From positions 810,001 to 874,000 of the forward strand of contig NZ_JBAJNS010000001.1 of NCBI RefSeq assembly GCF_037911585.1: a stretch of DNA of 64,000 bases. The letters are read 5' to 3'. A program made the position numbers and the translations under genes. The DNA comes from Streptomyces sp. GSL17-111. Lineage in GTDB: Bacteria > Actinomycetota > Actinomycetes > Streptomycetales > Streptomycetaceae. The notes under the pieces were generated by a model. It did not search any database. It was not told where the DNA came from and was given only the letters and a program-made list of their open reading frames with translations. Shown in pieces: positions 1 to 64,000 of the stretch (its first letter is position 1; every line of letters starts with the position of its first letter).

Positions 1-2132
1 ATGCGACGCTGCACGGCGTCGGCGAGGACGGCGTTGACGGAGCCGAGGTCGGCCTCCATGCGAGCGACCTTGCGAGCGACGCGGGAGAGGAACTCCAGGT
101 CGGCCTCGTAGGAGCCGGGGGTGGCGTGCTGCCAGCCGGAGCCGATGAAGTGGGTGATCTCGGGGTCGGCGCGCTGGCCCCAGCGGTCGATGCGGCCGAT
201 GCGCTGTTCGAGCTTGTTGGGGTTGAAGGGGATGTCGTAGTTGACGAGCCGGTGGCAGTGGTTCTGGAGGTCGATGCCCTCCCCGGCGGCGTCGGTGGCG
301 AGGAGGATGCGGAGTTTGCCTTCCTCGGTGGCGGGGTCGGCCTGGAAGGCGAGGCGGATGTGCTCGCGTTCCTCGGTGCTCAGGCCGCCGTGCAGTACGG
401 CGACGCGGCCGTCGTCGGTGAGCCGCTCCTGGCGCAGGAGGTCCAGCAGCCACCGCTGGGTGTCGCGGTACTCGGTGAAGACGACGACGCGCTCGTTGAG
501 CCACAGGCCGCCGGGGGAGGCGAGGCAGACGGCCTTGAGAAGGTCGATGAGAGCCTGGGCCTTGGAGTCGGCGGCGGCCTCGTGGGTGAGGGCCCAGCTC
601 TCCATGCGGGCCAGGAGGTCGAGTTCCTCACCGTCCTCGGTCGGGGTGAGGCTCGTGGAGCGGGTGAGGGCGTCGTCCTCGGCGTCGGCGAGTCCGAGGT
701 CGTCGAGGTCGCCGACGGTGTCGGTGTAGTCCTCCAGCCACTCGGGGACGTCGTCGGCTGCGGTACGGGCGCGGCCTCCGGTGTCGTCCAGGTGGGAGAG
801 GTAGACGCGGACGGTGTGGAGGAAGGCGGCCGGTGAGGAGAAGAGGCGCTTCTTCAGCAGAAGGGTCACCAGGTCGGCGGCGCGGCGTCCGCCGCGGGCG
901 CGCGGGGTGAGCTTGGTGCGCCGTAGATCGGCGAAGGAGGACAGCAGGCCGTGCACCTCGCGCTCGGTCTCGGTGTACTCGACCTCGACGGTGTGGGTGG
1001 TGCGCGTGCGGAAGCGCGGGGTGCCGTCGGGGTGGGTGACGGAGGATTTCAGGCGGCGGACGACGGTGTCGGCGAGGGCTTCCCTTCCGGGTTCGACGCC
1101 CCGCGCGAACTTCTGGTCGTCGATGAGTTCGAGCAGCGCGGTGTAGGACTCGGGGTAGCCGTTGTGCGGGGTGGCCGACAGGAAGAGCCGGTGCTCGAAG
1201 TGGGGCGCGAGGCGGCGGATCAGCTTGGTCTGCTGCGAGTCGACCGCGTAGACCTGCTTGGGGGCGGCGGGTGCGACGTGGTGGGCCTCGTCCAGGACGA
1301 GCAGGTCGAAGAAGCGGCTTACGCGTCCGGCCTTCTCGTCGTGTGGGGGTCCGCCGGCGTGGGTGGAGCCGGTGGGGATCACCTCGTCGAGGAGGCGCTG
1401 GGCCTTGGTGCCGCGCAGCCAGGGCAGGGAGACGATGGTCAGCGGGTGAACGCGGAAGGGGTTGGCCGCGGTGCCGTGAGTGCGGCGCAGCCGGGCGCAG
1501 TGCTCGGAGTCGACGATGGTGAAGTCCAGGCCGAACTTGTCATGAAGCTCGTCGCGCCACTTGAGGGTGAGGCCGGCGGGGCAGACGACCATGACGCGGC
1601 GGGCTCGGCCGCGCAGCAGCAGCTCCTGGACGACGAGCCCGGCCTCGATGGTCTTGCCGAGGCCGACGTCGTCGGCGAGGAGCAGGTTGACGCGGGGGGC
1701 GCCGACGGCACGGGAGACGGGTTCGAGCTGGTAGGGCTCGATGGCGACGCCCGAGCGGAACGGTGCTTGGAGGGTCTTGACGTCGGCGGAGGCGACGGCG
1801 GACCAGCGGACGGCGTCCAGGAACGCTGCCAGGCGCTCGGGAGGGTCGTAGGTGCCGGTGGCGGCGTCGGGGAGGGAACCCGCGGGCAGCACGCGGCGGC
1901 CAGGCTCAACCTCCCAGATGACGGACAGGGTGTCGCCGAAGCGGCCGTCGGCTACGGACTGGAGGTGGACCAGCGTGGCCGGACGCCCGCCGTCGGCCGG
2001 GGTAGCCGGCTGCACACGCGCGACGACCCAGCTCTGCCCGCGCACTTCGACGAGCCTGCCCTCTTCGGGACGTTCCTCTTCGGCCGGGTTGCCGGTCGTG
2101 CCGGTGGCGCGCTGCGCTGCTGGTGCCGTCAT
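1..2132 (-). CDS. SNF2-type DNA helicase, DrmD-like (3' end outside window)
   Basis: About 710 codons are present and the frame stays open to base 1, so the C-terminus lies outside the window. Read on the minus strand, the Walker A motif DDVGLGKT is near residues 153-160 and the DEAH box (LDEAHH) near 280. LFLSATPHNG follows, and the C-terminal helicase lobe carries HGG and then RIGRIDRWGQ near 644, the SNF2 motif VI. The ATG at 2132 is the only ATG or GTG in frame before an upstream TGA. SNF2 helicases of this kind include DrmD of DISARM and RapA-like proteins. The defence neighbours favour a DrmD-like role as a DNA translocase acting on foreign DNA, but that is inference. It has its own promoter region, with the island element 108 bp upstream. 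Drm A, B and C cannot be judged because the left side is cut. Confidence 0.85.
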   Translation of the reverse strand, partial: MTAPAAQRATGTTGNPAEEERPEEGRLVEVRGQSWVVARVQPATPADGGRPATLVHLQSVADGRFGDTLSVIWEVEPGRRVLPAGSLPDAATGTYDPPERLAAFLDAVRWSAVASADVKTLQAPFRSGVAIEPYQLEPVSRAVGAPRVNLLLADDVGLGKTIEAGLVVQELLLRGRARRVMVVCPAGLTLKWRDELHDKFGLDFTIVDSEHCARLRRTHGTAANPFRVHPLTIVSLPWLRGTKAQRLLDEVIPTGSTHAGGPPHDEKAGRVSRFFDLLVLDEAHHVAPAAPKQVYAVDSQQTKLIRRLAPHFEHRLFLSATPHNGYPESYTALLELIDDQKFARGVEPGREALADTVVRRLKSSVTHPDGTPRFRTRTTHTVEVEYTETEREVHGLLSSFADLRRTKLTPRARGGRRAADLVTLLLKKRLFSSPAAFLHTVRVYLSHLDDTGGRARTAADDVPEWLEDYTDTVGDLDDLGLADAEDDALTRSTSLTPTEDGEELDLLARMESWALTHEAAADSKAQALIDLLKAVCLASPGGLWLNERVVVFTEYRDTQRWLLDLLRQERLTDDGRVAVLHGGLSTEEREHIRLAFQADPATEEGKLRILLATDAAGEGIDLQNHCHRLVNYDIPFNPNKLEQRIGRIDRWGQRADPEITHFIGSGWQHATPGSYEADLEFLSRVARKVARMEADLGSVNAVLADAVQRR

Positions 2133-2230
2133 GGCGTGGGCCGGGCCTTCCCCTCGGGTGCGTCGTGGTGCCGACTCACCGGCATTGTCCTCGGTCCGAC
2201 CGGTGGCCGGGGCGAGTCAGACTAACAGAA

Positions 2231-2257
2231 TGAACTACATGTGCACTTAGTTCACAG
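2231..2257 (-). promoter_or_regulatory. Island element 1 and inverted repeat upstream of the SNF2 helicase
   Basis: On the minus strand 2257-2241 reads CTGTGAACTAAGTGCAC. The same element recurs upstream of the methylase (4818-4834) and of the third kinase (8592-8576), with 15 of 17 bases identical to the latter. It overlaps a perfect inverted repeat, TGAACTA (2231-2237) and TAGTTCA (2248-2254), separated by 10 bases. It points toward the helicase start at 2132, with 108 bases between. A regulator site or an upstream activating element is likely; its binding protein is unknown. Confidence 0.6.
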
Positions 2258-2272
2258 AAGATCGTCGCCCGG

Positions 2273-3748
2273 TCATGCCACATCGTGGAGCAGCCGGTCC
2301 AACCGGGCCAACAGGAGCTCCGCCCGGGTCAGGCGGTCCGCGTGCTCGGGGCCGAGCACGCGCAGATCATCGCGGAGAGCGGCGAAGAGTGCTCGGGCCC
2401 GCCGGTGATCGCCGATCCGGGCCACCAGGACGGCGACCTCCTCCCGGATCCGCAGCACCTCCCGATCGGCCGGGCCCCGGCCGCGCATGTGGACCCGCAA
2501 GACGTCATCGAAGGTGCTCAACGCCTGAGGCGTGTCCCCCACCATCGCGAGGCACTGGGCGGTGCCGATACGACAGGAGAGCAGCTGGGGGTCCTCCGCT
2601 CCGCGATGCTCACGCAGGGCACCGTCCAGGGCACGGAACCCGTCCAGCGCCCGGCTGGGGGCGCCGGCCAGCCGGAGGTGGTCCAGGTAGGCGAGCCGAA
2701 GCGTGACCACTGAGGCGTCGGTTGTGGAACGGCTCAGGACCCCGGTCTCGGGCTCCAGCAGCGCCGCGGCACCGGCATGGTCTCCCTGGGCCGCCAGCGC
2801 ACCGGCCTCGGTGATCAGCCGGGCCGCCGCGGCACGGTTCGTCGGGCTCGGAACGGGCCGAGGCGCGGGGAGCACAGCCGGAGCGGCGGGGGTCGTCACC
2901 GGTGCGGGAGTGGCGCCACGGACCCGGGACCAGGCGCGCGCGTGGTCGCGGACCTCCGCCGGAGTGGGGCGGTCGGCCGCGTCCTTGGCCAGCAGTGCCA
3001 TGACGAGATCGGCGACGGGAACGGGGACGTGCGGGCAGCGCTGACGCAGCGCGGGCACCGGTTCGCGCAGGTGCTTGAGGATCAGCATCAATGGCGTGTC
3101 CGCCCGCAGCGGCGGCTCGCCGGACAGCAGTTCATAGGCGACGCATCCGAGTGCGTAGAGATCGCTGGCTTCGACGACCTGGCCGTCGGCCTGCTCGGGA
3201 GCCATGAAGCCCGGTGTTCCGGGGGTGGCGTGGGTGGCGGTGAGCTGCTGGTCGTCCGGGACGGCCCGCAACGCGGCGGCGATGCCGAAGTCCAGGACCT
3301 TGAGCCCACCGCCGGTCGTGAGCATGAGGTTGGAGGGTTTCAGGTCCCGGTGGATGACGCCCGCATGGTGCGCGTACGCCAAGATGTCGGCGGCTTGGGC
3401 CAGGACATCGCCTACGTGGTGGACGGGCAGGCGCCCCTCACGGGCGGCCATGTCCTTCAGGGTGTGGCCGTTCACCCGCTCCATCACGAGGTAGAGCTGC
3501 CCGTCGTCGAGCTTGCCCAGGTCGTGGATGACGGGAACACCCGGATGAGCAAGCCGCGCGGTGAGCCTGGCTTCGCGCAGGAAGCGCTGTTCGAGTGTGG
3601 TGAGACCGGCGCCGACTCCCCGAGGGGCAAGGAACTTGATAGCCACCTGGCGGTCGAGCTGGGCGTCGTGGGCGGCCCAGACCTCGCCCATGCCACCTCG
3701 ACCCAGCAGGTCACGCAGCTCGTACCGCCCAAGGATCTCGCGCGTCAC
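2273..3748 (-). CDS. Ser/Thr protein kinase with C-terminal TPR-like region (STK1)
   Basis: A Hanks-type kinase occupies residues 5-260: glycine loop LLGRGGMGEVW, catalytic HRDLKPSN near 134, DFG near 150 and the APE segment FMAPEQ. The last 190 residues form helical repeats rich in Ala and Leu (ALLEPE, ALDGFRALDG, ALSTFDDVL) that resemble tetratricopeptides, a likely substrate or partner docking region. No membrane segment is seen, so it is cytosolic. I chose GTG at 3748 because GGGGACGG sits 5 bases upstream; a GTG at 3778 would add ten residues. It lies 85 bp downstream of kinase STK2 and 140 bp upstream of the SNF2 helicase on the same strand, so kinases and helicase may be partly co-transcribed. 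Its targets are unknown; the other island proteins are the obvious candidates. Confidence 0.88.
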   Translation of the reverse strand: MTREILGRYELRDLLGRGGMGEVWAAHDAQLDRQVAIKFLAPRGVGAGLTTLEQRFLREARLTARLAHPGVPVIHDLGKLDDGQLYLVMERVNGHTLKDMAAREGRLPVHHVGDVLAQAADILAYAHHAGVIHRDLKPSNLMLTTGGGLKVLDFGIAAALRAVPDDQQLTATHATPGTPGFMAPEQADGQVVEASDLYALGCVAYELLSGEPPLRADTPLMLILKHLREPVPALRQRCPHVPVPVADLVMALLAKDAADRPTPAEVRDHARAWSRVRGATPAPVTTPAAPAVLPAPRPVPSPTNRAAAARLITEAGALAAQGDHAGAAALLEPETGVLSRSTTDASVVTLRLAYLDHLRLAGAPSRALDGFRALDGALREHRGAEDPQLLSCRIGTAQCLAMVGDTPQALSTFDDVLRVHMRGRGPADREVLRIREEVAVLVARIGDHRRARALFAALRDDLRVLGPEHADRLTRAELLLARLDRLLHDVA

Positions 3749-3833
3749 AGTCCGTCCCCAGTCCACCCGTGTCGGCACCGCACCGGGGGAATCCTCTCAC
3801 TACCCGGCGTGTGCTCACCGTTTCCGTCCGGGG

Positions 3834-4775
3834 TTACGTCGGAACCGGCCCGGCGGGCAGCACGAAGGGACGGCGTGGGTCCTCGGGGGCGCAGGTCCCC
3901 GTGGCCCGGGCGGGGTCGGGGGCAGGGAGATATGGCGCCAGTGCCGCGTAGACCGTGGCGGCCGAGGCGGGGCGGTCCTCCGGTTCTTTGGCGAGCAGAC
4001 CGTCCAGCAGGCCCTGCAATCCAGCGGGAATCCGGACACCGCGGGCGGCGGCCGACGGCGGAGATTCCTTGAGGTGCTGGACGACCAGCCGCGCCGACTG
4101 CTGGCGAGGGAAGGGCGGCGCGCCGGTGAGCAGGTGATGCAGCAGGCAACCGACGGCGTACAGATCGCTGCGGCCGTCGAGTGCGCGGGAGCCGGTGAGC
4201 AGTTCCGGGGAGGCGTAGAGGATGTTGCCCACGTACTCGCCGGTCATGGTCAGCCGTGATCCCAGGTCGGAGAGCAGTTTGACGAGGCCGAAGTCGAGGA
4301 TCTTGACGACGCCGTCCCGGCCGATCATCACGTTCTCGGGTTTGAGGTCGCGGTGCACCAGGTCGGCGGCGTGGGCGGCCGACAACCCGGCGCACAGCTG
4401 AGCGATCAGCGCCGCCGCCGAGGGGACGTCCAGCCTTTCCTGATCACGCTCACCCAAGACGATGTCCACGGTGGCGCCCTGCACGAGCTGCATGGCGATC
4501 CAGTAGGCGGATCCGGTCACGTCGGCATCGTGAACGGTGGCGATGTTGGCGTGCTCGAGCGATGCCGCCACGCGGGCCTCGCGTTCGAACCGGCGTAGCG
4601 CCCGGGACCGCCCGTCCGGATCGGAGAGCAGTTCGGCAGCGGCGATCTTGACGGCGACGGGCCGGTGGAGACGGAGATCACGTCCCGCCCAGACCTGCCC
4701 CATACCTCCCCGACCGAGCTGCCCCTCGAGTTGATATCGGCCGCCCAGCACGGCTCCTCGCCCGATCTTCGTCAC
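3834..4775 (-). CDS. Ser/Thr protein kinase, cytosolic, catalytic domain only (STK2)
   Basis: A 313-residue Hanks-type kinase with glycine loop QLGRGGMGQVW, VAVKI lysine, HRDLKPEN near 141, DFG and an activation-loop SPELL in place of APE. There is almost no sequence after the kinase fold, only a Pro-rich tail of about 35 residues, and no transmembrane helix or PASTA repeat. The GTG at 4775 is preferred because GGAGGGG precedes it by 5 bases; a GTG at 4799 would add eight residues. It is the first gene of the leftward run STK2, STK1, SNF2 helicase and is divergent from the N6-adenine methylase. Kinase-methylase neighbours are also a feature of Pgl/BREX type 2 systems, but no PglZ is seen here. 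Function in defence signalling is inference. Confidence 0.88.
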   Translation of the reverse strand: MTKIGRGAVLGGRYQLEGQLGRGGMGQVWAGRDLRLHRPVAVKIAAAELLSDPDGRSRALRRFEREARVAASLEHANIATVHDADVTGSAYWIAMQLVQGATVDIVLGERDQERLDVPSAAALIAQLCAGLSAAHAADLVHRDLKPENVMIGRDGVVKILDFGLVKLLSDLGSRLTMTGEYVGNILYASPELLTGSRALDGRSDLYAVGCLLHHLLTGAPPFPRQQSARLVVQHLKESPPSAAARGVRIPAGLQGLLDGLLAKEPEDRPASAATVYAALAPYLPAPDPARATGTCAPEDPRRPFVLPAGPVPT

Positions 4776-4817
4776 GGTTTCCCCTCCGCATTCCCGCACG
4801 ACATCCCCCTCACCTAT

Positions 4818-4834
4818 CTGTGAACAGAGTCAAT
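4818..4834 (+). promoter_or_regulatory. Island element 2 upstream of the N6 methylase
   Basis: CTGTGAACAGAGTCAAT on the plus strand matches the core CTGTGAACnnAGT(C/G)nA of the elements at 2241-2257 and 8576-8592. It points toward the methylase start at 4945, with 110 bases between, almost the same distance as at the other two sites. The gap 4776-4944 must also hold the leftward promoter of kinase STK2. Confidence 0.6.
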
Positions 4835-4944
4835 AAGCGTAGTAGCCTGCCAGGTGCAACGACTCGCGCCACAGGGCACCCAGCTCTGGCCGTCGGCCCC
4901 ACACGCCGGATCAGGACACACCCGCCCACCGCCCGGAGACCTCG

Positions 4945-6951
4945 ATGACTTCAGCCCAACCCGTACCGGTCACCCTCGCGGAGATCGCGCGGATCGCGGG
5001 GGTGGGGCGCGCGGCGGTCAGCAACTGGCGACGCCGCCACAGCACTTTCCCCGATCGCATCGGCGGTACGGACGTCAGCCCGCAGTTCTCGCTCGAGGAA
5101 GTGGAGCAATGGCTGCGTTCCCAGAAAAAGCTCAAGACGGGCGGCGAACGTGAGTTGCTGTGGCCCCGGTTCGAGGTCCTGGGGGACCGCGACGACACGG
5201 GTATGGCCATCGCTGAGAGCGGACGGCGGATGCGCGGGGGCCGGGCCCGGAAGGGCGGTCCCCACCTGCGCGAGGAAGCCGTCGAGCTGATCTCCGAGGC
5301 GGTCCGGCTCGGTCGACGCTCCGGAGCTCAGGACACCTATGAGTTCTTGCTCAGGCGGTGGCTGGACACCCACGTGCGGCAGATCAGCACCACTCCCCCG
5401 CAGCTGGCCGAGCTGATGACCCGCATCGCCCTGGCCATCCGACCGGACGAGAGTCGAAATCCACTGACGGTGCTCGATCCCGCATGCGGCAGCGGGCAGA
5501 TTCTCGCAGCGGCGGCGCAGGTCCGCAGCCGGGAGAAAACGTCACTGCTGGGTAACGACCGGGATGCGGCCCTCGCGGCACTGGCGGCGGCACGGCTGGG
5601 CTTCGTGACGGACGACACCGGGGCCACTGCGGACATCCGCACCGCCGACTCCCTGCGGGGCGATCCGCACCCGGGCGCCGTCGCCGACGTCGTGGTCTGC
5701 AATCCACCCTTCAACGAACGCGATTGGGGCTACGAGGAACTGGCGACGGACGCGCGCTGGGTGTACGGGCTGCCACCCCGCACGGAACCGGAGCTCGCGT
5801 GGGTGCAGCACTGTCTCGCCCACCTCAGACCCGGGGGCACCGCCGTGATGTTGCTGCCCCCTGCGGTGGCCGCGCGCAAGGCGGGCCGCAGGATCCGCAG
5901 CGCTCTCTTGCGGAGCGGTCTGCTGCGAGCGGTGATGGCGCTACCACGCGGCTCCGCGCCTCCGCACAGCGTCTCACTGCACATCTGGGTGCTGCGTCTG
6001 CCGTCGAAGGAGGACGATGCGCCCACGACCGACGACGTGCTGCTCATGGACGCCGCACGGCACGGCGGGCCGGGGGGTAAGGAATCGGGTCCCGCGTGGG
6101 AGGCTCTGAGGACCGACGCACTGAACGCGATGGGTGTGCTCGACGATCCGGAGGCGGCGGTCCCGGAAACCGTCGCCAGGGTTCCCATCATCGACCTGCT
6201 GGACGAGGACGTGGACCTCACCCCGGGGCGCCACGTCTCGACGAGCGCGGAGCAGACCGGACCCGAACTCGGTCCGCTCTGGACCGAGTACAGAACGCTG
6301 CTCACCCGGCTGTCGGAGACCGGGGCGATGCTCGCCGACCTCGATCTGCCGGACGATGCCTCCGGCCGCCATCCGGCCACCACCGTGGGCGAGCTGGCGC
6401 GAGCGGGGGCACTGACGCTGCGGAGCGGGCAACAACCGCCCGAGGACACGCTCACGAACACTGAGTCACCGGGTGGAGACACCGTGCCGTTGCTGACGGT
6501 GGCCGATGTCATGATGCGTACCGACCCCACCACCAGGGTCACGGCCGACGCCGCACCGGTGGTGGTCGAGGACGGCGAGGTCGTGGTCGCCGGAGTGGCG
6601 AGGGCCTTCCGCGCGTGGGTCCACCAAGGATCGCCACTCGCGCTGGGCCCTCAACTCCACGCTCTGCGTGTCGACCCGACACAACTGAACGCCGGCTTCC
6701 TGGCGGGCTGTCTCCGCGCTCCGGCCAACCGGCGGCAGGCCGGCACACACGCCTCAAGCTCATCCCGGGTGGAGGTGCGCAGGCTTCAGGTGCTCCAGAT
6801 CCCGCTCTCCGAACAGCTCCGCTACGATTCCGCGTTCCGGCACGTACGCGCCCTTGAGGAGCTCGTCGGGCGCCTTGCGGAACTGGGCGGCGGCCTCGCA
6901 GGGGAGCTCGGCGACCGACTGGCCGCAGGTCGTCTGACGAAGGTCGAGTGA
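4945..6951 (+). CDS. N6-adenine DNA methyltransferase with N-terminal HTH
   Basis: 668 residues. Residues 9-62 form a helix-turn-helix (IARIAGVGRAAVSNWRRR) with a following EEVEQWL helix, as in AlpA/MerR-like domains. The SAM-binding motif I, LDPACGSGQ, is near 176 and the catalytic NPPF near 252, the HsdM/type I and IIG adenine methylase signature. The C-terminal 350 residues may include a target-recognition-like region (QIPLSEQLRYDSAF near the end). No restriction subunit or HsdS is adjacent, so it could mark self DNA for the nearby nucleases or act alone. Start ATG has CGGAGAC 4 bases upstream. It is divergent from STK2 and convergent with STK3, whose stop lies 40 bp away. Confidence 0.88.
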   Translation: MTSAQPVPVTLAEIARIAGVGRAAVSNWRRRHSTFPDRIGGTDVSPQFSLEEVEQWLRSQKKLKTGGERELLWPRFEVLGDRDDTGMAIAESGRRMRGGRARKGGPHLREEAVELISEAVRLGRRSGAQDTYEFLLRRWLDTHVRQISTTPPQLAELMTRIALAIRPDESRNPLTVLDPACGSGQILAAAAQVRSREKTSLLGNDRDAALAALAAARLGFVTDDTGATADIRTADSLRGDPHPGAVADVVVCNPPFNERDWGYEELATDARWVYGLPPRTEPELAWVQHCLAHLRPGGTAVMLLPPAVAARKAGRRIRSALLRSGLLRAVMALPRGSAPPHSVSLHIWVLRLPSKEDDAPTTDDVLLMDAARHGGPGGKESGPAWEALRTDALNAMGVLDDPEAAVPETVARVPIIDLLDEDVDLTPGRHVSTSAEQTGPELGPLWTEYRTLLTRLSETGAMLADLDLPDDASGRHPATTVGELARAGALTLRSGQQPPEDTLTNTESPGGDTVPLLTVADVMMRTDPTTRVTADAAPVVVEDGEVVVAGVARAFRAWVHQGSPLALGPQLHALRVDPTQLNAGFLAGCLRAPANRRQAGTHASSSSRVEVRRLQVLQIPLSEQLRYDSAFRHVRALEELVGRLAELGGGLAGELGDRLAAGRLTKVE

Positions 6952-6991
6952 CCAGGGCACGTCGCCCGGGAACAGGCCCATGGGCCAGGCA

Positions 6992-8476
6992 CTACCCCTG
7001 TTCAGGGTCGGCACAGCGCTCCGCCACGTCGATCTGGACCTCACGGCGCACGGCGTCCACGGTGGCGGCCAAGTCGGGAGGCAGGGCCCGAACCGTCGTG
7101 GCGCTCTCCTCCAGGGCGGTGAGGGCAGCGCCGATCTCGCCGAACGCGAGACGGCACTCCGCCAGGCGAAGCCGCGCCACGGCCCGGTCGGCCACGTCCC
7201 CGGGGGCAACGTCGCCCTGGCCGGGGATCAGCTCGCCCACGAGCCCCTCGTAGAGCGCTGCGGCGGCCCCGCAGTCGCCGGACCACCGCAGGCCGTCGGC
7301 TGCGAGCCACCACACCCGGCGGACCAGCGGCCTACGCACACCCCACTCCCTGCGCGCGCGCTCCGCGAGGGTGGCCAGCCGACGTACCGCCTTCCCCGGC
7401 TCCCCGGTGTCGAGTTCGTCCTCGGCCTCAGCGCACAACCCCTGCACTGTACGAGCGTCGAGCCACTCCTCCAGATCCGGACCTGCGCCCGGTGCCGCAG
7501 GAGGCGTCCGGCCGGTGGGTAGCGGGGCATCGCCGGGGACGCGGAAGGGACGCGTCGGATCGGGACTGAGTCGGGGGCGCGGCTCCGGGTCGCCGGGACG
7601 CGGCACCAACGTGTCGAGCACGTCGACGACTTCCTCGACGTACGGACGGTCTTGCTGGTCCTTGGCGAGCATGCGGAGCAGCAGATCGTCCAGGACCGCG
7701 GGGACCGCCGGCACGAACCAGCTGGGCGGTGCGGGTTCGACGTGCAGGTGCTGGTCGGTCAGCCCCCGGGCTCCGTCGCCGAGGAACGGTGCTCGGCCCG
7801 TGAAGAGCTCGTACGCGACGCAACCGAGAGCGTAGATGTCGGTACGGGCCGTCGGCTCCTTCTCCAGAATCTGTTCGGGGGCTTGGTAGCCGCGGCTGCC
7901 GAGGGTGGACCCACGGCGTGTGTAGCGGGTGACGCCCGTGCCGAGCGGCTTGGCGATGCCGAAGTCGATCAGTACGGCGATGCCCTGACGCGACAGCATG
8001 ATGTTCTGCGGCTTGAGGTCGCGGTGCACGAGCGGATGTACGTGTGCACAGGCGAGCGCGGACGCCACTTGCGCGGCAACGGCGGCGGCCACCGTCATCG
8101 GAAGTGTCGAGTGGTCGGCCAGGAACGCGTGCAGAGTGACGCCGTCCACGTGACGCATCGCCAGGTATGGCACGTTGTGGTGAAGGCCCTGGCCGTAGAG
8201 CTCGGGGATGCCGGGGTGATCGAGCCCGCCCAGCAAGTCGGCCTCGCGACGGAACCGACCTCGCAGATTGTCCAGTTCGGAAAGCAGCTCCCGAGTGTCG
8301 AGAGTCTGGAGATCCTCGGTGTCGGGGCGGAGAAACTTCACGGCCACCGCGTGGCCGCTCACGACGTCCCGGCCGCGCCACACCTCGGCCATACCGCCTC
8401 TGCCGATCACCCGGACCAACTCGTAGCGATCACCGAGGACCTCGCCCGCCTCGATACGCTCCGGCCACAGCTCCAC
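6992..8476 (-). CDS. Ser/Thr protein kinase with C-terminal helical-repeat region (STK3)
   Basis: 494 residues from the GTG at 8476, which has GAGGAGC about 4 bases upstream. An upstream ATG at 8545 would translate a 13-bp tandem repeat and is less likely. The kinase shows VIGRGGMAEVW, VAVKFL, HRDLKPQN, DFG and YQAPEQ. A Pro-rich linker leads to a roughly 150-residue helical region (ALYEGLVGEL, RLRLAECRLAFGEIGAAL) resembling the TPR-like tail of STK1. That shared layout suggests STK1 and STK3 are related by duplication or do related jobs. It is divergent from the nuclease-REase-helicase-PIWI operon and has the island element 99 bp upstream. Targets are unknown. Confidence 0.87.
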   Translation of the reverse strand: MELWPERIEAGEVLGDRYELVRVIGRGGMAEVWRGRDVVSGHAVAVKFLRPDTEDLQTLDTRELLSELDNLRGRFRREADLLGGLDHPGIPELYGQGLHHNVPYLAMRHVDGVTLHAFLADHSTLPMTVAAAVAAQVASALACAHVHPLVHRDLKPQNIMLSRQGIAVLIDFGIAKPLGTGVTRYTRRGSTLGSRGYQAPEQILEKEPTARTDIYALGCVAYELFTGRAPFLGDGARGLTDQHLHVEPAPPSWFVPAVPAVLDDLLLRMLAKDQQDRPYVEEVVDVLDTLVPRPGDPEPRPRLSPDPTRPFRVPGDAPLPTGRTPPAAPGAGPDLEEWLDARTVQGLCAEAEDELDTGEPGKAVRRLATLAERARREWGVRRPLVRRVWWLAADGLRWSGDCGAAAALYEGLVGELIPGQGDVAPGDVADRAVARLRLAECRLAFGEIGAALTALEESATTVRALPPDLAATVDAVRREVQIDVAERCADPEQG

Positions 8477-8489
8477 GACCGCTCCTCGC

Positions 8490-8528
8490 CTTCGTTCCGC
8501 GTCTTCGTTCCGCGTCTTCGTTCCGCGC
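8490..8528. repeat. Three tandem copies of a 13-bp unit upstream of STK3
   Basis: CTTCGTTCCGCGT occurs at 8490-8502, 8503-8515 and 8516-8528, the last copy differing only in its final base. With the preferred STK3 start at 8476 the array lies in its 5' leader, between the island element and the ribosome binding site. It may be a multi-copy binding site or a slippage-prone spacer that tunes expression. It is too short and lacks spacers for a CRISPR array. Confidence 0.85.
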
Positions 8529-8575
8529 GCTCCAACGCTCAGCATAGAGCTTCATCATTCACAGAAGCGTCGTCA

Positions 8576-8592
8576 GTGGACTAAGTTCACAG
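8576..8592 (-). promoter_or_regulatory. Island element 3 in the STK3/nuclease divergent promoter
   Basis: On the minus strand 8592-8576 reads CTGTGAACTTAGTCCAC, matching the element at 2257-2241 at 15 of 17 positions. It points toward STK3 with 99 bases to its GTG. A partial copy, TTCACAGAAG at 8558-8567, repeats the sequence next to element 1 (TTCACAGAAG at 2251-2260). The same gap carries the promoter of the rightward nuclease-PIWI operon. Confidence 0.6.
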
Positions 8593-8642
8593 CTTTGTGT
8601 CATGCTGTCGGCGACTTCGATCCCGGCCCTCAGGGAGTGGCC

Positions 8643-10403
8643 ATGCCCATCCCGTCCATGTCTCCCGGCCTCACCGGCGATTCCTCACTCATCCGAGTCA
8701 GTACCCGGATGGCCAGACCACAGCCCGACGGCTGCCCGGACCACCGCCGCACGGCCGTACGCCCTTTGCTCACGCCCTCCGCCGTCAGACGCCGGGCGCG
8801 TCCCCCTCTGGAGGACTTCGGGCTGGGCCCGCTCTTCGGCGCACTCGACCTCCTGGAACACGAGAACTGGTCCCTCGACCGCGTCCTCGACCGGCTGGAG
8901 ACCTCGGACGGGGTGATAAGGGAGCGGGGGCGGCCCTGCCATCCCGGCTTGGTGCGCTGGACCATGGGGGCCTTGGAGAGGTACGTGGCGCAACGCGCCG
9001 CGCAACAGGAGGCGGCCGAGCGCGCCGGACTACCACCGACCTTCCCGGTCCGCTCCGCGTGGACCGTACGCACCGCACGGCGTGCCGAGCCCGACGCCCG
9101 GGGTGCCAGGCAGTACGAGCACACCGTGTGGGGCCGCCGGTACGCCTCGGCCGACGGACACGTCCGAGAACTGTGGCTGCCGTCCCTCGGCCGGGCCAAG
9201 TCGAGCAGGCCGGACGCCGAACTCGCGGCGGTGGCGTACGTGCTCACTCGCGGCGCCCCGGGCCGTACGACGCGCTACGGTGCTTTCCCCGCACCGGAGC
9301 CGACCCCCGACACCGATCTCCCCGAGCGCGTCCGCGTCATCGATTTCGGTTGCGCGGAAGGTGACGCACGCCTCCTGCTGGACTGCGACCGAGAGGAAGC
9401 GGAACGACGCTTCGCCACCTTCGCCGCCCCCGCCTTTCATGAGGCAGCCACCGGCATCGGCGCACGTCCGGGCACGGACTGTGTGGACTGCAAGGCGATC
9501 GACGCCTGCACATCGATACGCCGTACCCCGGCCTTGTGGGGAGGCCGGCCCGGAACCCAGACCGGGCGCAGGTCCCTCTCCGTCTCGGACCTGCGCGCAC
9601 ACGACCAGTGTCCGGCCCAGTACCACCTCACCCGCCAGCTGTGGCTGACGTCCCTCCAGGAGGAAGGCGAAGCCATCCGGCGAGGGCGTGCCGTGGACGC
9701 GTGGCTCAATGACCACCACGGGGCCACTCGGCGTCCGGTCCGCGGGTGCCACGACCTTCCCGGCCCGGCAGACCCCGCCAACTGGACCGGCGGCGACCAT
9801 CACCTGGAGGGTGCTATCGCTCGAGAGGGCGCCGGCATGTTGGACGCGCACCGGGCGTGCTGTCCGCTCGACGGTCTCGGCGCGGACGAACAGGTCCTCG
9901 TCCAGCACCGCGTCGCTGTCTACGTGCCGGAGCTCGACGTTGTCGTCCTAGCCGTTCCGGACCTGTTGTATACGCGGTCCGGCGGCTGGGTCTGGCGCGA
10001 GACCAAGACGTCCTCCTCCGAGCTGTGGGAGGGCGAGTCTCTACTCCGCAGCTACCCACAACTGGCGCTGGCGGTACTCCTACTCAACGCCGGCGCCCTG
10101 GGGGCCGATCCCCGGCGTTCATGGGTGGAGTTCGAGCTGCTCCACCGCGGCGAGGCCACGCTGGAGCGCATCGACCCAAGCCGTCCAGATGTCGTCGCTG
10201 AAGCAGAAGGGGTCATTGCCGGGTTGGCCGGCCCGCTGCTGGAAGACACCACCTTTCCGTCACTGACGGGACGTCACTGTCACCACTGTGACGCTCGTCC
10301 GTGGTGTGGCCCGGGCACCGCCTTCGTCACCGAGCGACCAGTCGCTCAGCGGTCTGAGGTAGCAGTGTCCACGGGCCGCGACGACGGAGGTACCGATGCC
10401 TGA
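8643..10403 (+). CDS. Cas4/AddB-like PD-(D/E)XK nuclease with Fe-S cysteines
   Basis: 586 residues from ATG 8643 (GGGAG six bases upstream). The C-terminal half is a RecB-family nuclease: SVSDLRAHDQCPAQY near 323 supplies the first staple Cys, VPDLL near 437 the metal-binding Asp, and ETK near 453 the E-x-K pair. CHHCDARPWC near 546-555 gives the C-x2-C-x5-C that closes a 4Fe-4S staple in Cas4 and AddB. A second Cys group, CVDCKAIDAC near 279, sits upstream. The N-terminal 270 residues are not recognised. The gene overlaps the REase gene by 8 bp (ATG within ...GATGCCTGA), so it is translationally coupled to the pPIWI-RE module. No cas1 is present, so a spacer-capture role is unlikely; DNA end resection or nicking is the inference. 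Confidence 0.75.
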   Translation: MPIPSMSPGLTGDSSLIRVSTRMARPQPDGCPDHRRTAVRPLLTPSAVRRRARPPLEDFGLGPLFGALDLLEHENWSLDRVLDRLETSDGVIRERGRPCHPGLVRWTMGALERYVAQRAAQQEAAERAGLPPTFPVRSAWTVRTARRAEPDARGARQYEHTVWGRRYASADGHVRELWLPSLGRAKSSRPDAELAAVAYVLTRGAPGRTTRYGAFPAPEPTPDTDLPERVRVIDFGCAEGDARLLLDCDREEAERRFATFAAPAFHEAATGIGARPGTDCVDCKAIDACTSIRRTPALWGGRPGTQTGRRSLSVSDLRAHDQCPAQYHLTRQLWLTSLQEEGEAIRRGRAVDAWLNDHHGATRRPVRGCHDLPGPADPANWTGGDHHLEGAIAREGAGMLDAHRACCPLDGLGADEQVLVQHRVAVYVPELDVVVLAVPDLLYTRSGGWVWRETKTSSSELWEGESLLRSYPQLALAVLLLNAGALGADPRRSWVEFELLHRGEATLERIDPSRPDVVAEAEGVIAGLAGPLLEDTTFPSLTGRHCHHCDARPWCGPGTAFVTERPVAQRSEVAVSTGRDDGGTDA

Positions 10404-11595
10404 TCTCTCCTCACCCTCTCAGGAAGGGCTCGACTGGTACACCCACGCTGACGTGCGACTGCTGCGGGACATCGCCACGGCCGTCGTCCGCCTGGAAGAG
10501 GTGACGCGGTTGGACTCCTTCGCCCTTCCCTACCCGGCACAGGCACAGCGGGCCCTGGACGCGTTGGTGCTGGTGTGCCTCCGCGACGGCGCCCGACCGC
10601 CCGCCGGTCTGCCGGACCTGCTGCGCTGGTGCAGGGCTCGGCCGTTGGGGAGCTGGCCCCTGGAGGCACTACCGGAGCTTCCCTTCGACGCAGGAGACCG
10701 GCTCATCGACGAAACGTCCGGCGAGCCGAGCCAGCTCTGCCACGAGCTGGCCGTGCCCGAACACGGCGACAGCACCGCCCGCCAGTACGACCGCATGGTC
10801 GTCCACGAAGCCATGCGCGCCTGCCGTGACGCCGCCTCGCCGGAGTCCTACACCGCGTTCCGCCGGCTGCTGGTGACCCGGCCGGTGCTCACCGAGGCGG
10901 ACTGGCTGTCCGTGGCCGCCGACCTCTACCTCGAACCCGTGCGCGAGCTGGTGAACCTCGTCTACGCCTCGGTTCCCGACGGGTACTTGCGACAAGGCTC
11001 CTACACGCCGTGCGCACGCTGTCTGACGCTGCTCACTCCGCTCGCGGACGGCGGCTGGTGGTGCGAGCGGGATCAGTGCCGCCACTTGGGCCCGCCCCCG
11101 CCCGGGCCCGGGCTCCGTCCCGACACCTGCGGTGAAGTGCGTCATCTCGACAGGCCGCTGCGCCAGTTCGTCACCGGACCCGGCCGAGCCGAGGTGGCTC
11201 TCGAACGATCCCTGCGCAAGCTCGGGCTGGCCGTGGAGATGTGGCCCGGGTACGACGCCTACGACGTGCGGATCACCTTCCCCGACGGACACGTCTGGGC
11301 CGTGGACGTCAAGGACTGGGCCCATCCGGGACTGCTGGGCCGAAAGGCCGAAGCAGTACGTCCCGACCCTCCGTACGACGAGGCCTGCTGGGTGGTTCCG
11401 GCATTCCGTCTGCAGGCGCGGCGCGACTACCTGGAGACCTATGAACGCGAACGCGGCGACCGCGCGGGCGGGCTGCGGCTCCTGACCGACGTCCGCCTTC
11501 TCGCCGCAGCCCGAACACGGCTGGGCGGTGAGCGCGGCCCGAAGGCGCGCATCTCTCTTTCGTCCTACCCGGAGAACGGAGAGGGTCATGCGTGA
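10396..11595 (+). CDS. pPIWI-RE module restriction endonuclease (Y domain, zinc ribbon, REase)
   Basis: 399 residues. An N-terminal helical region of about 190 residues corresponds by position to the pPIWI_RE Y domain. A zinc ribbon follows (CARC near 206 and CERDQC near 223-228). The C-terminal nuclease has RAEVALERSLRKLG, then YDAYDVRI near 285 and VDVKDW near 304, a D...D-x-K restriction-endonuclease core. Architecture and position before a DinG-like helicase and a PIWI-like protein match the three-gene pPIWI-RE island described by Burroughs, Iyer and Aravind in 2013. It overlaps both neighbours by 8 bp, so the products are likely made in fixed ratio and act as a complex. Probable role: cutting invader DNA or R-loops selected by the PIWI partner. 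Confidence 0.82.
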   Translation: MPDLSSPSQEGLDWYTHADVRLLRDIATAVVRLEEVTRLDSFALPYPAQAQRALDALVLVCLRDGARPPAGLPDLLRWCRARPLGSWPLEALPELPFDAGDRLIDETSGEPSQLCHELAVPEHGDSTARQYDRMVVHEAMRACRDAASPESYTAFRRLLVTRPVLTEADWLSVAADLYLEPVRELVNLVYASVPDGYLRQGSYTPCARCLTLLTPLADGGWWCERDQCRHLGPPPPGPGLRPDTCGEVRHLDRPLRQFVTGPGRAEVALERSLRKLGLAVEMWPGYDAYDVRITFPDGHVWAVDVKDWAHPGLLGRKAEAVRPDPPYDEACWVVPAFRLQARRDYLETYERERGDRAGGLRLLTDVRLLAAARTRLGGERGPKARISLSSYPENGEGHA

Positions 11596-14500
11596 CCGGA
11601 GCAGTTGGTACCGGCCGGTGGTGGAGGCCCTGCGACCCTGGCCGGAAGCGCACGACGACACCAGACCGTCGCTGCTGTGCCAAGTGGAGCTGGGGCTCAG
11701 ACTGCTGGAGACCCTGGATCCGCGCTGCGGTGCGGACGGGGTGTGGACGTTGCTCGGGGGATATCCCTTCGGTCAGGCAGCGGGGCTGGTGCGGAGCGAC
11801 TCCCAGCACCTGGCGGTAGCAGCCGCTCGGCATCTGCTGTGGCCGATGCGCCGACGGCGGATGTGGGAACAGGCTTTGGAGACCTACCTGGAGCTGCCGG
11901 AACGCCTGCGCGGCTACCGTGTTCCGACCACCGGCGGTCCTGCCCGTCGGGTAGACCCACCGATCGCAGGGGCACGGTTTACCGTCTACGATGCCGCACT
12001 CGCGACGCTGCCCGACTTCGCCACCAGCTCGCTCCCCCTGGCCGGCACGGGATCCTACCGCTTCATGGACGGCCGTCGACACGCGTCCGTATCCATCCCC
12101 GAGTCCCTGGTCCGAGAACCGACGGCGGGACACGATCTGGCGGCAGGCCGGCCTGGTGACTCCACACCGATCGATGTGTCGATGGATGAACTCGCCGATA
12201 CTGCGGAGTGGATGGACGCCGAGGAGCAGCGGCTCGGGCTCCGGGCCGGCAACTGGGCGGAGCGCCTCACGGATCTCCATCTCGACACGCGTTCCCCGGG
12301 CGGCAGCGACTTCGTCCCCGCTTCCCGGCTGCGGCTGGACGAGCTCACCCACCTGGTGGGTATGGTCGGCGCCGGTAAGTCCACATTGATGAGCCTTCTG
12401 GCGGTCTGGGCGCACCAGCGCGGCCTGCGGACCACGCTGGTCGTCGGGGACGTCGCGGAACAGATCGCCTTGACCGAACTCTTCCGCGGCCTCGGCCTGT
12501 CCGCCGCCGTGGTCCAAGGCGGCACCACACGGGAGCAGCACACCCAGCGGCTGCACCGTCGGCTCGCGGCCCGTGGTGCACGATCCCTGCTGCTCCACAC
12601 CGACCGTGCGTTCGACCATCTGAGCACCACGTGCCCTCTGGACGCCCTGCGCGGCCTGGACGCGGCCGCTCCGCTACGCTACGCCGACGCGCCCTGCGGA
12701 GCCCTGCACCCGGTCCGTCACACCGCGCCCCCCGAGGAGCCGTCCGGCCCGGACGACCGGCTGGAACACCTGCGCGCCCTTCGCCGGACCGAGTCACCTC
12801 CTTCGGACCGCCCGTCGGAAGCTCCCGACGAACTTCGGGACGCGCACACGTGCCCCCTGTGGTCGTCCTGTCCACGCCATTTCGCCGCTCGCTCCCTGGT
12901 CGATGCGCTGATCTGGGTGGCGAATCCGGCCAGTCTGGTGCAGACGGCCGTACCACGTCAGCTCAGCGCCGAACGACTGCGCTACTTGGAACTGGCCTGC
13001 CTACGCAGCGACATCGTGATCGTGGACGAGGCGGACCGCGTACAGATGCAGCTGGACCAGATGTTCGCGCCATCGGCGACGCTGGTGACGCGTGGACCGG
13101 AGTCGTGGCTCGACCAGCTCCAGACCCACGAGATCGCCGAACTGGCACGGCAGGGCAGGCTGCCCCTCTCCGACCGTGACGTGGAGCGCTGGTCCTCCGC
13201 ACTCGATGTCGTCGGTCAGGCCACCGACCGTTTGTACGCACGGCTGATCAAGAATGAGGATCTGCGTTCCTGGGCCCAGATCGACTACTTCAGTGCCTGG
13301 ACGTTGCAGGAGCGGCTGCTCCACGAGTGGTACCCGCCCCTTGCCGCTCCGACCGAGGAGACCCTGGAGAACGAAGCGGAACTGTACGAAGGCGAGGGGG
13401 GGCTGCGTGCGGCCCGCACCTCCGGGGAGGAACCGGACGGGCAACGCCTGAGCCCTGCCGGAGATCCCCACGCCGAACGCCGTGAGGTGGTCACCCGGGT
13501 GCTGGACGCCTTCCGTGACGATCCGCTCGGCGACCGCGGGCCCTACGGCACGGACACCGATGCCCTGACGCGCCTGGCCCACGACCTGCTGCACACCCTC
13601 GACGAGAAGAGCACCCGGCGCAGGGTCCGGACCGTGCTGGAAGTCCTGCTGAAGGAAGCACCCTGCGTCAAGGAGGGGAGCGCATCCGGTGATAAGTGGC
13701 TTGAGCAAGCCGCAGAACGCTTGGAGTTCGTGATCATCCTGGCCGTGCTGCATCAGCGGCTGGATCGCGTCACCTTCCTGTGGCCGCAGGTTGAGGCGGC
13801 ACTCCACCTGGACACCGGCGGCAACGACCTCACTCGTCGCCCGCCGCTCGACTACGCCCCGCTGGTGCCCGAAACGCCTATGGGGAACGTACTGGGTTTC
13901 CAGTACCTCCCCGACGACCGCGAGCGGCGCCGGGACTCCGAAGGGCGCTGCACCGGCACTCTGCGGTTCTTTCGCTGCGCCGGGGTCGGCCGGGAGCTCC
14001 TGCTCTCCCTCCACCGGCTGGGGGCACAGCCGGAACACGGCCGGGGCGGCCCCCAGGTGCTGCTGATGTCCGGCACCAGCTGGGCAGGAACGTCCACCCG
14101 GGCGCATGTCCTCGCTCCGGTTCGCGCCGTCCTCCGTCCGGGGACGAAGGCACTTCGGGCCATCAGCGAGACGCACTTCCGAACGCATTTCCTCTACGAC
14201 ACCGCAGGTCGGCCCATCAGGCTTTCCGGCCAGCACCCGGACCGTCGCGCCGATGTGCTGCGCTCCATGGTGCTGGGGCTGGCCCGCGACGGCCGCGGCG
14301 GTGAGCCGGGGCCCCTGCGCCAGGAGCTCGGCCGCATCGCGGACGAACGCCGACGGCGCGCCCTGTTGCTGGTGGGAAGCTACCGTGAGGCCACAGTCGC
14401 CGCCCATCTGCTGGACGAGATCCCGCGCTGGCACGGCCGGGTACGGGTCCTGACCGCCGATGACGCCGAGCTGGACGCGGCCGTCGCGGGAGACCCGGCG

Positions 14501-15259
14501 CGCGGCGACGGACGCGGCCGTGCGGGCGCCGTCCGCAGAGGCGACCTGGCCACGTTCGCGGACGATCCGGACGCGGAACTGCTGGTGGCTCCGCTGCTGG
14601 CCATCGAACGGGGACACAACATCCTCACCGTGCCGCAACGCCCCGGCGAGGAACGTGTGGCCGCCTTCGGCACCGTCTTCTTCCTCGCCCGCCCGCATCC
14701 CCGACCGGACGACCTGTCGCTCACGGTCTTCGCCGTGAACGACTGGGCGGCACGCTTCGTCCGGGACCAACACCGGGACAGCAGAAGCGGGCAGCAAGGC
14801 GGATTCACCGAGCTCGTCTCGGCGGCCCCGGATCTCAATCAGGCCGGCGCCACGTTCCGTACCACCGCTCGAGGGGTGTGGCGGCATCTCCTGTCCCGAC
14901 CGTACGTCTACTCCGCTCTGTCGGAGAGTGAGAAGGAGTCGTTCGCCTGGGATCAGCTCGTCACCATCTGGCAAGTGATCGGACGGCTCGTGCGAGGCGG
15001 TGTTCCGGCCCGCGTCGTCTTCGTGGACGCGGCCTTCGCCCCCGCGCTGGCAGCCGCCTGGGCACCGCGTCCCCTGGTCGAGCCACCACGCTGGCTGCGG
15101 GATCCCGGCCTGCTCGTGCGGCTGCGAGACGTACTCGCGCCGTACTTCGACCAAGGGGCCGATCCCTGCACTTTCACGGACCCGACCGATCCGGCGCTCG
15201 TCCGGAAGCTCTATCAGCCGCTCTACCAGGCCCTGTGCCGCCTCGGCACCGACGACTGA
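11588..15259 (+). CDS. DinG/XPD-type superfamily 2 helicase of the pPIWI-RE module (Z domain)
   Basis: 1223 residues from ATG 11588 (GGAGAGGG upstream). Walker A GMVGAGKST is near 259-267 and the DEAD box IVIVDEADRV near 478. Between them lie four cysteines at about 350 (TTCPLD), 371 (APCGAL), 422 and 427 (TCPLWSSC), the place where XPD and DinG hold a 4Fe-4S cluster. SGTSWAG near 827 and QVIGRLVRGG near 1128 are late helicase motifs. DinG helicases move 5' to 3' and can unwind DNA-RNA hybrids, which fits a PIWI partner. It overlaps the REase gene by 8 bp and ends 40 bp before the PIWI gene. The N-terminal 250 residues fit the Z domain by position only. Confidence 0.85.
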   Translation: MRDRSSWYRPVVEALRPWPEAHDDTRPSLLCQVELGLRLLETLDPRCGADGVWTLLGGYPFGQAAGLVRSDSQHLAVAAARHLLWPMRRRRMWEQALETYLELPERLRGYRVPTTGGPARRVDPPIAGARFTVYDAALATLPDFATSSLPLAGTGSYRFMDGRRHASVSIPESLVREPTAGHDLAAGRPGDSTPIDVSMDELADTAEWMDAEEQRLGLRAGNWAERLTDLHLDTRSPGGSDFVPASRLRLDELTHLVGMVGAGKSTLMSLLAVWAHQRGLRTTLVVGDVAEQIALTELFRGLGLSAAVVQGGTTREQHTQRLHRRLAARGARSLLLHTDRAFDHLSTTCPLDALRGLDAAAPLRYADAPCGALHPVRHTAPPEEPSGPDDRLEHLRALRRTESPPSDRPSEAPDELRDAHTCPLWSSCPRHFAARSLVDALIWVANPASLVQTAVPRQLSAERLRYLELACLRSDIVIVDEADRVQMQLDQMFAPSATLVTRGPESWLDQLQTHEIAELARQGRLPLSDRDVERWSSALDVVGQATDRLYARLIKNEDLRSWAQIDYFSAWTLQERLLHEWYPPLAAPTEETLENEAELYEGEGGLRAARTSGEEPDGQRLSPAGDPHAERREVVTRVLDAFRDDPLGDRGPYGTDTDALTRLAHDLLHTLDEKSTRRRVRTVLEVLLKEAPCVKEGSASGDKWLEQAAERLEFVIILAVLHQRLDRVTFLWPQVEAALHLDTGGNDLTRRPPLDYAPLVPETPMGNVLGFQYLPDDRERRRDSEGRCTGTLRFFRCAGVGRELLLSLHRLGAQPEHGRGGPQVLLMSGTSWAGTSTRAHVLAPVRAVLRPGTKALRAISETHFRTHFLYDTAGRPIRLSGQHPDRRADVLRSMVLGLARDGRGGEPGPLRQELGRIADERRRRALLLVGSYREATVAAHLLDEIPRWHGRVRVLTADDAELDAAVAGDPARGDGRGRAGAVRRGDLATFADDPDAELLVAPLLAIERGHNILTVPQRPGEERVAAFGTVFFLARPHPRPDDLSLTVFAVNDWAARFVRDQHRDSRSGQQGGFTELVSAAPDLNQAGATFRTTARGVWRHLLSRPYVYSALSESEKESFAWDQLVTIWQVIGRLVRGGVPARVVFVDAAFAPALAAAWAPRPLVEPPRWLRDPGLLVRLRDVLAPYFDQGADPCTFTDPTDPALVRKLYQPLYQALCRLGTDD

Positions 15260-15299
15260 ATCGATCAGACCACCGACAGAATCCGCTGAACGGAGCACC

Positions 15300-18200
15300 A
15301 TGCCGAGCTACACCCATCTCCGGCGTGCCGCCTACCTCCAGGACCCCGACGCGTCGCCCTGGACCGCGTCGTACCACGCTCTACCGTTTCCCGAGCACTG
15401 GCATGAGGGCCTCCTCGCCCTGTGCAACGTCGGACGGGACGAAGAGAGAAGGCTGCGCACGGTCCCGACCCGACGTCTCGACGGAGTACTACAAACGCTG
15501 GCTCCCGATCTGATCGTGCGTCCTCGCAGCCGTCCGCCCCTCGGCGAACGGACCACTCCCCCCCAAGACGCCTGGCTGTACGTTCCTTCCGAGGCACCGC
15601 CTCCGCTGCCCGCGCCCGCGTTGAGTCGGCTGCTGGATGCCTGGTTGCCCACGCTCGGCCCCAGGGACGGCGGATTCGGGCACAAGTTCCGTCGTCTGAT
15701 GCTCGCGACCAGCGCCGAACTGAAGAAGAGCCTGCCGACCTGGCATGCGGTCGGCGAGGTCAAGCTGCTCGTTACTCCGGCCAGCGACGGTGGCACCGCA
15801 GTGCCTGAGGGTCGGCAGTTCCAGCTCGCCACCGATGCGCTGGCCCGCCGCATCCTCGCACTCGACCCCTACGAGTTCGACGGTGGCACGCTGCGCTTCC
15901 GCGCGGTGCCACGGGGGCCGCGGGATCAAGGCGCCGAGCTGATGTCCCAGCCGCTGTGCCGCACCGTCAAGCGAAGGGAGTGGTGGTTCTCCGTCGTCCT
16001 CAACATCTCGCTGCACACCGTGCCTTTCGACCCGCAACCCCGCCTGCACCTGCACTGGAGTGTGCGACGTTGGGCAACCCACCCCCGCCGCGACACCGGC
16101 AGGCTCGATCTGCCCTTCACACAAGCGACCTCCGTCCATCTGCGCCCGAACATCCCCTGGCTACCCGGTGCACCGACGAGCGACCGGTACGCCGTAGCCC
16201 GGCTGGTGAGGGATCACCGCTCCGGCTCCTTCACCTGGATGCACAACGACCCCGCCGGCATCCTGCGCGCCCTCACGCTGGGAGACCGTTTCCCCGCTGT
16301 CGACGCGCTGCTGTCCGACCCCGTCACCTGGATCGACGAGGGTGGGCCCGGCGTACGTGCGGCCGTAACACACAGCAACCGCATGAGCGCCACCCATGAG
16401 ATCGGCCGTGGCTTCATGCCTCATCAGCGGTCCCAACTGACGGCGTGGGCTGAGCAGGCGCTGCCGGAGGGCGTGCGGCGGGCCCCCGACCTGGTACGGG
16501 CGGCACGGGGCGCCGGTGCTCCCGCCAATCGGCGGCCCAAGCCGAAGGGGGATGAGGCGAAGCAGCGGGAAGGAGAGCGCACGGCTCACCAGCGGCGTGC
16601 CGCACTGGCCGCCGTTCGATCGGCCGACGGCAGAAGGCCCGAGGTGGAGTTCCGGCTCCTGTGGCAGACCCACGAGTTGCGTCACCAGGCCGTGGCCGCC
16701 TTCGCTGACGTGCTCGGTCTTCCCGAGCGTCCGCAGGCGTCCAACCGTTCCGGCCTCACCGACCAGACCTTCGACGAGGCCAGGCCGGGATCATCCGTGG
16801 ATCTGGAGTGGCACACTCCCGAACTGCTGCTCCGGCTGCGCTGTCTGCCGTTGAACGGCGGGCTGGGAGAGAGACTGGAGCTTGACGACAGCATCCGCGG
16901 CAAGGGGGCTCGGATCGCGGAGGCGATCACCACCCGACGGCGCGACGTATGCACCCGGCTCAAGGAGGACGGTGCCGCCCCGGAGCAGCCCGCCCTCGCC
17001 CTCGTGGAGATCGCCCATCGCAGCGCCTTCCGAGCCTCCGGGACTGACCCCAAGTTCGCGCTCCGGCTTGGCTGCGCGGACGCGGGGGTACTGACACAGT
17101 TCGCCGCAACGCCTACCGCCGAGCGAGGAGCCCGGAACGAGGGAAGCCTGGAGCACCGGGTGCGTAACGCCTGGCTCGACGGGATCCGGCAGCTCGGTGT
17201 GCGGGTGCTGCCCGAACATACACGTACCGAAGCGCTACCCGACGATCTGCGATACGCCGCCCTGTGGATGGTCAAACGACGCAAGGACGGGCCTACTCGG
17301 CTGCCACTCCATCAGCCTGTCGCTGTCCTCATGACCCCACTTCCAGGTGCTGCGGGGTTGGCTCGGATCCAAGGCTGGGACGATGAGCGGGGCGACTGGG
17401 TTCCGTATCCGGACTTCCTGCTCGGGCTGGTGAAGAAGGCAGAGGTCAGCGCCGACGCTTTCCACGAGCCGACGCCTCGCCTTCCGGGCCCGCGTTCTGG
17501 AGAGGGCTCCGAGTCGTCGCCGGTCCACGTCACCTCTCCAGCGTGGCGTGGCAATCTCGAGGAGCAGCGACGCCGGACGGCAAGGTTCCTCCAGCGGTTG
17601 CTGCACTCCCTGCGCGGGCGGCCTACGGTCCTCATCACCCATGCGCAGAACAGCAGACTGCACTGGCCCTGGCTCCAGGATGGTCGAGTAATCCGGGATC
17701 TGTTGAAAGACGGGCACGCGCCGGCACGCCGGATCGACGAGCAACTGCGACTGGTTCGGGTAAGAGGAGGCTCGGGCAGGGAGACAGCCCAGTGGTGGGG
17801 CGTGGCCGAAGGACCGGATCAGGCCAGCGGGCAGCCGGCAGGGTTCTGGTCCCTCCCGGTGCAAGAGGGCTGTAGGCGAACGCTCGGCGAGCGGGTCTTC
17901 TACAGCGCTACGAGCCGACCGCAGACGCAACCCGTCTCCCCCTCGCTGGACCGCCTGGCCATTCGAGTCAACGCACAGGGCACACCGACTTCCCAAGCCG
18001 GTACCGATGCCTGCAACCCCGCGCTGACGGAGATCACGGTGCTCGCCTGTCATCCTGACGACAACAGCGAGGACCGCCAAGACGATCCACTCGATTTCGC
18101 GCTGGCGATGCATCAGCTACGCCAGGCGCCGGACTACCCGGACGCCCTCTCACTGCCCTTGCCGCTGCATCTGGCCGGTCAGGCTCAGGCTTACGTGCTG

Positions 18201-18347
18201 CCTATGGCGGAGGCCGAGGAGTCCGAGGAGGCGGACCTGGAAGGCCGCGCGCACGCAGATGGGAGAACGGAAGGGGACCTTGACCCCGACCTCACCGAGC
18301 CCCCTTCGCCCGATGCGGCGCCCGAACCCCAACTCTCGCTTTTCTGA
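15300..18347 (+). CDS. pPIWI-RE protein with C-terminal clamp-binding motif
   Basis: 1015 residues, start ATG 15300 with CGGAGC upstream. It sits third in the REase-helicase-PIWI order typical of pPIWI-RE islands. The C-terminal PIWI region is recognised by RRTLGERVFYSATS near 857, NPALTEITVL near 905 and DALSLPLPLHLAGQA near 946; the large N-terminal part would hold the X domain and MID. RNase H-fold catalytic residues could not be confirmed by eye, so activity is open. After residue 965 comes a disordered acidic stretch ending exactly in QLSLF, the consensus for binding the DnaN sliding clamp. This suggests tethering to replication forks or repair patches. PIWI-RE proteins are thought to recognise guide-target hybrids or R-loops of plasmids and phages. 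Confidence 0.83.
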   Translation: MPSYTHLRRAAYLQDPDASPWTASYHALPFPEHWHEGLLALCNVGRDEERRLRTVPTRRLDGVLQTLAPDLIVRPRSRPPLGERTTPPQDAWLYVPSEAPPPLPAPALSRLLDAWLPTLGPRDGGFGHKFRRLMLATSAELKKSLPTWHAVGEVKLLVTPASDGGTAVPEGRQFQLATDALARRILALDPYEFDGGTLRFRAVPRGPRDQGAELMSQPLCRTVKRREWWFSVVLNISLHTVPFDPQPRLHLHWSVRRWATHPRRDTGRLDLPFTQATSVHLRPNIPWLPGAPTSDRYAVARLVRDHRSGSFTWMHNDPAGILRALTLGDRFPAVDALLSDPVTWIDEGGPGVRAAVTHSNRMSATHEIGRGFMPHQRSQLTAWAEQALPEGVRRAPDLVRAARGAGAPANRRPKPKGDEAKQREGERTAHQRRAALAAVRSADGRRPEVEFRLLWQTHELRHQAVAAFADVLGLPERPQASNRSGLTDQTFDEARPGSSVDLEWHTPELLLRLRCLPLNGGLGERLELDDSIRGKGARIAEAITTRRRDVCTRLKEDGAAPEQPALALVEIAHRSAFRASGTDPKFALRLGCADAGVLTQFAATPTAERGARNEGSLEHRVRNAWLDGIRQLGVRVLPEHTRTEALPDDLRYAALWMVKRRKDGPTRLPLHQPVAVLMTPLPGAAGLARIQGWDDERGDWVPYPDFLLGLVKKAEVSADAFHEPTPRLPGPRSGEGSESSPVHVTSPAWRGNLEEQRRRTARFLQRLLHSLRGRPTVLITHAQNSRLHWPWLQDGRVIRDLLKDGHAPARRIDEQLRLVRVRGGSGRETAQWWGVAEGPDQASGQPAGFWSLPVQEGCRRTLGERVFYSATSRPQTQPVSPSLDRLAIRVNAQGTPTSQAGTDACNPALTEITVLACHPDDNSEDRQDDPLDFALAMHQLRQAPDYPDALSLPLPLHLAGQAQAYVLPMAEAEESEEADLEGRAHADGRTEGDLDPDLTEPPSPDAAPEPQLSLF

Positions 18348-18369
18348 GCACCTCACCTCCGAGTCCGGG

Positions 18370-18404
18370 CGGATGCCGGAAAGCCGCACGCATTCCGGCA
18401 TCCG
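18370..18404 (+). terminator. Perfect 12-bp stem-loop after the PIWI gene
   Basis: CGGATGCCGGAA (18370-18381) pairs with TTCCGGCATCCG (18393-18404) around an 11-base loop. It starts 22 bases after the PIWI stop and 72 bases before the next start. There is no T-run, as usual in Streptomyces. It likely ends or attenuates the nuclease-PIWI operon before the RelE-UvrD gene. Confidence 0.7.
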
Positions 18405-18475
18405 GGCCAGGTCACGTCAGCATGATCCCTAGACTGGTCGCCGGACCGCACACATCGCATCGCCCGCGGGGAGAC

Positions 18476-20650
18476 ATGCCAAAACTGGCCATCTCGGAGG
18501 AGTTCTTCGAGGAGTACGCGCGCCTGGAGAAGCACGTGCGCAGCGGCGTACGCGACGCTGTCCGCACCTTCCAGCAACTCACGATCGCACAATTGTACGG
18601 AAAGAAGGGGTTGCACCTCGAACAGCTGGCGCACGCTCGCGATCCGCGCATTCGCACGATTCGCATCACCAAGTCCTACCGGGGTGTCGTACTGGCACCG
18701 GACGACGGAAGCCATACCTTCCTCCTGATCCGAGTAGCACCGCATGACGAGGCGATCACCTGGGCTCAGAAGCGGGCCTACTCGGTCAACGCGGCCACGG
18801 GCGCCTTGGAGGTACGGAACGTCGAAGCACTGGAAGCAGTGGAACCGTTCTTCGCGGACAAGGCGAACACCGAGCCGAGCCGGCTCTTCGCGACGCATTC
18901 CGACTCCGTGCTGCGCGACCTCGGACTTGACGACCAGATGCTCAGATTGGCGCGTCTCTGCACAGACCGGGACGACCTACGCATGATCACTCCGCCGCTG
19001 ATGCCGGCGGACCAGTTCGAGGTTCTGGAATTCCTGGCTGAGGGCTTCACTCCCGAGGAGGTCTGGGAACAGCTGATCACCGTGCGTCGGCCGGCGAGCC
19101 GCTCCACCGACAAGCGCGCACCCGTGGGTATCGGTGAGGCGATTCGCAACACTCCCAACCGCATCGTGGAAGTGGCAGGCGCCGACGAGCTGGAGCGCGT
19201 ACTCGCCGACGACTTCGCCCGGTGGCGCGTCTTCCTGCACCCGACTCAGCGGCGAGTCGCCTATCACCCCGGCTACAGGGGCCCCGCACAGGTGACCGGC
19301 GGACCCGGCACCGGCAAGACGGTCGCGGCGCTGCACAGGGTGCGGCACCTGCTACTCGCGAACCGTGACAGTGACGCACGGGTCCTCCTGACCACGTTCA
19401 CCAACGCCATGGCCGACGCACTACGGGAGAACCTCGGGTTGCTCCTCGGCGAGGCCGATCGCCACCTGCTCACCCGCGTCGACATCACCACCGTCGACTC
19501 GCTCGCTTCCCGCGTCATCCGCGAAGCTCACGGCGCGGTACCGAAGGCACTTTCCGGTCCCGCCGAGAAGAGCATGTGGACGACCATACGCTCGCGCCAC
19601 GGGCTCGGATGGTCCGAGCAGTTCCTTTCCCAGGAGTTCCGGCACGTGCTCCTGGCTCAAGAGCTGAGGACCCCCGAGGAGTATCTACGCTGCACTCGGC
19701 GCGGGCGTGGAACTCCGGTAGGACCTGTCCAGCGGGCTCAGCTATGGCGAGCGATGGAGGACTTCGCTACCACCGTCGACTCCCGCGGGACAGCGACGTA
19801 CACCCAGCTGTGCGCCCGCGCCGCGCGCATTCTGCGGGGGCGGACTCCCCGGTACCGGCATGTCGTGGTGGACGAGGCCCAGGACCTGCACCCGGCACAG
19901 TGGAGGGTCCTGCGCGCCTGTGTCGCACCCGGAGCCGACGACATGTTCCTCGTCGGCGACCCCCATCAACGGATCTATGACTCACGGGTGTCTCTGAAGT
20001 CTTTGGGAATCCCGATCACCGGCCGGTCCGCCCGCCTGCGGCTCAACTACCGCAGCACAGAGGAAATTTTGACCTGGGCGCTGTCTCTTTTGGACGGACA
20101 GCAGGTCTTCCGGTTGGGTCAGGACGACGAGGAAGGTGATCTCGACACGCTCGCCGGTTACCGCTCGGAGCTGCACGGCCGCATGCCGGTCGCCCGGGGG
20201 TGGAGGACGCAGGAGGAGGAGCTTGCGGGCTTGGCGGAGCAGGTCCGGGCCTGGATCGACGTCGACGGTGTGCGGCCGTCAGAGATCGCCGTGTGCGCAC
20301 GCTTCAACGCCGTGGTCGATGCGGTCATCGCCGGGCTGAAGCGGGCGGGCGTCCCCGCCGTTGGCGTGAGGAAAGCCCCCGGCCCGGAAGTAGGGGGCGT
20401 GCGCGTGGCGAGCATGTACGCGATGAAGGGGCTCGAGTTCCGCTGCGTTGCCGTGGTCGGTGTCAACGCGGGCGTGCTGCCGTTTCCGCCTAAGATCACG
20501 CCCTCCGAGGTGGATCCCGTACAGCATAAGTCCGACCTGCTCGCCGAACACTGCCTGCTCTTCGTGGCCTGCACCCGAGCGAGAGACGCACTGGCCGTTT
20601 CCTGGAGCGGTGAGCGGAGCCGCCTCCTCAACGCGGCGGTCGAGGGCTGA
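18476..20650 (+). CDS. UvrD/Rep-type helicase with N-terminal RelE-like domain
   Basis: 724 residues from ATG 18476 (GGGGAG four bases upstream). Residues 1-110 resemble RelE/ParE toxins: a helix with FFEEYARLEKHV, then RTIRITKSYRGVVLAP and a C-terminal HDEAITWAQKR. The helicase follows, with Walker A VTGGPGTGKTV near 275, motif II VVVDEAQDLHP near 464, motif V MKGLEFRCV and motif VI VACTRARDAL. Such fusions of a toxin fold to a superfamily 1 helicase occur in defence islands; whether the RelE fold still cleaves RNA is unknown. It closes the island, separated from the PIWI gene by a stem-loop and a 128-bp gap, so it may be an accessory rather than a core part. Confidence 0.83.
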   Translation: MPKLAISEEFFEEYARLEKHVRSGVRDAVRTFQQLTIAQLYGKKGLHLEQLAHARDPRIRTIRITKSYRGVVLAPDDGSHTFLLIRVAPHDEAITWAQKRAYSVNAATGALEVRNVEALEAVEPFFADKANTEPSRLFATHSDSVLRDLGLDDQMLRLARLCTDRDDLRMITPPLMPADQFEVLEFLAEGFTPEEVWEQLITVRRPASRSTDKRAPVGIGEAIRNTPNRIVEVAGADELERVLADDFARWRVFLHPTQRRVAYHPGYRGPAQVTGGPGTGKTVAALHRVRHLLLANRDSDARVLLTTFTNAMADALRENLGLLLGEADRHLLTRVDITTVDSLASRVIREAHGAVPKALSGPAEKSMWTTIRSRHGLGWSEQFLSQEFRHVLLAQELRTPEEYLRCTRRGRGTPVGPVQRAQLWRAMEDFATTVDSRGTATYTQLCARAARILRGRTPRYRHVVVDEAQDLHPAQWRVLRACVAPGADDMFLVGDPHQRIYDSRVSLKSLGIPITGRSARLRLNYRSTEEILTWALSLLDGQQVFRLGQDDEEGDLDTLAGYRSELHGRMPVARGWRTQEEELAGLAEQVRAWIDVDGVRPSEIAVCARFNAVVDAVIAGLKRAGVPAVGVRKAPGPEVGGVRVASMYAMKGLEFRCVAVVGVNAGVLPFPPKITPSEVDPVQHKSDLLAEHCLLFVACTRARDALAVSWSGERSRLLNAAVEG

Positions 20651-21035
20651 CGGCGCCCATCAGGCCCTGGCGATAGTGACGCCCGTCAGCGACACGATCG
20701 AGAGGTGTCGTCCGAGGCGCTCCGTTCGGCCGGTGCCCCTTCAGGGTTGGGTCAGCGTTGGACAAGAAGTAGGCGCGGAAATACGCCAGCCGTCGCCACT
20801 TCCAGCAGGGGCCGCAACGGTGGGGCCCGAGCGCCCGCACAACGTAGTCCACAGCGGGTAGACGTGTTCTGGCCATCGTGGGTGGCTGCGGGGGCGTTGC
20901 GGGGGTGGGGTGGGTGGTGGGTGCAGGAGTCGACACGCGTGGGGTTTCGGGGTTCGGAGGCTGACCGAAACACATCAGTTCGATATCCCGGGCCGGGTCG
21001 TTGAGCCCCTCGACCGCGCTGGACGACCGTCAGGG
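20651..21035. other. Right border of the defence island, no gene recognised
   Basis: 385 bases between the RelE-UvrD gene and the ABC transporter. Short open frames exist on both strands but none has recognisable sequence or a good ribosome binding site. A G-rich stretch (20880-20935) follows. No integrase, direct repeat or attachment site was found by eye. It presumably holds the transporter promoter. Confidence 0.5.
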
Positions 21036-22931
21036 GTGACGACGTTGACCTCGACCGCTGTGCACAAGAAGCCGGAAGCCGTACCTCCGCCGCCCCCGGC
21101 GGAGATCACCTACACCGGGCAGTACTCCGTCAATCCGCTCGCCGAGGTCTCCTTCCGGCGGATGTGCGCGCAGATCCCGGCCGTGTTGGGCCGGATCGGC
21201 CGGCTGGCGTGGCGCACGGACCGGCGGGCCGTGCAGTTCCTGCTCGGCTGCCAGGTCGTGACGGGCGTCTCCGCGGCCGTCCTGCTCACCGCGACCGCCC
21301 GTGCCATGGGGCCGCTGCTCGGGGGTGGTTCGGCAGGCGAGCGGTTGCACGGGGCGCTGCCCGCGCTGCTGGTGGTGGCGCTTGCCGCCGCGCTGGGCCG
21401 GGGGGCGGGGGCGGTGGCCACCTACGCCGAGCGACGCATCACGCCCCGGCTCATCACCGAGACGGACAGCGCGCTGGTCGAGGCGGTGTGCCGGGTGGAG
21501 GCCGCCGCCTACGCGGAGGACGGGTTCGTGGACCGTCAGGAGGCGGCCGAGATGGGAGTGATCCGTGCGCAGTTCATGGTGGCCGACGCGCAGCGGTTCA
21601 GCTCCGCGCTGATCCGCATGATCACGGCGGCCGGGGTCCTGTCGGTGCTCAACGTGCTGATGCTGCCGCTGCTCCTGCTGGCGGTGCTCCCGGCCGGTGT
21701 CGGCGCCGTCCTGACCGCGAGGGTGGACTACGAGATCCACTACGCCAACGTCGCCGACCGCAACGTACGCGGCATGATGCGCTGGTGGGCCACCACGTCG
21801 AAGTACGCCGACGAGGTCCGCGCCAACTCGATGACCGACTACCTGGTGTTCTGGTACCGGTCCCTGTCCGACCGCTGCGACCGGCGGACGCTGGCCGGCA
21901 CGCCCCGGACGTTGCGCATCGCGCTGCTGTCCTCACTGGCCGGTGGGGTCTTCCTCGTCGCCGCATGGGGCGCCCTGGGCTGGCTGGCCGTGACGGGCCG
22001 GGTCGATCTGGCCGTCGCCGCCACCGCTGTCATCGCCGTGCAGACCACTCTGGCCGCGCTCTCCGGGGTGGTCGTCAGCGGGGCGGCCGTCTTCCACACC
22101 AGCCTGTACCTGAGCGACATGCAGGCCTTCCTCGACGACGCCGTGGCGCGGGCTCCGCGACGCGGCCGGGCCGCCCTCACCGGCCCGGCGGAGGAGATCC
22201 GGTTGGAGGAGGTCGTCTACCGCTATCCCGGAAAGGACCGGCCCGCCGTGGACGGCGTCTCCCTCACCCTCCGGCGCGGACAGATCCTCGCGATCGTCGG
22301 GGCGAACGGCTCGGGCAAGTCGACGCTCACCCGGCTGCTCACCGGGATCTACCTGCCCGACCGGGGCAGGGTCACCTGGAACGGCACCGACCTCGCCGAG
22401 GTGGGCCCGGCGACGGTGTGGGCGCGCACCGGCCTGGTGCCGCAGATCTTCGCCCAGTGGCCCCTGCGGGTGCGGGAGAACGTCACCCTCGGTCAGCCCA
22501 GGACGCACGACGACGGGCCGGTGTGGGAGGCCGTCGACGCGGCCGGGCTGCGGGAGGCCGTCGAGGAGCTGCCGGCCGGCCTGGACACCCTCCTGGCCCG
22601 CGACGTCTTCGGCGGGTCGGAGTTCTCCGGGGGCCAGTGGCAGCGCGTCGCCTGTGCCCGGGCGCTGTACCGACGGCCGGAGCTGCTGATCCTGGACGAG
22701 CCCACCTCCCAGATGGACCCACGCGGCGAGCACCGGATCTTCGAGCGGATCAAGGCCGTCGCCGCCGACCGCATCACCATCGTGGTCACCCACCGGCTGG
22801 AGAACACCCGGCTCGCGGACCACGTCGTCGTGATGGAGCACGGCCGCATCACCGAGCAGGGGCACTACGAGGATCTCGTCCGTGCCGACGGGACGTTCGC
22901 CGAGCTGCTGGCCCTCTCGCGGGACCGCTGA
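21036..22931 (+). CDS. ABC transporter, fused permease and ATPase (exporter type)
   Basis: 631 residues from GTG 21036; an upstream frame from 20910 reads through low-complexity sequence and is less likely. The first 360 residues carry hydrophobic segments of an exporter membrane domain (VTGVSAAVLLTATARA, LLLLAVLPAGVGAVL, AVAATAVIAVQTTLAAL). The ATPase has Walker A GANGSGKST, signature FSGGQWQRVACARAL, Walker B LLILDEPTS and switch His in VVTHRLENT. One polypeptide holds one membrane domain and one ATPase, so it would act as a dimer. The substrate is unknown. It ends 19 bp from the convergent kinase STK4 and shows no link to the defence island. Confidence 0.88.
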   Translation: MTTLTSTAVHKKPEAVPPPPPAEITYTGQYSVNPLAEVSFRRMCAQIPAVLGRIGRLAWRTDRRAVQFLLGCQVVTGVSAAVLLTATARAMGPLLGGGSAGERLHGALPALLVVALAAALGRGAGAVATYAERRITPRLITETDSALVEAVCRVEAAAYAEDGFVDRQEAAEMGVIRAQFMVADAQRFSSALIRMITAAGVLSVLNVLMLPLLLLAVLPAGVGAVLTARVDYEIHYANVADRNVRGMMRWWATTSKYADEVRANSMTDYLVFWYRSLSDRCDRRTLAGTPRTLRIALLSSLAGGVFLVAAWGALGWLAVTGRVDLAVAATAVIAVQTTLAALSGVVVSGAAVFHTSLYLSDMQAFLDDAVARAPRRGRAALTGPAEEIRLEEVVYRYPGKDRPAVDGVSLTLRRGQILAIVGANGSGKSTLTRLLTGIYLPDRGRVTWNGTDLAEVGPATVWARTGLVPQIFAQWPLRVRENVTLGQPRTHDDGPVWEAVDAAGLREAVEELPAGLDTLLARDVFGGSEFSGGQWQRVACARALYRRPELLILDEPTSQMDPRGEHRIFERIKAVAADRITIVVTHRLENTRLADHVVVMEHGRITEQGHYEDLVRADGTFAELLALSRDR

Positions 22932-22950
22932 CGGCCCCCGGTACACGGCG

Positions 22951-24639
22951 TCAGTCGGTCTCGTTGGGCATCACGCGGGTGACCCGGCCCTTGGGGTCCG
23001 CCTCCAGGTAGCCGACCTCGTGGTAGTCGTTGGTGAGGTAGACGGCGAGGCCCAGCGGGGTCTCGAACGTCGGGTCGGGGGCCCGCACGGTGAGGTAGCG
23101 GACGGTGACGTCCTCGACGTCCAGCTCCTTCTCGGCCTGCCGCAGCAGGGCGGGGAGGGTGTCCCAGTCGAGGTCGTCGATGCTGAACGGGCTCTCCGTC
23201 GCGCTCACCGAGCTGCGGATGATGCCCTTCTCCGCGCCGGTGGCGGTGCGGTAGGTCCAGCTGTCGTAGCGGCTGTCGCTGCCGTCGATCATGACGTTCG
23301 CCGACACGTGCTCGGCGTACACGGTGAAGGAGCTCATCCGGTCGGTGCCGGTCGCCTCCTTGAGGGCGGCGACGGCGGTGCGGACGCCCTCGGGGGTCAG
23401 GAGGTCCACCGCCTCCTTCTCGGCGGGCTGGGCGGGGCCGGTCGGCTCGGTGTCCCCGGCGTCCCGCGCCGGGGTGCCGGACGGGCCAGGGGCCTTGGGG
23501 TCGGAGGAGGGGCGCGGGCTGCGGGCCTCCGGGGCGTCCTCGTCGCCGCCCCACGGCAGGACGGTCCAGACGACGACGCCAGCCAAGGCGGCGGCGAGGA
23601 GGGGGAGGCTCCAGGCCAGGCGCCGGGACCGGACCGTGCGGACCGGCGGGCGCCCGGTCTGCGGCGGCGCGGTGGGCGCGGTGGTGGAGGGAGGGTTCGC
23701 GGCGGGAGCGACGGCGGCGGGTGGGGCGAGGGGGTAGGAGGTGGGGGTGTCCTCGTCGGCCGTGGCGGGCGGGCCGGGGGCGGGCGACGGGCCGGGGCGT
23801 CCCTCCTCGGCCGCCGCGAGCAGGTCGTCCAGCTCGGCGGCCGAGGGCCGCGCGGCCGGGTCCTTGCGGAGTGCGGCGTTCAGTGCGGGCGTCAGGGGCC
23901 CGGCCTGGGCGGGCGGCGGGAGCTCCTCGTTCAGCACGGCCGCCAGCGTGGCGAGGGTGCTGGAGCGGCGCAGCGGATGGTCGCCCTCCACGGCCACGTA
24001 GAGCATCATCGCCAGTGACCACAGGTCGGCGGCGGGTCCGCCCGGTGCTCCGGAGATGCGCTCGGGGGCCATGTAGTCGGGCGTGCCGATGACGGAGCCG
24101 GTGGCGGTCAGCGCCGTCGCCTCCCGGACGGCGGCGATGCCGAAGTCGGTCAGGACGGCGCGCCCGTCCGGCCGCAGGAGGACGTTGGCGGGTTTGACGT
24201 CGCGGTGCTCGACGCCCGCCGCGTGCGCGGCCCGCAGCCCGGAGAGCACCTCGCGGCCGAGGCGGGCCGCCTCGGCGGGGGCCAGCGGGCCGCACGCGAG
24301 CCGGTCGGCCAGGGAGCCGCCGGTGACCAGCTCCAGGACCAGCCACGGGTAGGCGTGCTCGGCGCCGTCCACGACGTGGTGGACGGTGACGACGTGCGGA
24401 TGGTCGACGCGGGCCAGCGCCCGGGCCTCCCGCAGCACCCGCGCGCGCAGCATGGCCGCCGCGTCGGGGTCGTACTCGGCGAGGTCCGGGTCGGACGGCC
24501 GGACCTCCTTCAGCGCCACGGCCCGGTCCAGCACGAGATCGCGTGCCCGCCACACCGTGCCCATGCCGCCGCCCCCGAGGCGTGCCTCCAGCGCGAAGCG
24601 GCCGTCGATCACCCGTTCACCGGGCTCCCCCTGCGTCAT
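22951..24639 (-). CDS. Membrane-anchored Ser/Thr protein kinase (STK4)
   Basis: 562 residues. Kinase domain at 10-270 with LGGGGMGTVW, VALKEV, HRDVKPAN, DFG and YMAPER. A Pro/Ala-rich linker is followed by one transmembrane helix (SLPLLAAALAGVVVWTVL) near 355, and an extracellular domain of about 180 residues with no PASTA repeats. The extracellular part contains TGTDRMSSFTVYAEHVSANVMI and a mixed alpha-beta pattern that I do not recognise. This is the common receptor-like layout of Streptomyces kinases, unlike the soluble kinases of the defence island. The ATG lacks a clear ribosome binding site; a GTG ten codons in is an alternative. Confidence 0.88.
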   Translation of the reverse strand: MTQGEPGERVIDGRFALEARLGGGGMGTVWRARDLVLDRAVALKEVRPSDPDLAEYDPDAAAMLRARVLREARALARVDHPHVVTVHHVVDGAEHAYPWLVLELVTGGSLADRLACGPLAPAEAARLGREVLSGLRAAHAAGVEHRDVKPANVLLRPDGRAVLTDFGIAAVREATALTATGSVIGTPDYMAPERISGAPGGPAADLWSLAMMLYVAVEGDHPLRRSSTLATLAAVLNEELPPPAQAGPLTPALNAALRKDPAARPSAAELDDLLAAAEEGRPGPSPAPGPPATADEDTPTSYPLAPPAAVAPAANPPSTTAPTAPPQTGRPPVRTVRSRRLAWSLPLLAAALAGVVVWTVLPWGGDEDAPEARSPRPSSDPKAPGPSGTPARDAGDTEPTGPAQPAEKEAVDLLTPEGVRTAVAALKEATGTDRMSSFTVYAEHVSANVMIDGSDSRYDSWTYRTATGAEKGIIRSSVSATESPFSIDDLDWDTLPALLRQAEKELDVEDVTVRYLTVRAPDPTFETPLGLAVYLTNDYHEVGYLEADPKGRVTRVMPNETD

Positions 24640-24678
24640 GGAGGGGATGCTACGAGAGGTGCCTCGTCAAGGAAGTCC

Positions 24679-24715
24679 CGGCCCCGCACCCGCCGGTACG
24701 GCGGGTGCGGGGCCG
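24679..24715 (-). terminator. Strong intrinsic terminator of the dehydrogenase gene
   Basis: A perfect 16-bp stem (24679-24694 with 24700-24715) around a 5-base loop GGTAC. It lies 24 bases past the dehydrogenase stop on the minus strand and would shield kinase STK4 from read-through. Confidence 0.85.
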
Positions 24716-24739
24716 TTGTGGCTGGTTCAGGAAGCTGGC

Positions 24740-26011
24740 TCAGGAGGCGGGGCCCGCTTCCTGGTGGACCATGTAGCGCTCCTCCCCCAACTCGGGGAAG
24801 AGGCCCCGGAACGCGACCGCTCCACCGTACTCGTGCACGAGGCGTCCGGCGTTCTCGTGGGCCAGGTGCGTCGCTTCGCTCCGGACGGGGACCCCCAGGG
24901 CGTCGGCGCGCTCCAGGAGGCCGTGGACGAGGGGACGCATCTGCGCGGACAGTCGGCTGCAGGCGCCGGAGGGGCTGATCACCTCGCCCAGGATCACCCA
25001 CCAGGCCCCGGCGGCGGCGCCGGTGTTGGCGACGAAGTCGGGGACGACCGTCACGCCGCGCCCCAGCAGGCGCTGCTCGGCCTCGGGGGTGGTCGGCACG
25101 TTGGCGGCCTCCACGACGAGCGGGGCCGTGATGAGGTCGCAGTTGTCGGCGGTGATCGTGTAGGACACGGCGGCGGGGACCAGCACGTCCACGTCCAGGC
25201 CGAGCCACGCGTCGCCGGGGCACTCGACGTCGTCCTCGCGCAGTGCCGAGCGGTCGATGACGCCGGACGGGCTGCGGGCGGCGAGCAGGGCCTCCACGTC
25301 CAGGCCGCGGGAGGTGTTGAGGACGAGGCCGCGCGCGTCGGTGATCCCGACGATCGTGACCCCGGCGCGGGCGAGGTAGAGGGCGGTGGAGCCGCCCATG
25401 GCGCCGAAGCCCTGCACGGCCGCTCGGGCGGAGGTGGCCGGGACGCGCCGCTGTTCCAGCGCCGCCAGCGCCGCCTCGGCGACGCCGTAGCCGCCGATCA
25501 GTTCGCCCAGCAGCAGTCCGTCGGTGCGGGCGGTGAACGCCCGCCGGACGCGGGAGCGCGCGTCCGCCTCGTCGGGGGCGCGGACCATGGCGGCGTGCAG
25601 GGAGGTGTCGCCCAGGCCGATGCGCGCGAAGGCCTGGTCGAGCTGTTCCTGCGGGGTGCCGAGGTCGCCCGCCGTCACCCAGAAGCGTTCGAGGAGCGGC
25701 CGGACGGCCTGCAGGAAGCGCTCCCGGACGGACTCGGCCCTCGGGTCGGCGGGGTCGAAGTCGATGCCGCCCTTGGCACCTCCGACGTGGAGGCCGAAGA
25801 CGCCCATCTTCAGCGTCATCTCCCGGGCGAGCGCCGCGACCTCGTCGCGGGTGCAGCCCGGCCGCATGCGCAGCCCGCCGGTGGCGATGCCGGTGATCAG
25901 CCGGTCGATCACGACGTGGCCTCGGGCGGTGGTCTCCGGATCGTGCCAGGTGATCTCCAGATACGGCTGATCGCGGGCCTGAAGAGGGGTCTCGACAACG
26001 GTTTCCAGCAC
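24740..26011 (-). CDS. Glu/Leu/Phe/Val dehydrogenase family protein
   Basis: 423 residues from the GTG at 26011, chosen because GGGTGAG lies 6 bases upstream; a GTG at 26035 lacks such a site. The dimerisation domain has the catalytic-lysine region VGGAKGGID and the acidic residue in TAGDLGT. The Rossmann domain has VQGFGAMGGSTALYLARAG. Such enzymes oxidatively deaminate an amino acid to a 2-oxo acid with NAD(P)+, or run in reverse to fix ammonium. Specificity cannot be read here, though LHAAMVRAPDE and the 423-residue length differ from classical hexameric GDH. It is monocistronic, with a terminator behind it. Confidence 0.85.
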   Translation of the reverse strand: MLETVVETPLQARDQPYLEITWHDPETTARGHVVIDRLITGIATGGLRMRPGCTRDEVAALAREMTLKMGVFGLHVGGAKGGIDFDPADPRAESVRERFLQAVRPLLERFWVTAGDLGTPQEQLDQAFARIGLGDTSLHAAMVRAPDEADARSRVRRAFTARTDGLLLGELIGGYGVAEAALAALEQRRVPATSARAAVQGFGAMGGSTALYLARAGVTIVGITDARGLVLNTSRGLDVEALLAARSPSGVIDRSALREDDVECPGDAWLGLDVDVLVPAAVSYTITADNCDLITAPLVVEAANVPTTPEAEQRLLGRGVTVVPDFVANTGAAAGAWWVILGEVISPSGACSRLSAQMRPLVHGLLERADALGVPVRSEATHLAHENAGRLVHEYGGAVAFRGLFPELGEERYMVHQEAGPAS

Positions 26012-26386
26012 GGGGCACTCACCCTTTCCAGCCACTGAGCAGCACGAGATCGACGCCGGTGCCCCGGTCGGCGCGTACGCCGTCGGCCCGAGGGCACAGC
26101 GGAGAGGTTCCTTTCGGGGTCACGAAGGTCGGCTCGCGTGGGAGCCGGTGCGTTCACAAGCAGGCTGAAGAGCCCGAGGGGGCGGAAGAGTCCGCACGAC
26201 AGATGACACGTAGCGCCGGGACACCGGATGAACGCGGATGATGGCGTTGTAGGGGTCCGTAGCGCCCACTGTGAGCTGGGGGTTCGGGGGTTGTCAAGGC
26301 ACCCAGGATCCCGTTCCCCCACACGGGTAAGAGGGTGGTCTCCGGTGCCGTCCGACGGGGCGTCGGCACGGGTTCCCGGGGGCGGT
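26012..26386. other. Intergenic gap upstream of the dehydrogenase
   Basis: 375 bases between the dehydrogenase start and the stop of the FAD/BFD oxidoreductase. It should contain the dehydrogenase promoter and the end of the long cluster operon. I found no convincing gene, strong hairpin or complete GlnR box. Confidence 0.5.
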
Positions 26387-27790
26387 TCAGCCCTCGGTGA
26401 GCAGGCGTTCCACGGCGGAACGGCAGCCTCCGCAGCCGGTGGTCGCGTGGGTCCGGCGGGCGACGTCGGCCGCGTCCCTGGCGCCTTCGCTCCGGCTGCG
26501 CCGGATGGCCTCGGCGGTCACGTGGGCACACCGGCAGACGACGGCGTCGGGCGGCTCCGCGTCCTGCGCGGCGGCGGCGAGCCCGGGGAAGAGGAGCAGC
26601 CGGCGGTCCAGCGGTATGCGGGCTCCGGTCAGGTACAGCCGCGAGAGCGGGCCCGCCGGAGTGGCGTCGCCGAGCAGGACGGCCCCGACGACGCGCTCCT
26701 CGCGCACGACGATCCGCTGGTAGACGTGTCGGCCCGAGTGGGAGAAGTGCAGGACCTCCGCGTCGGGGTGCGCCGCCTCGGCCTCCACGTCACCCATGGC
26801 GGCCAGTTCGAGGCCCTCCGCCTTGAGCCGGGTGAGGGGCGCGGAACCGGTGTAGCCCGGGCCGGGGCCGCAGCCGCTGTCGGTGAGGGCCTCGGCGGCG
26901 ATCCGGGCCTGTTCCCAGGCGGGTTCCACGAGGCCGTGGGCAACGCCCCGGTGCTCGGCGCAGTCGCCGACGGCGTAGACGTCCGGCGCGCTGGTGCGCA
27001 GGTGGTCGTCCACGACGACGCCGCGCGCCGTGGTCAGGCCGGCGGCGGCCGCGAGCTGCGTGTCGGGGCGGGCGCCGCAGGAGACGACGAGGAAGTCGCC
27101 GGGGACGTGCCGGCCGTCGGTGAGGACGAGGCCGCGCATCCGGCCGCCGCCGAGCACCCGCGCGGCCTGGGCCCCCGTCCAGCAGGTGACGCCCAGCTCG
27201 GCGAGGGCTCCGGCGAGCGCGGCGCCCGCGCCGGGGTCGAGCTGGCGCTCCATGAGGTGGCCCATGGCGTGGACGACGTGTACCTCCAGGCCGCGGGCGG
27301 CCAGCCCGCGCGCGGCCTCTAGGCCGAGCAGCCCGCCGCCGAGCACGATCGCGCGCCGCCGCCGGGAGGCCAGGTCCGCGATGCGGCGGCAGTCGTCCAG
27401 GGTGCGGAAGGCGACGGCGTCCGGATGCAGGTGTCCGTCGTCCGAGACGAGCCCCTTGACCGGGGGCAGGACGGGGCTCGCGCCGGTCGCCAGCACGAGC
27501 CGGTCCCAGCGCAGCTCCCGGCCGTCGGCGAGGGCGACCGTGCGCGCCGCGCGGTCGATGGCCGTGACGCGGTGGCCGGTCAGTGGGGCGGGGAGGCCGT
27601 CCGGCCAGGGCAGGGTGAGGCGCTCGGCGTCCGGGCGTCCGGCCAGGAGGTCGGTGAGCAGGACGCGGTTGTAGGCGGCGTGGGGCTCGGCCCCGACCAC
27701 CGTGACCTCCCACTCGGGACGCGCGGCGTGCACCCGGGTGGCCACCCGGTGTCCGGCCATGCCGTTGCCGACGATCACGACGTGCTTCAC
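26387..27790 (-). CDS. NAD(P)H/FAD oxidoreductase with BFD-like [2Fe-2S] domain, nitrate reductase partner (NasB-like)
   Basis: 467 residues. The N-terminal VIVGNGMAGHRVATR and a central VLGGGLLGLEAARGLAARG are FAD and NAD(P)H dinucleotide folds, as in the N-terminal half of NirB and in NasB. CRCAHVT near 420 and TGCGGCRSAVE near 452 form a C-x-C / C-x2-C BFD-type [2Fe-2S] site. It is expected to pass electrons from NAD(P)H to the molybdoenzyme encoded just upstream. The GTG start overlaps the stop of that gene by 4 bases (GTGA). It is the last gene of the long leftward run beginning at 42857. Confidence 0.83.
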   Translation of the reverse strand: MKHVVIVGNGMAGHRVATRVHAARPEWEVTVVGAEPHAAYNRVLLTDLLAGRPDAERLTLPWPDGLPAPLTGHRVTAIDRAARTVALADGRELRWDRLVLATGASPVLPPVKGLVSDDGHLHPDAVAFRTLDDCRRIADLASRRRRAIVLGGGLLGLEAARGLAARGLEVHVVHAMGHLMERQLDPGAGAALAGALAELGVTCWTGAQAARVLGGGRMRGLVLTDGRHVPGDFLVVSCGARPDTQLAAAAGLTTARGVVVDDHLRTSAPDVYAVGDCAEHRGVAHGLVEPAWEQARIAAEALTDSGCGPGPGYTGSAPLTRLKAEGLELAAMGDVEAEAAHPDAEVLHFSHSGRHVYQRIVVREERVVGAVLLGDATPAGPLSRLYLTGARIPLDRRLLLFPGLAAAAQDAEPPDAVVCRCAHVTAEAIRRSRSEGARDAADVARRTHATTGCGGCRSAVERLLTEG

Positions 27791-29904
27791 AGCGGCTCCA
27801 GACGTACGGCGCAGGCCTTGAACTCGGGCATGCGGGAGACCGGGTCGAGCGCGGCGTGGGTGAGGGAGTTGACGCGTCCCTCCCCGCCCCAGTGGAAGGG
27901 CATGAAGACGGTGTCCAGGGGCGCGGCCGGAACGACGCGGGCGACGGCCAGCACCGACCCCCGGCGGCTGACCAGGCGGACGCGGCCGCCGTCGACCAGG
28001 CCGTGGCGGGCCGCGAGATCGGGGTGGATCTCGGCGTAGGCCTCGGGCTCGCGCTCGGTGAGGGAGGCGACGCGGCGGGTCTGCGCGCCCGACTGGTAGT
28101 GGGCGGCCGAGCGTCCCGTGGTGAGCAGGACGGGGTAGGCGTCGTCGGGCTCCTCGGCGAGGGGCCGGTGCTCGACGGGGACGAAGCGGGCCCGGCCGTC
28201 GGCGTGCGCGAAGGCGTCGGTGAACATCCGTGGGGTGCCCGCCGCGCCCTCCTCGGACGGGCAGGGCCAGAAGACGCCGTGCTCGGCGTCGATCCGCTCG
28301 TAGCTGATGCCCGAGTAGTCCGCCGGGCCGCCTCGGCTGGCCCGCCGCAGCTCGGTGAAGACGGCGTGCGGGTCGGCCGGGAAGCCCCGGGGGTGCCCGA
28401 GCAGCCGGCTCAGCGCGGCGAGCACCTCCAGGTCGGTGCGGACGCCCGGCGGCGGGGGCCGCAGGCGGCGCCGGCGGATGACGCGGCCCTCCAGGTTCGT
28501 CATGGTGCCGTCCTCCTCGGCCCACTGCGCGACGGGCAGCACGACGTCGGCGAGTCGGGCCGTCTCGCTGAGCACGACGTCCGCGACGACGAGCAGGTCG
28601 AGGGCGCGCAGCCGCTCGGTGACGCGTCCGGCGTGCGGCGCGGAGACCACCGGGTTGCTGCCGAGGACGAACAGGCCGCGCGGCCCGCCCGGTGTACCGA
28701 GGGAGTCGAGCAGCTCGTAGGCGCTCGGGCCGGGGGCGGGCAGGGTGTGTTCGGGCACGCCCCACACGGCGGCGACGTGGGCGCGGGCGGCGGGGTCGTC
28801 GAGGCGACGGTAGCCGGGCAGCTGGTCGGCCTTCTGCCCGTGCTCGCGCCCGCCCTGCCCGTTGCCCTGCCCGGTCAGGCAGCCGTAGCCGGAGCCGGGC
28901 GTGCCGGGGAGCCCGAGGGCGAGGGCGAGGTTGATGAACGCGGTGACGGTGTCGGTGCCCTTGCTGTGCTGCTCGGCGCCGCGCGCGGTGAGGACGACGG
29001 CGCGCTCGGCCCCGGCGAGCAGCCGCACGGCCCGGCGCTGGTCGGCGACGGGCACGCCGGTGATCCGCTCGACGCGTTCGGGCCAGAACTCCGCGACGCC
29101 GTCCCGCACCTGACGGAAGCCGGTGGTGCGCCGCGCGATGTAGGCGTCGTCGGTGAGTCCCTCGGCCACGGCGAGGTGCAGCAGGCCGCAGGCCAGGGCG
29201 AGGTCGGTGCCCACCCGTGGCCGCAGGTGGAGGGTGGCCTCCTCGGCGGTGGCGGTGCGCCGGGGGTCCACGACGACGAGGGCTCCCCCGGCCTCCCGCT
29301 GGCGGTGCAGGTGCCGCATGAACGGCGGCATGGTCTCGGCCGGGTTGGCCCCGACGAGCAGGACGGCGCCGGCCCCCTCCAGATCCTCCAGGGGGAAGGG
29401 CAGGCCCCGGTCGAGGCCGAAGGCGCGGGTTCCGGCCGCCGCGGCGGAGGACATGCAGAAGCGGCCGTTGTAGTCGATCCGCGAGGTGCCGAGGACCGTC
29501 CGGGCGAACTTGCCGAGCAGGTACGCCTTCTCGTTCGTCAGGCCGCCGCCGCCGAAGACGGCGACGGCGTCGGGCCCGTCGTCCCGGCGCAGGGCGCCGG
29601 CCCGCTCCGCGACGCGGGCCAGCGCCTCGTCCCAGGTGGCCGGTTCCAGCGGGGCGCCCGGCGCCCGGCGCACCAGGGGGGTGGTGAGCCGGTGCGCCGG
29701 GGAGAGGAGTTCGGCCGCCGTCCAGCCCTTCGCGCACAGGCCGCCCCGGTCGGTGGGGAGGTCGCGCGGACGGACGCGGACGGTCCCCGAGGCGTCCTCA
29801 CTGAGCCACATGCCGCACTGCAGGGCGCAGTACGGGCAGTGGGTGGGGACCGCCTCGGGAGCGGCCGGTTCCGGGGGATCGTCCCGCACGCCGGCACGCG
29901 TCAC
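27787..29904 (-). CDS. nasA: Assimilatory nitrate reductase, molybdopterin oxidoreductase
   Basis: 705 residues from GTG 29904. The N-terminal 4Fe-4S motif is CPYCALQCGMW with a fourth Cys in GGLCAKGW. Molybdopterin-binding landmarks include DYNGRFCMSS (Cys as likely Mo ligand), GANPAETMPP, GGREHGQKADQLPGYR and VLTTGRSAAHYQSGAQ. The GREHGQKADQLPG block resembles actinobacterial assimilatory nitrate reductases. It reduces nitrate to nitrite in the cytoplasm. It overlaps the upstream BBE oxidase and the downstream FAD partner by 4 bases each, so it is translationally coupled to aromatic-pathway genes and has no promoter gap of its own. No nitrite reductase is in the window, so nitrite may be used otherwise. 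Confidence 0.83.
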   Translation of the reverse strand: MTRAGVRDDPPEPAAPEAVPTHCPYCALQCGMWLSEDASGTVRVRPRDLPTDRGGLCAKGWTAAELLSPAHRLTTPLVRRAPGAPLEPATWDEALARVAERAGALRRDDGPDAVAVFGGGGLTNEKAYLLGKFARTVLGTSRIDYNGRFCMSSAAAAGTRAFGLDRGLPFPLEDLEGAGAVLLVGANPAETMPPFMRHLHRQREAGGALVVVDPRRTATAEEATLHLRPRVGTDLALACGLLHLAVAEGLTDDAYIARRTTGFRQVRDGVAEFWPERVERITGVPVADQRRAVRLLAGAERAVVLTARGAEQHSKGTDTVTAFINLALALGLPGTPGSGYGCLTGQGNGQGGREHGQKADQLPGYRRLDDPAARAHVAAVWGVPEHTLPAPGPSAYELLDSLGTPGGPRGLFVLGSNPVVSAPHAGRVTERLRALDLLVVADVVLSETARLADVVLPVAQWAEEDGTMTNLEGRVIRRRRLRPPPPGVRTDLEVLAALSRLLGHPRGFPADPHAVFTELRRASRGGPADYSGISYERIDAEHGVFWPCPSEEGAAGTPRMFTDAFAHADGRARFVPVEHRPLAEEPDDAYPVLLTTGRSAAHYQSGAQTRRVASLTEREPEAYAEIHPDLAARHGLVDGGRVRLVSRRGSVLAVARVVPAAPLDTVFMPFHWGGEGRVNSLTHAALDPVSRMPEFKACAVRLEPL

Positions 29905-31430
29905 GGCAGGGGCACCGACTGGGGGAACCGGAAGAAGCCGTGCGGGTCGTAGGAGCGCTTGACCTGCCGCAGGCGCGGCAGGTTGGACCCGTAGTAGGCC
30001 TCCGCCCAGTTCTCCAGCGCCGTGTCGGGGAAGTTGACGTAGGAGCGCCCGTTGGAGTGCGGGTCGATCGCGGCGAAGATCCCGTCGAGCCAGTGCTGGG
30101 CGGCCTCCCGCTCCTCGGCGGGGGGCGTCGCGGAGGCGAGCGAGACGGTGCACGTGGCGCTGTAGAGCGCGTCGCGGTGGACCCATGCGGTGTCGCCGGT
30201 CGCGGGCAGGTTGGCGCGGGCGCCGAGCCCGAGGAGGCTGACGATCCGCGTCTGCCCCGCCCTGCGCTCCGCCTCGTACGCGGTGAGCAGGTCGGTGACG
30301 CCCTGCCGGGAGAGGTTGGCGTCGAACATCCGGCCCCGGTTCTTCACCCAGGCCTGGCGCGGCAGCGCGGCCTCCGGGTTGCTGCCGGTGAGGTGGCAGG
30401 CGTCGACGGTGCGGTCCTCGCAGCCGAAGACCCGCATCATCGCCCGCTCGTAGGAGAGTTCCTCCACCGCGCGGGTCGCCGGGGAGGTGCCCGCCTGCGA
30501 GACCAGCTCGGCGAGCTCCCGCTCCAGCTTCGCCACGCCGCCGAAGTGCACGCCGGTGATGATGACGGTCGGCCGGTTGCCCGGAGCGGCGTCCGGCAGC
30601 CGCAGGAGGGCACCGCAGGCCAGGTCGCCGGAGGCCTGCTCGGCCCAGCGCAGGTAGGCGTGGACGACGTCGGGGGCGTCGTCCCAGTCCCAGGTCAGGA
30701 CGTAGTGGCCGACGTGGGTGATCGGGTTGGCCTCGACCTCGAAGTGGGTGACGACGCCGAAGTTGCCGCCACCGCCGCCGCGCAGCGCCCAGAAGAGGTC
30801 GGGGTGGGAGTGCCGGGAGGCGGTCACGACCCGTCCGTCGGCCAGGACCACGCGCGCCGAGACGAGCTGGTCGCTGGCCGGCCCGTACTTGCGGTACTGC
30901 CAGCCGGTGCCGCCGCCGGTGATGAACCCGCCGGGGCTCACGCTCGGGCAGAAGCCGCCCGCCACGGCGACGCCGTGCGGCGCGAGCTGCTCGACGATGT
31001 CCACGGACTGCGCGCCCGTACCGACCTTGGCGGTGCGCCCGCACGCCCGCACGCCGTTCATCCGGGTCATGTTGATGACGAGGCCCTCGCTGGTGGACCA
31101 GCCGCCGTAGTTGTGGCCCCCGCTGCGGACGGCCGTGTGCAGCCCGTGGTCCTGGGCGAAGCGGAGGGTGCGGCTGACGTCGCGGGGGTTCTCCGCGAGG
31201 ACGACCGCCTGCGGGTGGATGGTGTCGAACATGGCGGTGGCGAGCTTACGCGCCGGGTCGTACTGCGCCTGCCCGGGGAGCACGACGTCCCCGGAGAGCC
31301 AGTGCTCCAGGCGGTGCCAGGGGACCGAGGAGCGGCGCGGCTGGGCGGTCGCGCTCGGGACGGTCGCGAGCGGACCCGCCGCGGCGGCGAGGCCGGCGCC
31401 TGCTCCCAGAAGTGCCCTGCGGCTGATCAT
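29901..31430 (-). CDS. Secreted BBE-type FAD-linked oxidase (Tat signal)
   Basis: 509 residues from ATG 31430, with GGAAGGAA seven bases upstream. The N-terminus SRRALLGAGAGLAAAAG is a twin-arginine signal. The PCMH-type FAD domain has SGGHNYGG, whose His carries 8-alpha linkage, and GGFCPSVSPGGFITGGG, whose Cys can give the second covalent bond. The C-terminal berberine domain ends YDPHGFFRFPQSVPLP. Such oxidases carry out late oxidations of secondary metabolites outside the cell. It overlaps the aminodeoxychorismate lyase gene (ATGA) and the nitrate reductase gene (GTGA), placing it firmly in the operon. The substrate is unknown. Confidence 0.87.
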   Translation of the reverse strand: MISRRALLGAGAGLAAAAGPLATVPSATAQPRRSSVPWHRLEHWLSGDVVLPGQAQYDPARKLATAMFDTIHPQAVVLAENPRDVSRTLRFAQDHGLHTAVRSGGHNYGGWSTSEGLVINMTRMNGVRACGRTAKVGTGAQSVDIVEQLAPHGVAVAGGFCPSVSPGGFITGGGTGWQYRKYGPASDQLVSARVVLADGRVVTASRHSHPDLFWALRGGGGGNFGVVTHFEVEANPITHVGHYVLTWDWDDAPDVVHAYLRWAEQASGDLACGALLRLPDAAPGNRPTVIITGVHFGGVAKLERELAELVSQAGTSPATRAVEELSYERAMMRVFGCEDRTVDACHLTGSNPEAALPRQAWVKNRGRMFDANLSRQGVTDLLTAYEAERRAGQTRIVSLLGLGARANLPATGDTAWVHRDALYSATCTVSLASATPPAEEREAAQHWLDGIFAAIDPHSNGRSYVNFPDTALENWAEAYYGSNLPRLRQVKRSYDPHGFFRFPQSVPLP

Positions 31431-32269
31431 GTGGTGTTCCTTCCTTCGAAAGCGGGCCGGGCGGCCGGTCCGGCGTCCCGGCGGGTGGTCGGCAGGGGCT
31501 CCTCCAGGGTGCGGAGGAGTTCCCGCCAGCGGGCGGCCTGTTCGGGGGCGGCCGCCCGCGCTCCGGTACCGACCCAGGCGGAGACCGGCCGGATGCCGTG
31601 CAGGGCGTTGACCAGCCAGACCTCGTGCCCGGGCAGCTCCGCCGCCGTGACGGGGGCGGCCCGCACGGGGACGCCCCGGGCGGTGGCGAGGCCGGTGATC
31701 AGCGCCTGGGTGACGCCGCCCAGTTGGTGCCGCCCGGCGTCGGCGGTGCACAGGGTCCCGGAGTCCCACCACAGCAGGCTGGCCGTGGTGGACTCGGTGA
31801 GGACGCCGGAGGGCAGCGCCAGCAGGAGGTCGTCGGCGCCCTCGCGCTGCGCCTCCCGCCGCAGCGCGCCCAGGGCCGGCAGGTCCGGTCCCTTGCGGGC
31901 CGGGGCGTGCCGGGTGTCGGGGCGGGGCGGCACCAGCACGCGGATGTCGGTCCGCAGGGGCGGCGCGGGCCGCACGCGGAGCCCGAGGACGCCGTCGGTG
32001 TGCAGTTCCGTGCGGGGGAACCAGGCGCCCTGCCGGGGCAGGACGGCCAGGGCGGCGTCCCAGAAGCGGGCGGCGACGTCCTCGGGTACGCCCTCCTGGC
32101 GGCAGGCACCGGTGAACCGGGCGCGGTGCGTCGCCCGGCCGCGCATCCGGCCGTCGTCCACGAGCCAGGAGTCGGCGGCCAGCAGGGCGGGCTCGGGCCC
32201 CGCGTCACCGGGCACCAGGCCGTGTCCGTCGTCCCAGACCCACCAGGGGTGCGGTGCGGTGTCCTCCAC
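31427..32269 (-). CDS. pabC: 4-amino-4-deoxychorismate lyase-like class IV aminotransferase
   Basis: 280 residues from GTG 32269, directly after the stop of the monooxygenase gene. A fold-type IV PLP enzyme: RARFTGACR near 49, a Lys in RKGPDLPAL as the likely PLP Schiff-base residue, GADDLLLALPSGVLTESTTASLLWW for the PLP phosphate region and LGGVTQALI near 195. ADC lyase removes pyruvate from 4-amino-4-deoxychorismate to give 4-aminobenzoate. The fused ADC synthase in the same operon supports this over a branched-chain aminotransferase. Confidence 0.82.
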   Translation of the reverse strand: MEDTAPHPWWVWDDGHGLVPGDAGPEPALLAADSWLVDDGRMRGRATHRARFTGACRQEGVPEDVAARFWDAALAVLPRQGAWFPRTELHTDGVLGLRVRPAPPLRTDIRVLVPPRPDTRHAPARKGPDLPALGALRREAQREGADDLLLALPSGVLTESTTASLLWWDSGTLCTADAGRHQLGGVTQALITGLATARGVPVRAAPVTAAELPGHEVWLVNALHGIRPVSAWVGTGARAAAPEQAARWRELLRTLEEPLPTTRRDAGPAARPAFEGRNTT

Positions 32270-33511
32270 TCAGTACCGTCCGCTGGTGTTGGTGGCGGCT
32301 CCGGCGCGCGGGCCGTAGGGCGCCCTCTCCAGCCACTCGCCGCAGGAGGGGACGACCGGGGACAGGGCCGCTCCGGCCGCCTGCCGCAGCCGCGTGATGC
32401 GTCGCTTCGGCCGCAGGTGGTCGAGCGCGGTGCGGGCGGCGTCGCTGTTGTAGAGGGCGGCCTCCCGGCGCAGCACGGCGAACTCGTCGATCGCCCGCTC
32501 CCGGTCGTCCGGGGCGGCCAGCGCCTTGGCCACGCTCTCGGCGGCGGCCACGGAGTCGGCGATGCCACTGTTCATCCCCCGCGCGCCGAAGGGCGGGAAG
32601 AGGTGGGACGCCTCCCCCACGAGGAGCACCCGCCGGTGGTGGTCGGCGAAGCGCTCGGCGACCAGGTGGAGGAAGTGGTACTTGGAGACCCACAGCACGC
32701 GGTCGGCGTACTTGGCGGGCACGACGCGCGGCACCCAGCGCCGCACGGCCTCCTCGTCGGCCCAGTCCTCGGGGGCGTCGTCGTCCTTGCACTGGACGTC
32801 GAGCTGGAACCCGCCGGCGAAGGGCACCCGCATCACGCTGCGACCGCCGAGGCCGGGGTGTTCGTAGGTGAACACCCGCTCCAGCGGCATCGGGTCGTCC
32901 TCGTCCTCCTGGATGTCGACGACGACGTGGAAGGCGACGGAACGGTCGCCGCGCATGGTGATGTCCTGCGAACGCCGCACGGTGGAGCGCGCGCCGTCGG
33001 CGCCGATCACGTACTGGCCGTGCCACACGCCCTCCCCGGCGTGCACCTCCACGCCCTCGGCGGAGGAGCGCACGTCCCGCACCGGTGCGCCCCACTGGAA
33101 GCGCACCCCCGCCCGACGGCAGGCCGCGAGCAGGTGCCGCTCGGTCTCGACCTGCCGCAGGCTGGTGAAGGGCGGGGCGGCGCCGGGGGCGCCCGCGGCG
33201 CCGTCGCGGGCCGGGTAGGTGCGGGCGAACACCTCGCGGCCCCGGTAGACCGTGCGGCGGGTCGGCCACACGACGCCGTGGCTGACCAGCGTCTCGTCCA
33301 GGCCGGGGCTGATGCGGCCCAACAGCCGCAGCGACTCGCGGTGGACGAACAGCGCGCGGCTGCCGGGCCGGACCCGGTCCTCCGGCTCGGCCTCCAGCAG
33401 GGTGACGGGCAGTCCGTGGCTGCGCAGGGCCAGGGCGGCCGTCAGCCCCACCGGGCCGGCGCCGACCACCAGCACCGGAAGCACGTCCTGCGTCGGCTGG
33501 TCTTCGGTCAT
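32270..33511 (-). CDS. FAD-dependent aromatic monooxygenase 1
   Basis: 413 residues. PHBH-like flavin hydroxylase with GAGPVGLTAALAL near 20, a DG-type motif YVIGADGARST near 170 and VGEASHLFPPFGARGMNSG near 295, where the usual GD is GE. It shares this GE variant and a WLE-x-APYGPR C-terminus with monooxygenase 2 (44429-45583), showing that they are paralogues. It lies between an AMP-forming ligase and ADC lyase in the operon, so 4-aminobenzoate or a derivative is the likely substrate. Ring hydroxylation or oxidative decarboxylation to 4-aminophenol are both possible. NAD(P)H is the expected reductant. Confidence 0.85.
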   Translation of the reverse strand: MTEDQPTQDVLPVLVVGAGPVGLTAALALRSHGLPVTLLEAEPEDRVRPGSRALFVHRESLRLLGRISPGLDETLVSHGVVWPTRRTVYRGREVFARTYPARDGAAGAPGAAPPFTSLRQVETERHLLAACRRAGVRFQWGAPVRDVRSSAEGVEVHAGEGVWHGQYVIGADGARSTVRRSQDITMRGDRSVAFHVVVDIQEDEDDPMPLERVFTYEHPGLGGRSVMRVPFAGGFQLDVQCKDDDAPEDWADEEAVRRWVPRVVPAKYADRVLWVSKYHFLHLVAERFADHHRRVLLVGEASHLFPPFGARGMNSGIADSVAAAESVAKALAAPDDRERAIDEFAVLRREAALYNSDAARTALDHLRPKRRITRLRQAAGAALSPVVPSCGEWLERAPYGPRAGAATNTSGRY

Positions 33512-33549
33512 TGGGTGTTCCCCTCGGTCTTCCGTCGCGGCGTGGCGCG

Positions 33550-35139
33550 TCAGTCGTCGGCGTTCAGGACGGGCACGCGGTTCTCGCGCAGCATCTGGGT
33601 GATCTCCACCCGCCGGACCTTCCAGGTGGAGGTGCGCGGCACCTCGCTGAAGGGCCAGTGCAGCGGGGGCGCGAGCGCCGGCAGGTCGGCGGTGGCCTTG
33701 GCCCAGCGGTCGGTGTCCAGCGGGGCGTCCCGCCGCGTGCAGATGACGGGGACGGGCTCGCCGTCGGTACCGATCACGATGATGGCTTCGAGGAGTTCGG
33801 GCAGCCGCGACATCAGCACGTCCTCCACCTCGAGGTTGCTGTCGATGTCGTCGATGCGGTCGATCTCCCGGTCGATGAGGTGGAGCTTGCCGAAGCGGCC
33901 GAGGTGGCCCATGTCCCCCAGCCGCCACCAGCCCTCGTTTTTGTTCCGGAGGTACCGCTCGTGCTCGCCGAGGTAGGTCATCACCGTGCTGCGGCCGCGC
34001 AGTTCGAGGTGGCCGGGGGTGCCCTTGGGCACCGGGCGGCCCGCGTCGTCCACGACGCGCACCCGGATGAAGCCGGGCAGGACGTAGCCGACGTCCCGGC
34101 CGTCCATGCGGCTGGCGCCCTTCTCGGTGTAGACCGCGCCGGAGATCGGTCCCGTCTCGCTCTGCCCGTAGAGCTGGACGAGCATGGGGCGACGGCGCCG
34201 GGAGGCGGCCAGCAGCCGCTGGATGGTGCGCGGGTGGATGGCGTCGAAGGTGCTGCTGTAGTAGCGGACGCTGGCCAGCGGCGAGCCCTCGGCGGTCGCC
34301 AGCTCCTCCCACTGGATGAAGTTGTTGGGGTGGGTCTCCACCAGTCCGGGCCGGTGCCGGACGAACGTGGGCCCGATCTTGTCCGGGTCCGGGTCGTGGA
34401 GGACGACGAGCGGGTTGCCGTAGTTCAGGAACACGCCGAGCGAGTGGAAGAAGCGCGAGTGCACGAACGACATGCACAGCGCGACCGTCTCCTTCCGGCG
34501 CACGGGCCAGGCCATGATCTGCTGCGGCAGCAGCCGGTGGAACAGCCCCCGGGCGTTGTGCACCATCAGCTTGGAGACGCCGGTCGTCCCGGAGGTGTGG
34601 GTGATGAGCGTCGGGTGGGTGGGGTGCATCGTCACCGGCGAGCGCCGGGGGGCGTCCTCGACGGCGGCGATCAGCCGCAGGCCGTCGTGCTCGTCGGTGC
34701 CCGCCAGCAGCGTCTCGTGGGTCAACTCGCGCACCGGGACGCCGTCGAGGGGGCCGGCCAGCTTCGCGGCGTCGGTGATCAGCCACGGCTGGTCCAGCCG
34801 CTTCAGCAGCTTGCCGACGATCTCGCCCGGGAGCGCGGCCGAGATCATCACGGGGACGCCGCCGATCCGGGACACGGCGCTGGCCAGCAGGGATATGTCG
34901 AAGTTGTCGCTCTTGTGCACGGCGACGCGTTCGCTGGGCCGCACGCCCATCCGCCACAGCCGTGCGGAGAGGTCGGCGACGACGTCCGCGACCGACGCGT
35001 ACGTGAAGTGGGTGCCGAGCTTGGGCAGGGTCGCCAGCGGCTCGTCCAGGGTCACGGGCGCGGCGGGGAACTTCCGGGCCGCCTTCTCCCACATGAGGCC
35101 GACGTAGAAGGCGGATTCCGGCAGACGATCGAGGAACAT
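33550..35139 (-). CDS. AMP-forming acyl/aryl-acid ligase (ANL superfamily) 1
   Basis: 529 residues from ATG 35139. P-loop THTSGTTGVSKLMVH near 185, YGQSETGP near 345, RLGDMGHLGRFGKLHL near 425 and the C-terminal catalytic Lys in TSTWKVRRVEIT. It activates a carboxylate as acyl-adenylate and usually passes it to CoA; related ANL proteins (CreM) use the fold for nitrite-dependent diazotisation. Its N-terminus RLPESAFYVGLMWEKAARKFP and many VHSRFFHSLGVF-type residues differ from ligase 2, so the two likely have different substrates. It is separated by 38 bp from monooxygenase 1 and 83 bp from ligase 2. Confidence 0.83.
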   Translation of the reverse strand: MFLDRLPESAFYVGLMWEKAARKFPAAPVTLDEPLATLPKLGTHFTYASVADVVADLSARLWRMGVRPSERVAVHKSDNFDISLLASAVSRIGGVPVMISAALPGEIVGKLLKRLDQPWLITDAAKLAGPLDGVPVRELTHETLLAGTDEHDGLRLIAAVEDAPRRSPVTMHPTHPTLITHTSGTTGVSKLMVHNARGLFHRLLPQQIMAWPVRRKETVALCMSFVHSRFFHSLGVFLNYGNPLVVLHDPDPDKIGPTFVRHRPGLVETHPNNFIQWEELATAEGSPLASVRYYSSTFDAIHPRTIQRLLAASRRRRPMLVQLYGQSETGPISGAVYTEKGASRMDGRDVGYVLPGFIRVRVVDDAGRPVPKGTPGHLELRGRSTVMTYLGEHERYLRNKNEGWWRLGDMGHLGRFGKLHLIDREIDRIDDIDSNLEVEDVLMSRLPELLEAIIVIGTDGEPVPVICTRRDAPLDTDRWAKATADLPALAPPLHWPFSEVPRTSTWKVRRVEITQMLRENRVPVLNADD

Positions 35140-35222
35140 CTCAGGCTGCTTTCTTCTCTGGCGCGGGTGCGGGGGAACGGATACGGGCGGGGCTCCGGGC
35201 GGCCGGGCGCGGGGCCGGGACG

Positions 35223-36713
35223 TCACCAACTGCCGCCGCGCAACAGGTAGCGCTGGATCTTCCCGGTGGCGGTGCGCGGCAGGGCGCTCACCACCTCCAC
35301 GCCGCGCGGCACCTTGAAGGCCGCCAGCTCCGCGCGGGCCGTGGCGAGCAGTGCGGCGGCGACCTCCTGCGGGTCGGCCGTGCCGGGGCGCAGGACGACG
35401 AAGGCCCGCAGCTTGGTGGCGCCCCGGTCGTCGGGGACCCCGGCGACCGCGACGTCCAGCACGGCGGGGTGCCGGGCCAGGAGGCGTTCGATCTCCACCG
35501 GCGAGACGGTGATGCCGCCGATCATCTCCAGGTCGTCGGTGCGGCCCAGGTGGACGAGGGTGCCGTCGGGGTTGCGGACGGCCCGGTCCCGGGTGTTGAG
35601 CCAGCCGTCGACGATCGTCGCGCGCGTGATCTCCGGCAGCCCGTGGTAGCCGGGCGTCACCGTCGGCCCGCTCACCCACAGTTCACCCGCCTCGCCGTCC
35701 GGGAGGGGCTGGCCGTGCTTGTCGCGGATCTCCGCCGCGAAGCCGGGCACCGGGCGGCCGACCGTGCCGGGCGTGTGCGCGGCCGGCCCGTTGGTGGCGA
35801 TCGCGTGTCCGGCCTCGGTGGAGCCGAGCTGGTCGTAGACGGGAGCGCCGAGGAACGCCGTCACCCGCTCACCGAGTTCGGGGGTGAGGCGCTCGCCCGC
35901 CGACACCGCCGCGCGGACGGTGCGGAAGGCGTCGGAGGACGTCTCCGCGAGGAGGTTGGCGTAGGCCGAGGGCACCGCGAAGAGGTAGGTGACGCCGTGG
36001 CGGGCCACCAGCTCGGCGATCCGGGCCGGCTTGGGCGGGCCGGGTTCCAGGACGGCCGCGCCACCGGAACAGAGCGGAAAGGCGAGGGAGTTGCCGAGGC
36101 CGTAGGCGAAGAAGAGCTTGGACACCGACAGCAGGACGTCGCCGGTGCCGATCTCCAGCACCTGGGCCCCGGCGCCGCTGTGGTACCGCTCCAGGTCCTG
36201 GTGCCGGTGCAGCACTCCCTTGGGGGAGCCGGTGGTGCCGGAGGTGTACTGGAGGTAGAGGGGGTGGTCGCCCCCGACCGGGGCCGCCGGGGCGGGTTCC
36301 CGGCCCTCGGCGGCCGCCAGCAGTGCGTCGGGGGTGAGGTGGGGGACGCCGGGGAAGTGGTCGACGGTCTCCTCGCGCGTCACGACGAGCACGGGCCCGC
36401 TGTCGCGGACGAGGTGCGCGTGGTCGGCCGCCGTCAGCGCCGGGTTGGTGACGACGGTGACGGCGCCGAGCCGCGCCGTGGCGAGGAACGCGGCGACCCA
36501 GGCGATGCCGTCGGTCAGGGCCAGGCACACCCGGCTCCCCTGGCCCACGCCCCGCTCGGCGAGGACGGTGGCCGTCCGCGCCGCGAGGGCGTGGACCTCC
36601 CCGTGGGTGACGCTCACGTCGTCCTCGTGGAACGCCGGGCGTCCGTCCCACCCCTTGCGCGCGCAGAGGTCGGCCAGCACCGCCGCCGCGTTGCCCGCGG
36701 TCGTCGCGTTCAT
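35223..36713 (-). CDS. Benzoate-CoA ligase-like AMP-forming enzyme (ANL) 2
   Basis: 496 residues. P-loop LQYTSGTTGSPKGVLH near 155, SKLFFAYGLGNSLAFPL near 200, GSTEAGH near 295, GRTDDLEMIGGI near 390 and the catalytic Lys in PRTATGKIQRY at the end. The SKLFFAYGLGN block is typical of benzoate- and 4-hydroxybenzoate-CoA ligases. It would activate an aromatic acid made by the cluster, such as 4-aminobenzoate or 4-hydroxybenzoate. It follows the ADC synthase gene by 49 bp in the same operon. Confidence 0.84.
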   Translation of the reverse strand: MNATTAGNAAAVLADLCARKGWDGRPAFHEDDVSVTHGEVHALAARTATVLAERGVGQGSRVCLALTDGIAWVAAFLATARLGAVTVVTNPALTAADHAHLVRDSGPVLVVTREETVDHFPGVPHLTPDALLAAAEGREPAPAAPVGGDHPLYLQYTSGTTGSPKGVLHRHQDLERYHSGAGAQVLEIGTGDVLLSVSKLFFAYGLGNSLAFPLCSGGAAVLEPGPPKPARIAELVARHGVTYLFAVPSAYANLLAETSSDAFRTVRAAVSAGERLTPELGERVTAFLGAPVYDQLGSTEAGHAIATNGPAAHTPGTVGRPVPGFAAEIRDKHGQPLPDGEAGELWVSGPTVTPGYHGLPEITRATIVDGWLNTRDRAVRNPDGTLVHLGRTDDLEMIGGITVSPVEIERLLARHPAVLDVAVAGVPDDRGATKLRAFVVLRPGTADPQEVAAALLATARAELAAFKVPRGVEVVSALPRTATGKIQRYLLRGGSW

Positions 36714-36762
36714 CCTTCGGCTCCTGTCGTCGTCGGGTCCCGGCTGGTGGGTGGAGGGGGCG

Positions 36763-38901
36763 TCAGCCCGGTAGGGGCACCTGCGCGCTGTCGGCCGTCT
36801 CCCCTGCGGCGTGGGCCCGTAGCGGGGCTGCGGCCTTGAGGAGCACCTCGTCGTACTCGGCGTCGGCGTCGGAGTCGAGGACGATGGCCCCGCCCGCGCC
36901 GACCCGCCAGCGTCCGTCGCTGCGCACGGCGGTCCGGATGACGATGTTCAGGTCCGCCGTCCCGTTCGTGGACAGGAAGCCGATGGCGCCGGAGTAGATC
37001 CCCCGTGCCTCGTCCTCCAGGGAGTCGATGATCTCCATCGTGCGCAGCTTGGGCGCACCGGTCATGGAGCCGCCGGGGAAGCAGGCCCGCACGACGTCGA
37101 TCACGTCGTTCTCGGGGCGGATGCGCCCGCACACGGTGGACACGAGCTGGTGCACCGTCGTGTAGGTCTCGGCCGCCATCAGCCGGGGCACGTGGACGCT
37201 GCCGATCTCGCACACCCGGCCGAGGTCGTTGCGCAGGAGGTCCACGATCATCAGGTTCTCGGCGCGGGTCTTGGCGTCGGCCGCGAGCGAGTCGCGCAGC
37301 CGCACGTCCTCCTGCGGGTCCGGACTGCGGTGGACCGTGCCCTTGATCGGCTTGGTCTCCACCACCCGGGACCGGTCGATGGACAGGAACCGCTCGGGGG
37401 AGGAGCTGGCCACCTCGACGTCGCCCAGCCGCAGGTAGGCGGCGTAGGGGGCGGGGTTGAGCCGCCGCAGGGCACGGTAGTAGGCGAAACCGTCCCCGTC
37501 GGCGGCGGGCAGCCACGCGGAGGTGGTCAGACAGACCTCGTAGCTCTCCCCGGCGTGCAGGTAGCGCTGGATCTCCGCGATCCGGGCCCGGTACTGCTCG
37601 CGGTCGTGCAGCAGCCAGGACCCGGCGTCGGTGCCGGGGGGCGTCGGGACGGGCGGCACCGGCGGGAGGGACAGCAGCGAGGCCACCGCCGCGTCGGCCC
37701 AGCGCGCCGCCGCGACCTCGGTGTCGGGGTCGGAGAGCGCGACGACGTAGGTGCACTCCTCGAAGTGGTCGACGACGACGAAGCGGTCCACGAAGAGCCA
37801 CATCGCGTCGGGCACGGGGGAGGTGTGCCGGTTGACGGAGCCGAGGTCGCCCTTGAGCTCGTAGCCGAAGTACCCCACGTAGCCGCCGGAGAAGTCGAAC
37901 GGAACGTCCGTCAGGTCCACCCGCCGCCGGCGCAGCTGGCGCTGGAGGTAGTCGAAGATGTCGCCCGGGACCGGACGTGCGGGGTGCCCCGCACGTTCGA
38001 CGACGACGGCGTTCTCACCGGTGCGGTAGCGGACGAGCTCGGCCAGCGGGCCGGAGGCGTCGCCCATGAAGGAGAACCGGGACCGGCCCGGCTCGACGTG
38101 GGCGCTGTCGAGCCAGAACGCGGGGGCGGCGGAGTCGCTGTACAGGTGGGTGAAGGCGGCCTCGGTGTCCACGGCCGTCTCGATGGTGCGCAGGTGCACC
38201 CGCAGTCCGGCGGACGGTTCGTCGGGCCGGACGGTGGGCGCCTGGGCCTTCGGCGTCGCGGGGGCGGGCGGCGCGGCCGGGGACGTCCGGGCGGGGGCCC
38301 CGACGGCCGGGGTACGGGTGCCGCGCCGCAGGGTGAGGTCGCGGAAGTTCGCCAGGAGCTGCCGGCCGTACTCGGTGCACACCGACTCGGGGTGGAACTG
38401 CACCCCCCACAGCGGCCTGGTGCGGTGCCGGAGCCCCATGATGACGCCGTCCTCCGACCACGCCGTGGCCTCCAGCTCCGGCGGCAGCGGCTCGGCCACG
38501 CTCAGGGAGTGGTAGCGCACGGCGGTGAAGTCCTGCGGCAGCCCGGCGAAGACGTCCTCGTCGTGGTGCCGGACCGTGCTGAGGTAGCCGTGTCGGGGCT
38601 GCGGGGCGGGGACGACCCCGGCCCCCGCGGCGAGGCCGATGCCCTGGTGCCCCAGGCAGACGCCGAGGACGGGTATCTCGCTGCGTTCCAGCACGTCGGT
38701 GGCGATGCCGAAGTCGCGCGCCCTGCCGGGGTGGCCGGGGCCTGGGGAGACGACGACGTTGTCGAAGTCCGACAGCTCCGGGACGGCGGTGGCCGGTGTG
38801 TCGTTGGTGATCACTACGGGCTCGGCACCGTTGACCTCGGCGATCAGCTGGAAGAGGTTGTAGGTGTACGAGTCGTAGTTGTCGATCAGCAGAGTGCGCA
38901 T
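36763..38901 (-). CDS. pabAB: Fused aminodeoxychorismate synthase (PabA-PabB)
   Basis: 712 residues. Residues 1-190 are a class I glutamine amidotransferase with GVCLGHQG (nucleophile Cys82) and QFHPES. After a Pro/Ala linker comes a chorismate-binding domain with GYVGYFGYELKGDLG, LLRNDLGRVCEIGSV, GGSMTGAPKLRTMEII and PIKGT. The Lys in PIKGT marks ADC synthase; anthranilate synthases have PIAGT. It converts chorismate and glutamine to 4-amino-4-deoxychorismate. Fused PabAB proteins are common in Streptomyces pathways that need 4-aminobenzoate as a building block. DAHP synthase precedes it and ADC lyase follows four genes later. Confidence 0.92.
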   Translation of the reverse strand: MRTLLIDNYDSYTYNLFQLIAEVNGAEPVVITNDTPATAVPELSDFDNVVVSPGPGHPGRARDFGIATDVLERSEIPVLGVCLGHQGIGLAAGAGVVPAPQPRHGYLSTVRHHDEDVFAGLPQDFTAVRYHSLSVAEPLPPELEATAWSEDGVIMGLRHRTRPLWGVQFHPESVCTEYGRQLLANFRDLTLRRGTRTPAVGAPARTSPAAPPAPATPKAQAPTVRPDEPSAGLRVHLRTIETAVDTEAAFTHLYSDSAAPAFWLDSAHVEPGRSRFSFMGDASGPLAELVRYRTGENAVVVERAGHPARPVPGDIFDYLQRQLRRRRVDLTDVPFDFSGGYVGYFGYELKGDLGSVNRHTSPVPDAMWLFVDRFVVVDHFEECTYVVALSDPDTEVAAARWADAAVASLLSLPPVPPVPTPPGTDAGSWLLHDREQYRARIAEIQRYLHAGESYEVCLTTSAWLPAADGDGFAYYRALRRLNPAPYAAYLRLGDVEVASSSPERFLSIDRSRVVETKPIKGTVHRSPDPQEDVRLRDSLAADAKTRAENLMIVDLLRNDLGRVCEIGSVHVPRLMAAETYTTVHQLVSTVCGRIRPENDVIDVVRACFPGGSMTGAPKLRTMEIIDSLEDEARGIYSGAIGFLSTNGTADLNIVIRTAVRSDGRWRVGAGGAIVLDSDADAEYDEVLLKAAAPLRAHAAGETADSAQVPLPG

Positions 38902-38954
38902 GCCTGTCGCTTTCTGCCGAAGTCACGTACCTCCGGCTCGGATGGGGAAAGGGC

Positions 38955-40346
38955 TCAGTGGTGGCGCAGCAGGTCGGCCACGGCCTCGATGACGTGGAAC
39001 GCCTGGGCGTTGCTGAGCCGCGGGTCGCACAGGGTGCGGTAGGCCTGGGTCAACTGCTCCTCGGAGGAGGGACCGCCGGGGCCGAGGCACTCGGTGACCT
39101 CCTCGCCCGCGATCTCCAGGTGCACGCCTCCGGGCCACACCCCCGCCCGGCCCAGCACCTCGAAGAACCCGGTGATCTCGGTGAGGACGTCGGCGACCCG
39201 GCGGGTCTTGAGGCCGTTCCCGAGGGTGACGGTGTTGCCGTGCATGGGATCGCACAGCCACGCCACGTCGTGTCCGGCCCCGCGCACCGCGCGGACGAGG
39301 GCGGGCAGCCGGTCCCGTACCTGACCGGCGCCGAGACGGCTGATGAGGGTGAGCCGTCCGGGGGTGCGGTGCGGGTCGATGCGTGCGCAGACCCGCAGCA
39401 GGTCCTCCTCCCGGGTGCCGGGGCCGACCTTGCACGCCACGGGGTTGGCGATGCCGGCGAGGAAGGCCACGTGGGCGCCGCCCACCTGGCGCGTGCGGTC
39501 ACCGATCCACGGGAAGTGGGTGGAGAGCAGGTACTGCTGGCCGGTGTGCGGGTCCCGCCGGACGAGGGGCTGTTCGTAGTCCAGGACGAGGGCCTCGTGG
39601 CTGGTCCACAGCCCCGTGCGGGTCCAGCCCTCCGGGCCGCGCACCGTCCGGCCGTAGTCGCGCAGCACGGACCGCAGGCTGCCGTCCCAGGTGCGCACCG
39701 GGTAGGCGCTGCCGCTCCGCGCGCCGTTCAGCTCGCGCAGGGCCTGCTCCCCCGCCGACGCGTGGGCCAGCAGGCGCAGTTCGTTCATGACCGCGCGCGA
39801 GGTGGCGTAGGCGAGTTCCATCCGGGCCGGGTCGGCCGTCCGGGACGCCTCGTCGGCCGCGTGGCCGTTCACCAGGTCGCCCCGGTAGACGGGCAGCGCG
39901 CGGCCGTCGCACCACTCGACGGGCTTGGAGCGCGGTTTGGCGTGCTGGCCGGCGATGCGCCCGACGGTGACGGTCGGCAGGTCCAGCCGCTCGCTGAGGA
40001 GTTCCCCCAGCGCGCCGATGACCTCGTGCTTGGCCCGGACCGCGTGGACGGCGGCGGGGCCGGTGGGTTCGGCGCAGTCACCGGCCTGGAGCAGGAAGGC
40101 CCGGCCCGCGCGGACGTCCACGAGGGCGGAGCCGAGCCGCCGCACGTCGGCGGGCGCCGTCAGGGCGGGCCACAGGGCGAGCCGGTCCTGGACCCGGGCG
40201 GCGGCGGAGGCGTCGGGCCACTCCGGCTGCTGCTCGGCGGGCAGGTGCCGCCAGTGGAGGCCGGGCAGCGGAACGGCCGCTGCCCCGGTGGGGTCGTGGG
40301 CGTCGGACTGAGTGGGGGGCGCAGGTGCGAAATCGGTCGTGGTCAC
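38955..40346 (-). CDS. Class II DAHP synthase
   Basis: 463 residues from GTG 40346. Class II (plant-type) features: QAGDCAEP with the metal-binding Cys, GRIAGQHAKPRSKP, DYEQPLVRRDP, WIGDRTRQ, CKVGPG and DPMHGNTV. It condenses phosphoenolpyruvate with erythrose 4-phosphate, the first step to chorismate. A cluster-borne copy suggests extra chorismate supply that escapes normal feedback control. It lies 53 bp ahead of the ADC synthase gene. Confidence 0.92.
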   Translation of the reverse strand: MTTTDFAPAPPTQSDAHDPTGAAAVPLPGLHWRHLPAEQQPEWPDASAAARVQDRLALWPALTAPADVRRLGSALVDVRAGRAFLLQAGDCAEPTGPAAVHAVRAKHEVIGALGELLSERLDLPTVTVGRIAGQHAKPRSKPVEWCDGRALPVYRGDLVNGHAADEASRTADPARMELAYATSRAVMNELRLLAHASAGEQALRELNGARSGSAYPVRTWDGSLRSVLRDYGRTVRGPEGWTRTGLWTSHEALVLDYEQPLVRRDPHTGQQYLLSTHFPWIGDRTRQVGGAHVAFLAGIANPVACKVGPGTREEDLLRVCARIDPHRTPGRLTLISRLGAGQVRDRLPALVRAVRGAGHDVAWLCDPMHGNTVTLGNGLKTRRVADVLTEITGFFEVLGRAGVWPGGVHLEIAGEEVTECLGPGGPSSEEQLTQAYRTLCDPRLSNAQAFHVIEAVADLLRHH

Positions 40347-40398
40347 CCGTTCATCTCTTCCGTGGACGTGGCGGGCACGGGGCCCGCCGGCGGCGGAC

Positions 40399-41772
40399 TC
40401 AGCTCTCCGGCGGCGCGGAGACCAGGCCCTTCGGTTCGAGCAGGAACTGGGCGAGACTGCCGTCGTGGGGGATCTCGGGGACCGAGGTCCAGGGCCGGAC
40501 CCGGCCGGTCACGACCTTGCGGACGCTCGGCTCCCGCAGGACCCGTTCGGCCAGCTCGGCGTGCTCGTCGGGCAGTGAGACGACCAGCGAGTCGCGCAGC
40601 GGTGCGGTGCCGTCCTGGGGGCGCCAGGGGGCCACGACGACGAAGGGGAAGCCGAGTTCCGTGCCGACGATCGGCGCGGTCACGTCGCTCACCGACACGA
40701 CGAGCGGACGCATGACGGCACTGCCGTCCCCGGGGTCACCGCAGAGGCCGTCGGCGTACCGGTGGGTGCTGTGGTCGACCGCGCCCGCCGTCATCCCGGT
40801 GAGGTGCTCGGCCAGCACGGCCCCGCTCTCCCGCGTCATGGCGGGCAGCGTGGCCGTCGGGTCGGTGACCGGACGGACCGGCAGTGCGGCCAGGCGCTCG
40901 GCCAGCGCGTCCGCGAGCGGGGCGACGGGCCCGCTGGTGAGGACGAGGGAGATGTTGTTGCAGCGCACGCCCCCGTCGTCGGCGATCCACTCGACGAGGT
41001 CGCCGAGCAGGCCCTCGTCCCGCGCGGCGGCCGGGCCGACCAGCACCTTGCTGCGGCCCGGGCCCCGGACGAGGACGTCGCGCCGCGCGCCGAACCGCTC
41101 GGCGGCGGCCGGACCGCCGTAGACCAGGCCCAGGTCCGCCTCGGCGAGGAGGTGCTCGCCCACCTCGTGCCCACCGGGCAGGAGGGCCGCGCGGTCGGGG
41201 CCGGTGCCCGCCGCGAGCAGGGCCGCGAACAGCCGCCGGGGGGTGAAGGGGTCCTTGCTGCCGGGGCGCACCAGGACCGAGACGCCCATCGCCAGGGCGC
41301 GCACCCAGGTGACGTTCGGCTCGGGGTGGTTGTTGGGGACGACGGCCGCCAGCAGGTCGCCGCGCGGAAGCCAGCGGGTGGCGAAGCCGGGTTCGGCGAA
41401 CGGGGCCGGCAGTTCGGCCTGGTTGAGCCGCTCGATCCGGCCCAGCTGGGCGCGGATGCCCTCGATGGCCCGGTGGACGGCGCCCAGCGGCGTACCGGTG
41501 GCCAGCGCGACGCGGCGCCCGTACTCCTCGGGCGTCTCCCCCTCCAGCTCGGCGGTGGCGAACAGCTCGCCCGCCTTGGCGAAGACGGACGCGTCGGGCG
41601 CGAGGTCGGCGGCGCCGGCCCGTACCCGGTTGAGGGCGGCCTGGGCGAGTAGCCGCGGGGCGAGGCCCACGGACGCGAGCGGCATGCCGTCCACGCCGGT
41701 CAGCGTCGAGCGGTCCCGGCTGTCCACGTCGCGGCCGGAGATGACCGGGTTGACCACGGGCAGCGCGCTCAT
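40399..41772 (-). CDS. LuxC/EhpG-like acyl reductase (aldehyde dehydrogenase fold)
   Basis: 457 residues from ATG 41772. Aldehyde dehydrogenase-like fold with AAVVPNNHPEPNVTW, ALAMGVSVLVRPGSKDPFTP and a likely nucleophile Cys in GGVRCNNISLVL near 265. LuxC-type enzymes reduce an activated acyl group with NADPH to an aldehyde. The gene overlaps the upstream adenylating gene by 4 bases (ATGA). The pair resembles EhpF/EhpG, which activate and reduce a phenazine carboxylate. Here the substrate is more likely a benzoate-type acid, giving an aldehyde or alcohol. Confidence 0.72.
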   Translation of the reverse strand: MSALPVVNPVISGRDVDSRDRSTLTGVDGMPLASVGLAPRLLAQAALNRVRAGAADLAPDASVFAKAGELFATAELEGETPEEYGRRVALATGTPLGAVHRAIEGIRAQLGRIERLNQAELPAPFAEPGFATRWLPRGDLLAAVVPNNHPEPNVTWVRALAMGVSVLVRPGSKDPFTPRRLFAALLAAGTGPDRAALLPGGHEVGEHLLAEADLGLVYGGPAAAERFGARRDVLVRGPGRSKVLVGPAAARDEGLLGDLVEWIADDGGVRCNNISLVLTSGPVAPLADALAERLAALPVRPVTDPTATLPAMTRESGAVLAEHLTGMTAGAVDHSTHRYADGLCGDPGDGSAVMRPLVVSVSDVTAPIVGTELGFPFVVVAPWRPQDGTAPLRDSLVVSLPDEHAELAERVLREPSVRKVVTGRVRPWTSVPEIPHDGSLAQFLLEPKGLVSAPPES

Positions 41773-42857
41773 CAGTAGACCCCTTCCACGACGGTCGGCG
41801 CGTCGTCGGTGCGCAGGGGGGCGATGTCGGCCAGCCCGTCGACGGTGTCCCCGGCCGCCGGGCGCACCCGGATCGCGGTGTCCCGCTCCAGCACGTTCGG
41901 CAGGAACATGTCGTGGCTCAGCTGGTGCATCAGGACCTGCCCGCGCCGGCCGTACTCGACCTCCTCGCCCGTCTCGGGGTCCAGGACCTCGACCACGGAC
42001 TGCGGGAAGTAGGGCCGGAAGACGCAGGGGTGCTCGTCGCCCTCCTCGGGCGGACGCTGGGGCGCGATGCCCATGATCGTGTTGCCGTAGATCGCGGCGA
42101 CCTTCGCCCGGGGGAAGAAGAACTCCTCGACCTGGCGCAGCGATTCGGCGCTCATGCTCGTCCCCGCCCACAGGATGCCCTCGACGGTGGACGCCAGGCG
42201 CTCGTGCAGGGAGGCCCGCGCGCAGACGGCCTCCAGCACGGGCGGGGTGATGAAGAGTGTCTTGATCTCCTGGGAGCGGACCACCAGCTCCATCTGGTCC
42301 AGCAGGTACTCGCGGTACTCGGCGGCCAGGTCGGTGCGCCCGGAGCCGATGAGCCGCTTCACCCAGCGGGGGTCGAAGTCGAGGGTGAAGCAGACGCCGC
42401 CGCGCAGGTGGGCGAGGTGCCGCACGGTGCGCCCGACGACGTGCGGGCCGGTGGGACCGACGTGCAGCCAGTGGCCGGTGGCGGGGAAGCCGTGCTCCGC
42501 GAGCACCTCACTCACCCAGTCGACGTTGCGGGTGCGGGCGGTGCTGTCGACGATACGTTTCGGCGCGCCGACCGTGCCGCCGGACTCGAAGACGTCGAAG
42601 GACGCGGCGTCGGACCCCTTGGGGAAGAGCTCCTCGACCGGGACGGTGCGCAGTTCGTCGCTGACGTCGGGGAACCTGCGCAGGTCGGCCAGGCTGGTGA
42701 TGTCGGTCAACGGATCGAAGCCGAGACTTCCCGTCCGGTTCAGCCAGAACGGCGAACCGGTGGCGGGCTCGAAGTGCCACCGCATCATCGCGTGCAGGTG
42801 CGCGGCGACGGCGGCCTCGTCCTGCGGCCGTGACGTGCCAGGGGTCAGCTCAGGCAT
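41772..42857 (-). CDS. EhpF-like short adenylate-forming enzyme
   Basis: 361 residues, short for the ANL superfamily because the mobile C-terminal domain is missing, as in EhpF. SGGTVGAPKRIV near 110 is the P-loop, IYGNTIMGIAPQ near 255 the adenine-binding motif, and VEYGRRGQVLMHQLSHDMFLPNVLERD near 305 carries the ribose-binding Asp. It would activate an aromatic carboxylate and hand it to the reductase encoded by the overlapping next gene. It is the first gene of the leftward operon and is divergent from the AhpD-like gene. Confidence 0.72.
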   Translation of the reverse strand: MPELTPGTSRPQDEAAVAAHLHAMMRWHFEPATGSPFWLNRTGSLGFDPLTDITSLADLRRFPDVSDELRTVPVEELFPKGSDAASFDVFESGGTVGAPKRIVDSTARTRNVDWVSEVLAEHGFPATGHWLHVGPTGPHVVGRTVRHLAHLRGGVCFTLDFDPRWVKRLIGSGRTDLAAEYREYLLDQMELVVRSQEIKTLFITPPVLEAVCARASLHERLASTVEGILWAGTSMSAESLRQVEEFFFPRAKVAAIYGNTIMGIAPQRPPEEGDEHPCVFRPYFPQSVVEVLDPETGEEVEYGRRGQVLMHQLSHDMFLPNVLERDTAIRVRPAAGDTVDGLADIAPLRTDDAPTVVEGVY

Positions 42858-43278
42858 GTTGATCTGCGGCCCTTCATCGGTCGGTCCCGGATCACCGTCG
42901 GAGCGCGGCGGGACGGATCCGGAGGTGGAAACGTGGCGGACCGCGGGAAAGGGCCGGACGCCTGGACGGCAGCCCGCACCCCGGGATACCCGCGGCGTGG
43001 AGCACGGTGTGCTGTGGTGCAGGTGAGGGTGGTGCAGGTGGTGCTGGTGGTCAGCCAGGGAATGTGGTCACGCGTCGCACCGGAACCGAGCGTCATCGTT
43101 CCGGAGAGCACAGTTATCTTTCGCGCGAGACAGTTCGCCTGTCAAGGCGAAGCCGAACACGACCCGAGCCCACCGCGAGCTGACCGGGTACCGGCCTGGC
43201 GGGACACCGTCGCAACGTTCAACTGCAGGTGTCATTCCGGAAGTTGGGCGACCACTTCGGGTCACATATGGTCAGCGC
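42858..43278. promoter_or_regulatory. Divergent promoter region of the aromatic cluster
   Basis: 421 bases between the EhpF-like and AhpD-like starts. A perfect inverted repeat TTCGCC-TGTCAA-GGCGAA lies at 43134-43151, within a larger imperfect repeat GTTCGCCTG...AAGCCGAAC that resembles StrR-type sites but with an 8-base instead of an 11-base gap. GTTCAACTG at 43217-43225 is a possible further StrR half-site. A GT-rich stretch runs over 43018-43060. No gene is seen. Confidence 0.5.
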
Positions 43279-43758
43279 ATGGCTACCGGAAAGAACGAGC
43301 GTCTCGACCTCCGTGAACTGTCCTCCTCCACCTACGCGGTGATGCACCGGCTGGCCGGCCAGGCCGACAAGGCGGCCGAGGAGTCCGGGCTGGAGAGCGA
43401 ACTGCTCCACCTCGTGCGCATCCGCTCCTCGCAGATCAACGGATGCGCGTTCTGCATCGACATGCACACCATCGACGCCCGCCGGGCCGGCGTGGGCGAG
43501 CAGCGCATCTACGCGCTCAACGCCTGGCGGGAGACCCCCTTCTACAGCGACCGCGAGCGCGCGGCCCTGGAGGTGGCCGAGTCGGTCACCCTCATCCACG
43601 ACGGTCAGCTGCCCGACGACGTCTTCGAGCGGGGCCGCGAGGCCTTCGGCGAGGCGCAGCTCGCCCAGCTCGTCTGGGTCGTCGTCGCCATCAACAGCTA
43701 CAACCGCCTGGCCATCACCGCCCGCCTCGCGCCGGGGAACTACCACCCCGGGGAGTGA
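43279..43758 (+). CDS. AhpD-like carboxymuconolactone decarboxylase family protein
   Basis: 159 residues. The AhpD core CAFCIDMH near 55-62 gives C-x2-C-x3-H, the redox and proton-relay triad of this family, in an all-helical fold (LLHLVRIRSSQINGCAFC). These proteins act as peroxidase partners or as lyases on small ring compounds. It starts 421 bp from the EhpF-like gene and is followed at once by a terminator-like hairpin. Its place in the pathway is unknown; peroxide removal for two flavin hydroxylases and an oxidase is one option. Confidence 0.85.
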   Translation: MATGKNERLDLRELSSSTYAVMHRLAGQADKAAEESGLESELLHLVRIRSSQINGCAFCIDMHTIDARRAGVGEQRIYALNAWRETPFYSDRERAALEVAESVTLIHDGQLPDDVFERGREAFGEAQLAQLVWVVVAINSYNRLAITARLAPGNYHPGE

Positions 43759-43766
43759 CCCTCCCG

Positions 43767-43798
43767 GCCGTTGTGGCCGCCGGTGCGGCCACAACGGC
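43767..43798 (+). terminator. Hairpin between the AhpD-like and chorismate lyase-like genes
   Basis: GCCGTTGTGGCCGC (43767-43780) pairs perfectly with 43785-43798 around the loop CGGT. It begins 8 bases after the AhpD-like stop and leaves only 31 bases before the next start, so it would attenuate the two downstream genes. Confidence 0.8.
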
Positions 43799-43829
43799 GT
43801 CGTCCCGTCCAGCCGGGGGTGAACCGACC

Positions 43830-44432
43830 ATGCGCACGCGCGGGAACACCGGTACCTCGACCCCGCCGCAGCCCGTGCGGTGGGAGCACTTCGCCGACCC
43901 CTTCACCCGCCGGCTGGTCGGGCACACCGGGTCCACGACCGAACAGCTCCGGCTGCGGACCGGACAGCCGCTGCTGCTGCGCCTCGTCAGCCAGCGGACG
44001 GGACCGCCGCAGGAGGCGGACCGGCCGCACGTGCCGCACGCGGCCCGGCCGGCGCCGGGCACGCCCCGGCTGGTGCGGGTGACGGAGTTGGTGACCCCGC
44101 AGGGTCTCACCGTCTCCCGCAACCTGGTGACGGGACGCGTGCCCACGGCACCGGCCGTCCTCGACGCCGTCACCTGCCCCCGCACCCCCCTGGGCAGCAC
44201 GCTGCTGCGCACCGGCATGGCCCAGCGACGCACCCTGCTGAGCGCCGGCACCGCCCCGTGGCCGGGGACACCGGACTCCCCCGCCGTGCGCCGGGATTAC
44301 CTGCTGCACCTGGCCGACGAGGCGCCGCTGTACGTCGTCGAGCACTTCAACCCCGCCGTGGTGCCGAGCGGTCGGCGTCCACCGGATGGCGGCCCCGCCC
44401 GGTCGCACCCGTACGAAGGGGCACGCACGTGA
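43830..44432 (+). CDS. Chorismate pyruvate-lyase-like protein (UbiC/DUF98 type)
   Basis: 200 residues. DPFTRRLVGHTGSTTEQLRL, RVTELVTPQGLTVSRNLV, TPLGSTLL and PLYVVEHFNPAVVP fall in the order seen in UbiC-type lyases, including the Glu near the C-terminus that binds product. Such enzymes split chorismate into 4-hydroxybenzoate and pyruvate. Sequence similarity is judged by eye and is moderate. Its stop overlaps the start of monooxygenase 2 by 4 bases (GTGA), so product and hydroxylase are coupled. The arrangement mirrors ADC lyase next to monooxygenase 1. Confidence 0.68.
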   Translation: MRTRGNTGTSTPPQPVRWEHFADPFTRRLVGHTGSTTEQLRLRTGQPLLLRLVSQRTGPPQEADRPHVPHAARPAPGTPRLVRVTELVTPQGLTVSRNLVTGRVPTAPAVLDAVTCPRTPLGSTLLRTGMAQRRTLLSAGTAPWPGTPDSPAVRRDYLLHLADEAPLYVVEHFNPAVVPSGRRPPDGGPARSHPYEGART

Positions 44433-45583
44433 GCCGGTCCGTCCTCGTCGTCGGCGCGGGCCCGGTGGGGCTGAGCGCCGCGCTGGCGGCCGCCGCGTCC
44501 GGGCTGTCACCGCGCGTCCTGGAGGCGCGCGGTCGTGACGAGGAACGCGCGGGCAGCCGGGCCCTTTTCGTCCACCGCGCCACGCTGCGGCACCTGGAGG
44601 CCGTGCGCCCGGGGCTCGGCGCCGCCGTCGCCGGACAGGGGCTGACCTGGTCCACCCACCGCACGCTGTGGGCGGGTTTGGAGGTCCACCGGCGCTCCTT
44701 CGGCGCAGACCCGGCGCGGTCGGGGCTCCCTCCCTTCACCAGCCTGCCGCAGACGGCGCTGGAGGATCTCCTGCGCGACGCGTGCGAGGCGTCCGGCATC
44801 CCGGTGACCTGGGGCGACGCCGCGGAGCAGGTGACCGTCACACGCGAGGACGTGCGCGTGCGCACCGCCTCCGGGGCCGAGCACCGGGCCGGCCATCTCA
44901 TCGCCTGCGACGGACCGCGCTCCGCCGTGCGCGCGGAGCTCGGGGTGGCGATGGAGGGCGTGACCACGCCCGCCGACTTCGTCGTGCTCGACGTCGACGA
45001 GGGCACGCTCCCCGCCGAGCCGGAACGCGTCTTCCACTACCGGCACCCGGCGCTGCGGCGGAACGTCCTCCTCGTCCCGTTCCGCGGGGGCTGGCGGATC
45101 GACGTGCAGTGCCGCCCCGGGGAGGACCCGGACCGCGTCGCCGGAGAGACGTCCGAGCGGCTGTCCGACGTCGTACCCCAGCTGCGCGGGCCGCGGATCA
45201 CCTGGACGTCGGTCTACCGGTTCCAGCAGCGCGTGGCGGGAAGCTTCACCGACCCGCAGGCCCGCGTCCTGCTCGCGGGGGAAGCCGCCCACCTGCTGCC
45301 CCCGTTCGGCGCCCGGGGCATGAACTCCGGCATCGCCGACGCGGTGGCCGCCGCCCGCGCCGTGCGCGAGGACGGCGTCGCGGCCTACGCCCACGAGCGC
45401 CGCCGGGCGGCGGAGCAGAACGTGGCGGCGGCCGGCAGTGCCCTGCGCCACCTGCTCGCGCCCCGCCGCCGGCAGCGGTGGGCGCAGCGCGCGGCGGCGG
45501 CGGTCGCGCCCTGGTCGTCCGCGGCGGGCCGCTGGCTGGACGCGGCGCCCTACGGACCACGGCTGCGTTCCGTCCGCTACTGA
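44429..45583 (+). CDS. FAD-dependent aromatic monooxygenase 2
   Basis: 384 residues from GTG 44429. PHBH-like hydroxylase with VVGAGPVGLSAALAAA near 8, LIACDGPRSAVRAEL near 155 and LLAGEAAHLLPPFGARGMNSG near 280. It is a paralogue of monooxygenase 1: both have GE in place of GD in the FAD motif, SRALFVHR, PPFTSL and a WL-x2-APYGPR ending. Coupled to the chorismate lyase-like gene, it probably acts on 4-hydroxybenzoate, by ring hydroxylation or oxidative decarboxylation. Its end overlaps the convergent StrR-type gene by 7 bases. Confidence 0.85.
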   Translation: MSRSVLVVGAGPVGLSAALAAAASGLSPRVLEARGRDEERAGSRALFVHRATLRHLEAVRPGLGAAVAGQGLTWSTHRTLWAGLEVHRRSFGADPARSGLPPFTSLPQTALEDLLRDACEASGIPVTWGDAAEQVTVTREDVRVRTASGAEHRAGHLIACDGPRSAVRAELGVAMEGVTTPADFVVLDVDEGTLPAEPERVFHYRHPALRRNVLLVPFRGGWRIDVQCRPGEDPDRVAGETSERLSDVVPQLRGPRITWTSVYRFQQRVAGSFTDPQARVLLAGEAAHLLPPFGARGMNSGIADAVAAARAVREDGVAAYAHERRRAAEQNVAAAGSALRHLLAPRRRQRWAQRAAAAVAPWSSAAGRWLDAAPYGPRLRSVRY

Positions 45584-46605
45584 CCCCGGGCGCCGCCGGC
45601 GCCCACCTGCTCCGCGAACGCCTCCCACAGCCGGCCGCAGGCGCGCGCCATCGCGGCCACGTCCTCGGTGCGGTGGCCCGGGACCGCCTCCGCCATGGCT
45701 CCCCACTCGTCCGTCGCCACCTTCAACTGGCCGAGCAGCCGCAGGAGCGCGCGGCCGGACTCACTGTGGCGCAGCGCCGGATCGCCGCACAGGCTTCCGT
45801 AGAGGTCACCCAGCTCCTTCGCCGGGGCGGGGCGCTGCGCGGCGGGACGGCCCGGCCGCCGTGGCGCGGGCGGCGGTCCACCGGCGGCCGGGGCGGGGCG
45901 CCGGAGCCGGGCGGGGACGGGGTCCTCACCCCGGCTGACCCGGTCCCGCACGTCGCGGACCGTGGCGGGCGAGAGGCCGGTGAGCCGACCGATCTCCCGC
46001 AGGGACAGACCGGGCTCCTCGGCCAGCAGCCGGCGCGCCTCCTGACGTTCGGTCACGGTGCTGAGCGGCCTGGTCCGGCCGTCCCGGCCGACCCGGACCG
46101 GGCCGGCGGGAAGGGCGGCTCGTCGGCGCAGGGCGGCGACGGCGTGCGCCGAGAGGCCGGTCACCGCTCCGATGGAGCGGTCCGACCAGTGGGCGTGGGT
46201 GGCGAGGATGCGCGCGGCCGCCGCCGAACGCTCCGACGGTGTGAAGGGCAGCCCGTGCGTGGAGTTGGCGGTGACGGCGAGCACGAACGCGTCCTCCGGG
46301 GTGCCGTCGAAGAACCGCGCCGGGATGTGGGTGGCCCCCCGCAGCACGGCGACGCGCAGCCGGTACGTCCCGTCGATGACGCGCATCGTGGAGCGGTGGA
46401 CGATGACGGGGGGCAGTTCGCCGGGCCACGCGGCCAGCGCCCGGAGGTGGTCGGGGTCCCCCGCCGCCGCCGAGCGCGGCGAGTCGGCCGGACGCAGATC
46501 CGCGATCGGCACCGGGACGGTGGGAGAGAGGCGGTCCGGGCCGGGGGCGTCGAACGGCTCGGGTAACGCGGCGGTTCTTCGGACGAGTCCGGATTGACTG
46601 ATCAT
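45577..46605 (-). CDS. StrR/NovG-family pathway regulator with ParB-like domain, TTA codon
   Basis: 342 residues from ATG 46605 (GAGGGT upstream); a frame open to 46761 has no better start. VPIADLRPADSPRSA, VIDGTYRLRVAVLRGATHI and ANSTHGLPFTPSERSAAAARIL are the ParB-like region of StrR. HTHs follow at DRSIGAVTGLSAHAVAALR and SLREIGRLTGLSPATVRDV. StrR and NovG activate antibiotic genes from inverted repeats. Leu14 is encoded by TTA (46564-46566), so translation should need the bldA leucyl-tRNA, tying the cluster to development. It is convergent with monooxygenase 2. Confidence 0.87.
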   Translation of the reverse strand: MISQSGLVRRTAALPEPFDAPGPDRLSPTVPVPIADLRPADSPRSAAAGDPDHLRALAAWPGELPPVIVHRSTMRVIDGTYRLRVAVLRGATHIPARFFDGTPEDAFVLAVTANSTHGLPFTPSERSAAAARILATHAHWSDRSIGAVTGLSAHAVAALRRRAALPAGPVRVGRDGRTRPLSTVTERQEARRLLAEEPGLSLREIGRLTGLSPATVRDVRDRVSRGEDPVPARLRRPAPAAGGPPPAPRRPGRPAAQRPAPAKELGDLYGSLCGDPALRHSESGRALLRLLGQLKVATDEWGAMAEAVPGHRTEDVAAMARACGRLWEAFAEQVGAGGARGQ

Positions 46606-46974
46606 GTGACCCTCTGTGTGCGGACGTCGAGGTGGCCAACTGCGCGCATCACACGGTTGGTCACGCGTGGAGAGATGTCGGGCCATGAGCAGAACCGTGC
46701 GACCGCACCTCAAAAAGCTTTCCAGAAAGGTACATCGACATGCTAATATCACGCGCTCCACGGAATCAACTGGCCAATATTGCCAGGGCCCACCCCGTCG
46801 GCGAACGTTGCCTTTTACACTTGCTCAAGCAAGGGCGCCGGGGGCCGCCTTCACCACGGAGTGGGATTCAGACAGCCCCCTCTTCGGCTTCGCGCCCCCG
46901 CATCGAGCCTTCGCTCGTCGCTGCGCGGACCGGCCCGGGGAGCAGAGGCTCCAGAAGCAGAAGGAGAACGCTGA
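46606..46974. promoter_or_regulatory. Divergent StrR-type/MarR promoter region with two palindromes
   Basis: 369 bases, richer in A and T than its surroundings around 46700-46800. CTGGCCAATATTGCCAG at 46770-46786 is a near-palindrome. CTTGCT-CA-AGCAAG at 46820-46833 is a 6-bp inverted repeat of the size bound by MarR dimers. The second is a natural candidate for autoregulation of the MarR gene that starts at 46975. The region also serves the StrR-type gene. No other gene is seen. Confidence 0.55.
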
Positions 46975-47457
46975 ATGGCGCCTTCGGACGACTTCACGGT
47001 GAACCCCGCCCTGCTCGCCCACCAGGTGGATCGGCTGGGCCAGCTGCTGAGCTCCGCGACCGCCGCGGCAGCGGCCCGCGTGGGACTCACCCGTGCGGAG
47101 GCCGACATCCTCAGGGCCCTGCTGAGAGCCCAGGACCACCGCCTGCGGCCGACGTCACTGGCGGCCACCTGCGGGCTGTCGTCCGGGGGAACGAGCAACA
47201 TCATTCAGCGCCTCGCCCGGTCGGGTTTCGTCAACCGCGAGGCGAACACCCGCGACGGCCGGAGCAACTGGGTCCATCTCACCCCCGAAGGCGCGGAGTT
47301 GACGCGTGTCGTGGCCGAGACGGTCACGGAGTGCCATGCCCGCCTCCTCGCCCGGCTGCCCTGCGGCACGGCGGCGCACCTCCTGCAGGCGCTCAACACG
47401 ACGCTCGCCCACATCGACGAGGCGGGAGAGCCGACGACGGCCGGTCGGGGCAACTGA
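46975..47457 (+). CDS. MarR-family transcriptional regulator
   Basis: 160 residues from ATG 46975 with AAGGAG nine bases upstream. Winged helix-turn-helix: ADILRALLRAQ, SLAATCGLSSGGTSNIIQRLARSGFVNREANTRDGRSNWVHLTPEG, which includes the wing DGRSN. Flanking helices serve dimerisation. Such regulators sense aromatic ligands or oxidants, a good match for a benzoate-type cluster. It faces the StrR-type regulator and ends 25 bp from the convergent DsbA-like gene. Confidence 0.9.
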   Translation: MAPSDDFTVNPALLAHQVDRLGQLLSSATAAAAARVGLTRAEADILRALLRAQDHRLRPTSLAATCGLSSGGTSNIIQRLARSGFVNREANTRDGRSNWVHLTPEGAELTRVVAETVTECHARLLARLPCGTAAHLLQALNTTLAHIDEAGEPTTAGRGN

Positions 47458-47481
47458 CCCCCGTCGGTGTGCCGTCCGCTC

Positions 47482-48063
47482 TCACGGCCGCAGCACCCGC
47501 GCGGAGCCCGCGTCGGCGGTCAGGCGGTCCATCTGGGCCTCCGTGGGCACCCCCTCGATCCGGTGCCGGCCGCAGACCAGCGTCGGCACGACCGTGACGT
47601 GGCGCCCCTCCCGCAGTGCCGCCCGGTGCCGCTGGGCGTAGTGCTGAGAGGTGACGGCTCTTCGGAAGGCCTCGGGCTCCAGTCCCGCCCGTTCGGCCGC
47701 CCCCACCAGTTGCCCCAGCGCCCCGATGTCACGCCCCTCGGAGAAGTAGGCGGCGTAGACGTGGTCGCTGTAGTTCTCCCCCAGTCCCTGGTCACAGGCG
47801 TACTGATAGCCGCGCAGGGCCAGTCGTCCGCTGGTCGGTCTGGGCGCTGACGCGCCCACCTCCTGGCCCAGCCTGCTCGCCAGGCGGCGCACCCCGAACT
47901 CCCAGACGAGACCCGAGGGCGGCAGCGGCCCCTGGCGCAGGACTCCCCCCTCGTGCGGTAACCACCGGACCTCCACGGCCGCCCCGGCCAGCGTGCTCCC
48001 GACGATGCGTCGGGTCAACATACTGAAAGGAGACAAGTAGTTGAACCATATGCGGATGACCAT
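47482..48063 (-). CDS. DsbA/FrnE-like thioredoxin-fold protein
   Basis: 193 residues from ATG 48063. N-terminal strand RIWFNYLSPFSML is the DsbA-family (FrnE, 2-hydroxychromene-2-carboxylate isomerase) entry, with Ser where CxxC proteins have Cys. VTVVPTLVCGRHRIEGVPT near 165 is the conserved cis-Pro region. Members bind glutathione or aromatic substrates, and FrnE-like proteins appear in polyketide clusters. A role in isomerising or carrying a cluster intermediate is possible. It marks the right end of the cluster. Confidence 0.75.
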   Translation of the reverse strand: MVIRIWFNYLSPFSMLTRRIVGSTLAGAAVEVRWLPHEGGVLRQGPLPPSGLVWEFGVRRLASRLGQEVGASAPRPTSGRLALRGYQYACDQGLGENYSDHVYAAYFSEGRDIGALGQLVGAAERAGLEPEAFRRAVTSQHYAQRHRAALREGRHVTVVPTLVCGRHRIEGVPTEAQMDRLTADAGSARVLRP

Positions 48064-48537
48064 GGAACGGCCCACACCTCCCACTTCGCCGAGCCCCCCG
48101 TCCGCCGGCGTTCCGGACCGAACCCTGTACGCACCTTCGGCAGCGGCGGGCCCCAAAGGAATATACGCGCGTCATTACCCCGTGAGCCCGGTTCCTACCC
48201 CTGAGCGACGTTTCCGGTGGTCAGGTGGATCCGACGCACCGACTGGTCCACCCGCCGGGAGCGACCGGACAAGCCCGGCAGATCAGATGAAGCGGACCCG
48301 CCGTCGGCCGCTCCGGGAGGAGTTCGCCGTGTTTGCTCCCGCACGAATCCGAGCGCCGTGCACGCCCCCGGGGCCCGCCCGGGCAGCGGGGACGCGCGGC
48401 GCGGATGATACCGGGGAACCCCCTGAGCAGCTCACCGGGAAAGGCGAAAAATCGCCCCTCCCGGGGCCGTCGATATCCCCCTGCGCACCCCTGCACATTT
48501 CCGGTGTCCTTTCCCTCGCTTCCGTCTCGCTGAGGAC
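48064..48537. other. Intergenic, no gene recognised
   Basis: 474 bases between the DsbA-like start and the transporter relic. Open frames on either strand have no recognisable sequence. It likely holds the DsbA-like promoter and decayed DNA downstream of the old transport operon. Confidence 0.5.
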
Positions 48538-48972
48538 TCAGGACCCTCGGAGCGTGCCCAGGAAGCGGATGTGGGCGGAGCCCGGGACCGTCGAGGGTGA
48601 CGGCCGCCCGCACCCCGTAGACGTCGGCGATGAGGCTTTCCGTGAGCACCTCCCGGGGACTGCCGCAGGCCACCGTCCGGCCGCGACTCAGGACGGCGAC
48701 CCGGTCGCAGTACGACCAGACGTCCCGTACGCCGATGTCCGCAGGACCGATCGTGATGGCCACGGCGACGGACGCGCAGAGCGCGGCGAGCCCCGCCGTC
48801 CGGGCGAGGGCGCCGCCCCAGCGCCGTGCCGCGCCGGAGGAACCGGCCACCGGGGCCCGGCGCACCCGTGCCTTCCCAGCCGTGGCCGCCTCAGAACCGC
48901 TCACGGGGTGAAACCGTGGGTGCGCAGCGCTTCCGCGACCTTCTCGACACCTTCGATGCCACGCCCGTCGCC
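48538..48972 (-). pseudogene. Relic of a siderophore ABC transporter operon (binding protein tail, permease head, ATPase tail)
   Basis: From 48972 the minus strand encodes a short C-terminus (GIEGVEKVAEALRTHGFTP) that ends in a TGA overlapping a GTG (GTGA), probably the tail of a substrate-binding protein. The GTG at 48904 opens a FecCD-type permease N-terminus (LARTAGLAALCASVAVAI, ADIGVRDVW). After 62 residues it jumps, near 48712-48716, into the end of a FecE-type ATPase: YCDRVAVLSRGRTVACGSPREV and IADVYGVRAAVTLDGPG. A +1 shift near 48580-48587 restores a normal ending, AHIRFLGTLRGS, with the stop at 48538-48540. So most of the permease, any second permease and the ATPase core are lost. The 288 bases from 48973 to 49260 hold no recognised gene. 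Confidence 0.72.
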
Positions 48973-49260
48973 CTCACCGCTGCGCGTCAGTTCCGGATTC
49001 CCACCGGTATTCCCTGACCTGTGCCCGAGGGGCACCAGGTGCGACTGGCCCGGGAGAGTTACCACGGCGGGGTCGCCGATCGGGCGGGTCCGGGGACGCC
49101 GGGACGCCCCGCTCGGTGGCCCCGGGACGCTCGGCGGGGAGGGGCGGGGAGCCCGTCGTCGAGGAGGGGGACAGTGCGGTGACGACGGTGGTGAGGGCCC
49201 GAGCATGCTCGGTGATGTCGCGCGTACCGGTCGCGGCATCCGCGCGGGCACCAGCCCGGC

Positions 49261-49659
49261 TCAGGGGAGGAGGGCCAGGCCGTCGAGCTCGACGAGGGCC
49301 TCCTCGTCCCACAGCCGGGCGACGCCGATGAGGGCCATCGCCGGGTAGTCGCGGCCCGCGTGGGCGCGCCACAGGCCACCGAGGGCGGCCGCGTGCGCGC
49401 GATAGGCGGGGACGTCGGTGGTGTAGACGGTGACGCGGGCGAGGTCGGCCGGGGTGCCGCCGGCCGCGCGGAGGGCGGTCAGCAGGTTCGCCAGGGCCCG
49501 CTCGAACTGTTCGGGCAGCCCGCCGGGTATGACGCGCCCCTGGCCGTCGAGCGCCGTCTGCCCGGCGAGCATCACCAGGCGGGAACCGGTGGCGACGACG
49601 GCGTGGCTGAAGCCGGAGGGGCGGGCGAGCCCGGCGGGGTTGAGGCGGTGCAGGGTCAC
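49261..49659 (-). CDS. RidA-family enamine/imine deaminase
   Basis: 132 residues from GTG 49659. RidA (YjgF/YER057c) fold with LAGQTALDGQGRVI, EQFERALANLLTALRAAGG, VTVYTTDVPAYRAH and VARLWDEEALVELDGLAL. The usual Arg near residue 105 appears as Arg in GVARLW. Members hydrolyse enamines or imines. In 2-aminobenzoyl-CoA breakdown an imine/enamine product of the dearomatised ring would be a natural substrate. It overlaps the acyl-CoA dehydrogenase gene by 4 bases (GTGA). Confidence 0.85.
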   Translation of the reverse strand: MTLHRLNPAGLARPSGFSHAVVATGSRLVMLAGQTALDGQGRVIPGGLPEQFERALANLLTALRAAGGTPADLARVTVYTTDVPAYRAHAAALGGLWRAHAGRDYPAMALIGVARLWDEEALVELDGLALLP

Positions 49660-50765
49660 CGGTACAGCTCCTTCGCGATGATCGTGCGCTGGACCTCGGT
49701 GGCCCCCTCGTAGATGCGGGGGGCGCGCACCTCCCGGTAGAGGTGTTCGAGGAGGTGCCCGCGCTGGAGGGCGCGGGCACCGTGGATCTGGACGGCGGTG
49801 TCGACGACGTACTGGGCGGTCTCGGTGGCGAACAGCTTCGCCATCGCGGAGCGGGCCGCGACGTCGGGCGCGCCCCGGTCGCAGGCCGCCGCGGCGGCGT
49901 GGACGAGGAGCCGGGCGGCCTCCACCCGGGTCGCCATCTCGGCCAGTTGGTGGCTCACCGCCTGGAGGGCGCGCAGCCGTCCGCCGAAGGCCCGGCGCTC
50001 GTCGGCGTGGGCGAGCGAGGCGTCCAGCGCGGCCTGGGCCATGCCCACGGCGAAGGCGCCGACGCTGGGCCTCAGGAGGTTGAGGGTGCGCATGGCGAGG
50101 GTGAAGCCGCCTCCGACGTCGCCGAGGAGGTCCTCGCGGCCGACGGGGACGCCGTCGAACTCCAGGGTGCCGATGGGGTGCGGAGAGAGCATGTCGAGCG
50201 GTGTCACCGAGAGCCCCGGCCGGTCGGCGGCGAGGAGGAAGGCGGTGACGCCCCGGGCTCCGGCGTCTTCGCCCGTACGCGCGAAGACGGTCAGGAGGTC
50301 GGCGCCGGGGGCGTTGGAGATCCATGTCTTGGTGCCGGTCAGGCGCCAGCCCGCGCCGTCCGGCCGGGCCCGCAGCGAGAGGGCCGCTGCGTCGGACCCG
50401 GCGTCCGGCTCGGACAGGGCGAAGGCGGCGACGGCGCGCCCGGCGGCGACCTCGGGCAGCCAGCGGTCGCGTTGGGCGGCGCTGCCGGCCAGCACCATCG
50501 GGTAGGCGCCGAGTCCCTGGAGGGCGAGGGCCGTCTCCGCCTCGGTGCAGCCGTGGGCCAGGGACTCGCGCAGGAGGCACAGTTCGAGGGCGCGGACCGG
50601 GAAGAGGCGGCTCAGGAGTCCGAGGTCGCCGAGGGCGGCGAGGAGTGGCCGGTTGACGGTACCGGGGGTGCCGCGTTCGGCGAGCGGCCGCAGCGTTCCG
50701 GCGGCGAGGGCGCGGAGTTCGGCGCAGCGCGCCGTCTGCTCGGGTTCCAGGGCGAACTGCGGCAT
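49656..50765 (-). CDS. Acyl-CoA dehydrogenase
   Basis: 369 residues from ATG 50765, with GGAGGAG five bases upstream. Landmarks are AFALSEPDAGSDAAAL, KTWISNAPGADLLTVFART, RRAFGGRLRALQAVSHQLAEM and the C-terminal RIYEGATEVQRTIIAKELYR with the catalytic Glu in YEGATE. It oxidises the alpha-beta bond of a CoA thioester and passes electrons to ETF. It is divergent from the 2-aminobenzoate-CoA ligase gene and sits in the same regulon by the shared operator. A role on the dearomatised ring of 2-aminobenzoyl-CoA is inferred from neighbours. Confidence 0.9.
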   Translation of the reverse strand: MPQFALEPEQTARCAELRALAAGTLRPLAERGTPGTVNRPLLAALGDLGLLSRLFPVRALELCLLRESLAHGCTEAETALALQGLGAYPMVLAGSAAQRDRWLPEVAAGRAVAAFALSEPDAGSDAAALSLRARPDGAGWRLTGTKTWISNAPGADLLTVFARTGEDAGARGVTAFLLAADRPGLSVTPLDMLSPHPIGTLEFDGVPVGREDLLGDVGGGFTLAMRTLNLLRPSVGAFAVGMAQAALDASLAHADERRAFGGRLRALQAVSHQLAEMATRVEAARLLVHAAAAACDRGAPDVAARSAMAKLFATETAQYVVDTAVQIHGARALQRGHLLEHLYREVRAPRIYEGATEVQRTIIAKELYR

Positions 50766-50797
50766 CCGGCTCCTCCGGGTCGTGTATTGCGATCTGT

Positions 50798-50810
50798 TGA
50801 CTGTCGTCAC
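50798..50810 (+). promoter_or_regulatory. Putative PaaX operator 1 in the dehydrogenase/ligase divergent promoter
   Basis: TGACTGTCGTCAC, containing the inverted repeat TGAC-N4-GTCA. The same 13 bases recur upstream of the enoyl-CoA hydratase gene (56842-56854). TTGACT here and TACGCT 16 bases on form a rightward promoter toward the ligase gene, so the operator overlaps its -35 box. Confidence 0.65.
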
Positions 50811-50888
50811 CATCACGCTACGCTCAACCGCACACGGCATGCCAGGAACCACCCCATTTCTTCGGTACGCCCAAGGGGAGATCCCGCC

Positions 50889-52517
50889 ATGGAGCTGAGC
50901 CGGTCCGCCCACGTGGACACCTTCGCCCGCGACCACCTGCCACCGGCCGGACAGTGGCCCGTACTCCTCCTCGACGGCCCCGGCCCCCGCTACCCCGAGC
51001 GGCTCAACTGCGCCACCGAGCTGCTGGACGCCACCGCCCGGCGGCTGGGCGAGGACCGAACCGCCCTGCACGACGCCCGGGGACCGCGCTTCACCTACGG
51101 CGAGCTCCGCGCCGAGGTGGACCGCATCGCCCACGTGCTCACCGCCGACCTCGGCGTGGTGCCCGGGAACCGGGTCCTGCTGCGCGGGCCGAACTCGCCG
51201 CGTCTGGCGGCCTGCTGGCTCGCCGTGCTCAAGGCCGGGGCGGTCGCCGTCACGGTGCTGGCGGCGCAGCGCCGCGCCGAGTTGCGGACGGTCTGCGAGC
51301 TGGCCCGGATCGGACACGCCCTGTGCGACGTCTCGGCGCTGGAGGAACTGGTCGGCGCGGAGGTCACCGGGCTGCGGCTGACCACCTTCGGCGGCGAGGA
51401 GGACGAGCTGCGCCGGCTGGGGGCGGCGCACCCCGCGCCGTACCGGGCCGTCGACACCGCCGCCGACGACGTCGCCCTCATCGCCTTCACCTCCGGCACC
51501 ACGGGCCGTCCCAAGGGCTGCGTCCACTTCCATCGCGACGTGCTCGCCGTCGCCGACACCTTCTCCGCGCACGTCCTGCGCCCCGAGCCGGACGACGTCT
51601 TCGCGGGCTCTCCCCCACTCGGCTTCACCTTCGGGCTCGGCGGGCTCCTCGTCTTCCCCCTACGGGCCGGGGCCTCCGCCGTGCTGGAGCAGTGGAGCGG
51701 CCCGCAGCAGATGCTGGAGGCCGTCGAACGGCACCGCGTGAGCGTGCTGTTCACGGCCCCGACCGGCTACCGGGCGCTCCTGGAGCGGCTCGACGGCCGG
51801 GACGTCTCCTCGCTGCGGCGCTGCGTGTCCGCCGGCGAGAACCTCCCGGCCGTCACCTGGACCGCCTGGGAGCGCGCGACCGGGCTGCGGCTGATCAACG
51901 GCATCGGCGCCACGGAGATGCTCCACATCTTCCTCTCGGCCGCCGACGAGGCCGCCCGCCCCGGGGTGACGGGCGTGCCCGTACCGGGCTTTCAGGCACA
52001 GGTCCAGGGCCCCGACGGCCTGCCGGTGCCGGACGGCGAGCCGGGCCTGCTCGCCGTCCGGGGCCCCGTCGGCTGCCGCTACCTCGCCGACGACCGGCAG
52101 CGCGCCTACGTGCGGGCGGGCTGGAACCTCACGGGCGACACCTACGTGCGGGAGCCCGACGGCTCCTACCGGTACGTCGCGCGCGCCGACGACATGATCG
52201 TGTCCGCCGGCTACAACATCGCCGGACCGGAGGTCGAGGACGCGCTGCTGCGCCACCCGGACGTCGCCGAGGTGGCCGTCGTCGGGCGGCCCGACGAGCG
52301 GCGCGGGCAGATCGCGGTCGCCCACGTCGTCCTGCGCGAGGGGGTCCCGGCGACGGCCGCGACGGCGGAGGGCCTGCGGGCCTTCGCCCGCACGGAGCTG
52401 ACGCCCTACAAGTGCCCGCGTGCCGTCGTGTTCACCGCCGCCCTCCCCCGCACCCCGACCGGAAAGCTCCAGCGGTACCGGCTGCGCGGGCCCGGCCCCG
52501 CCGCGACCGACGGGTAA
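50889..52517 (+). CDS. 2-aminobenzoate-CoA ligase (AMP-forming)
   Basis: 542 residues. FARDHLPPAGQWPVLLLD and RYPERLNCATELLD match the N-terminus of 2-aminobenzoate-CoA ligases. P-loop FTSGTTGRPKGCVH near 200, GIGATEMLHIF near 340, GDTYVREPDGSYRYVARADD near 425 and catalytic Lys in PRTPTGKLQRY. It forms 2-aminobenzoyl-CoA from anthranilate, ATP and CoA. It heads a rightward operon with the PaaX-type gene and faces the ACAD-RidA pair. Confidence 0.88.
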   Translation: MELSRSAHVDTFARDHLPPAGQWPVLLLDGPGPRYPERLNCATELLDATARRLGEDRTALHDARGPRFTYGELRAEVDRIAHVLTADLGVVPGNRVLLRGPNSPRLAACWLAVLKAGAVAVTVLAAQRRAELRTVCELARIGHALCDVSALEELVGAEVTGLRLTTFGGEEDELRRLGAAHPAPYRAVDTAADDVALIAFTSGTTGRPKGCVHFHRDVLAVADTFSAHVLRPEPDDVFAGSPPLGFTFGLGGLLVFPLRAGASAVLEQWSGPQQMLEAVERHRVSVLFTAPTGYRALLERLDGRDVSSLRRCVSAGENLPAVTWTAWERATGLRLINGIGATEMLHIFLSAADEAARPGVTGVPVPGFQAQVQGPDGLPVPDGEPGLLAVRGPVGCRYLADDRQRAYVRAGWNLTGDTYVREPDGSYRYVARADDMIVSAGYNIAGPEVEDALLRHPDVAEVAVVGRPDERRGQIAVAHVVLREGVPATAATAEGLRAFARTELTPYKCPRAVVFTAALPRTPTGKLQRYRLRGPGPAATDG

Positions 52518-52548
52518 CCCGGGTGCCACGGCCCTTAGAGTGACGGGC

Positions 52549-53367
52549 GTGGCAGAGCAGCACACACCCGGATCGCTCATCCTCACCTTCTACGGCGCCT
52601 ACGGCCGCGACCTCGCTCCCGAGGCCCGCGTCCCCGTCGCGGCGCTCATCCGCCTGCTGGCGCCGCTCGACGTGGACGGCCCCGCCGTGCGCTCGGCGGT
52701 CTCCCGGCTCAAGCGGCGCGGGCTGCTGACGGTCGCCGACGCCGGGAGCAAGACCGCGGGCTACGCGCCCTCCGCCGCCGCCCGGCAGCTCCTGGAGGAC
52801 GGCGACCGGCGGATCTACCGACGTCCGCGACCGGACGGGCAGTGGCTCCTCGCCGTCTTCTCGGTGCCGGAGAGCGAGCGCACCAAACGCCATCTGCTGC
52901 GCTCCCGGCTGGCCCGGCTCGGCTTCGGCCACGCGGCGCCCGGGGTCTGGATCGCGCCCTCCCACCTGGCGGAGGAGACCCGGCACACCCTGCGGCGGCT
53001 GGACCTGGACGGGTACGTCGACCTCTTCCTCGGCACCCACGCGGGCTTCGCCCCCACCGCACGCACCGTCGCCCGCTGGTGGGACCTCGACGCGCTCGCC
53101 GCGCTCCACCACGCTTTCCTCGGCGCCCACGAGCCGGTGCTGGACACCTGGTCCCCCCTGGCGGGCCGTCCCTCGCCCGTCGAGGCGTACCGCGACTACC
53201 TGGCGGCCCTGGACGCCTGGCGGCAGTTGCCCTACGCCGACCCCGGCCTGCCCCCGTCGCTGCTGCCCGCCGACTGGCCCGGCGAGCGCTCCGCCGCCGT
53301 CTTCGCCGGGCTGCACGAACGGCTGCGGGACCGGGGGGCCGAGTTCGTGCGCGAGCAGCTCGCCTGA
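52549..53367 (+). CDS. PaaX-family repressor
   Basis: 272 residues from GTG 52549; a GTG nine bases earlier is an alternative. MAEQHTPGSLILTFYGAYGRDL is the usual PaaX start. Winged HTH VPVAALIRLLAPLDVDGPAVRSAVSRLKRRGLL follows, then the central DGQWLLAVFSVPESERTKRHLLRSRLARLGFG and the C-terminal helical domain. PaaX proteins repress aryl-CoA catabolic genes and release DNA on binding the aryl-CoA. Here 2-aminobenzoyl-CoA is the natural effector candidate. It follows the ligase gene by 31 bp. Confidence 0.9.
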   Translation: MAEQHTPGSLILTFYGAYGRDLAPEARVPVAALIRLLAPLDVDGPAVRSAVSRLKRRGLLTVADAGSKTAGYAPSAAARQLLEDGDRRIYRRPRPDGQWLLAVFSVPESERTKRHLLRSRLARLGFGHAAPGVWIAPSHLAEETRHTLRRLDLDGYVDLFLGTHAGFAPTARTVARWWDLDALAALHHAFLGAHEPVLDTWSPLAGRPSPVEAYRDYLAALDAWRQLPYADPGLPPSLLPADWPGERSAAVFAGLHERLRDRGAEFVREQLA

Positions 53368-53408
53368 CGTCCGGGCGCGGCCGGGGGCGCCGGGCGTAGC
53401 CTGGAGGC

Positions 53409-53717
53409 ATGCCCGACCGCAGGCCCCCGGGCGGCGTCCCCACCGGGACGCAGCCACGACGGGAGCGACGCTACTTCGCGCTGATGGCGGTGTGCCTGGC
53501 GCTCTTCGTCAGCGCCTGGGCCTTCGTGCGGCTGTTCTCCGTACCGCTGGCCGTCGGCATGTGCGTGGTGGCCGCGCTCATTCCCCCGGTGGCGGCCGTC
53601 GTGGCCAACCGCCGCGAGGAGTCGGACCACTGGTGGGACGAAGGTGCGGACGGTCCCGGGGACGGTCCCGGGAACGGCGACGCGCACGGGGACGGGACCG
53701 GAGGCCGGGACGTCTGA
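53409..53717 (+). CDS. DUF3099 membrane protein
   Basis: 102 residues, ATG with GGAGG upstream. Two transmembrane helices (YFALMAVCLALFVSAWAFV and LAVGMCVVAALIPPVAAVV) are followed by ANRREESDHWWDEGAD and a Gly/Asp-rich tail. The RRYFALM...ANRR...WWD layout is that of DUF3099, a small actinobacterial family of unknown function. It lies 41 bp after the PaaX gene and is convergent with the ACMR gene, 6 bp away. Confidence 0.8.
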   Translation: MPDRRPPGGVPTGTQPRRERRYFALMAVCLALFVSAWAFVRLFSVPLAVGMCVVAALIPPVAAVVANRREESDHWWDEGADGPGDGPGNGDAHGDGTGGRDV

Positions 53718-53723
53718 CCGGCC

Positions 53724-56006
53724 TCAGAGGGCGAGCCTCGGGCGGGGCGCGTCCGTCCGCCCGGTCGGCGGGATGCGGCTGCCCGCGCGGTAGGGCGCGG
53801 GCCAGGGGGCGCCGGGGCCGCTGTAGCCCTGCTCGGCGGCGGCGTGCAGCGTCCAGTGCGGGTCGTACAGGTGCGGACGGGCCAGCGCGCACAGGTCCGC
53901 CCGGCCGGCCAGGACGAGGGAGTTCACGTCGTCCCAGGAGGAGAGGGCACCGACGGCGATGACGGGCAGGCCGAGGGTGTTGCGGATGCGGTCCGCGTAC
54001 GGCGTCTGGTAGGAGCGGCCGTGGTCGGGGCGTTCGTACGGGACGACCTGGCCCGTGGAGACGTCGATGGCGTCGGCGCCGTGGTCGCGGAAGGCGGCGG
54101 CGATGCCGAGCGCGTCCTCGGACGTCGTGCCGCCCGGGGCCCAGTCGGTCGCGGAGATCCGTACGGTCAGGGCCCGGGCGGCCGGCCACTGCTCCCGCAC
54201 GGCGTCGAAGACCTCCAACGGGAACCGCAGCCGGGCCGCGAGGTCGCCGCCGTAGGCGTCGGTGCGGTGGTTGGTGAGCGGGGAGAGGAAGCTGGAGAGC
54301 AGGTAGCCGTGCGCGCAGTGCAGCTCCAGGACGTCGAAGCCGGCGCGGGCGGCGCGGCGGGCCGCGCCGGCGAACCGCCCGCGCAGCCGGACCAGGTCCG
54401 CGCGCGTCAACTCCCTGGGCCGTTGGCTGACTCCGTCGAGGTAGGGCAGGGCGGAGGGCGCGACGAGCGGCCAGTTGCCCTCCGCGAGCGGCTGGTCGAT
54501 GCCCTCCCACATCACCCGCGTGGACCCCTTGCGGCCCGCGTGGCCGAGCTGGACGCCGACGGCCGCCGTGGGCGACTGTGCCCGCACGAAGTCGGTGACG
54601 CGGCGCCAGCCGTCCTCCTGGGCGTCGTTCCACAGCCCGGCGCAGCCCGGGGTGATGCGCCCCTCGGGGCTGACGCACACCATCTCGGTCATCACCAGGC
54701 CGGCGCCGCCGAGCGCCCGGGCGCCGAGGTGGACGAGGTGGAAGTCGCCCGGGACACCGTCGCGTGCCACGTACATGTCCATGGGCGAGACGACCACGCG
54801 GTTGCGCAGGCGGACTCCCCCCAGGGTGAACGGGGTGAACATGGGCGGGGTGCCCGGCGGGAACCCGGCCTCCCCGGCGACGGCGTCCGTGAAGGCCGCG
54901 TCGCGCAACCGCAGGTTGCCGTGGGTGACGCGACGGCTGCGCGTGAGCAGGTTGAACGCGAACCGCCGCGGCGGCTGGTGCACGTACCCGGCCACATCCT
55001 CGAACCACTCCAGGCTGGCGCGGGCGGCCCGCTGCACCGACTGCACGACGGGCCGCCGCTCCGCCTCGTAGGCGGCCAGCGCCTCGGGGACGGAGGGCTG
55101 TTCGCGCAGGCAGGCGGCGAGGGCGAGGGCGTCCTCGACGGCGAGTTTGGTGCCCGAGCCGATGGAGAAGTGCGCGGTGTGGGCGGCGTCGCCGAGCAGG
55201 ACGGTCCGGCCGTGGTACCAGCGCTCGTTGACCACGGTGCGAAAGCGCGTCCACCGCGAGGCGTTGCCGCGCAGGGGCCGGCCGCCGAGCGCGTCGGCGA
55301 AGATCCGCGCGCAACGCCGCGCCGAGGCGGCCTCGTCCAGGCCCGCGAACCCGGCGTCCCGCCACACCTCCTCGCGCATCTCGACGATGACGGTGGAGCG
55401 GTCGGGTGCGTACGGGTAGCCGTGCAGCTGCATGACGCCGTGGGGCGTCTCGGCGATCTCGAAACGGAAGGCCGTGAAGGCGACGTCGGCCGCGAGCCAG
55501 ATGTAGCGGCAGCGGTGCGCGGTCAGGTGCGGGCCGAACGCGTCCCGCCCGGCCTCGCGGATGGTGCTGTGCACGCCGTCGGCGGCGACCACCAGGTCGT
55601 GTGTGTCGGCGAGTTCGCCCGCGGGCGGGGCCTCGGCGGAGAAGCGCAGGTCGACGCCGAGCTCCCGGCAGCGCGCGTGCAGCACGGAGAGCAGTGCGCG
55701 GCGGCCGAGGGCGGCGAACCCGTGCCCACCGGAGGTCAGGGTGCGGCCGCGGTGGACGACGTCGATGGTGTCCCAGCGCACGAAGCGCTCACGCAGGGCG
55801 GCGTGGACGACGGGATCGGCCTCCTCGATGCCGCCCAGCGTCTCGTCCGAGAGGACGACGCCGAAGCCGAAGGTGTCCTCGGGCGCGTTGCGTTCGAAGA
55901 CGGTGACGCGGCGGGCCGGGTCGAGGCGCTTGAGCAGCGCCGCCGCGTAGAGCCCGCCGGGGCCCCCGCCGACGACGGCGACGCGGTGCGCTACCTGCCC
56001 TGCCAT
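53724..56006 (-). CDS. 2-Aminobenzoyl-CoA monooxygenase/reductase-like bifunctional flavoprotein (ACMR)
   Basis: 760 residues. The N-terminal 390 residues are an FAD hydroxylase: VVGGGPGGLYAAALLKRLDP, FGFGVVLSDETL and VLLGDAAHTAHFSIGSGTKLAVEDA. The C-terminal 360 residues are an old-yellow-enzyme reductase: FTPFTLGGVRLRNRVVVSPM, VQLGHAGRKGS, ELHCAHGYLLSSFLSPLTNHRTD and ALARPHLYDP. This fusion is found in ACMR of Azoarcus evansii and in salicylyl-CoA 5-hydroxylases. ACMR hydroxylates and reduces 2-aminobenzoyl-CoA to a non-aromatic product. The ligase and PaaX neighbours favour ACMR over the salicylyl enzyme. It overlaps the hydratase gene by 16 bp. Confidence 0.88.
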   Translation of the reverse strand: MAGQVAHRVAVVGGGPGGLYAAALLKRLDPARRVTVFERNAPEDTFGFGVVLSDETLGGIEEADPVVHAALRERFVRWDTIDVVHRGRTLTSGGHGFAALGRRALLSVLHARCRELGVDLRFSAEAPPAGELADTHDLVVAADGVHSTIREAGRDAFGPHLTAHRCRYIWLAADVAFTAFRFEIAETPHGVMQLHGYPYAPDRSTVIVEMREEVWRDAGFAGLDEAASARRCARIFADALGGRPLRGNASRWTRFRTVVNERWYHGRTVLLGDAAHTAHFSIGSGTKLAVEDALALAACLREQPSVPEALAAYEAERRPVVQSVQRAARASLEWFEDVAGYVHQPPRRFAFNLLTRSRRVTHGNLRLRDAAFTDAVAGEAGFPPGTPPMFTPFTLGGVRLRNRVVVSPMDMYVARDGVPGDFHLVHLGARALGGAGLVMTEMVCVSPEGRITPGCAGLWNDAQEDGWRRVTDFVRAQSPTAAVGVQLGHAGRKGSTRVMWEGIDQPLAEGNWPLVAPSALPYLDGVSQRPRELTRADLVRLRGRFAGAARRAARAGFDVLELHCAHGYLLSSFLSPLTNHRTDAYGGDLAARLRFPLEVFDAVREQWPAARALTVRISATDWAPGGTTSEDALGIAAAFRDHGADAIDVSTGQVVPYERPDHGRSYQTPYADRIRNTLGLPVIAVGALSSWDDVNSLVLAGRADLCALARPHLYDPHWTLHAAAEQGYSGPGAPWPAPYRAGSRIPPTGRTDAPRPRLAL

Positions 56007-56818
56007 ACGGGGGGCCTCTTCCCGGTGAAGGCGGCGTGGAACTCGGCGTAGTCGGCGCTGTGCATGAGCAGGGCCTGGGTGGCGGCGTCCATCTCGACGG
56101 CCGCCGCCAGCGGCAGGTCCAGCTCGGCGGTGAGCAGCGCCTTCGTCTGGGCGTAGGCGAGGGCGGGGCCGTCGGCCAGCCGGCGGGCGAGTGCCCCGGC
56201 CGCCGTGTCGGCGTCACCGTCGCGCGTCAACCTGCTGATGAGGCCGATGCGTTCGGCCTCGTCGGCGGGGACGGGGTCACCGAGCATGAGGAGACGGGTG
56301 GCGTGCCCCAGGCCGACGACGCGCGGCAGGAGGTAGGCGGCGCCCATGTCCCCGCCGGAGAGGCCGACGCGGGTGAACAGGAACGAGAAGCGGGTGCTGG
56401 GGTCGGCGACGCGGAAGTCCGCGGCGAGCGCGAGCACGGCACCCGCCCCGGCGGCGGCGCCGTGCAGGGCCGCGACGACGGGGAAGGGCGCCTCCCGGAT
56501 CGCCCGCACGACCTGCCCGGTCATGCGGTTGAAGTCGAGGAGCCGGGCGGTGTCGGCGCCGAGGGTGGCGCCGATGATCTCCTCCACGTCACCGCCGGAG
56601 CAGAAGCTCCTCCCCCGGCCGCCGAGGACCAGGGCCCGGGCGGAGCGCTCCCGTGTCAGCTCCGCCAGCAGGTCGCGGAGGTCGGCGTAGGCCGCGAACG
56701 TGAGGGCGTTGAGCCGGTGGGGACGGTTCAGGGTCACGGTCACGACGCCGTCGTCCCGTTCGACGTCGAGGTGGTGCCACTGGTCGGTGCTGCGAGCGGA
56801 ACCGGTGAACGGGCTCAT
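55991..56818 (-). CDS. Enoyl-CoA hydratase/isomerase family protein
   Basis: 275 residues. Crotonase fold: VTVTLNRPHRLNALTFAAYADL, ALVLGGRGRSFCSGGDVEEI with the oxyanion-hole region, PVVAALHGAAAGAGAVLALAADFRVADPSTRFSFLFTRVGLSGGDMGAAYLLPRVVG. It hydrates or opens a ring-derived enoyl-CoA. First gene of the leftward pair with ACMR, downstream of the second PaaX-type operator. Confidence 0.88.
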   Translation of the reverse strand: MSPFTGSARSTDQWHHLDVERDDGVVTVTLNRPHRLNALTFAAYADLRDLLAELTRERSARALVLGGRGRSFCSGGDVEEIIGATLGADTARLLDFNRMTGQVVRAIREAPFPVVAALHGAAAGAGAVLALAADFRVADPSTRFSFLFTRVGLSGGDMGAAYLLPRVVGLGHATRLLMLGDPVPADEAERIGLISRLTRDGDADTAAGALARRLADGPALAYAQTKALLTAELDLPLAAAVEMDAATQALLMHSADYAEFHAAFTGKRPPVWQGR

Positions 56819-56841
56819 GACACGAACGTATCACCGGTTTC

Positions 56842-56854
56842 TGACTGTCGTCAC
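56842..56854 (-). promoter_or_regulatory. Putative PaaX operator 2 upstream of the hydratase-ACMR operon
   Basis: TGACTGTCGTCAC, identical in 13 bases to 50798-50810. It lies 24-36 bases from the hydratase start, near a leftward -35 position, as expected for a repressor site. Confidence 0.65.
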
Positions 56855-56898
56855 GAGGGTGCGATAGACGCGGTCGGCCCCGGCGCACCTCGGAGCCG

Positions 56899-57903
56899 TC
56901 AACCGCCGGCCAGCGTGGCGACGAGCACCGCCTTGATCGTGTGCATCCGGTTCTCCGCCTCGTCGAAGACGACGGAGTGCTCGGACTCGAACACCTCGTC
57001 CGTCACCTCCAGGGCCGACAGCCCGTGGCGCGCGTGGATCTCACGGCCGACGGCCGTCCCGAGATCGTGGAAGGCGGGCAGGCAGTGCAGGAACCTGACC
57101 TGCGGGTTCTCCGTGGCCCGCAGTACCTCCATCGTGACGGCGTAGGGCGACAGCAGGCCGATGCGCTCGTCCCAGACGCCCTTGGGCTCGCCCATCGAGA
57201 CCCACACGTCCGTCGCCACGAAGTCCGCGCCGTGCACCGCGTCGGCGACCTCCTCGGACAGGGTCACCCGGGCACCCGTGTCCCGCGCCAGCTCCCGGGC
57301 CCGCTCGACGACGTCCTGGTGCGGCCACAGCGCGCGGGGAGCGGCGATGCGGACGTCCATACCCAGCAGCGCACCGGTGACCAGGTACGAGTTGCCCATG
57401 TTGGAGCGGGCGTCCCCGAGGTAGGCGTAGGCGACCTCGCTCAGGGGCTTGTCGCAGTGCTCGGTCATCGTGAGCACGTCGGCCAGCATCTGGGTGGGGT
57501 GCCACGTGTCGGTGAGGCCGTTGTACACCGGGACGCCGGCATGGGCCGCCAACTCCTCGACGACCTCCTGGCCGCTGCCCCGGTACTGGACGGCGTCGAA
57601 CATCCGGCCCAGGACGCGGGCGGTGTCCTTCACGGACTCCTTGTGGCCGATCTGGGACGCGGAGGGGTCCAGGAACGTCGTCGCCGCACCCTGATCGGCC
57701 GCCGCGACCTCGAAGGCACAGCGGGTGCGGGTGGACGTCTTCTCGAAGACGAGCGCGATGTTGCGCCCCCGCAGCCGAGGCGTCTCGGTGCCCAGCTTCT
57801 TGGCGGCCTTGAGCTCGGCGGCGAGCCGGATCAGGTGACGGAACTCCTCGGGAGTGAAGTCCAGCTCCTTGAGGAAGTGGCGGCCGGTGAGATCTGTCGC
57901 CAT
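56899..57903 (-). CDS. argF: Ornithine carbamoyltransferase
   Basis: 334 residues. [16 protein letters not shown] holds the carbamoyl-phosphate loop, [46 protein letters not shown], and HCLPAFHD with the active-site Cys. It interconverts ornithine plus carbamoyl phosphate with citrulline. The neighbouring arginine deiminase suggests the catabolic (arcB-like) direction, although the anabolic role cannot be excluded. It has its own AT-rich promoter region in the 90-bp gap before arcA's end. Confidence 0.93.
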
Positions 57904-57993
57904 GAGGATGGGCTCCTGGGTCGCGTAACCGATACGTACTGAAACTATATACGCGACATCGTATCTCTATGCAGCCGCTCTCCGGGCGGCCCC
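57904..57993 (-). promoter_or_regulatory. AT-rich promoter and inverted repeat upstream of argF
   Basis: An AT-rich island in this GC-rich window. ATACG-CGACAT-CGTAT at 57949-57964 is a perfect 5-bp inverted repeat, with TATATACG and CGATACGTACTG beside it. It is a plausible operator and promoter for argF; ArgR or another regulator could bind, but no clear ARG box is seen. Confidence 0.5.
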
Positions 57994-59220
57994 TCAGCCG
58001 ACCGGATCGCGGTGCACCGGGCAGCTCATGCACCGCGGCCCGCCGCGCCCCCGGCCGAGCTCGCTCCCGGGGATCTCCAGCACCTCGATGCCCTCCTTGC
58101 GCAGGTGCGTGTTGGTCGTGACGTTGCGCTCGTAGGCCACGACGACGCCGGGCTCGACCGCCAGCACGTTGCAGCCGTCGTCCCACTGCTCCCGCTCGGC
58201 CGACCGCACGTCCTGCACGGCGGTGAGCACCCGGATCGCGTCCAGACCGAGGGCGGCGGCGATCGCGTGGTGCATGTGCTCCGGCGCGTGGCCGGTCACC
58301 TTCAGCTCGTCCCCGTCGGCCGCCGGCTCGATCGTGTAGGACGGCAGCATGCCCAGCCCCGCGTACTGGGTGAAGGTGTCCCCGTCGATCATCGTCATCA
58401 CGGTGTCCAGGTGCATGAAGGAACGGGCCTTCGGCATGTCGAGCGCCACGATGGTGCGGGCCGAGCCCGACTCGAACAGCACCTTGGCGAGCATCTCGAC
58501 CGCTTGCGGGGTGGTGCGCTCGCTCATCCCCACCAGGACCGCGCCGTTGCCGATGACGAGGACGTCGCCGCCCTCGATCGTCGAGGGGTGGGTGCTCTCC
58601 CCGCGCGACCAGAAGGCGAACTCCGCCCCGGTGAACAGCGGGTGGTGCTGGTAGATCGCCTCGAAGTGCACGGTCTCGCGCTGCCGGGCGGGCCAGCGCA
58701 TGGCGTTTATGGCCACCCCGTCGTAGATCCAGGCCGAGGTGTCGCGGGTGAACAGGTGGTTGGGCAGCGGGCTGAGCAGGAAGTCGTCCGGGGCCATGAT
58801 GTGGAAGCGCACGGACATGGGTTCCGCGTGCCGCTCCAGGAACTCCCGTTTGGTCTCACCGCCCACCAGGACGCGGGCCAGCTCCGCCGAGGGCAGCTCG
58901 TCGTAGGCCGCCCGCAGGTGGTCGGCGGCCAGCGGGCCGAACTCCTTCTCGTCGAAGACGCGCTCCAGGACCAGCGCACGGGCCGTCGGCAGGTCCAGGC
59001 TCTCCGTCAGCAGATCACCGAAGAGGTGCACCTCGACGCCCCGTTCGCGCAGGACGTCGGCGAACATGTCGTGCTCCTGACGCGCCCGGCGCACCCACAG
59101 GACGTCGTCGAAGAGGAGGTCGTCCTTGTTGGAGGGGGTGAGCCTTTTGAGCTCCAGCCCGGGGCGGTGCAGGATGACGCGGCGGAGCCGCCCGGCCTCG
59201 GAGTCGACGTGGAATCCCAT
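57994..59220 (-). CDS. arcA: Arginine deiminase
   Basis: 408 residues from ATG 59220, with GGGAAGGA upstream inside the end of the preceding gene. [79 protein letters not shown] and the nucleophile Cys in [10 protein letters not shown] are all present. It converts arginine to citrulline and ammonia, the first step of the ADI pathway; argF follows. No carbamate kinase or arginine-ornithine antiporter is seen in the window. Confidence 0.94.
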
Positions 59221-59224
59221 GCGC

Positions 59225-59881
59225 TCATCCTTCCCGAGGCCGGTGCCCCGTGCCCAGCGAACGACGGACGTTTCCCGCCATGACCCCGCCCCCGCCCCCG
59301 CACCAGGCCGCTCGGCGGCCCGATCGACGCCTGCGGTGGTAGGAGACGGTGACGGCGGCCAGCAGCGGGCCCCAGGCCAGCAGGGGCAGATAGCACCATC
59401 CCAGCACCGCACGCCCCTCGGCGGAGATGGCGCCGTGCCCCACGCTGTTCCACAGCAACGCCTGACCGGTCAGCACCGACGTCAGCACCAGCGCACCGAG
59501 CGCGGCCGGGACGAGGACGGCCCACGGCGGTATGCGACGGCCGCCGACGAACGGCACCCACCCCGGCACCCGCTCGCCCCAGGGGCGGACCAGGCCCAGC
59601 GTGAGCAAGGCGAGGACCTCGGCCACGACGCTGATCCCGATGATGGTGACCGACCCCAGGCCCGGCGCGTCGTACTGGGAACGCAGCACCGCGTCGCTGT
59701 AGCCGACGGGGACGCCGAGCGCCATCGCGACGCGCCACACCCCGGAGGGCAGGACGGTGAGGGGAACGAGGTGCGCCGCCACCACCGCCCACCGCGGCGC
59801 GGGGACCGGGGCGTCGTCCGCCACCGTCGGGCGGGCGACCGTGTGGGCCGGGAAAGTGGTCAGGTGCTGGTCGTCGCGCAT
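59225..59881 (-). CDS. Four-helix membrane protein of unknown function
   Basis: 218 residues. Hydrophobic helices near 35-60 ([20 protein letters not shown]), 75-98 ([20 protein letters not shown]), 118-142 ([18 protein letters not shown]) and 160-180 ([17 protein letters not shown]). An Arg-rich stretch, HRRRRSGRR, follows the last helix and should face the cytoplasm. No family is recognised. Its stop is 4 bp before arcA, whose ribosome binding site lies in its last codons. Confidence 0.7.
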
Positions 59882-59916
59882 GCCTCCATGCTGTCGGTGG
59901 TGAACCCGCCCGTCGT

Positions 59917-59935
59917 CGGACCGGAGAACGGTCCG
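59917..59935 (-). terminator. Short hairpin between mmuM and the membrane protein gene
   Basis: CGGACCG (59917-59923) pairs with CGGTCCG (59929-59935) around GAGAA. It lies downstream of mmuM's stop neither closely nor with a T-run, and just upstream of the membrane protein start at 59881 on the same strand. A weak terminator for mmuM is likely. Confidence 0.45.
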
Positions 59936-59983
59936 GCCCTCCCCCGCACGGGGGGACGGGCACCAGCCCCGGGTACCGGTCCG

Positions 59984-60883
59984 CTACCGCGCGAGGACGG
60001 GGGCGAGTCGGGCGATGCGGTCCGGGCCGACCCGGCAGCAGCCGCCGACGAGCCGGGCCCCCGCCGCCCGCCAGTGCACGGCCAGCCGCGGATCGTAGGA
60101 GGCCGGTCCCTCCCACCCACCGCGTGCCTGACTCCAGCGCTCCCCGCTGTTGGGGTAGGCGACGACCGGCTTCCCCGTGGCCTCGGCCGCAGCCGCCACC
60201 GCGAAGGCCACGTCCGCCGGTGCACAGCAGTTGACCCCGACGGCGGCCACCTGGTCGTTGCCCGACGCCACCGCGAACGCGTCCGGCAGCGGCTGCCCGG
60301 CCCGCGTCGCCTCCCCCCGCACGGTGTAGCTCAGCCACACGGGCAGCCCGCAGCCCTCCGCCGCGCGCAGCAGGGCCTCCGCCTCGCGCACGTCGGGCAC
60401 CGTCTCCAGCGCGAGGACGTCCGGCCCGGCCGCCGCCAGCGCCTCGATCCGCGACCGGTGGAAGCGGACCAGTTCGTGTGTCGTGAGCCCGTACCGGCCC
60501 CGGTACTCGCTCCCGTCGGCGAGCACCGCGCCGTACGGCCCGACCGAGGCGGCCACCCACACCGGACGCTCCCCGGCCGCCTCGCGGGCGACGGCCACAC
60601 TGCGCGCGAAGAGTCGGGCCGCCGCCTCCCCGGTGACGCCCCGCCGGGCGAAGCCCTCGAAGGACGCCTGGTAGCTCCCGGTGATCAGGACCCGCGCGCC
60701 CGCCGCGACGTAGGCGGCGTGCGCACGCGCCAGCTCCTGCGGGGCGTCGACCAACAGCCGCGCGGACCACAGCGCGTCGTCGAGGTCGCACCCCTGGTCG
60801 GCGAGCTGGTTGGACAGACCGCCGTCCAGGACGAGCGTCTCGCGGGCCAGCGCCTCCGCCAGCGGGCGCACGGGCCGGGTCAC
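59984..60883 (-). CDS. mmuM: Homocysteine S-methyltransferase
   Basis: 299 residues from GTG 60883. DGGLSNQLADQGCDL, GSYQASFEGFARRG, SVGPYGAVLADGSEYRGRYG, LETVPDVREAEALLRA and the zinc ligands in VGVNCCAP near 218 and GGCCRVGPDRI near 283. It methylates homocysteine from S-methylmethionine or S-adenosylmethionine. It overlaps the upstream LLM oxidoreductase gene by 4 bases (GTGA). Confidence 0.9.
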   Translation of the reverse strand: MTRPVRPLAEALARETLVLDGGLSNQLADQGCDLDDALWSARLLVDAPQELARAHAAYVAAGARVLITGSYQASFEGFARRGVTGEAAARLFARSVAVAREAAGERPVWVAASVGPYGAVLADGSEYRGRYGLTTHELVRFHRSRIEALAAAGPDVLALETVPDVREAEALLRAAEGCGLPVWLSYTVRGEATRAGQPLPDAFAVASGNDQVAAVGVNCCAPADVAFAVAAAAEATGKPVVAYPNSGERWSQARGGWEGPASYDPRLAVHWRAAGARLVGGCCRVGPDRIARLAPVLAR

Positions 60884-61803
60884 GGCAGCTGGGACTGGAC
60901 CTGGGAGGAGATCAGCTCCAGGTGGTCCAGATCGTCCAGGTCGAGCACCTGGAGGTAGACGCGCGAGGCACCGATCTCGGCATACCGGCCGATCTTGTCC
61001 ACGACCTCCGCCGGGGAGCCGGCCAGTCCGTTCTCCCGCAGCTCGGGCACCTCCCGCCCGATGGCGGCGGCGCGCCGGGCGACCTCGGCGTCGTCCTTGC
61101 CGACACAGGCCACCAGGGCGTTGGAGTACACCAGCTCCTCGGGGCGCCGGCCCTGCTCCGCCGCTGCGGCCCGGACCCGCCCGAACTGCCGGTCGCTGTC
61201 CTCGACGGAGGCGAAGGGGACGTTGAACTCGTCGGCGTAGCGCGCCGCGATGCGGGGCGTCCGGGTGGGGCCGAGCCCGCCGACGAGGACCGGGACGCGC
61301 TCCTGGGCCGGCTTGGGCAACGCGGGGCACTCCTGGAGCCGGTAGAACCTCCCGTCGAAGTCGAAGGTCCGGCCGGGCGGTGTGTTCCACATGCCGGTGA
61401 CCACGGCCAGCTGCTCCTCCAGCCGGCCGAGCTTCTCCTGGGGGAACGGAATGCCGTAGGCGGTGTGTTCGGCCTCGAACCAGCCCGCCCCGAGCCCGAA
61501 CTCCACCCGCCCTCCGGACATGGCGTCCACCTGGGCGACCTGGATCGCGAGCACACCCGGCAGCCGGAAGGTGCCCGCCGTCATCAGGGTGCCCAGGCGG
61601 ATCCGGCTGGTCTCGCGGGCCAGCCCGGCGAGGGTGATCCAGGCGTCGGTCGGTCCGGGGAGCCCGTCCGCGTCCCCCATGGCCAGGTAGTGGTCCGACC
61701 GGAAGAAGGCGTCGAAGCCGAGCTCCTCGGTGGCCCTGGCCACGCGCAGCAGCGTCTCGTAGCTCGCCCCCTGCTGGGGCTCGGTGAAGATGCGAAGATC
61801 CAT
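60880..61803 (-). CDS. LLM-class F420-dependent oxidoreductase
   Basis: 307 residues from ATG 61803; an ATG three codons upstream is an alternative. MDLRIFTEPQQGASYETLL, LGFDAFFRSDHYLAMG, LAGLARETSRIRLGTLMTAGTFRLPGVLAIQVAQVDAMSGGRVEFGLGAGW in pieces mark the TIM-barrel of luciferase-like F420 enzymes. Its C-terminus YAEIGASRVYLQVLDLDDLDHL is conserved in Streptomyces. The substrate is not known. Coupled to mmuM by overlap. Confidence 0.88.
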   Translation of the reverse strand: MDLRIFTEPQQGASYETLLRVARATEELGFDAFFRSDHYLAMGDADGLPGPTDAWITLAGLARETSRIRLGTLMTAGTFRLPGVLAIQVAQVDAMSGGRVEFGLGAGWFEAEHTAYGIPFPQEKLGRLEEQLAVVTGMWNTPPGRTFDFDGRFYRLQECPALPKPAQERVPVLVGGLGPTRTPRIAARYADEFNVPFASVEDSDRQFGRVRAAAAEQGRRPEELVYSNALVACVGKDDAEVARRAAAIGREVPELRENGLAGSPAEVVDKIGRYAEIGASRVYLQVLDLDDLDHLELISSQVQSQLP

Positions 61804-61964
61804 GCCCTCCATACTGCCGCGCCGGGGGAAGGGAGCGCGCGGAACGCACGCCGCGCACCACCCGACCGAAGACCCCACCGAACGTCCGACCCACCCTCCG
61901 CGGCGGTGGACGCACCCGGCTCCCGGAGTCGTTCACCCCCCTCGACGCGGCTGCCCGCACCGGG

Positions 61965-62387
61965 TCAGGCCAGGCACTCCAGGAGCGCGGTCGCGCGATC
62001 GGCCACCTCCCCCGCCGCGTCCAGGGCGTCCAGACAGTGCCCGTACAGCGTCTCGTCCTCCGCTCCGGCCGCCACCTCGACCAACGCGGCGCACAACTCC
62101 GCCAACAGGCCGCCGAGAGCGCCGAGAGCGCGGCGCGGGTCGCGGACTTCGGTGAGGCGCGCGGCCCGGATCTCGGCGGGGCAACCGGGGAGGCACCGCA
62201 GGCGGACCCCCGCCTCGGCGAGGGCACCGGCCGCCGCCCGGGCCTGGGGCGGGCCACTGCCCGCCAGCAGCCGCCCCACGGCCTGAGCGAGCGCCTGGAC
62301 CTGCCACGCCTCCACCACGATCTGCGCGCCGTCCCCGCACCGGGTGAGCGCCGACCGACTGGCACCGACGAGCCGTACCGCATCCAT
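61965..62387 (-). CDS. DUF6099-like protein
   Basis: 140 residues from ATG 62387 with GGAGAGGA upstream. MDAVRLVGASRSAL, IVVEAWQVQALAQAVGRLLAG, LTEVRDPRRALGALGGLLAEL and LYGHCLDALDAAGEVADRATALLECLA give an all-helical protein. It resembles DUF6099 proteins, which are conserved in Streptomyces with no known role. It is monocistronic. Confidence 0.7.
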   Translation of the reverse strand: MDAVRLVGASRSALTRCGDGAQIVVEAWQVQALAQAVGRLLAGSGPPQARAAAGALAEAGVRLRCLPGCPAEIRAARLTEVRDPRRALGALGGLLAELCAALVEVAAGAEDETLYGHCLDALDAAGEVADRATALLECLA

Positions 62388-62532
62388 CTGTCCTCTCCGT
62401 GAGCCCTCGCAGCGTCGAGCGTCACCACGTGACGCGTCGCCGGAACCCACCGTGACGGCTGCGCGGCAGGCTCGCCAGGACCCTCGGGAATCTGTGGATT
62501 ACTGGGCGGTTGTGGACAACTCAGCCACCCGA

Positions 62533-62880
62533 TCAGGGCCTCTCGGGCTCGGGCACGGGGAAGCGCTGCTCGTTCCGCTCGATCTTGGCGTCGAGGGCTT
62601 CGAGCGCGTCCACTCCGAGCACCTCGCAGAACTGCAGCAGGTAGGCCAGCACGTCGGCGACCTCATCGCGCACCCGGGCCGCCTGCTCGGGCCGTTCCAT
62701 CACCGCCGCCGACTGCTCAGGTGTGAGCCACTGGAAGATCTCCACGAGCTCGCCCGCCTCGACGCTGAGTGCGGCGGCCAGGTTCTTCGGGTTGTGGTAC
62801 CGCCCCCAGTCGCGGGCGGCGGCGAACTCGGCCAGTCGCCGCTGCCGCGCCGCGAGATCGCGGCCGTTCTCGGTGCTCAT
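62533..62880 (-). CDS. MazG-like nucleotide pyrophosphohydrolase
   Basis: 115 residues. An all-alpha NTP-PPase: LSVEAGELVEIFQWL and VRDEVADVLAYLLQFCE hold the E-x2-E and E-x2-D metal sites. PERFPVPEP-like tail at the end. It is close to dCTP pyrophosphatase/RS21-C6 proteins that clear non-canonical nucleotides. Single domain, single gene. Confidence 0.85.
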   Translation of the reverse strand: MSTENGRDLAARQRRLAEFAAARDWGRYHNPKNLAAALSVEAGELVEIFQWLTPEQSAAVMERPEQAARVRDEVADVLAYLLQFCEVLGVDALEALDAKIERNEQRFPVPEPERP

Positions 62881-62947
62881 GCCCCCGGTCTACCACCCGC
62901 GCCCCCGCGCCCCTTCGGCCGGCCCGCCCCCGCTCCGCACCCGCCGG

Positions 62948-63352
62948 TCAGCGGTCGCTGACCTCCGTCCCCAGCGGGGTGACGAGGAAGACGTCCGTGT
63001 TGATCCGGTGCATGCCCCCGCCCAGTCCGAAGACCGTTCCGCTGGCGAAGTCCAGTACCCGCCGTGCCACGTCGGGCTCGGCCGCGCTGAGGTCCAGCAG
63101 GACGGGGTCCCCCGCGATCACGTACTCGGCCACGTCGCGGGCGTCCGCGAAGATCTGCACACGGAGCACGACGAACTGCCGCGCCGCGTCGACCGGTCCG
63201 GCGGGATGGCCGGACTCCGACCCGTTCTCCTCCGCCAGGGCGGGGAGTTGCGGCACGGTCGCCCAGGAACCCCACTCGTAGCCACCACGCAGCGGAACGA
63301 CCTCGGCCAGGCCCTCCCACTCCTCCTCCGGGGCGTCACTCGGTATCCGCAT
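62948..63352 (-). CDS. sepF: SepF-like cell division protein
   Basis: 134 residues. The C-terminal part holds the SepF fold: FADARDVAEYVIAGDPVLLDLSAAEPDVARRVLDFASGTVFGLGGGMHRINTDVFLVTP, seen in segments, with DFASG and FLVTP as markers. SepF links FtsZ to the membrane in Gram-positive bacteria. The N-terminal membrane helix of classical SepF is not obvious here, so it may be one of the extra SepF-like copies of Streptomyces. Not near the dcw cluster. Confidence 0.82.
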   Translation of the reverse strand: MRIPSDAPEEEWEGLAEVVPLRGGYEWGSWATVPQLPALAEENGSESGHPAGPVDAARQFVVLRVQIFADARDVAEYVIAGDPVLLDLSAAEPDVARRVLDFASGTVFGLGGGMHRINTDVFLVTPLGTEVSDR

Positions 63353-63429
63353 TCCGCGAGTGTAGGAAAAACCCGCCCGATCCCGCGGAGATCACCTTCG
63401 TGTCGCACCCGTGAGCACGGGACGTCCCG

Positions 63430-64000
63430 TCACGGACCGCACCCGGACTCCGGGTACAACACGCGTTCCACGCGCCGCCGCATCCCCCCGGCGGGGTCCC
63501 CGGCGGGCGTGGGCGCCGCCGCGACCAGGGCGTTGGCCACGTCCCTCAGTTTGACGTTGGCGTGCTGCGAGTGACACCGCAGCACCTGGAAGGCGGCGTC
63601 CGCGTCGATGCCGTACACGGCCATCAGCATGCCGCGCGCCTGGTCGACCTCTTCCTGACTGGCGCGCGCCGTCGCGATGGATCGTCCGGCCTCCGTCCGC
63701 AACTCCTTCTCGACACTCTCGGTGACATCGACGAAGAATCCGCGCAACGCCGTGACCGAGCCGTCCTCCGCGACGTCACCGTCCCCGGTCATCACCACGC
63801 GACGGACCACACCGGACGCGTCCACGATGCGGTGGTAACAGCCGAAGGGCTCGCCGTTGACGAGGCAGTGCTTGAGCGACTCGGCGGCGTACGCCCGGTC
63901 CTCCTCGTACTTGTGCGCCAGGAGGACGTCCATGGTCGGCGGTACCTCCCCCGGCCCGTAGCCGTGCACGGCGTAGATCTCGTCCGACCACCACCACCGG
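63430..64000 (-). CDS. PAS-ANTAR domain protein (5' end outside window)
   Basis: The open frame runs to base 64000, so the start is missing; visible codons give WWWSDEIYAVHGYGPGEVPP, the beginning of a PAS fold. VMTGDGDVAEDGSVTALRGFFVDVTES is the PAS end and VDQARGMLMAVYGIDADAAFQVLRCHSQHANVKLRDVANALV is an ANTAR domain. ANTAR binds paired RNA hairpins in antitermination. Such proteins respond to a ligand or redox cue sensed by PAS. Target transcripts are unknown. Confidence 0.88.
   Translation of the reverse strand, partial: RWWWSDEIYAVHGYGPGEVPPTMDVLLAHKYEEDRAYAAESLKHCLVNGEPFGCYHRIVDASGVVRRVVMTGDGDVAEDGSVTALRGFFVDVTESVEKELRTEAGRSIATARASQEEVDQARGMLMAVYGIDADAAFQVLRCHSQHANVKLRDVANALVAAAPTPAGDPAGGMRRRVERVLYPESGCGP

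Follow-up and report, generated by a model that had tools for sequence, protein, structure and literature searches.

Genes of the island

The window analysed here is a stretch of 64,000 nucleotides (C1:810001-874000) of a 6.03-Mb genome, and all coordinates below are window coordinates. Genes were called from open frames together with GC3 and named by Pfam, PADLOC and NCBIfam profiles. A stretch of low GC3 begins about 25 kb to the left of the window, and GC3 is 0.78-0.89 in the island genes as compared to 0.93 and 0.96 in two genes to the right, the exceptions within the island being DrmD (0.92) and the GmrSD-type gene (0.94).

Class 1 DISARM consists of drmA, drmB, drmC, drmD and drmMI, and all five are present here, straddling the left window edge and lying on the minus strand: drmC (-24061 to -23291), a frame that was missed by the gene caller, found in a gap check and confirmed by PADLOC; drmB (-23294 to -21399); drmA (-21402 to -17485); drmMI (-5438 to -2265); and drmD, which encodes the SNF2-type helicase of the system and crosses the edge (about -1125 to 2132). 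The initial annotation had called the SNF2 gene merely DrmD-like and had seen only a resemblance to DISARM, a view that gives way to a DrmD match of 1398 bits (PADLOC) within a complete class 1 set; a novel DrmD-like helicase is thereby ruled out. Interspersed with these genes are those for an SF1 helicase of 1749 residues that bears an MTES_1575 nuclease domain (-17414 to -12165, minus strand), a GmrSD-type protein (-11922 to -9373, plus strand) and an HTH/DUF5753 protein (-7215 to -6346, minus strand).

Next to drmD within the window are two Ser/Thr kinase genes on the minus strand, W2 (2273-3778), whose TPR-like tail matches Pfam TPR_12 just below the cut-off, and W3 (3834-4799). They are followed by W4 (4945-6951, plus strand), which encodes an HTH, an N6-adenine methylase domain and a TRD-like C-terminus, and by a third Ser/Thr kinase gene, W5 (6992-8545, minus strand), with a C-terminal tail, which is divergent from the pPIWI-RE operon. 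Pfam matches bear out the three kinases and the N6 methylase of the initial annotation; the genome encodes 26 kinases in all, those of the island included.

The pPIWI-RE operon itself, on the plus strand, encodes PprPDDEXK, a tandem Cas4/AddB-like Fe-S nuclease (8643-10403; PADLOC 588 bits); PprRE, with a Y domain and pPIWI_RE_REase (10396-11595; 422 bits); PprDinG, with a Z domain and a DinG-like helicase (11588-15259; 971 bits); and PprPIWI, with X, MID and PIWI-RE domains (15300-18347; 1168 bits). The ATG at 8643 was preferred over a TTG at 8595 as the PprPDDEXK start, and the ATG starts of PprDinG at 11588 (in a frame that opens at 11528) and of PprPIWI at 15300 are inferred. The last three genes are close or overlapping and have the order of a three-gene pPIWI-RE island, so that the canonical order first read at this locus, with a Cas4/AddB-like nuclease ahead of it, is upheld by both Pfam and PADLOC. 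To the right lies an island companion, a UvrD helicase gene (18422-20650, plus strand). Its helicase half is assigned by Pfam; the other half of what had been described as a RelE-UvrD fusion has no Pfam match at E 0.01, and its N-terminus is tentatively read as RelE-like from a motif.

The AlphaFold model of PprPDDEXK has a mean pLDDT of 93, and its fold search against the PDB finds AdnA, the Argonaute-associated Cas4 (ACE1) and RecE among other matches; the resemblance to ACE1 is to solved structures, the difference being that here a tandem double Fe-S fold stands beside pPIWI-RE. In alignments its invariant cysteines, numbered from the TTG at 8595, form two sets (C47 with C296/C299/C305, and C339 with C562/C565/C571), which we take to be Cas4/AddB-like in pattern, and D440, E453 and K455 are invariant in the second half. 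The family is defined by an Arg and a Glu of the PIWI domain, and among 50 pPIWI-RE proteins several R and E columns are conserved, where these two residues may lie. The column that we take to hold the first catalytic Asp is occupied by Thr in PprPIWI here, and by Arg, Thr, His or Asn in the majority of the 50 homologues, and nuclease activity of this pPIWI-RE is therefore doubtful, as judged from the alignment. In excerpts of PMC10991935 a P. stutzeri PIWI-RE is described as an RNA-guided DNA nuclease. For W4, Pfam identifies the N6_Mtase domain, while the HTH and the TRD are read from the sequence and from a model (pLDDT 86.5, pTM 0.67); no HTH profile matches W4. The HTH-like N-terminus is nearly invariant in an alignment of 33 homologues. 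A fold search with W4 retrieves Type I M subunits, other adenine methylases, PacII M1M2S and an MTase-Ocr complex structure, and adds little beyond the methylase class.

Conservation around pPIWI-RE and around DISARM

A search of 391 genomes of the order for PF18156, the PprRE Y domain, gave matches in 65 (above the cut-off in 63); of 396 genomes drawn from the phylum only 6 have it, five of those six belonging to the window's genus. From the 64 over-cut-off pPIWI-RE places we took 60, with up to 20 kb each (G050, G376 and G215 were left out), the window's own place being taken from the window sequence. A nuclease-seeded contig scan supplied 80 further loci with organism names, out of 115 confirmed. 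L092 and L097, in which tblastn finds no PprRE, and L137, which has no DinG within range, were dropped, leaving 138 loci including the window, or 112 non-redundant loci once those with DinG identity of at least 97% were merged, and these consist of 98 with PDDEXK and 14 triads without it.

A divergent kinase lies within 6 kb upstream in 80 of the 98 PDDEXK loci and in none of the 14 triads, two of which have almost no upstream DNA. When the comparison is confined to loci with at least 6 kb of upstream sequence, the counts are 77/94 versus 0/11 (Fisher p 9e-8, for loci that are related and not independent); the seven of 112 with less are L081, L082 and L083 (triads), L107, L116 and L117 (kinase only) and L160 (core four). 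From the kinase density of the window's own genome, the chance of a kinase per locus is about 1.5%. The 80 kinase-bearing loci comprise 50 that also have a methylase (class A), 26 with a STAND regulator (class B) and four with the kinase alone, three of which end at the edge of the available sequence. The 18 PDDEXK loci that have no kinase are one with a methylase alone, ten with a different divergent gene set (class C) and seven with the core four genes alone. Class shares in the nuclease-seeded set are biased because the search was seeded with the nuclease; the unseeded profile-search set taken alone gives 22 A, 11 B, 6 C, one methylase only and 14 triads.

The W4-type methylase is kept linked in three arrangements (44, 4 and 2 of the 50 loci), and class A occurs in Streptomyces, Wenjunlia, Nocardia, Umezawaea, Actinomadura, Nonomuraea, Herbidospora, Acrocarpospora, Thermoactinospora and Sphaerisporangium. 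The class B regulator is likely AfsR-like, a label that is not firm because a single representative was scanned, with NB-ARC and TPR above the cut-off and a SARP-like N-terminus below it. In the DinG tree (all trees are from FastTree only, with long branches flagged) the PDDEXK-bearing operons make up one side of one branch. The kinases that occupy the W5 slot are spread over several groups in the kinase tree, which has a weak backbone, and their scatter suggests repeated recruitment; among the rows of this tree, after filtering by length and for duplicates, are 12 of the 25 kinase frames of DISARM loci, 20 of the 26 kinases of class B and 18 background kinases.

On the other side of the island, DrmD profile matches occur in 51 of the 391 genomes. 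We examined 40 of the 53 matched loci, the window and G090 being already covered and 11 weaker matches left out. Nine of the 40 carry DrmMI and DrmD, W2/W3-like kinases and a methylase of the W4 type, with no pPIWI-RE within the stretch examined; in another four DrmD is accompanied by one or two kinases, with no methylase within the stretch; and in the remaining 27 neither a kinase pair nor a methylase adjoins DrmD. Unrelated kinases are found at a greater distance from DrmD in L245. A branch of the DrmD tree (43 rows) with support 99 separates these 13 DISARM loci with kinases, together with five composite loci, from the other rows, and both W2-type kinases (16 rows) and W3-type kinases (7 rows) group with DISARM kinases, each with support 99. 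Kinases W2 and W3 thus belong to a DISARM clade, most members of which also have the methylase, and the kinase tree rules out the three kinases of the island as one module.

Six loci are composites in which a W2-W3 pair and a pPIWI-RE cassette meet at one methylase: the window, L043, L099, L100 (which ends before drmD), L106 and L109. DrmD adjoins 5 of the 98 PDDEXK-type loci within the stretches examined. Because the methylase tree needs five changes to account for the six composite rows, the joining of DISARM and pPIWI-RE may be old, with losses, or may have been made repeatedly, and the trees favour neither history. UvrD genes recur beside both systems and have no fixed place in either, being found at varying positions in 10 of the 98 PDDEXK loci and also in 8 of the 40 DrmD loci, which rules out UvrD as a member of the pPIWI-RE operon. 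The larger pPIWI-RE system that had been proposed for this island, with all of these neighbours as parts, therefore survives for W5 (80/98) and W4 (50/98), which are co-conserved with pPIWI-RE across actinobacterial genera, and fails for W2, W3 and the SNF2 gene, which go with DISARM, and for UvrD as a fixed partner.

An operator site is associated with the W4 methylase family

When the intergenic regions between W5 and PDDEXK of class A loci were searched, GTTCACA was found in 37 of 46, where random stretches taken from these loci gave 1.0. Aligned, these regions yield a 15-bp operator core, TKGACTnWGTTCACA, that is near-palindromic about TGAACTnAGTTCA. The window contains an exact copy, TGGACTAAGTTCACA, in the W5/PDDEXK divergent promoter region (8577-8591, plus strand); a second exact copy, TTGACTCTGTTCACA, between W3 and W4 (4819-4833, minus strand), which reads towards W3, W2 and drmD; and a copy with one mismatch 110 bp before the drmD start (2242-2256, plus strand). 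Shuffles of the window lead one to expect 0.16 matches at two mismatches. Further copies lie before drmA (-17447) and before the SF1 helicase-nuclease gene (-12060), and none was found in the gap upstream of the UvrD gene. In the whole genome the pattern TKGACTNNGTTCACA with at most one mismatch has six sites, five in the island and one before a methylase paralogue, and the reversed control has none. The paralogue is 47% identical to W4 and is followed on the same strand, about 0.8 kb on, by a kinase gene, whose product is placed with the island kinases by the kinase tree, at a support of only 87. That so rare a site stands before the main operons suggests one shared switch for several immune systems, and to this extent the linking of methylase, kinases, helicases and nucleases in the initial annotation holds. 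The site begins with a TTGACT-like hexamer resembling a -35 element, and no clear -10 element was seen after it in the aligned sites; a sigma factor or another regulator might recognise it as a promoter element.

Among pPIWI-RE loci, the operator with at most one mismatch is present in 6/6 composites and in 40/44 other class A loci (L048, L049, L118 and L135 have none even at one mismatch), and in 0/26 of class B, 0/10 of class C, 0/14 triads and 0/7 core-four loci; some divergent loci show variants only. The class A counts are partly circular because the operator was discovered in those same loci, and the independent tests are the DISARM-only loci, the whole-genome counts and the paralogue loci. 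In the first of these, the operator with at most one mismatch occurs in all nine loci that combine DISARM with two kinases and the methylase and in none of the 27 other DISARM loci. For the whole-genome counts, the exact refined operator has 73 occurrences in 38 of 391 genomes, as compared to three genomes for the reversed control, and of the 31 genomes in which a methylase cassette was seen it is found in 26, versus 12 of 360 others (p 1e-26, the genomes being related), a minority of these 360 having been searched for methylases. A split by arrangement, made after the fact, puts the exact operator in 26/26 genomes with the two commonest arrangements, namely 17 of class A in the order methylase, kinase, PDDEXK and nine with DISARM, kinases and methylase; the cassette genomes without it are G061, G189, G024 and G321, where class A is arranged differently, and G285, which has the methylase alone. 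A methylase homologue adjoins the operator in six of the 12 others (G139, G068, G100, G020, G014 and G270), and a seventh, G040, has a methylase fragment within about 0.5 kb. In relatives the operator lies before drmA (L319, L320), between drmA and UvrD and near the SF1 helicase and GmrSD (L318), and, in L321, between the genes for a kinase and for a DruE-like helicase.

A loose-pattern search shows that a variant, TTGACTCGGTTCACA, is frequent in the genus. It stands 91-183 bp before a methylase homologue in 26/26 examined loci with the variant, so that these matches of the looser pattern, far from being unrelated, support the link between operator and methylase. Among 43 loose-site loci examined, the methylase is present in 32 and absent from 11 (four of the island's own, L280, L283, L285, L294, L296, L299 and L300). 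In 36 chosen genomes the loose site was found in 22 of 28 with a methylase homologue versus one of eight without, and in 16/22 versus 1/8 (p 0.009) when six genomes picked for carrying the loose site are removed.

A probable shared regulator of two effector sets

With a probability that we put at about two in three, two kinase-linked effector sets share one HTH-methylase regulator. Set one would consist of class 1 DISARM with W2 and W3, together with the large SF1 helicase-nuclease to the left of the window, and set two of the pPIWI-RE operon with W5. W4 would bind the operator through its N-terminal HTH and, because the operator starts with a TTGACT-like -35 hexamer, binding would be expected to repress the operons and the divergent promoter region of W4 itself. 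On infection the kinases would most likely phosphorylate W4 or the effectors and in that way lift the repression or activate the effectors, and the de-repressed effectors would then attack invading DNA: pPIWI-RE, probably nuclease-dead, might recognise R-loops or hybrids with DinG, PprRE and the Cas4-like nuclease might cut or process DNA, and DISARM would act in parallel. The W4 TRD may, speculatively, sense methylation state or phage DNA-mimic inhibitors. A wider claim, held tentatively and at somewhat less than even probability, is that an HTH-adenine-methylase and kinases run a multi-system regulon, with one operator over pPIWI-RE, DISARM, the helicase-nuclease and, in one relative, a DruE-like system, such that loss of methylase activity or kinase signalling would switch on several unrelated immune effectors at once; a phage methylase inhibitor is one example of a cause of such loss.

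The alternative that survives best, unlikely in our estimation, also assigns control to W4 and makes the operator its methylation target over the -35 box, so that the promoters would be controlled by methylation and not through binding of the HTH. The TTGACT-like hexamer would suit such a mechanism, and excerpts of PMC3978073 describe methylation of the -35 box as controlling promoters in CfrBI; a specificity of 15 bp would, on the other hand, be long for a methylase, and the nearly invariant HTH of W4 is an obvious reader. We rate less highly still the view that this is an ordinary defence island, in which DISARM, pPIWI-RE, an RM-like methylase and kinases accumulated side by side as independent systems. 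The two systems are indeed mostly apart, most DrmD loci lack the kinase pair and the methylase, and the position of UvrD varies, but against independence stand five operator copies in the island versus one elsewhere in the genome, the single methylase at the junction of both systems in the six composites, and the well-supported branch that unites five composites with the kinase-bearing DISARM loci. Least probable is restriction-modification, in which W4 would mark host DNA genome-wide and PprRE and PDDEXK would cut unmethylated DNA, as the N6_Mtase domain, the TRD-like C-terminus and the structural matches of W4 might suggest: in classes B and C and in the core-four loci the same nucleases are retained although the stretches examined contain no W4-type methylase, so these nucleases need no nearby methylase in general, and a promoter site explains the methylase association more directly. 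The data favour W4 as a candidate transcription regulator of both systems over a role in self-marking.

As judged from sequence and model, W4 combines an N-terminal DNA-binding region with a palindromic site at its own promoter, as do M.SsoII and M.Ecl18kI, which have an N-terminal regulatory region and a 15-bp quasipalindromic site in their own intergenic region; in excerpts of PMC3978073, M.SsoII binds such a site in its own promoter region. Those enzymes, as described there, are C5 methylases, whereas W4 is an N6-adenine methylase with the site at several defence operons and with kinases alongside. By this analogy the best reading would be that W4 controls a multi-system defence regulon in the way that M.SsoII controls its own operon, the kinases being candidate inputs. 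RptR, which according to excerpts of PMC12255303 represses a defence island, is likewise a small regulator, and its palindromic site is conserved next to defence genes; it differs, as portrayed in them, in not being a methylase and in controlling one island promoter with a Type I RM system.

The combination of methylase and Ser/Thr kinase recalls MADS, to which the profile matches are weak and below the cut-off (MAD2 23.8 of 720 bits, MAD6 at best 144 of 460 bits). BREX/Pgl has the PglZ phosphatase and the PglY ATPase with PglX; neither PglZ nor PglY is among the best 25 PADLOC matches of any called island protein, and among the matches listed the PglX profile matches DrmMI only (38 bits) and PglW matches the kinase domains weakly, so that by these matches the island is not BREX/Pgl. 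Known three-gene pPIWI-RE islands have the same order of REase, DinG and pPIWI-RE, and PADLOC also models PprPDDEXK. The kinase and HTH-methylase (or STAND) modules are not among the matched PADLOC Ppr-named models, and, with the shared site, they are additional to the contexts given in the parts of Burroughs 2013 available to us, where bacterial pPIWI-RE is standalone or in three-gene contexts. Among open-licence PMC papers we found none linking pPIWI-RE with kinases or with the operator site (in the excerpts of PMC7641849 and PMC10853773 the passages on PIWI, kinases or DISARM do not concern pPIWI-RE), and as far as searched the regulatory layer over pPIWI-RE is new.

To our knowledge, the in vivo role of pPIWI-RE is barely known, and the way in which bacteria coordinate the many systems of one defence island is largely an open question. 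The present loci place pPIWI-RE under predicted control by a kinase and a methylase (or a STAND regulator), and a short DNA site offers a direct, testable handle on the co-regulation of two mechanistically unrelated systems. All five class 1 DISARM genes are present here; what differs from class 1 DISARM as known is that a subclade adds kinases and, mostly, the HTH-methylase, and that in the window's genome drmA and drmD are each preceded by an operator copy. Related methylases, with homologues in 28 of the 36 chosen genomes, are likely to be regulators as well.

The PprPDDEXK nuclease and the partner genes of other pPIWI-RE loci

The PprPDDEXK protein (window 8643-10403) consists of two Cas4/AddB-like Fe-S domains in tandem, with the conserved D...ExK residues located in the second. 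The class B pPIWI-RE loci (n=26; L068, L071, L073-L080, L084 and relatives) encode, besides a kinase, a STAND protein that lies downstream rather than upstream in 6 of the 26 and whose architecture, by a profile scan of one representative, is NB-ARC-TPR with a weak SARP-like N-terminus. This kinase-STAND pairing is reminiscent of AfsK and AfsR. Class C loci (L058, L060, L063-L067, L069, L070, L072, L136 and L142) encode a divergent gene set in place of the kinase, consisting of three proteins, for which the representatives scanned had no Pfam match, and an SF1 helicase, with a ResIII-type helicase also found in some loci.

Island edge and UvrD companions

On its left side the low-GC3 island is bordered by a DDE_3 transposase gene (L005:4484-5572, about -25.5 kb in window coordinates). 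UvrD genes of the kind at window 18422-20650 (+) repeatedly adjoin DISARM genes (L228, L229, L231, L232, L235, L240, L244, L246, L317 and L318), and in L318 the candidate operator, TKGACTnWGTTCACA, is present in the gap that separates the UvrD gene from drmA.

Further occurrences of the candidate operator

In genome G229 (L321) a site separates a kinase gene from that of a DruE-like helicase of 1761 residues, ~24 kb away from a class A PprRE gene. The window's own genome carries, near 3.916 Mb of the same contig (L264, L188), a paralogue of the methylase that has a variant site and, after it, a Ser/Thr kinase gene; this pair may represent an earlier form of the methylase-kinase module that resides in the chromosome.
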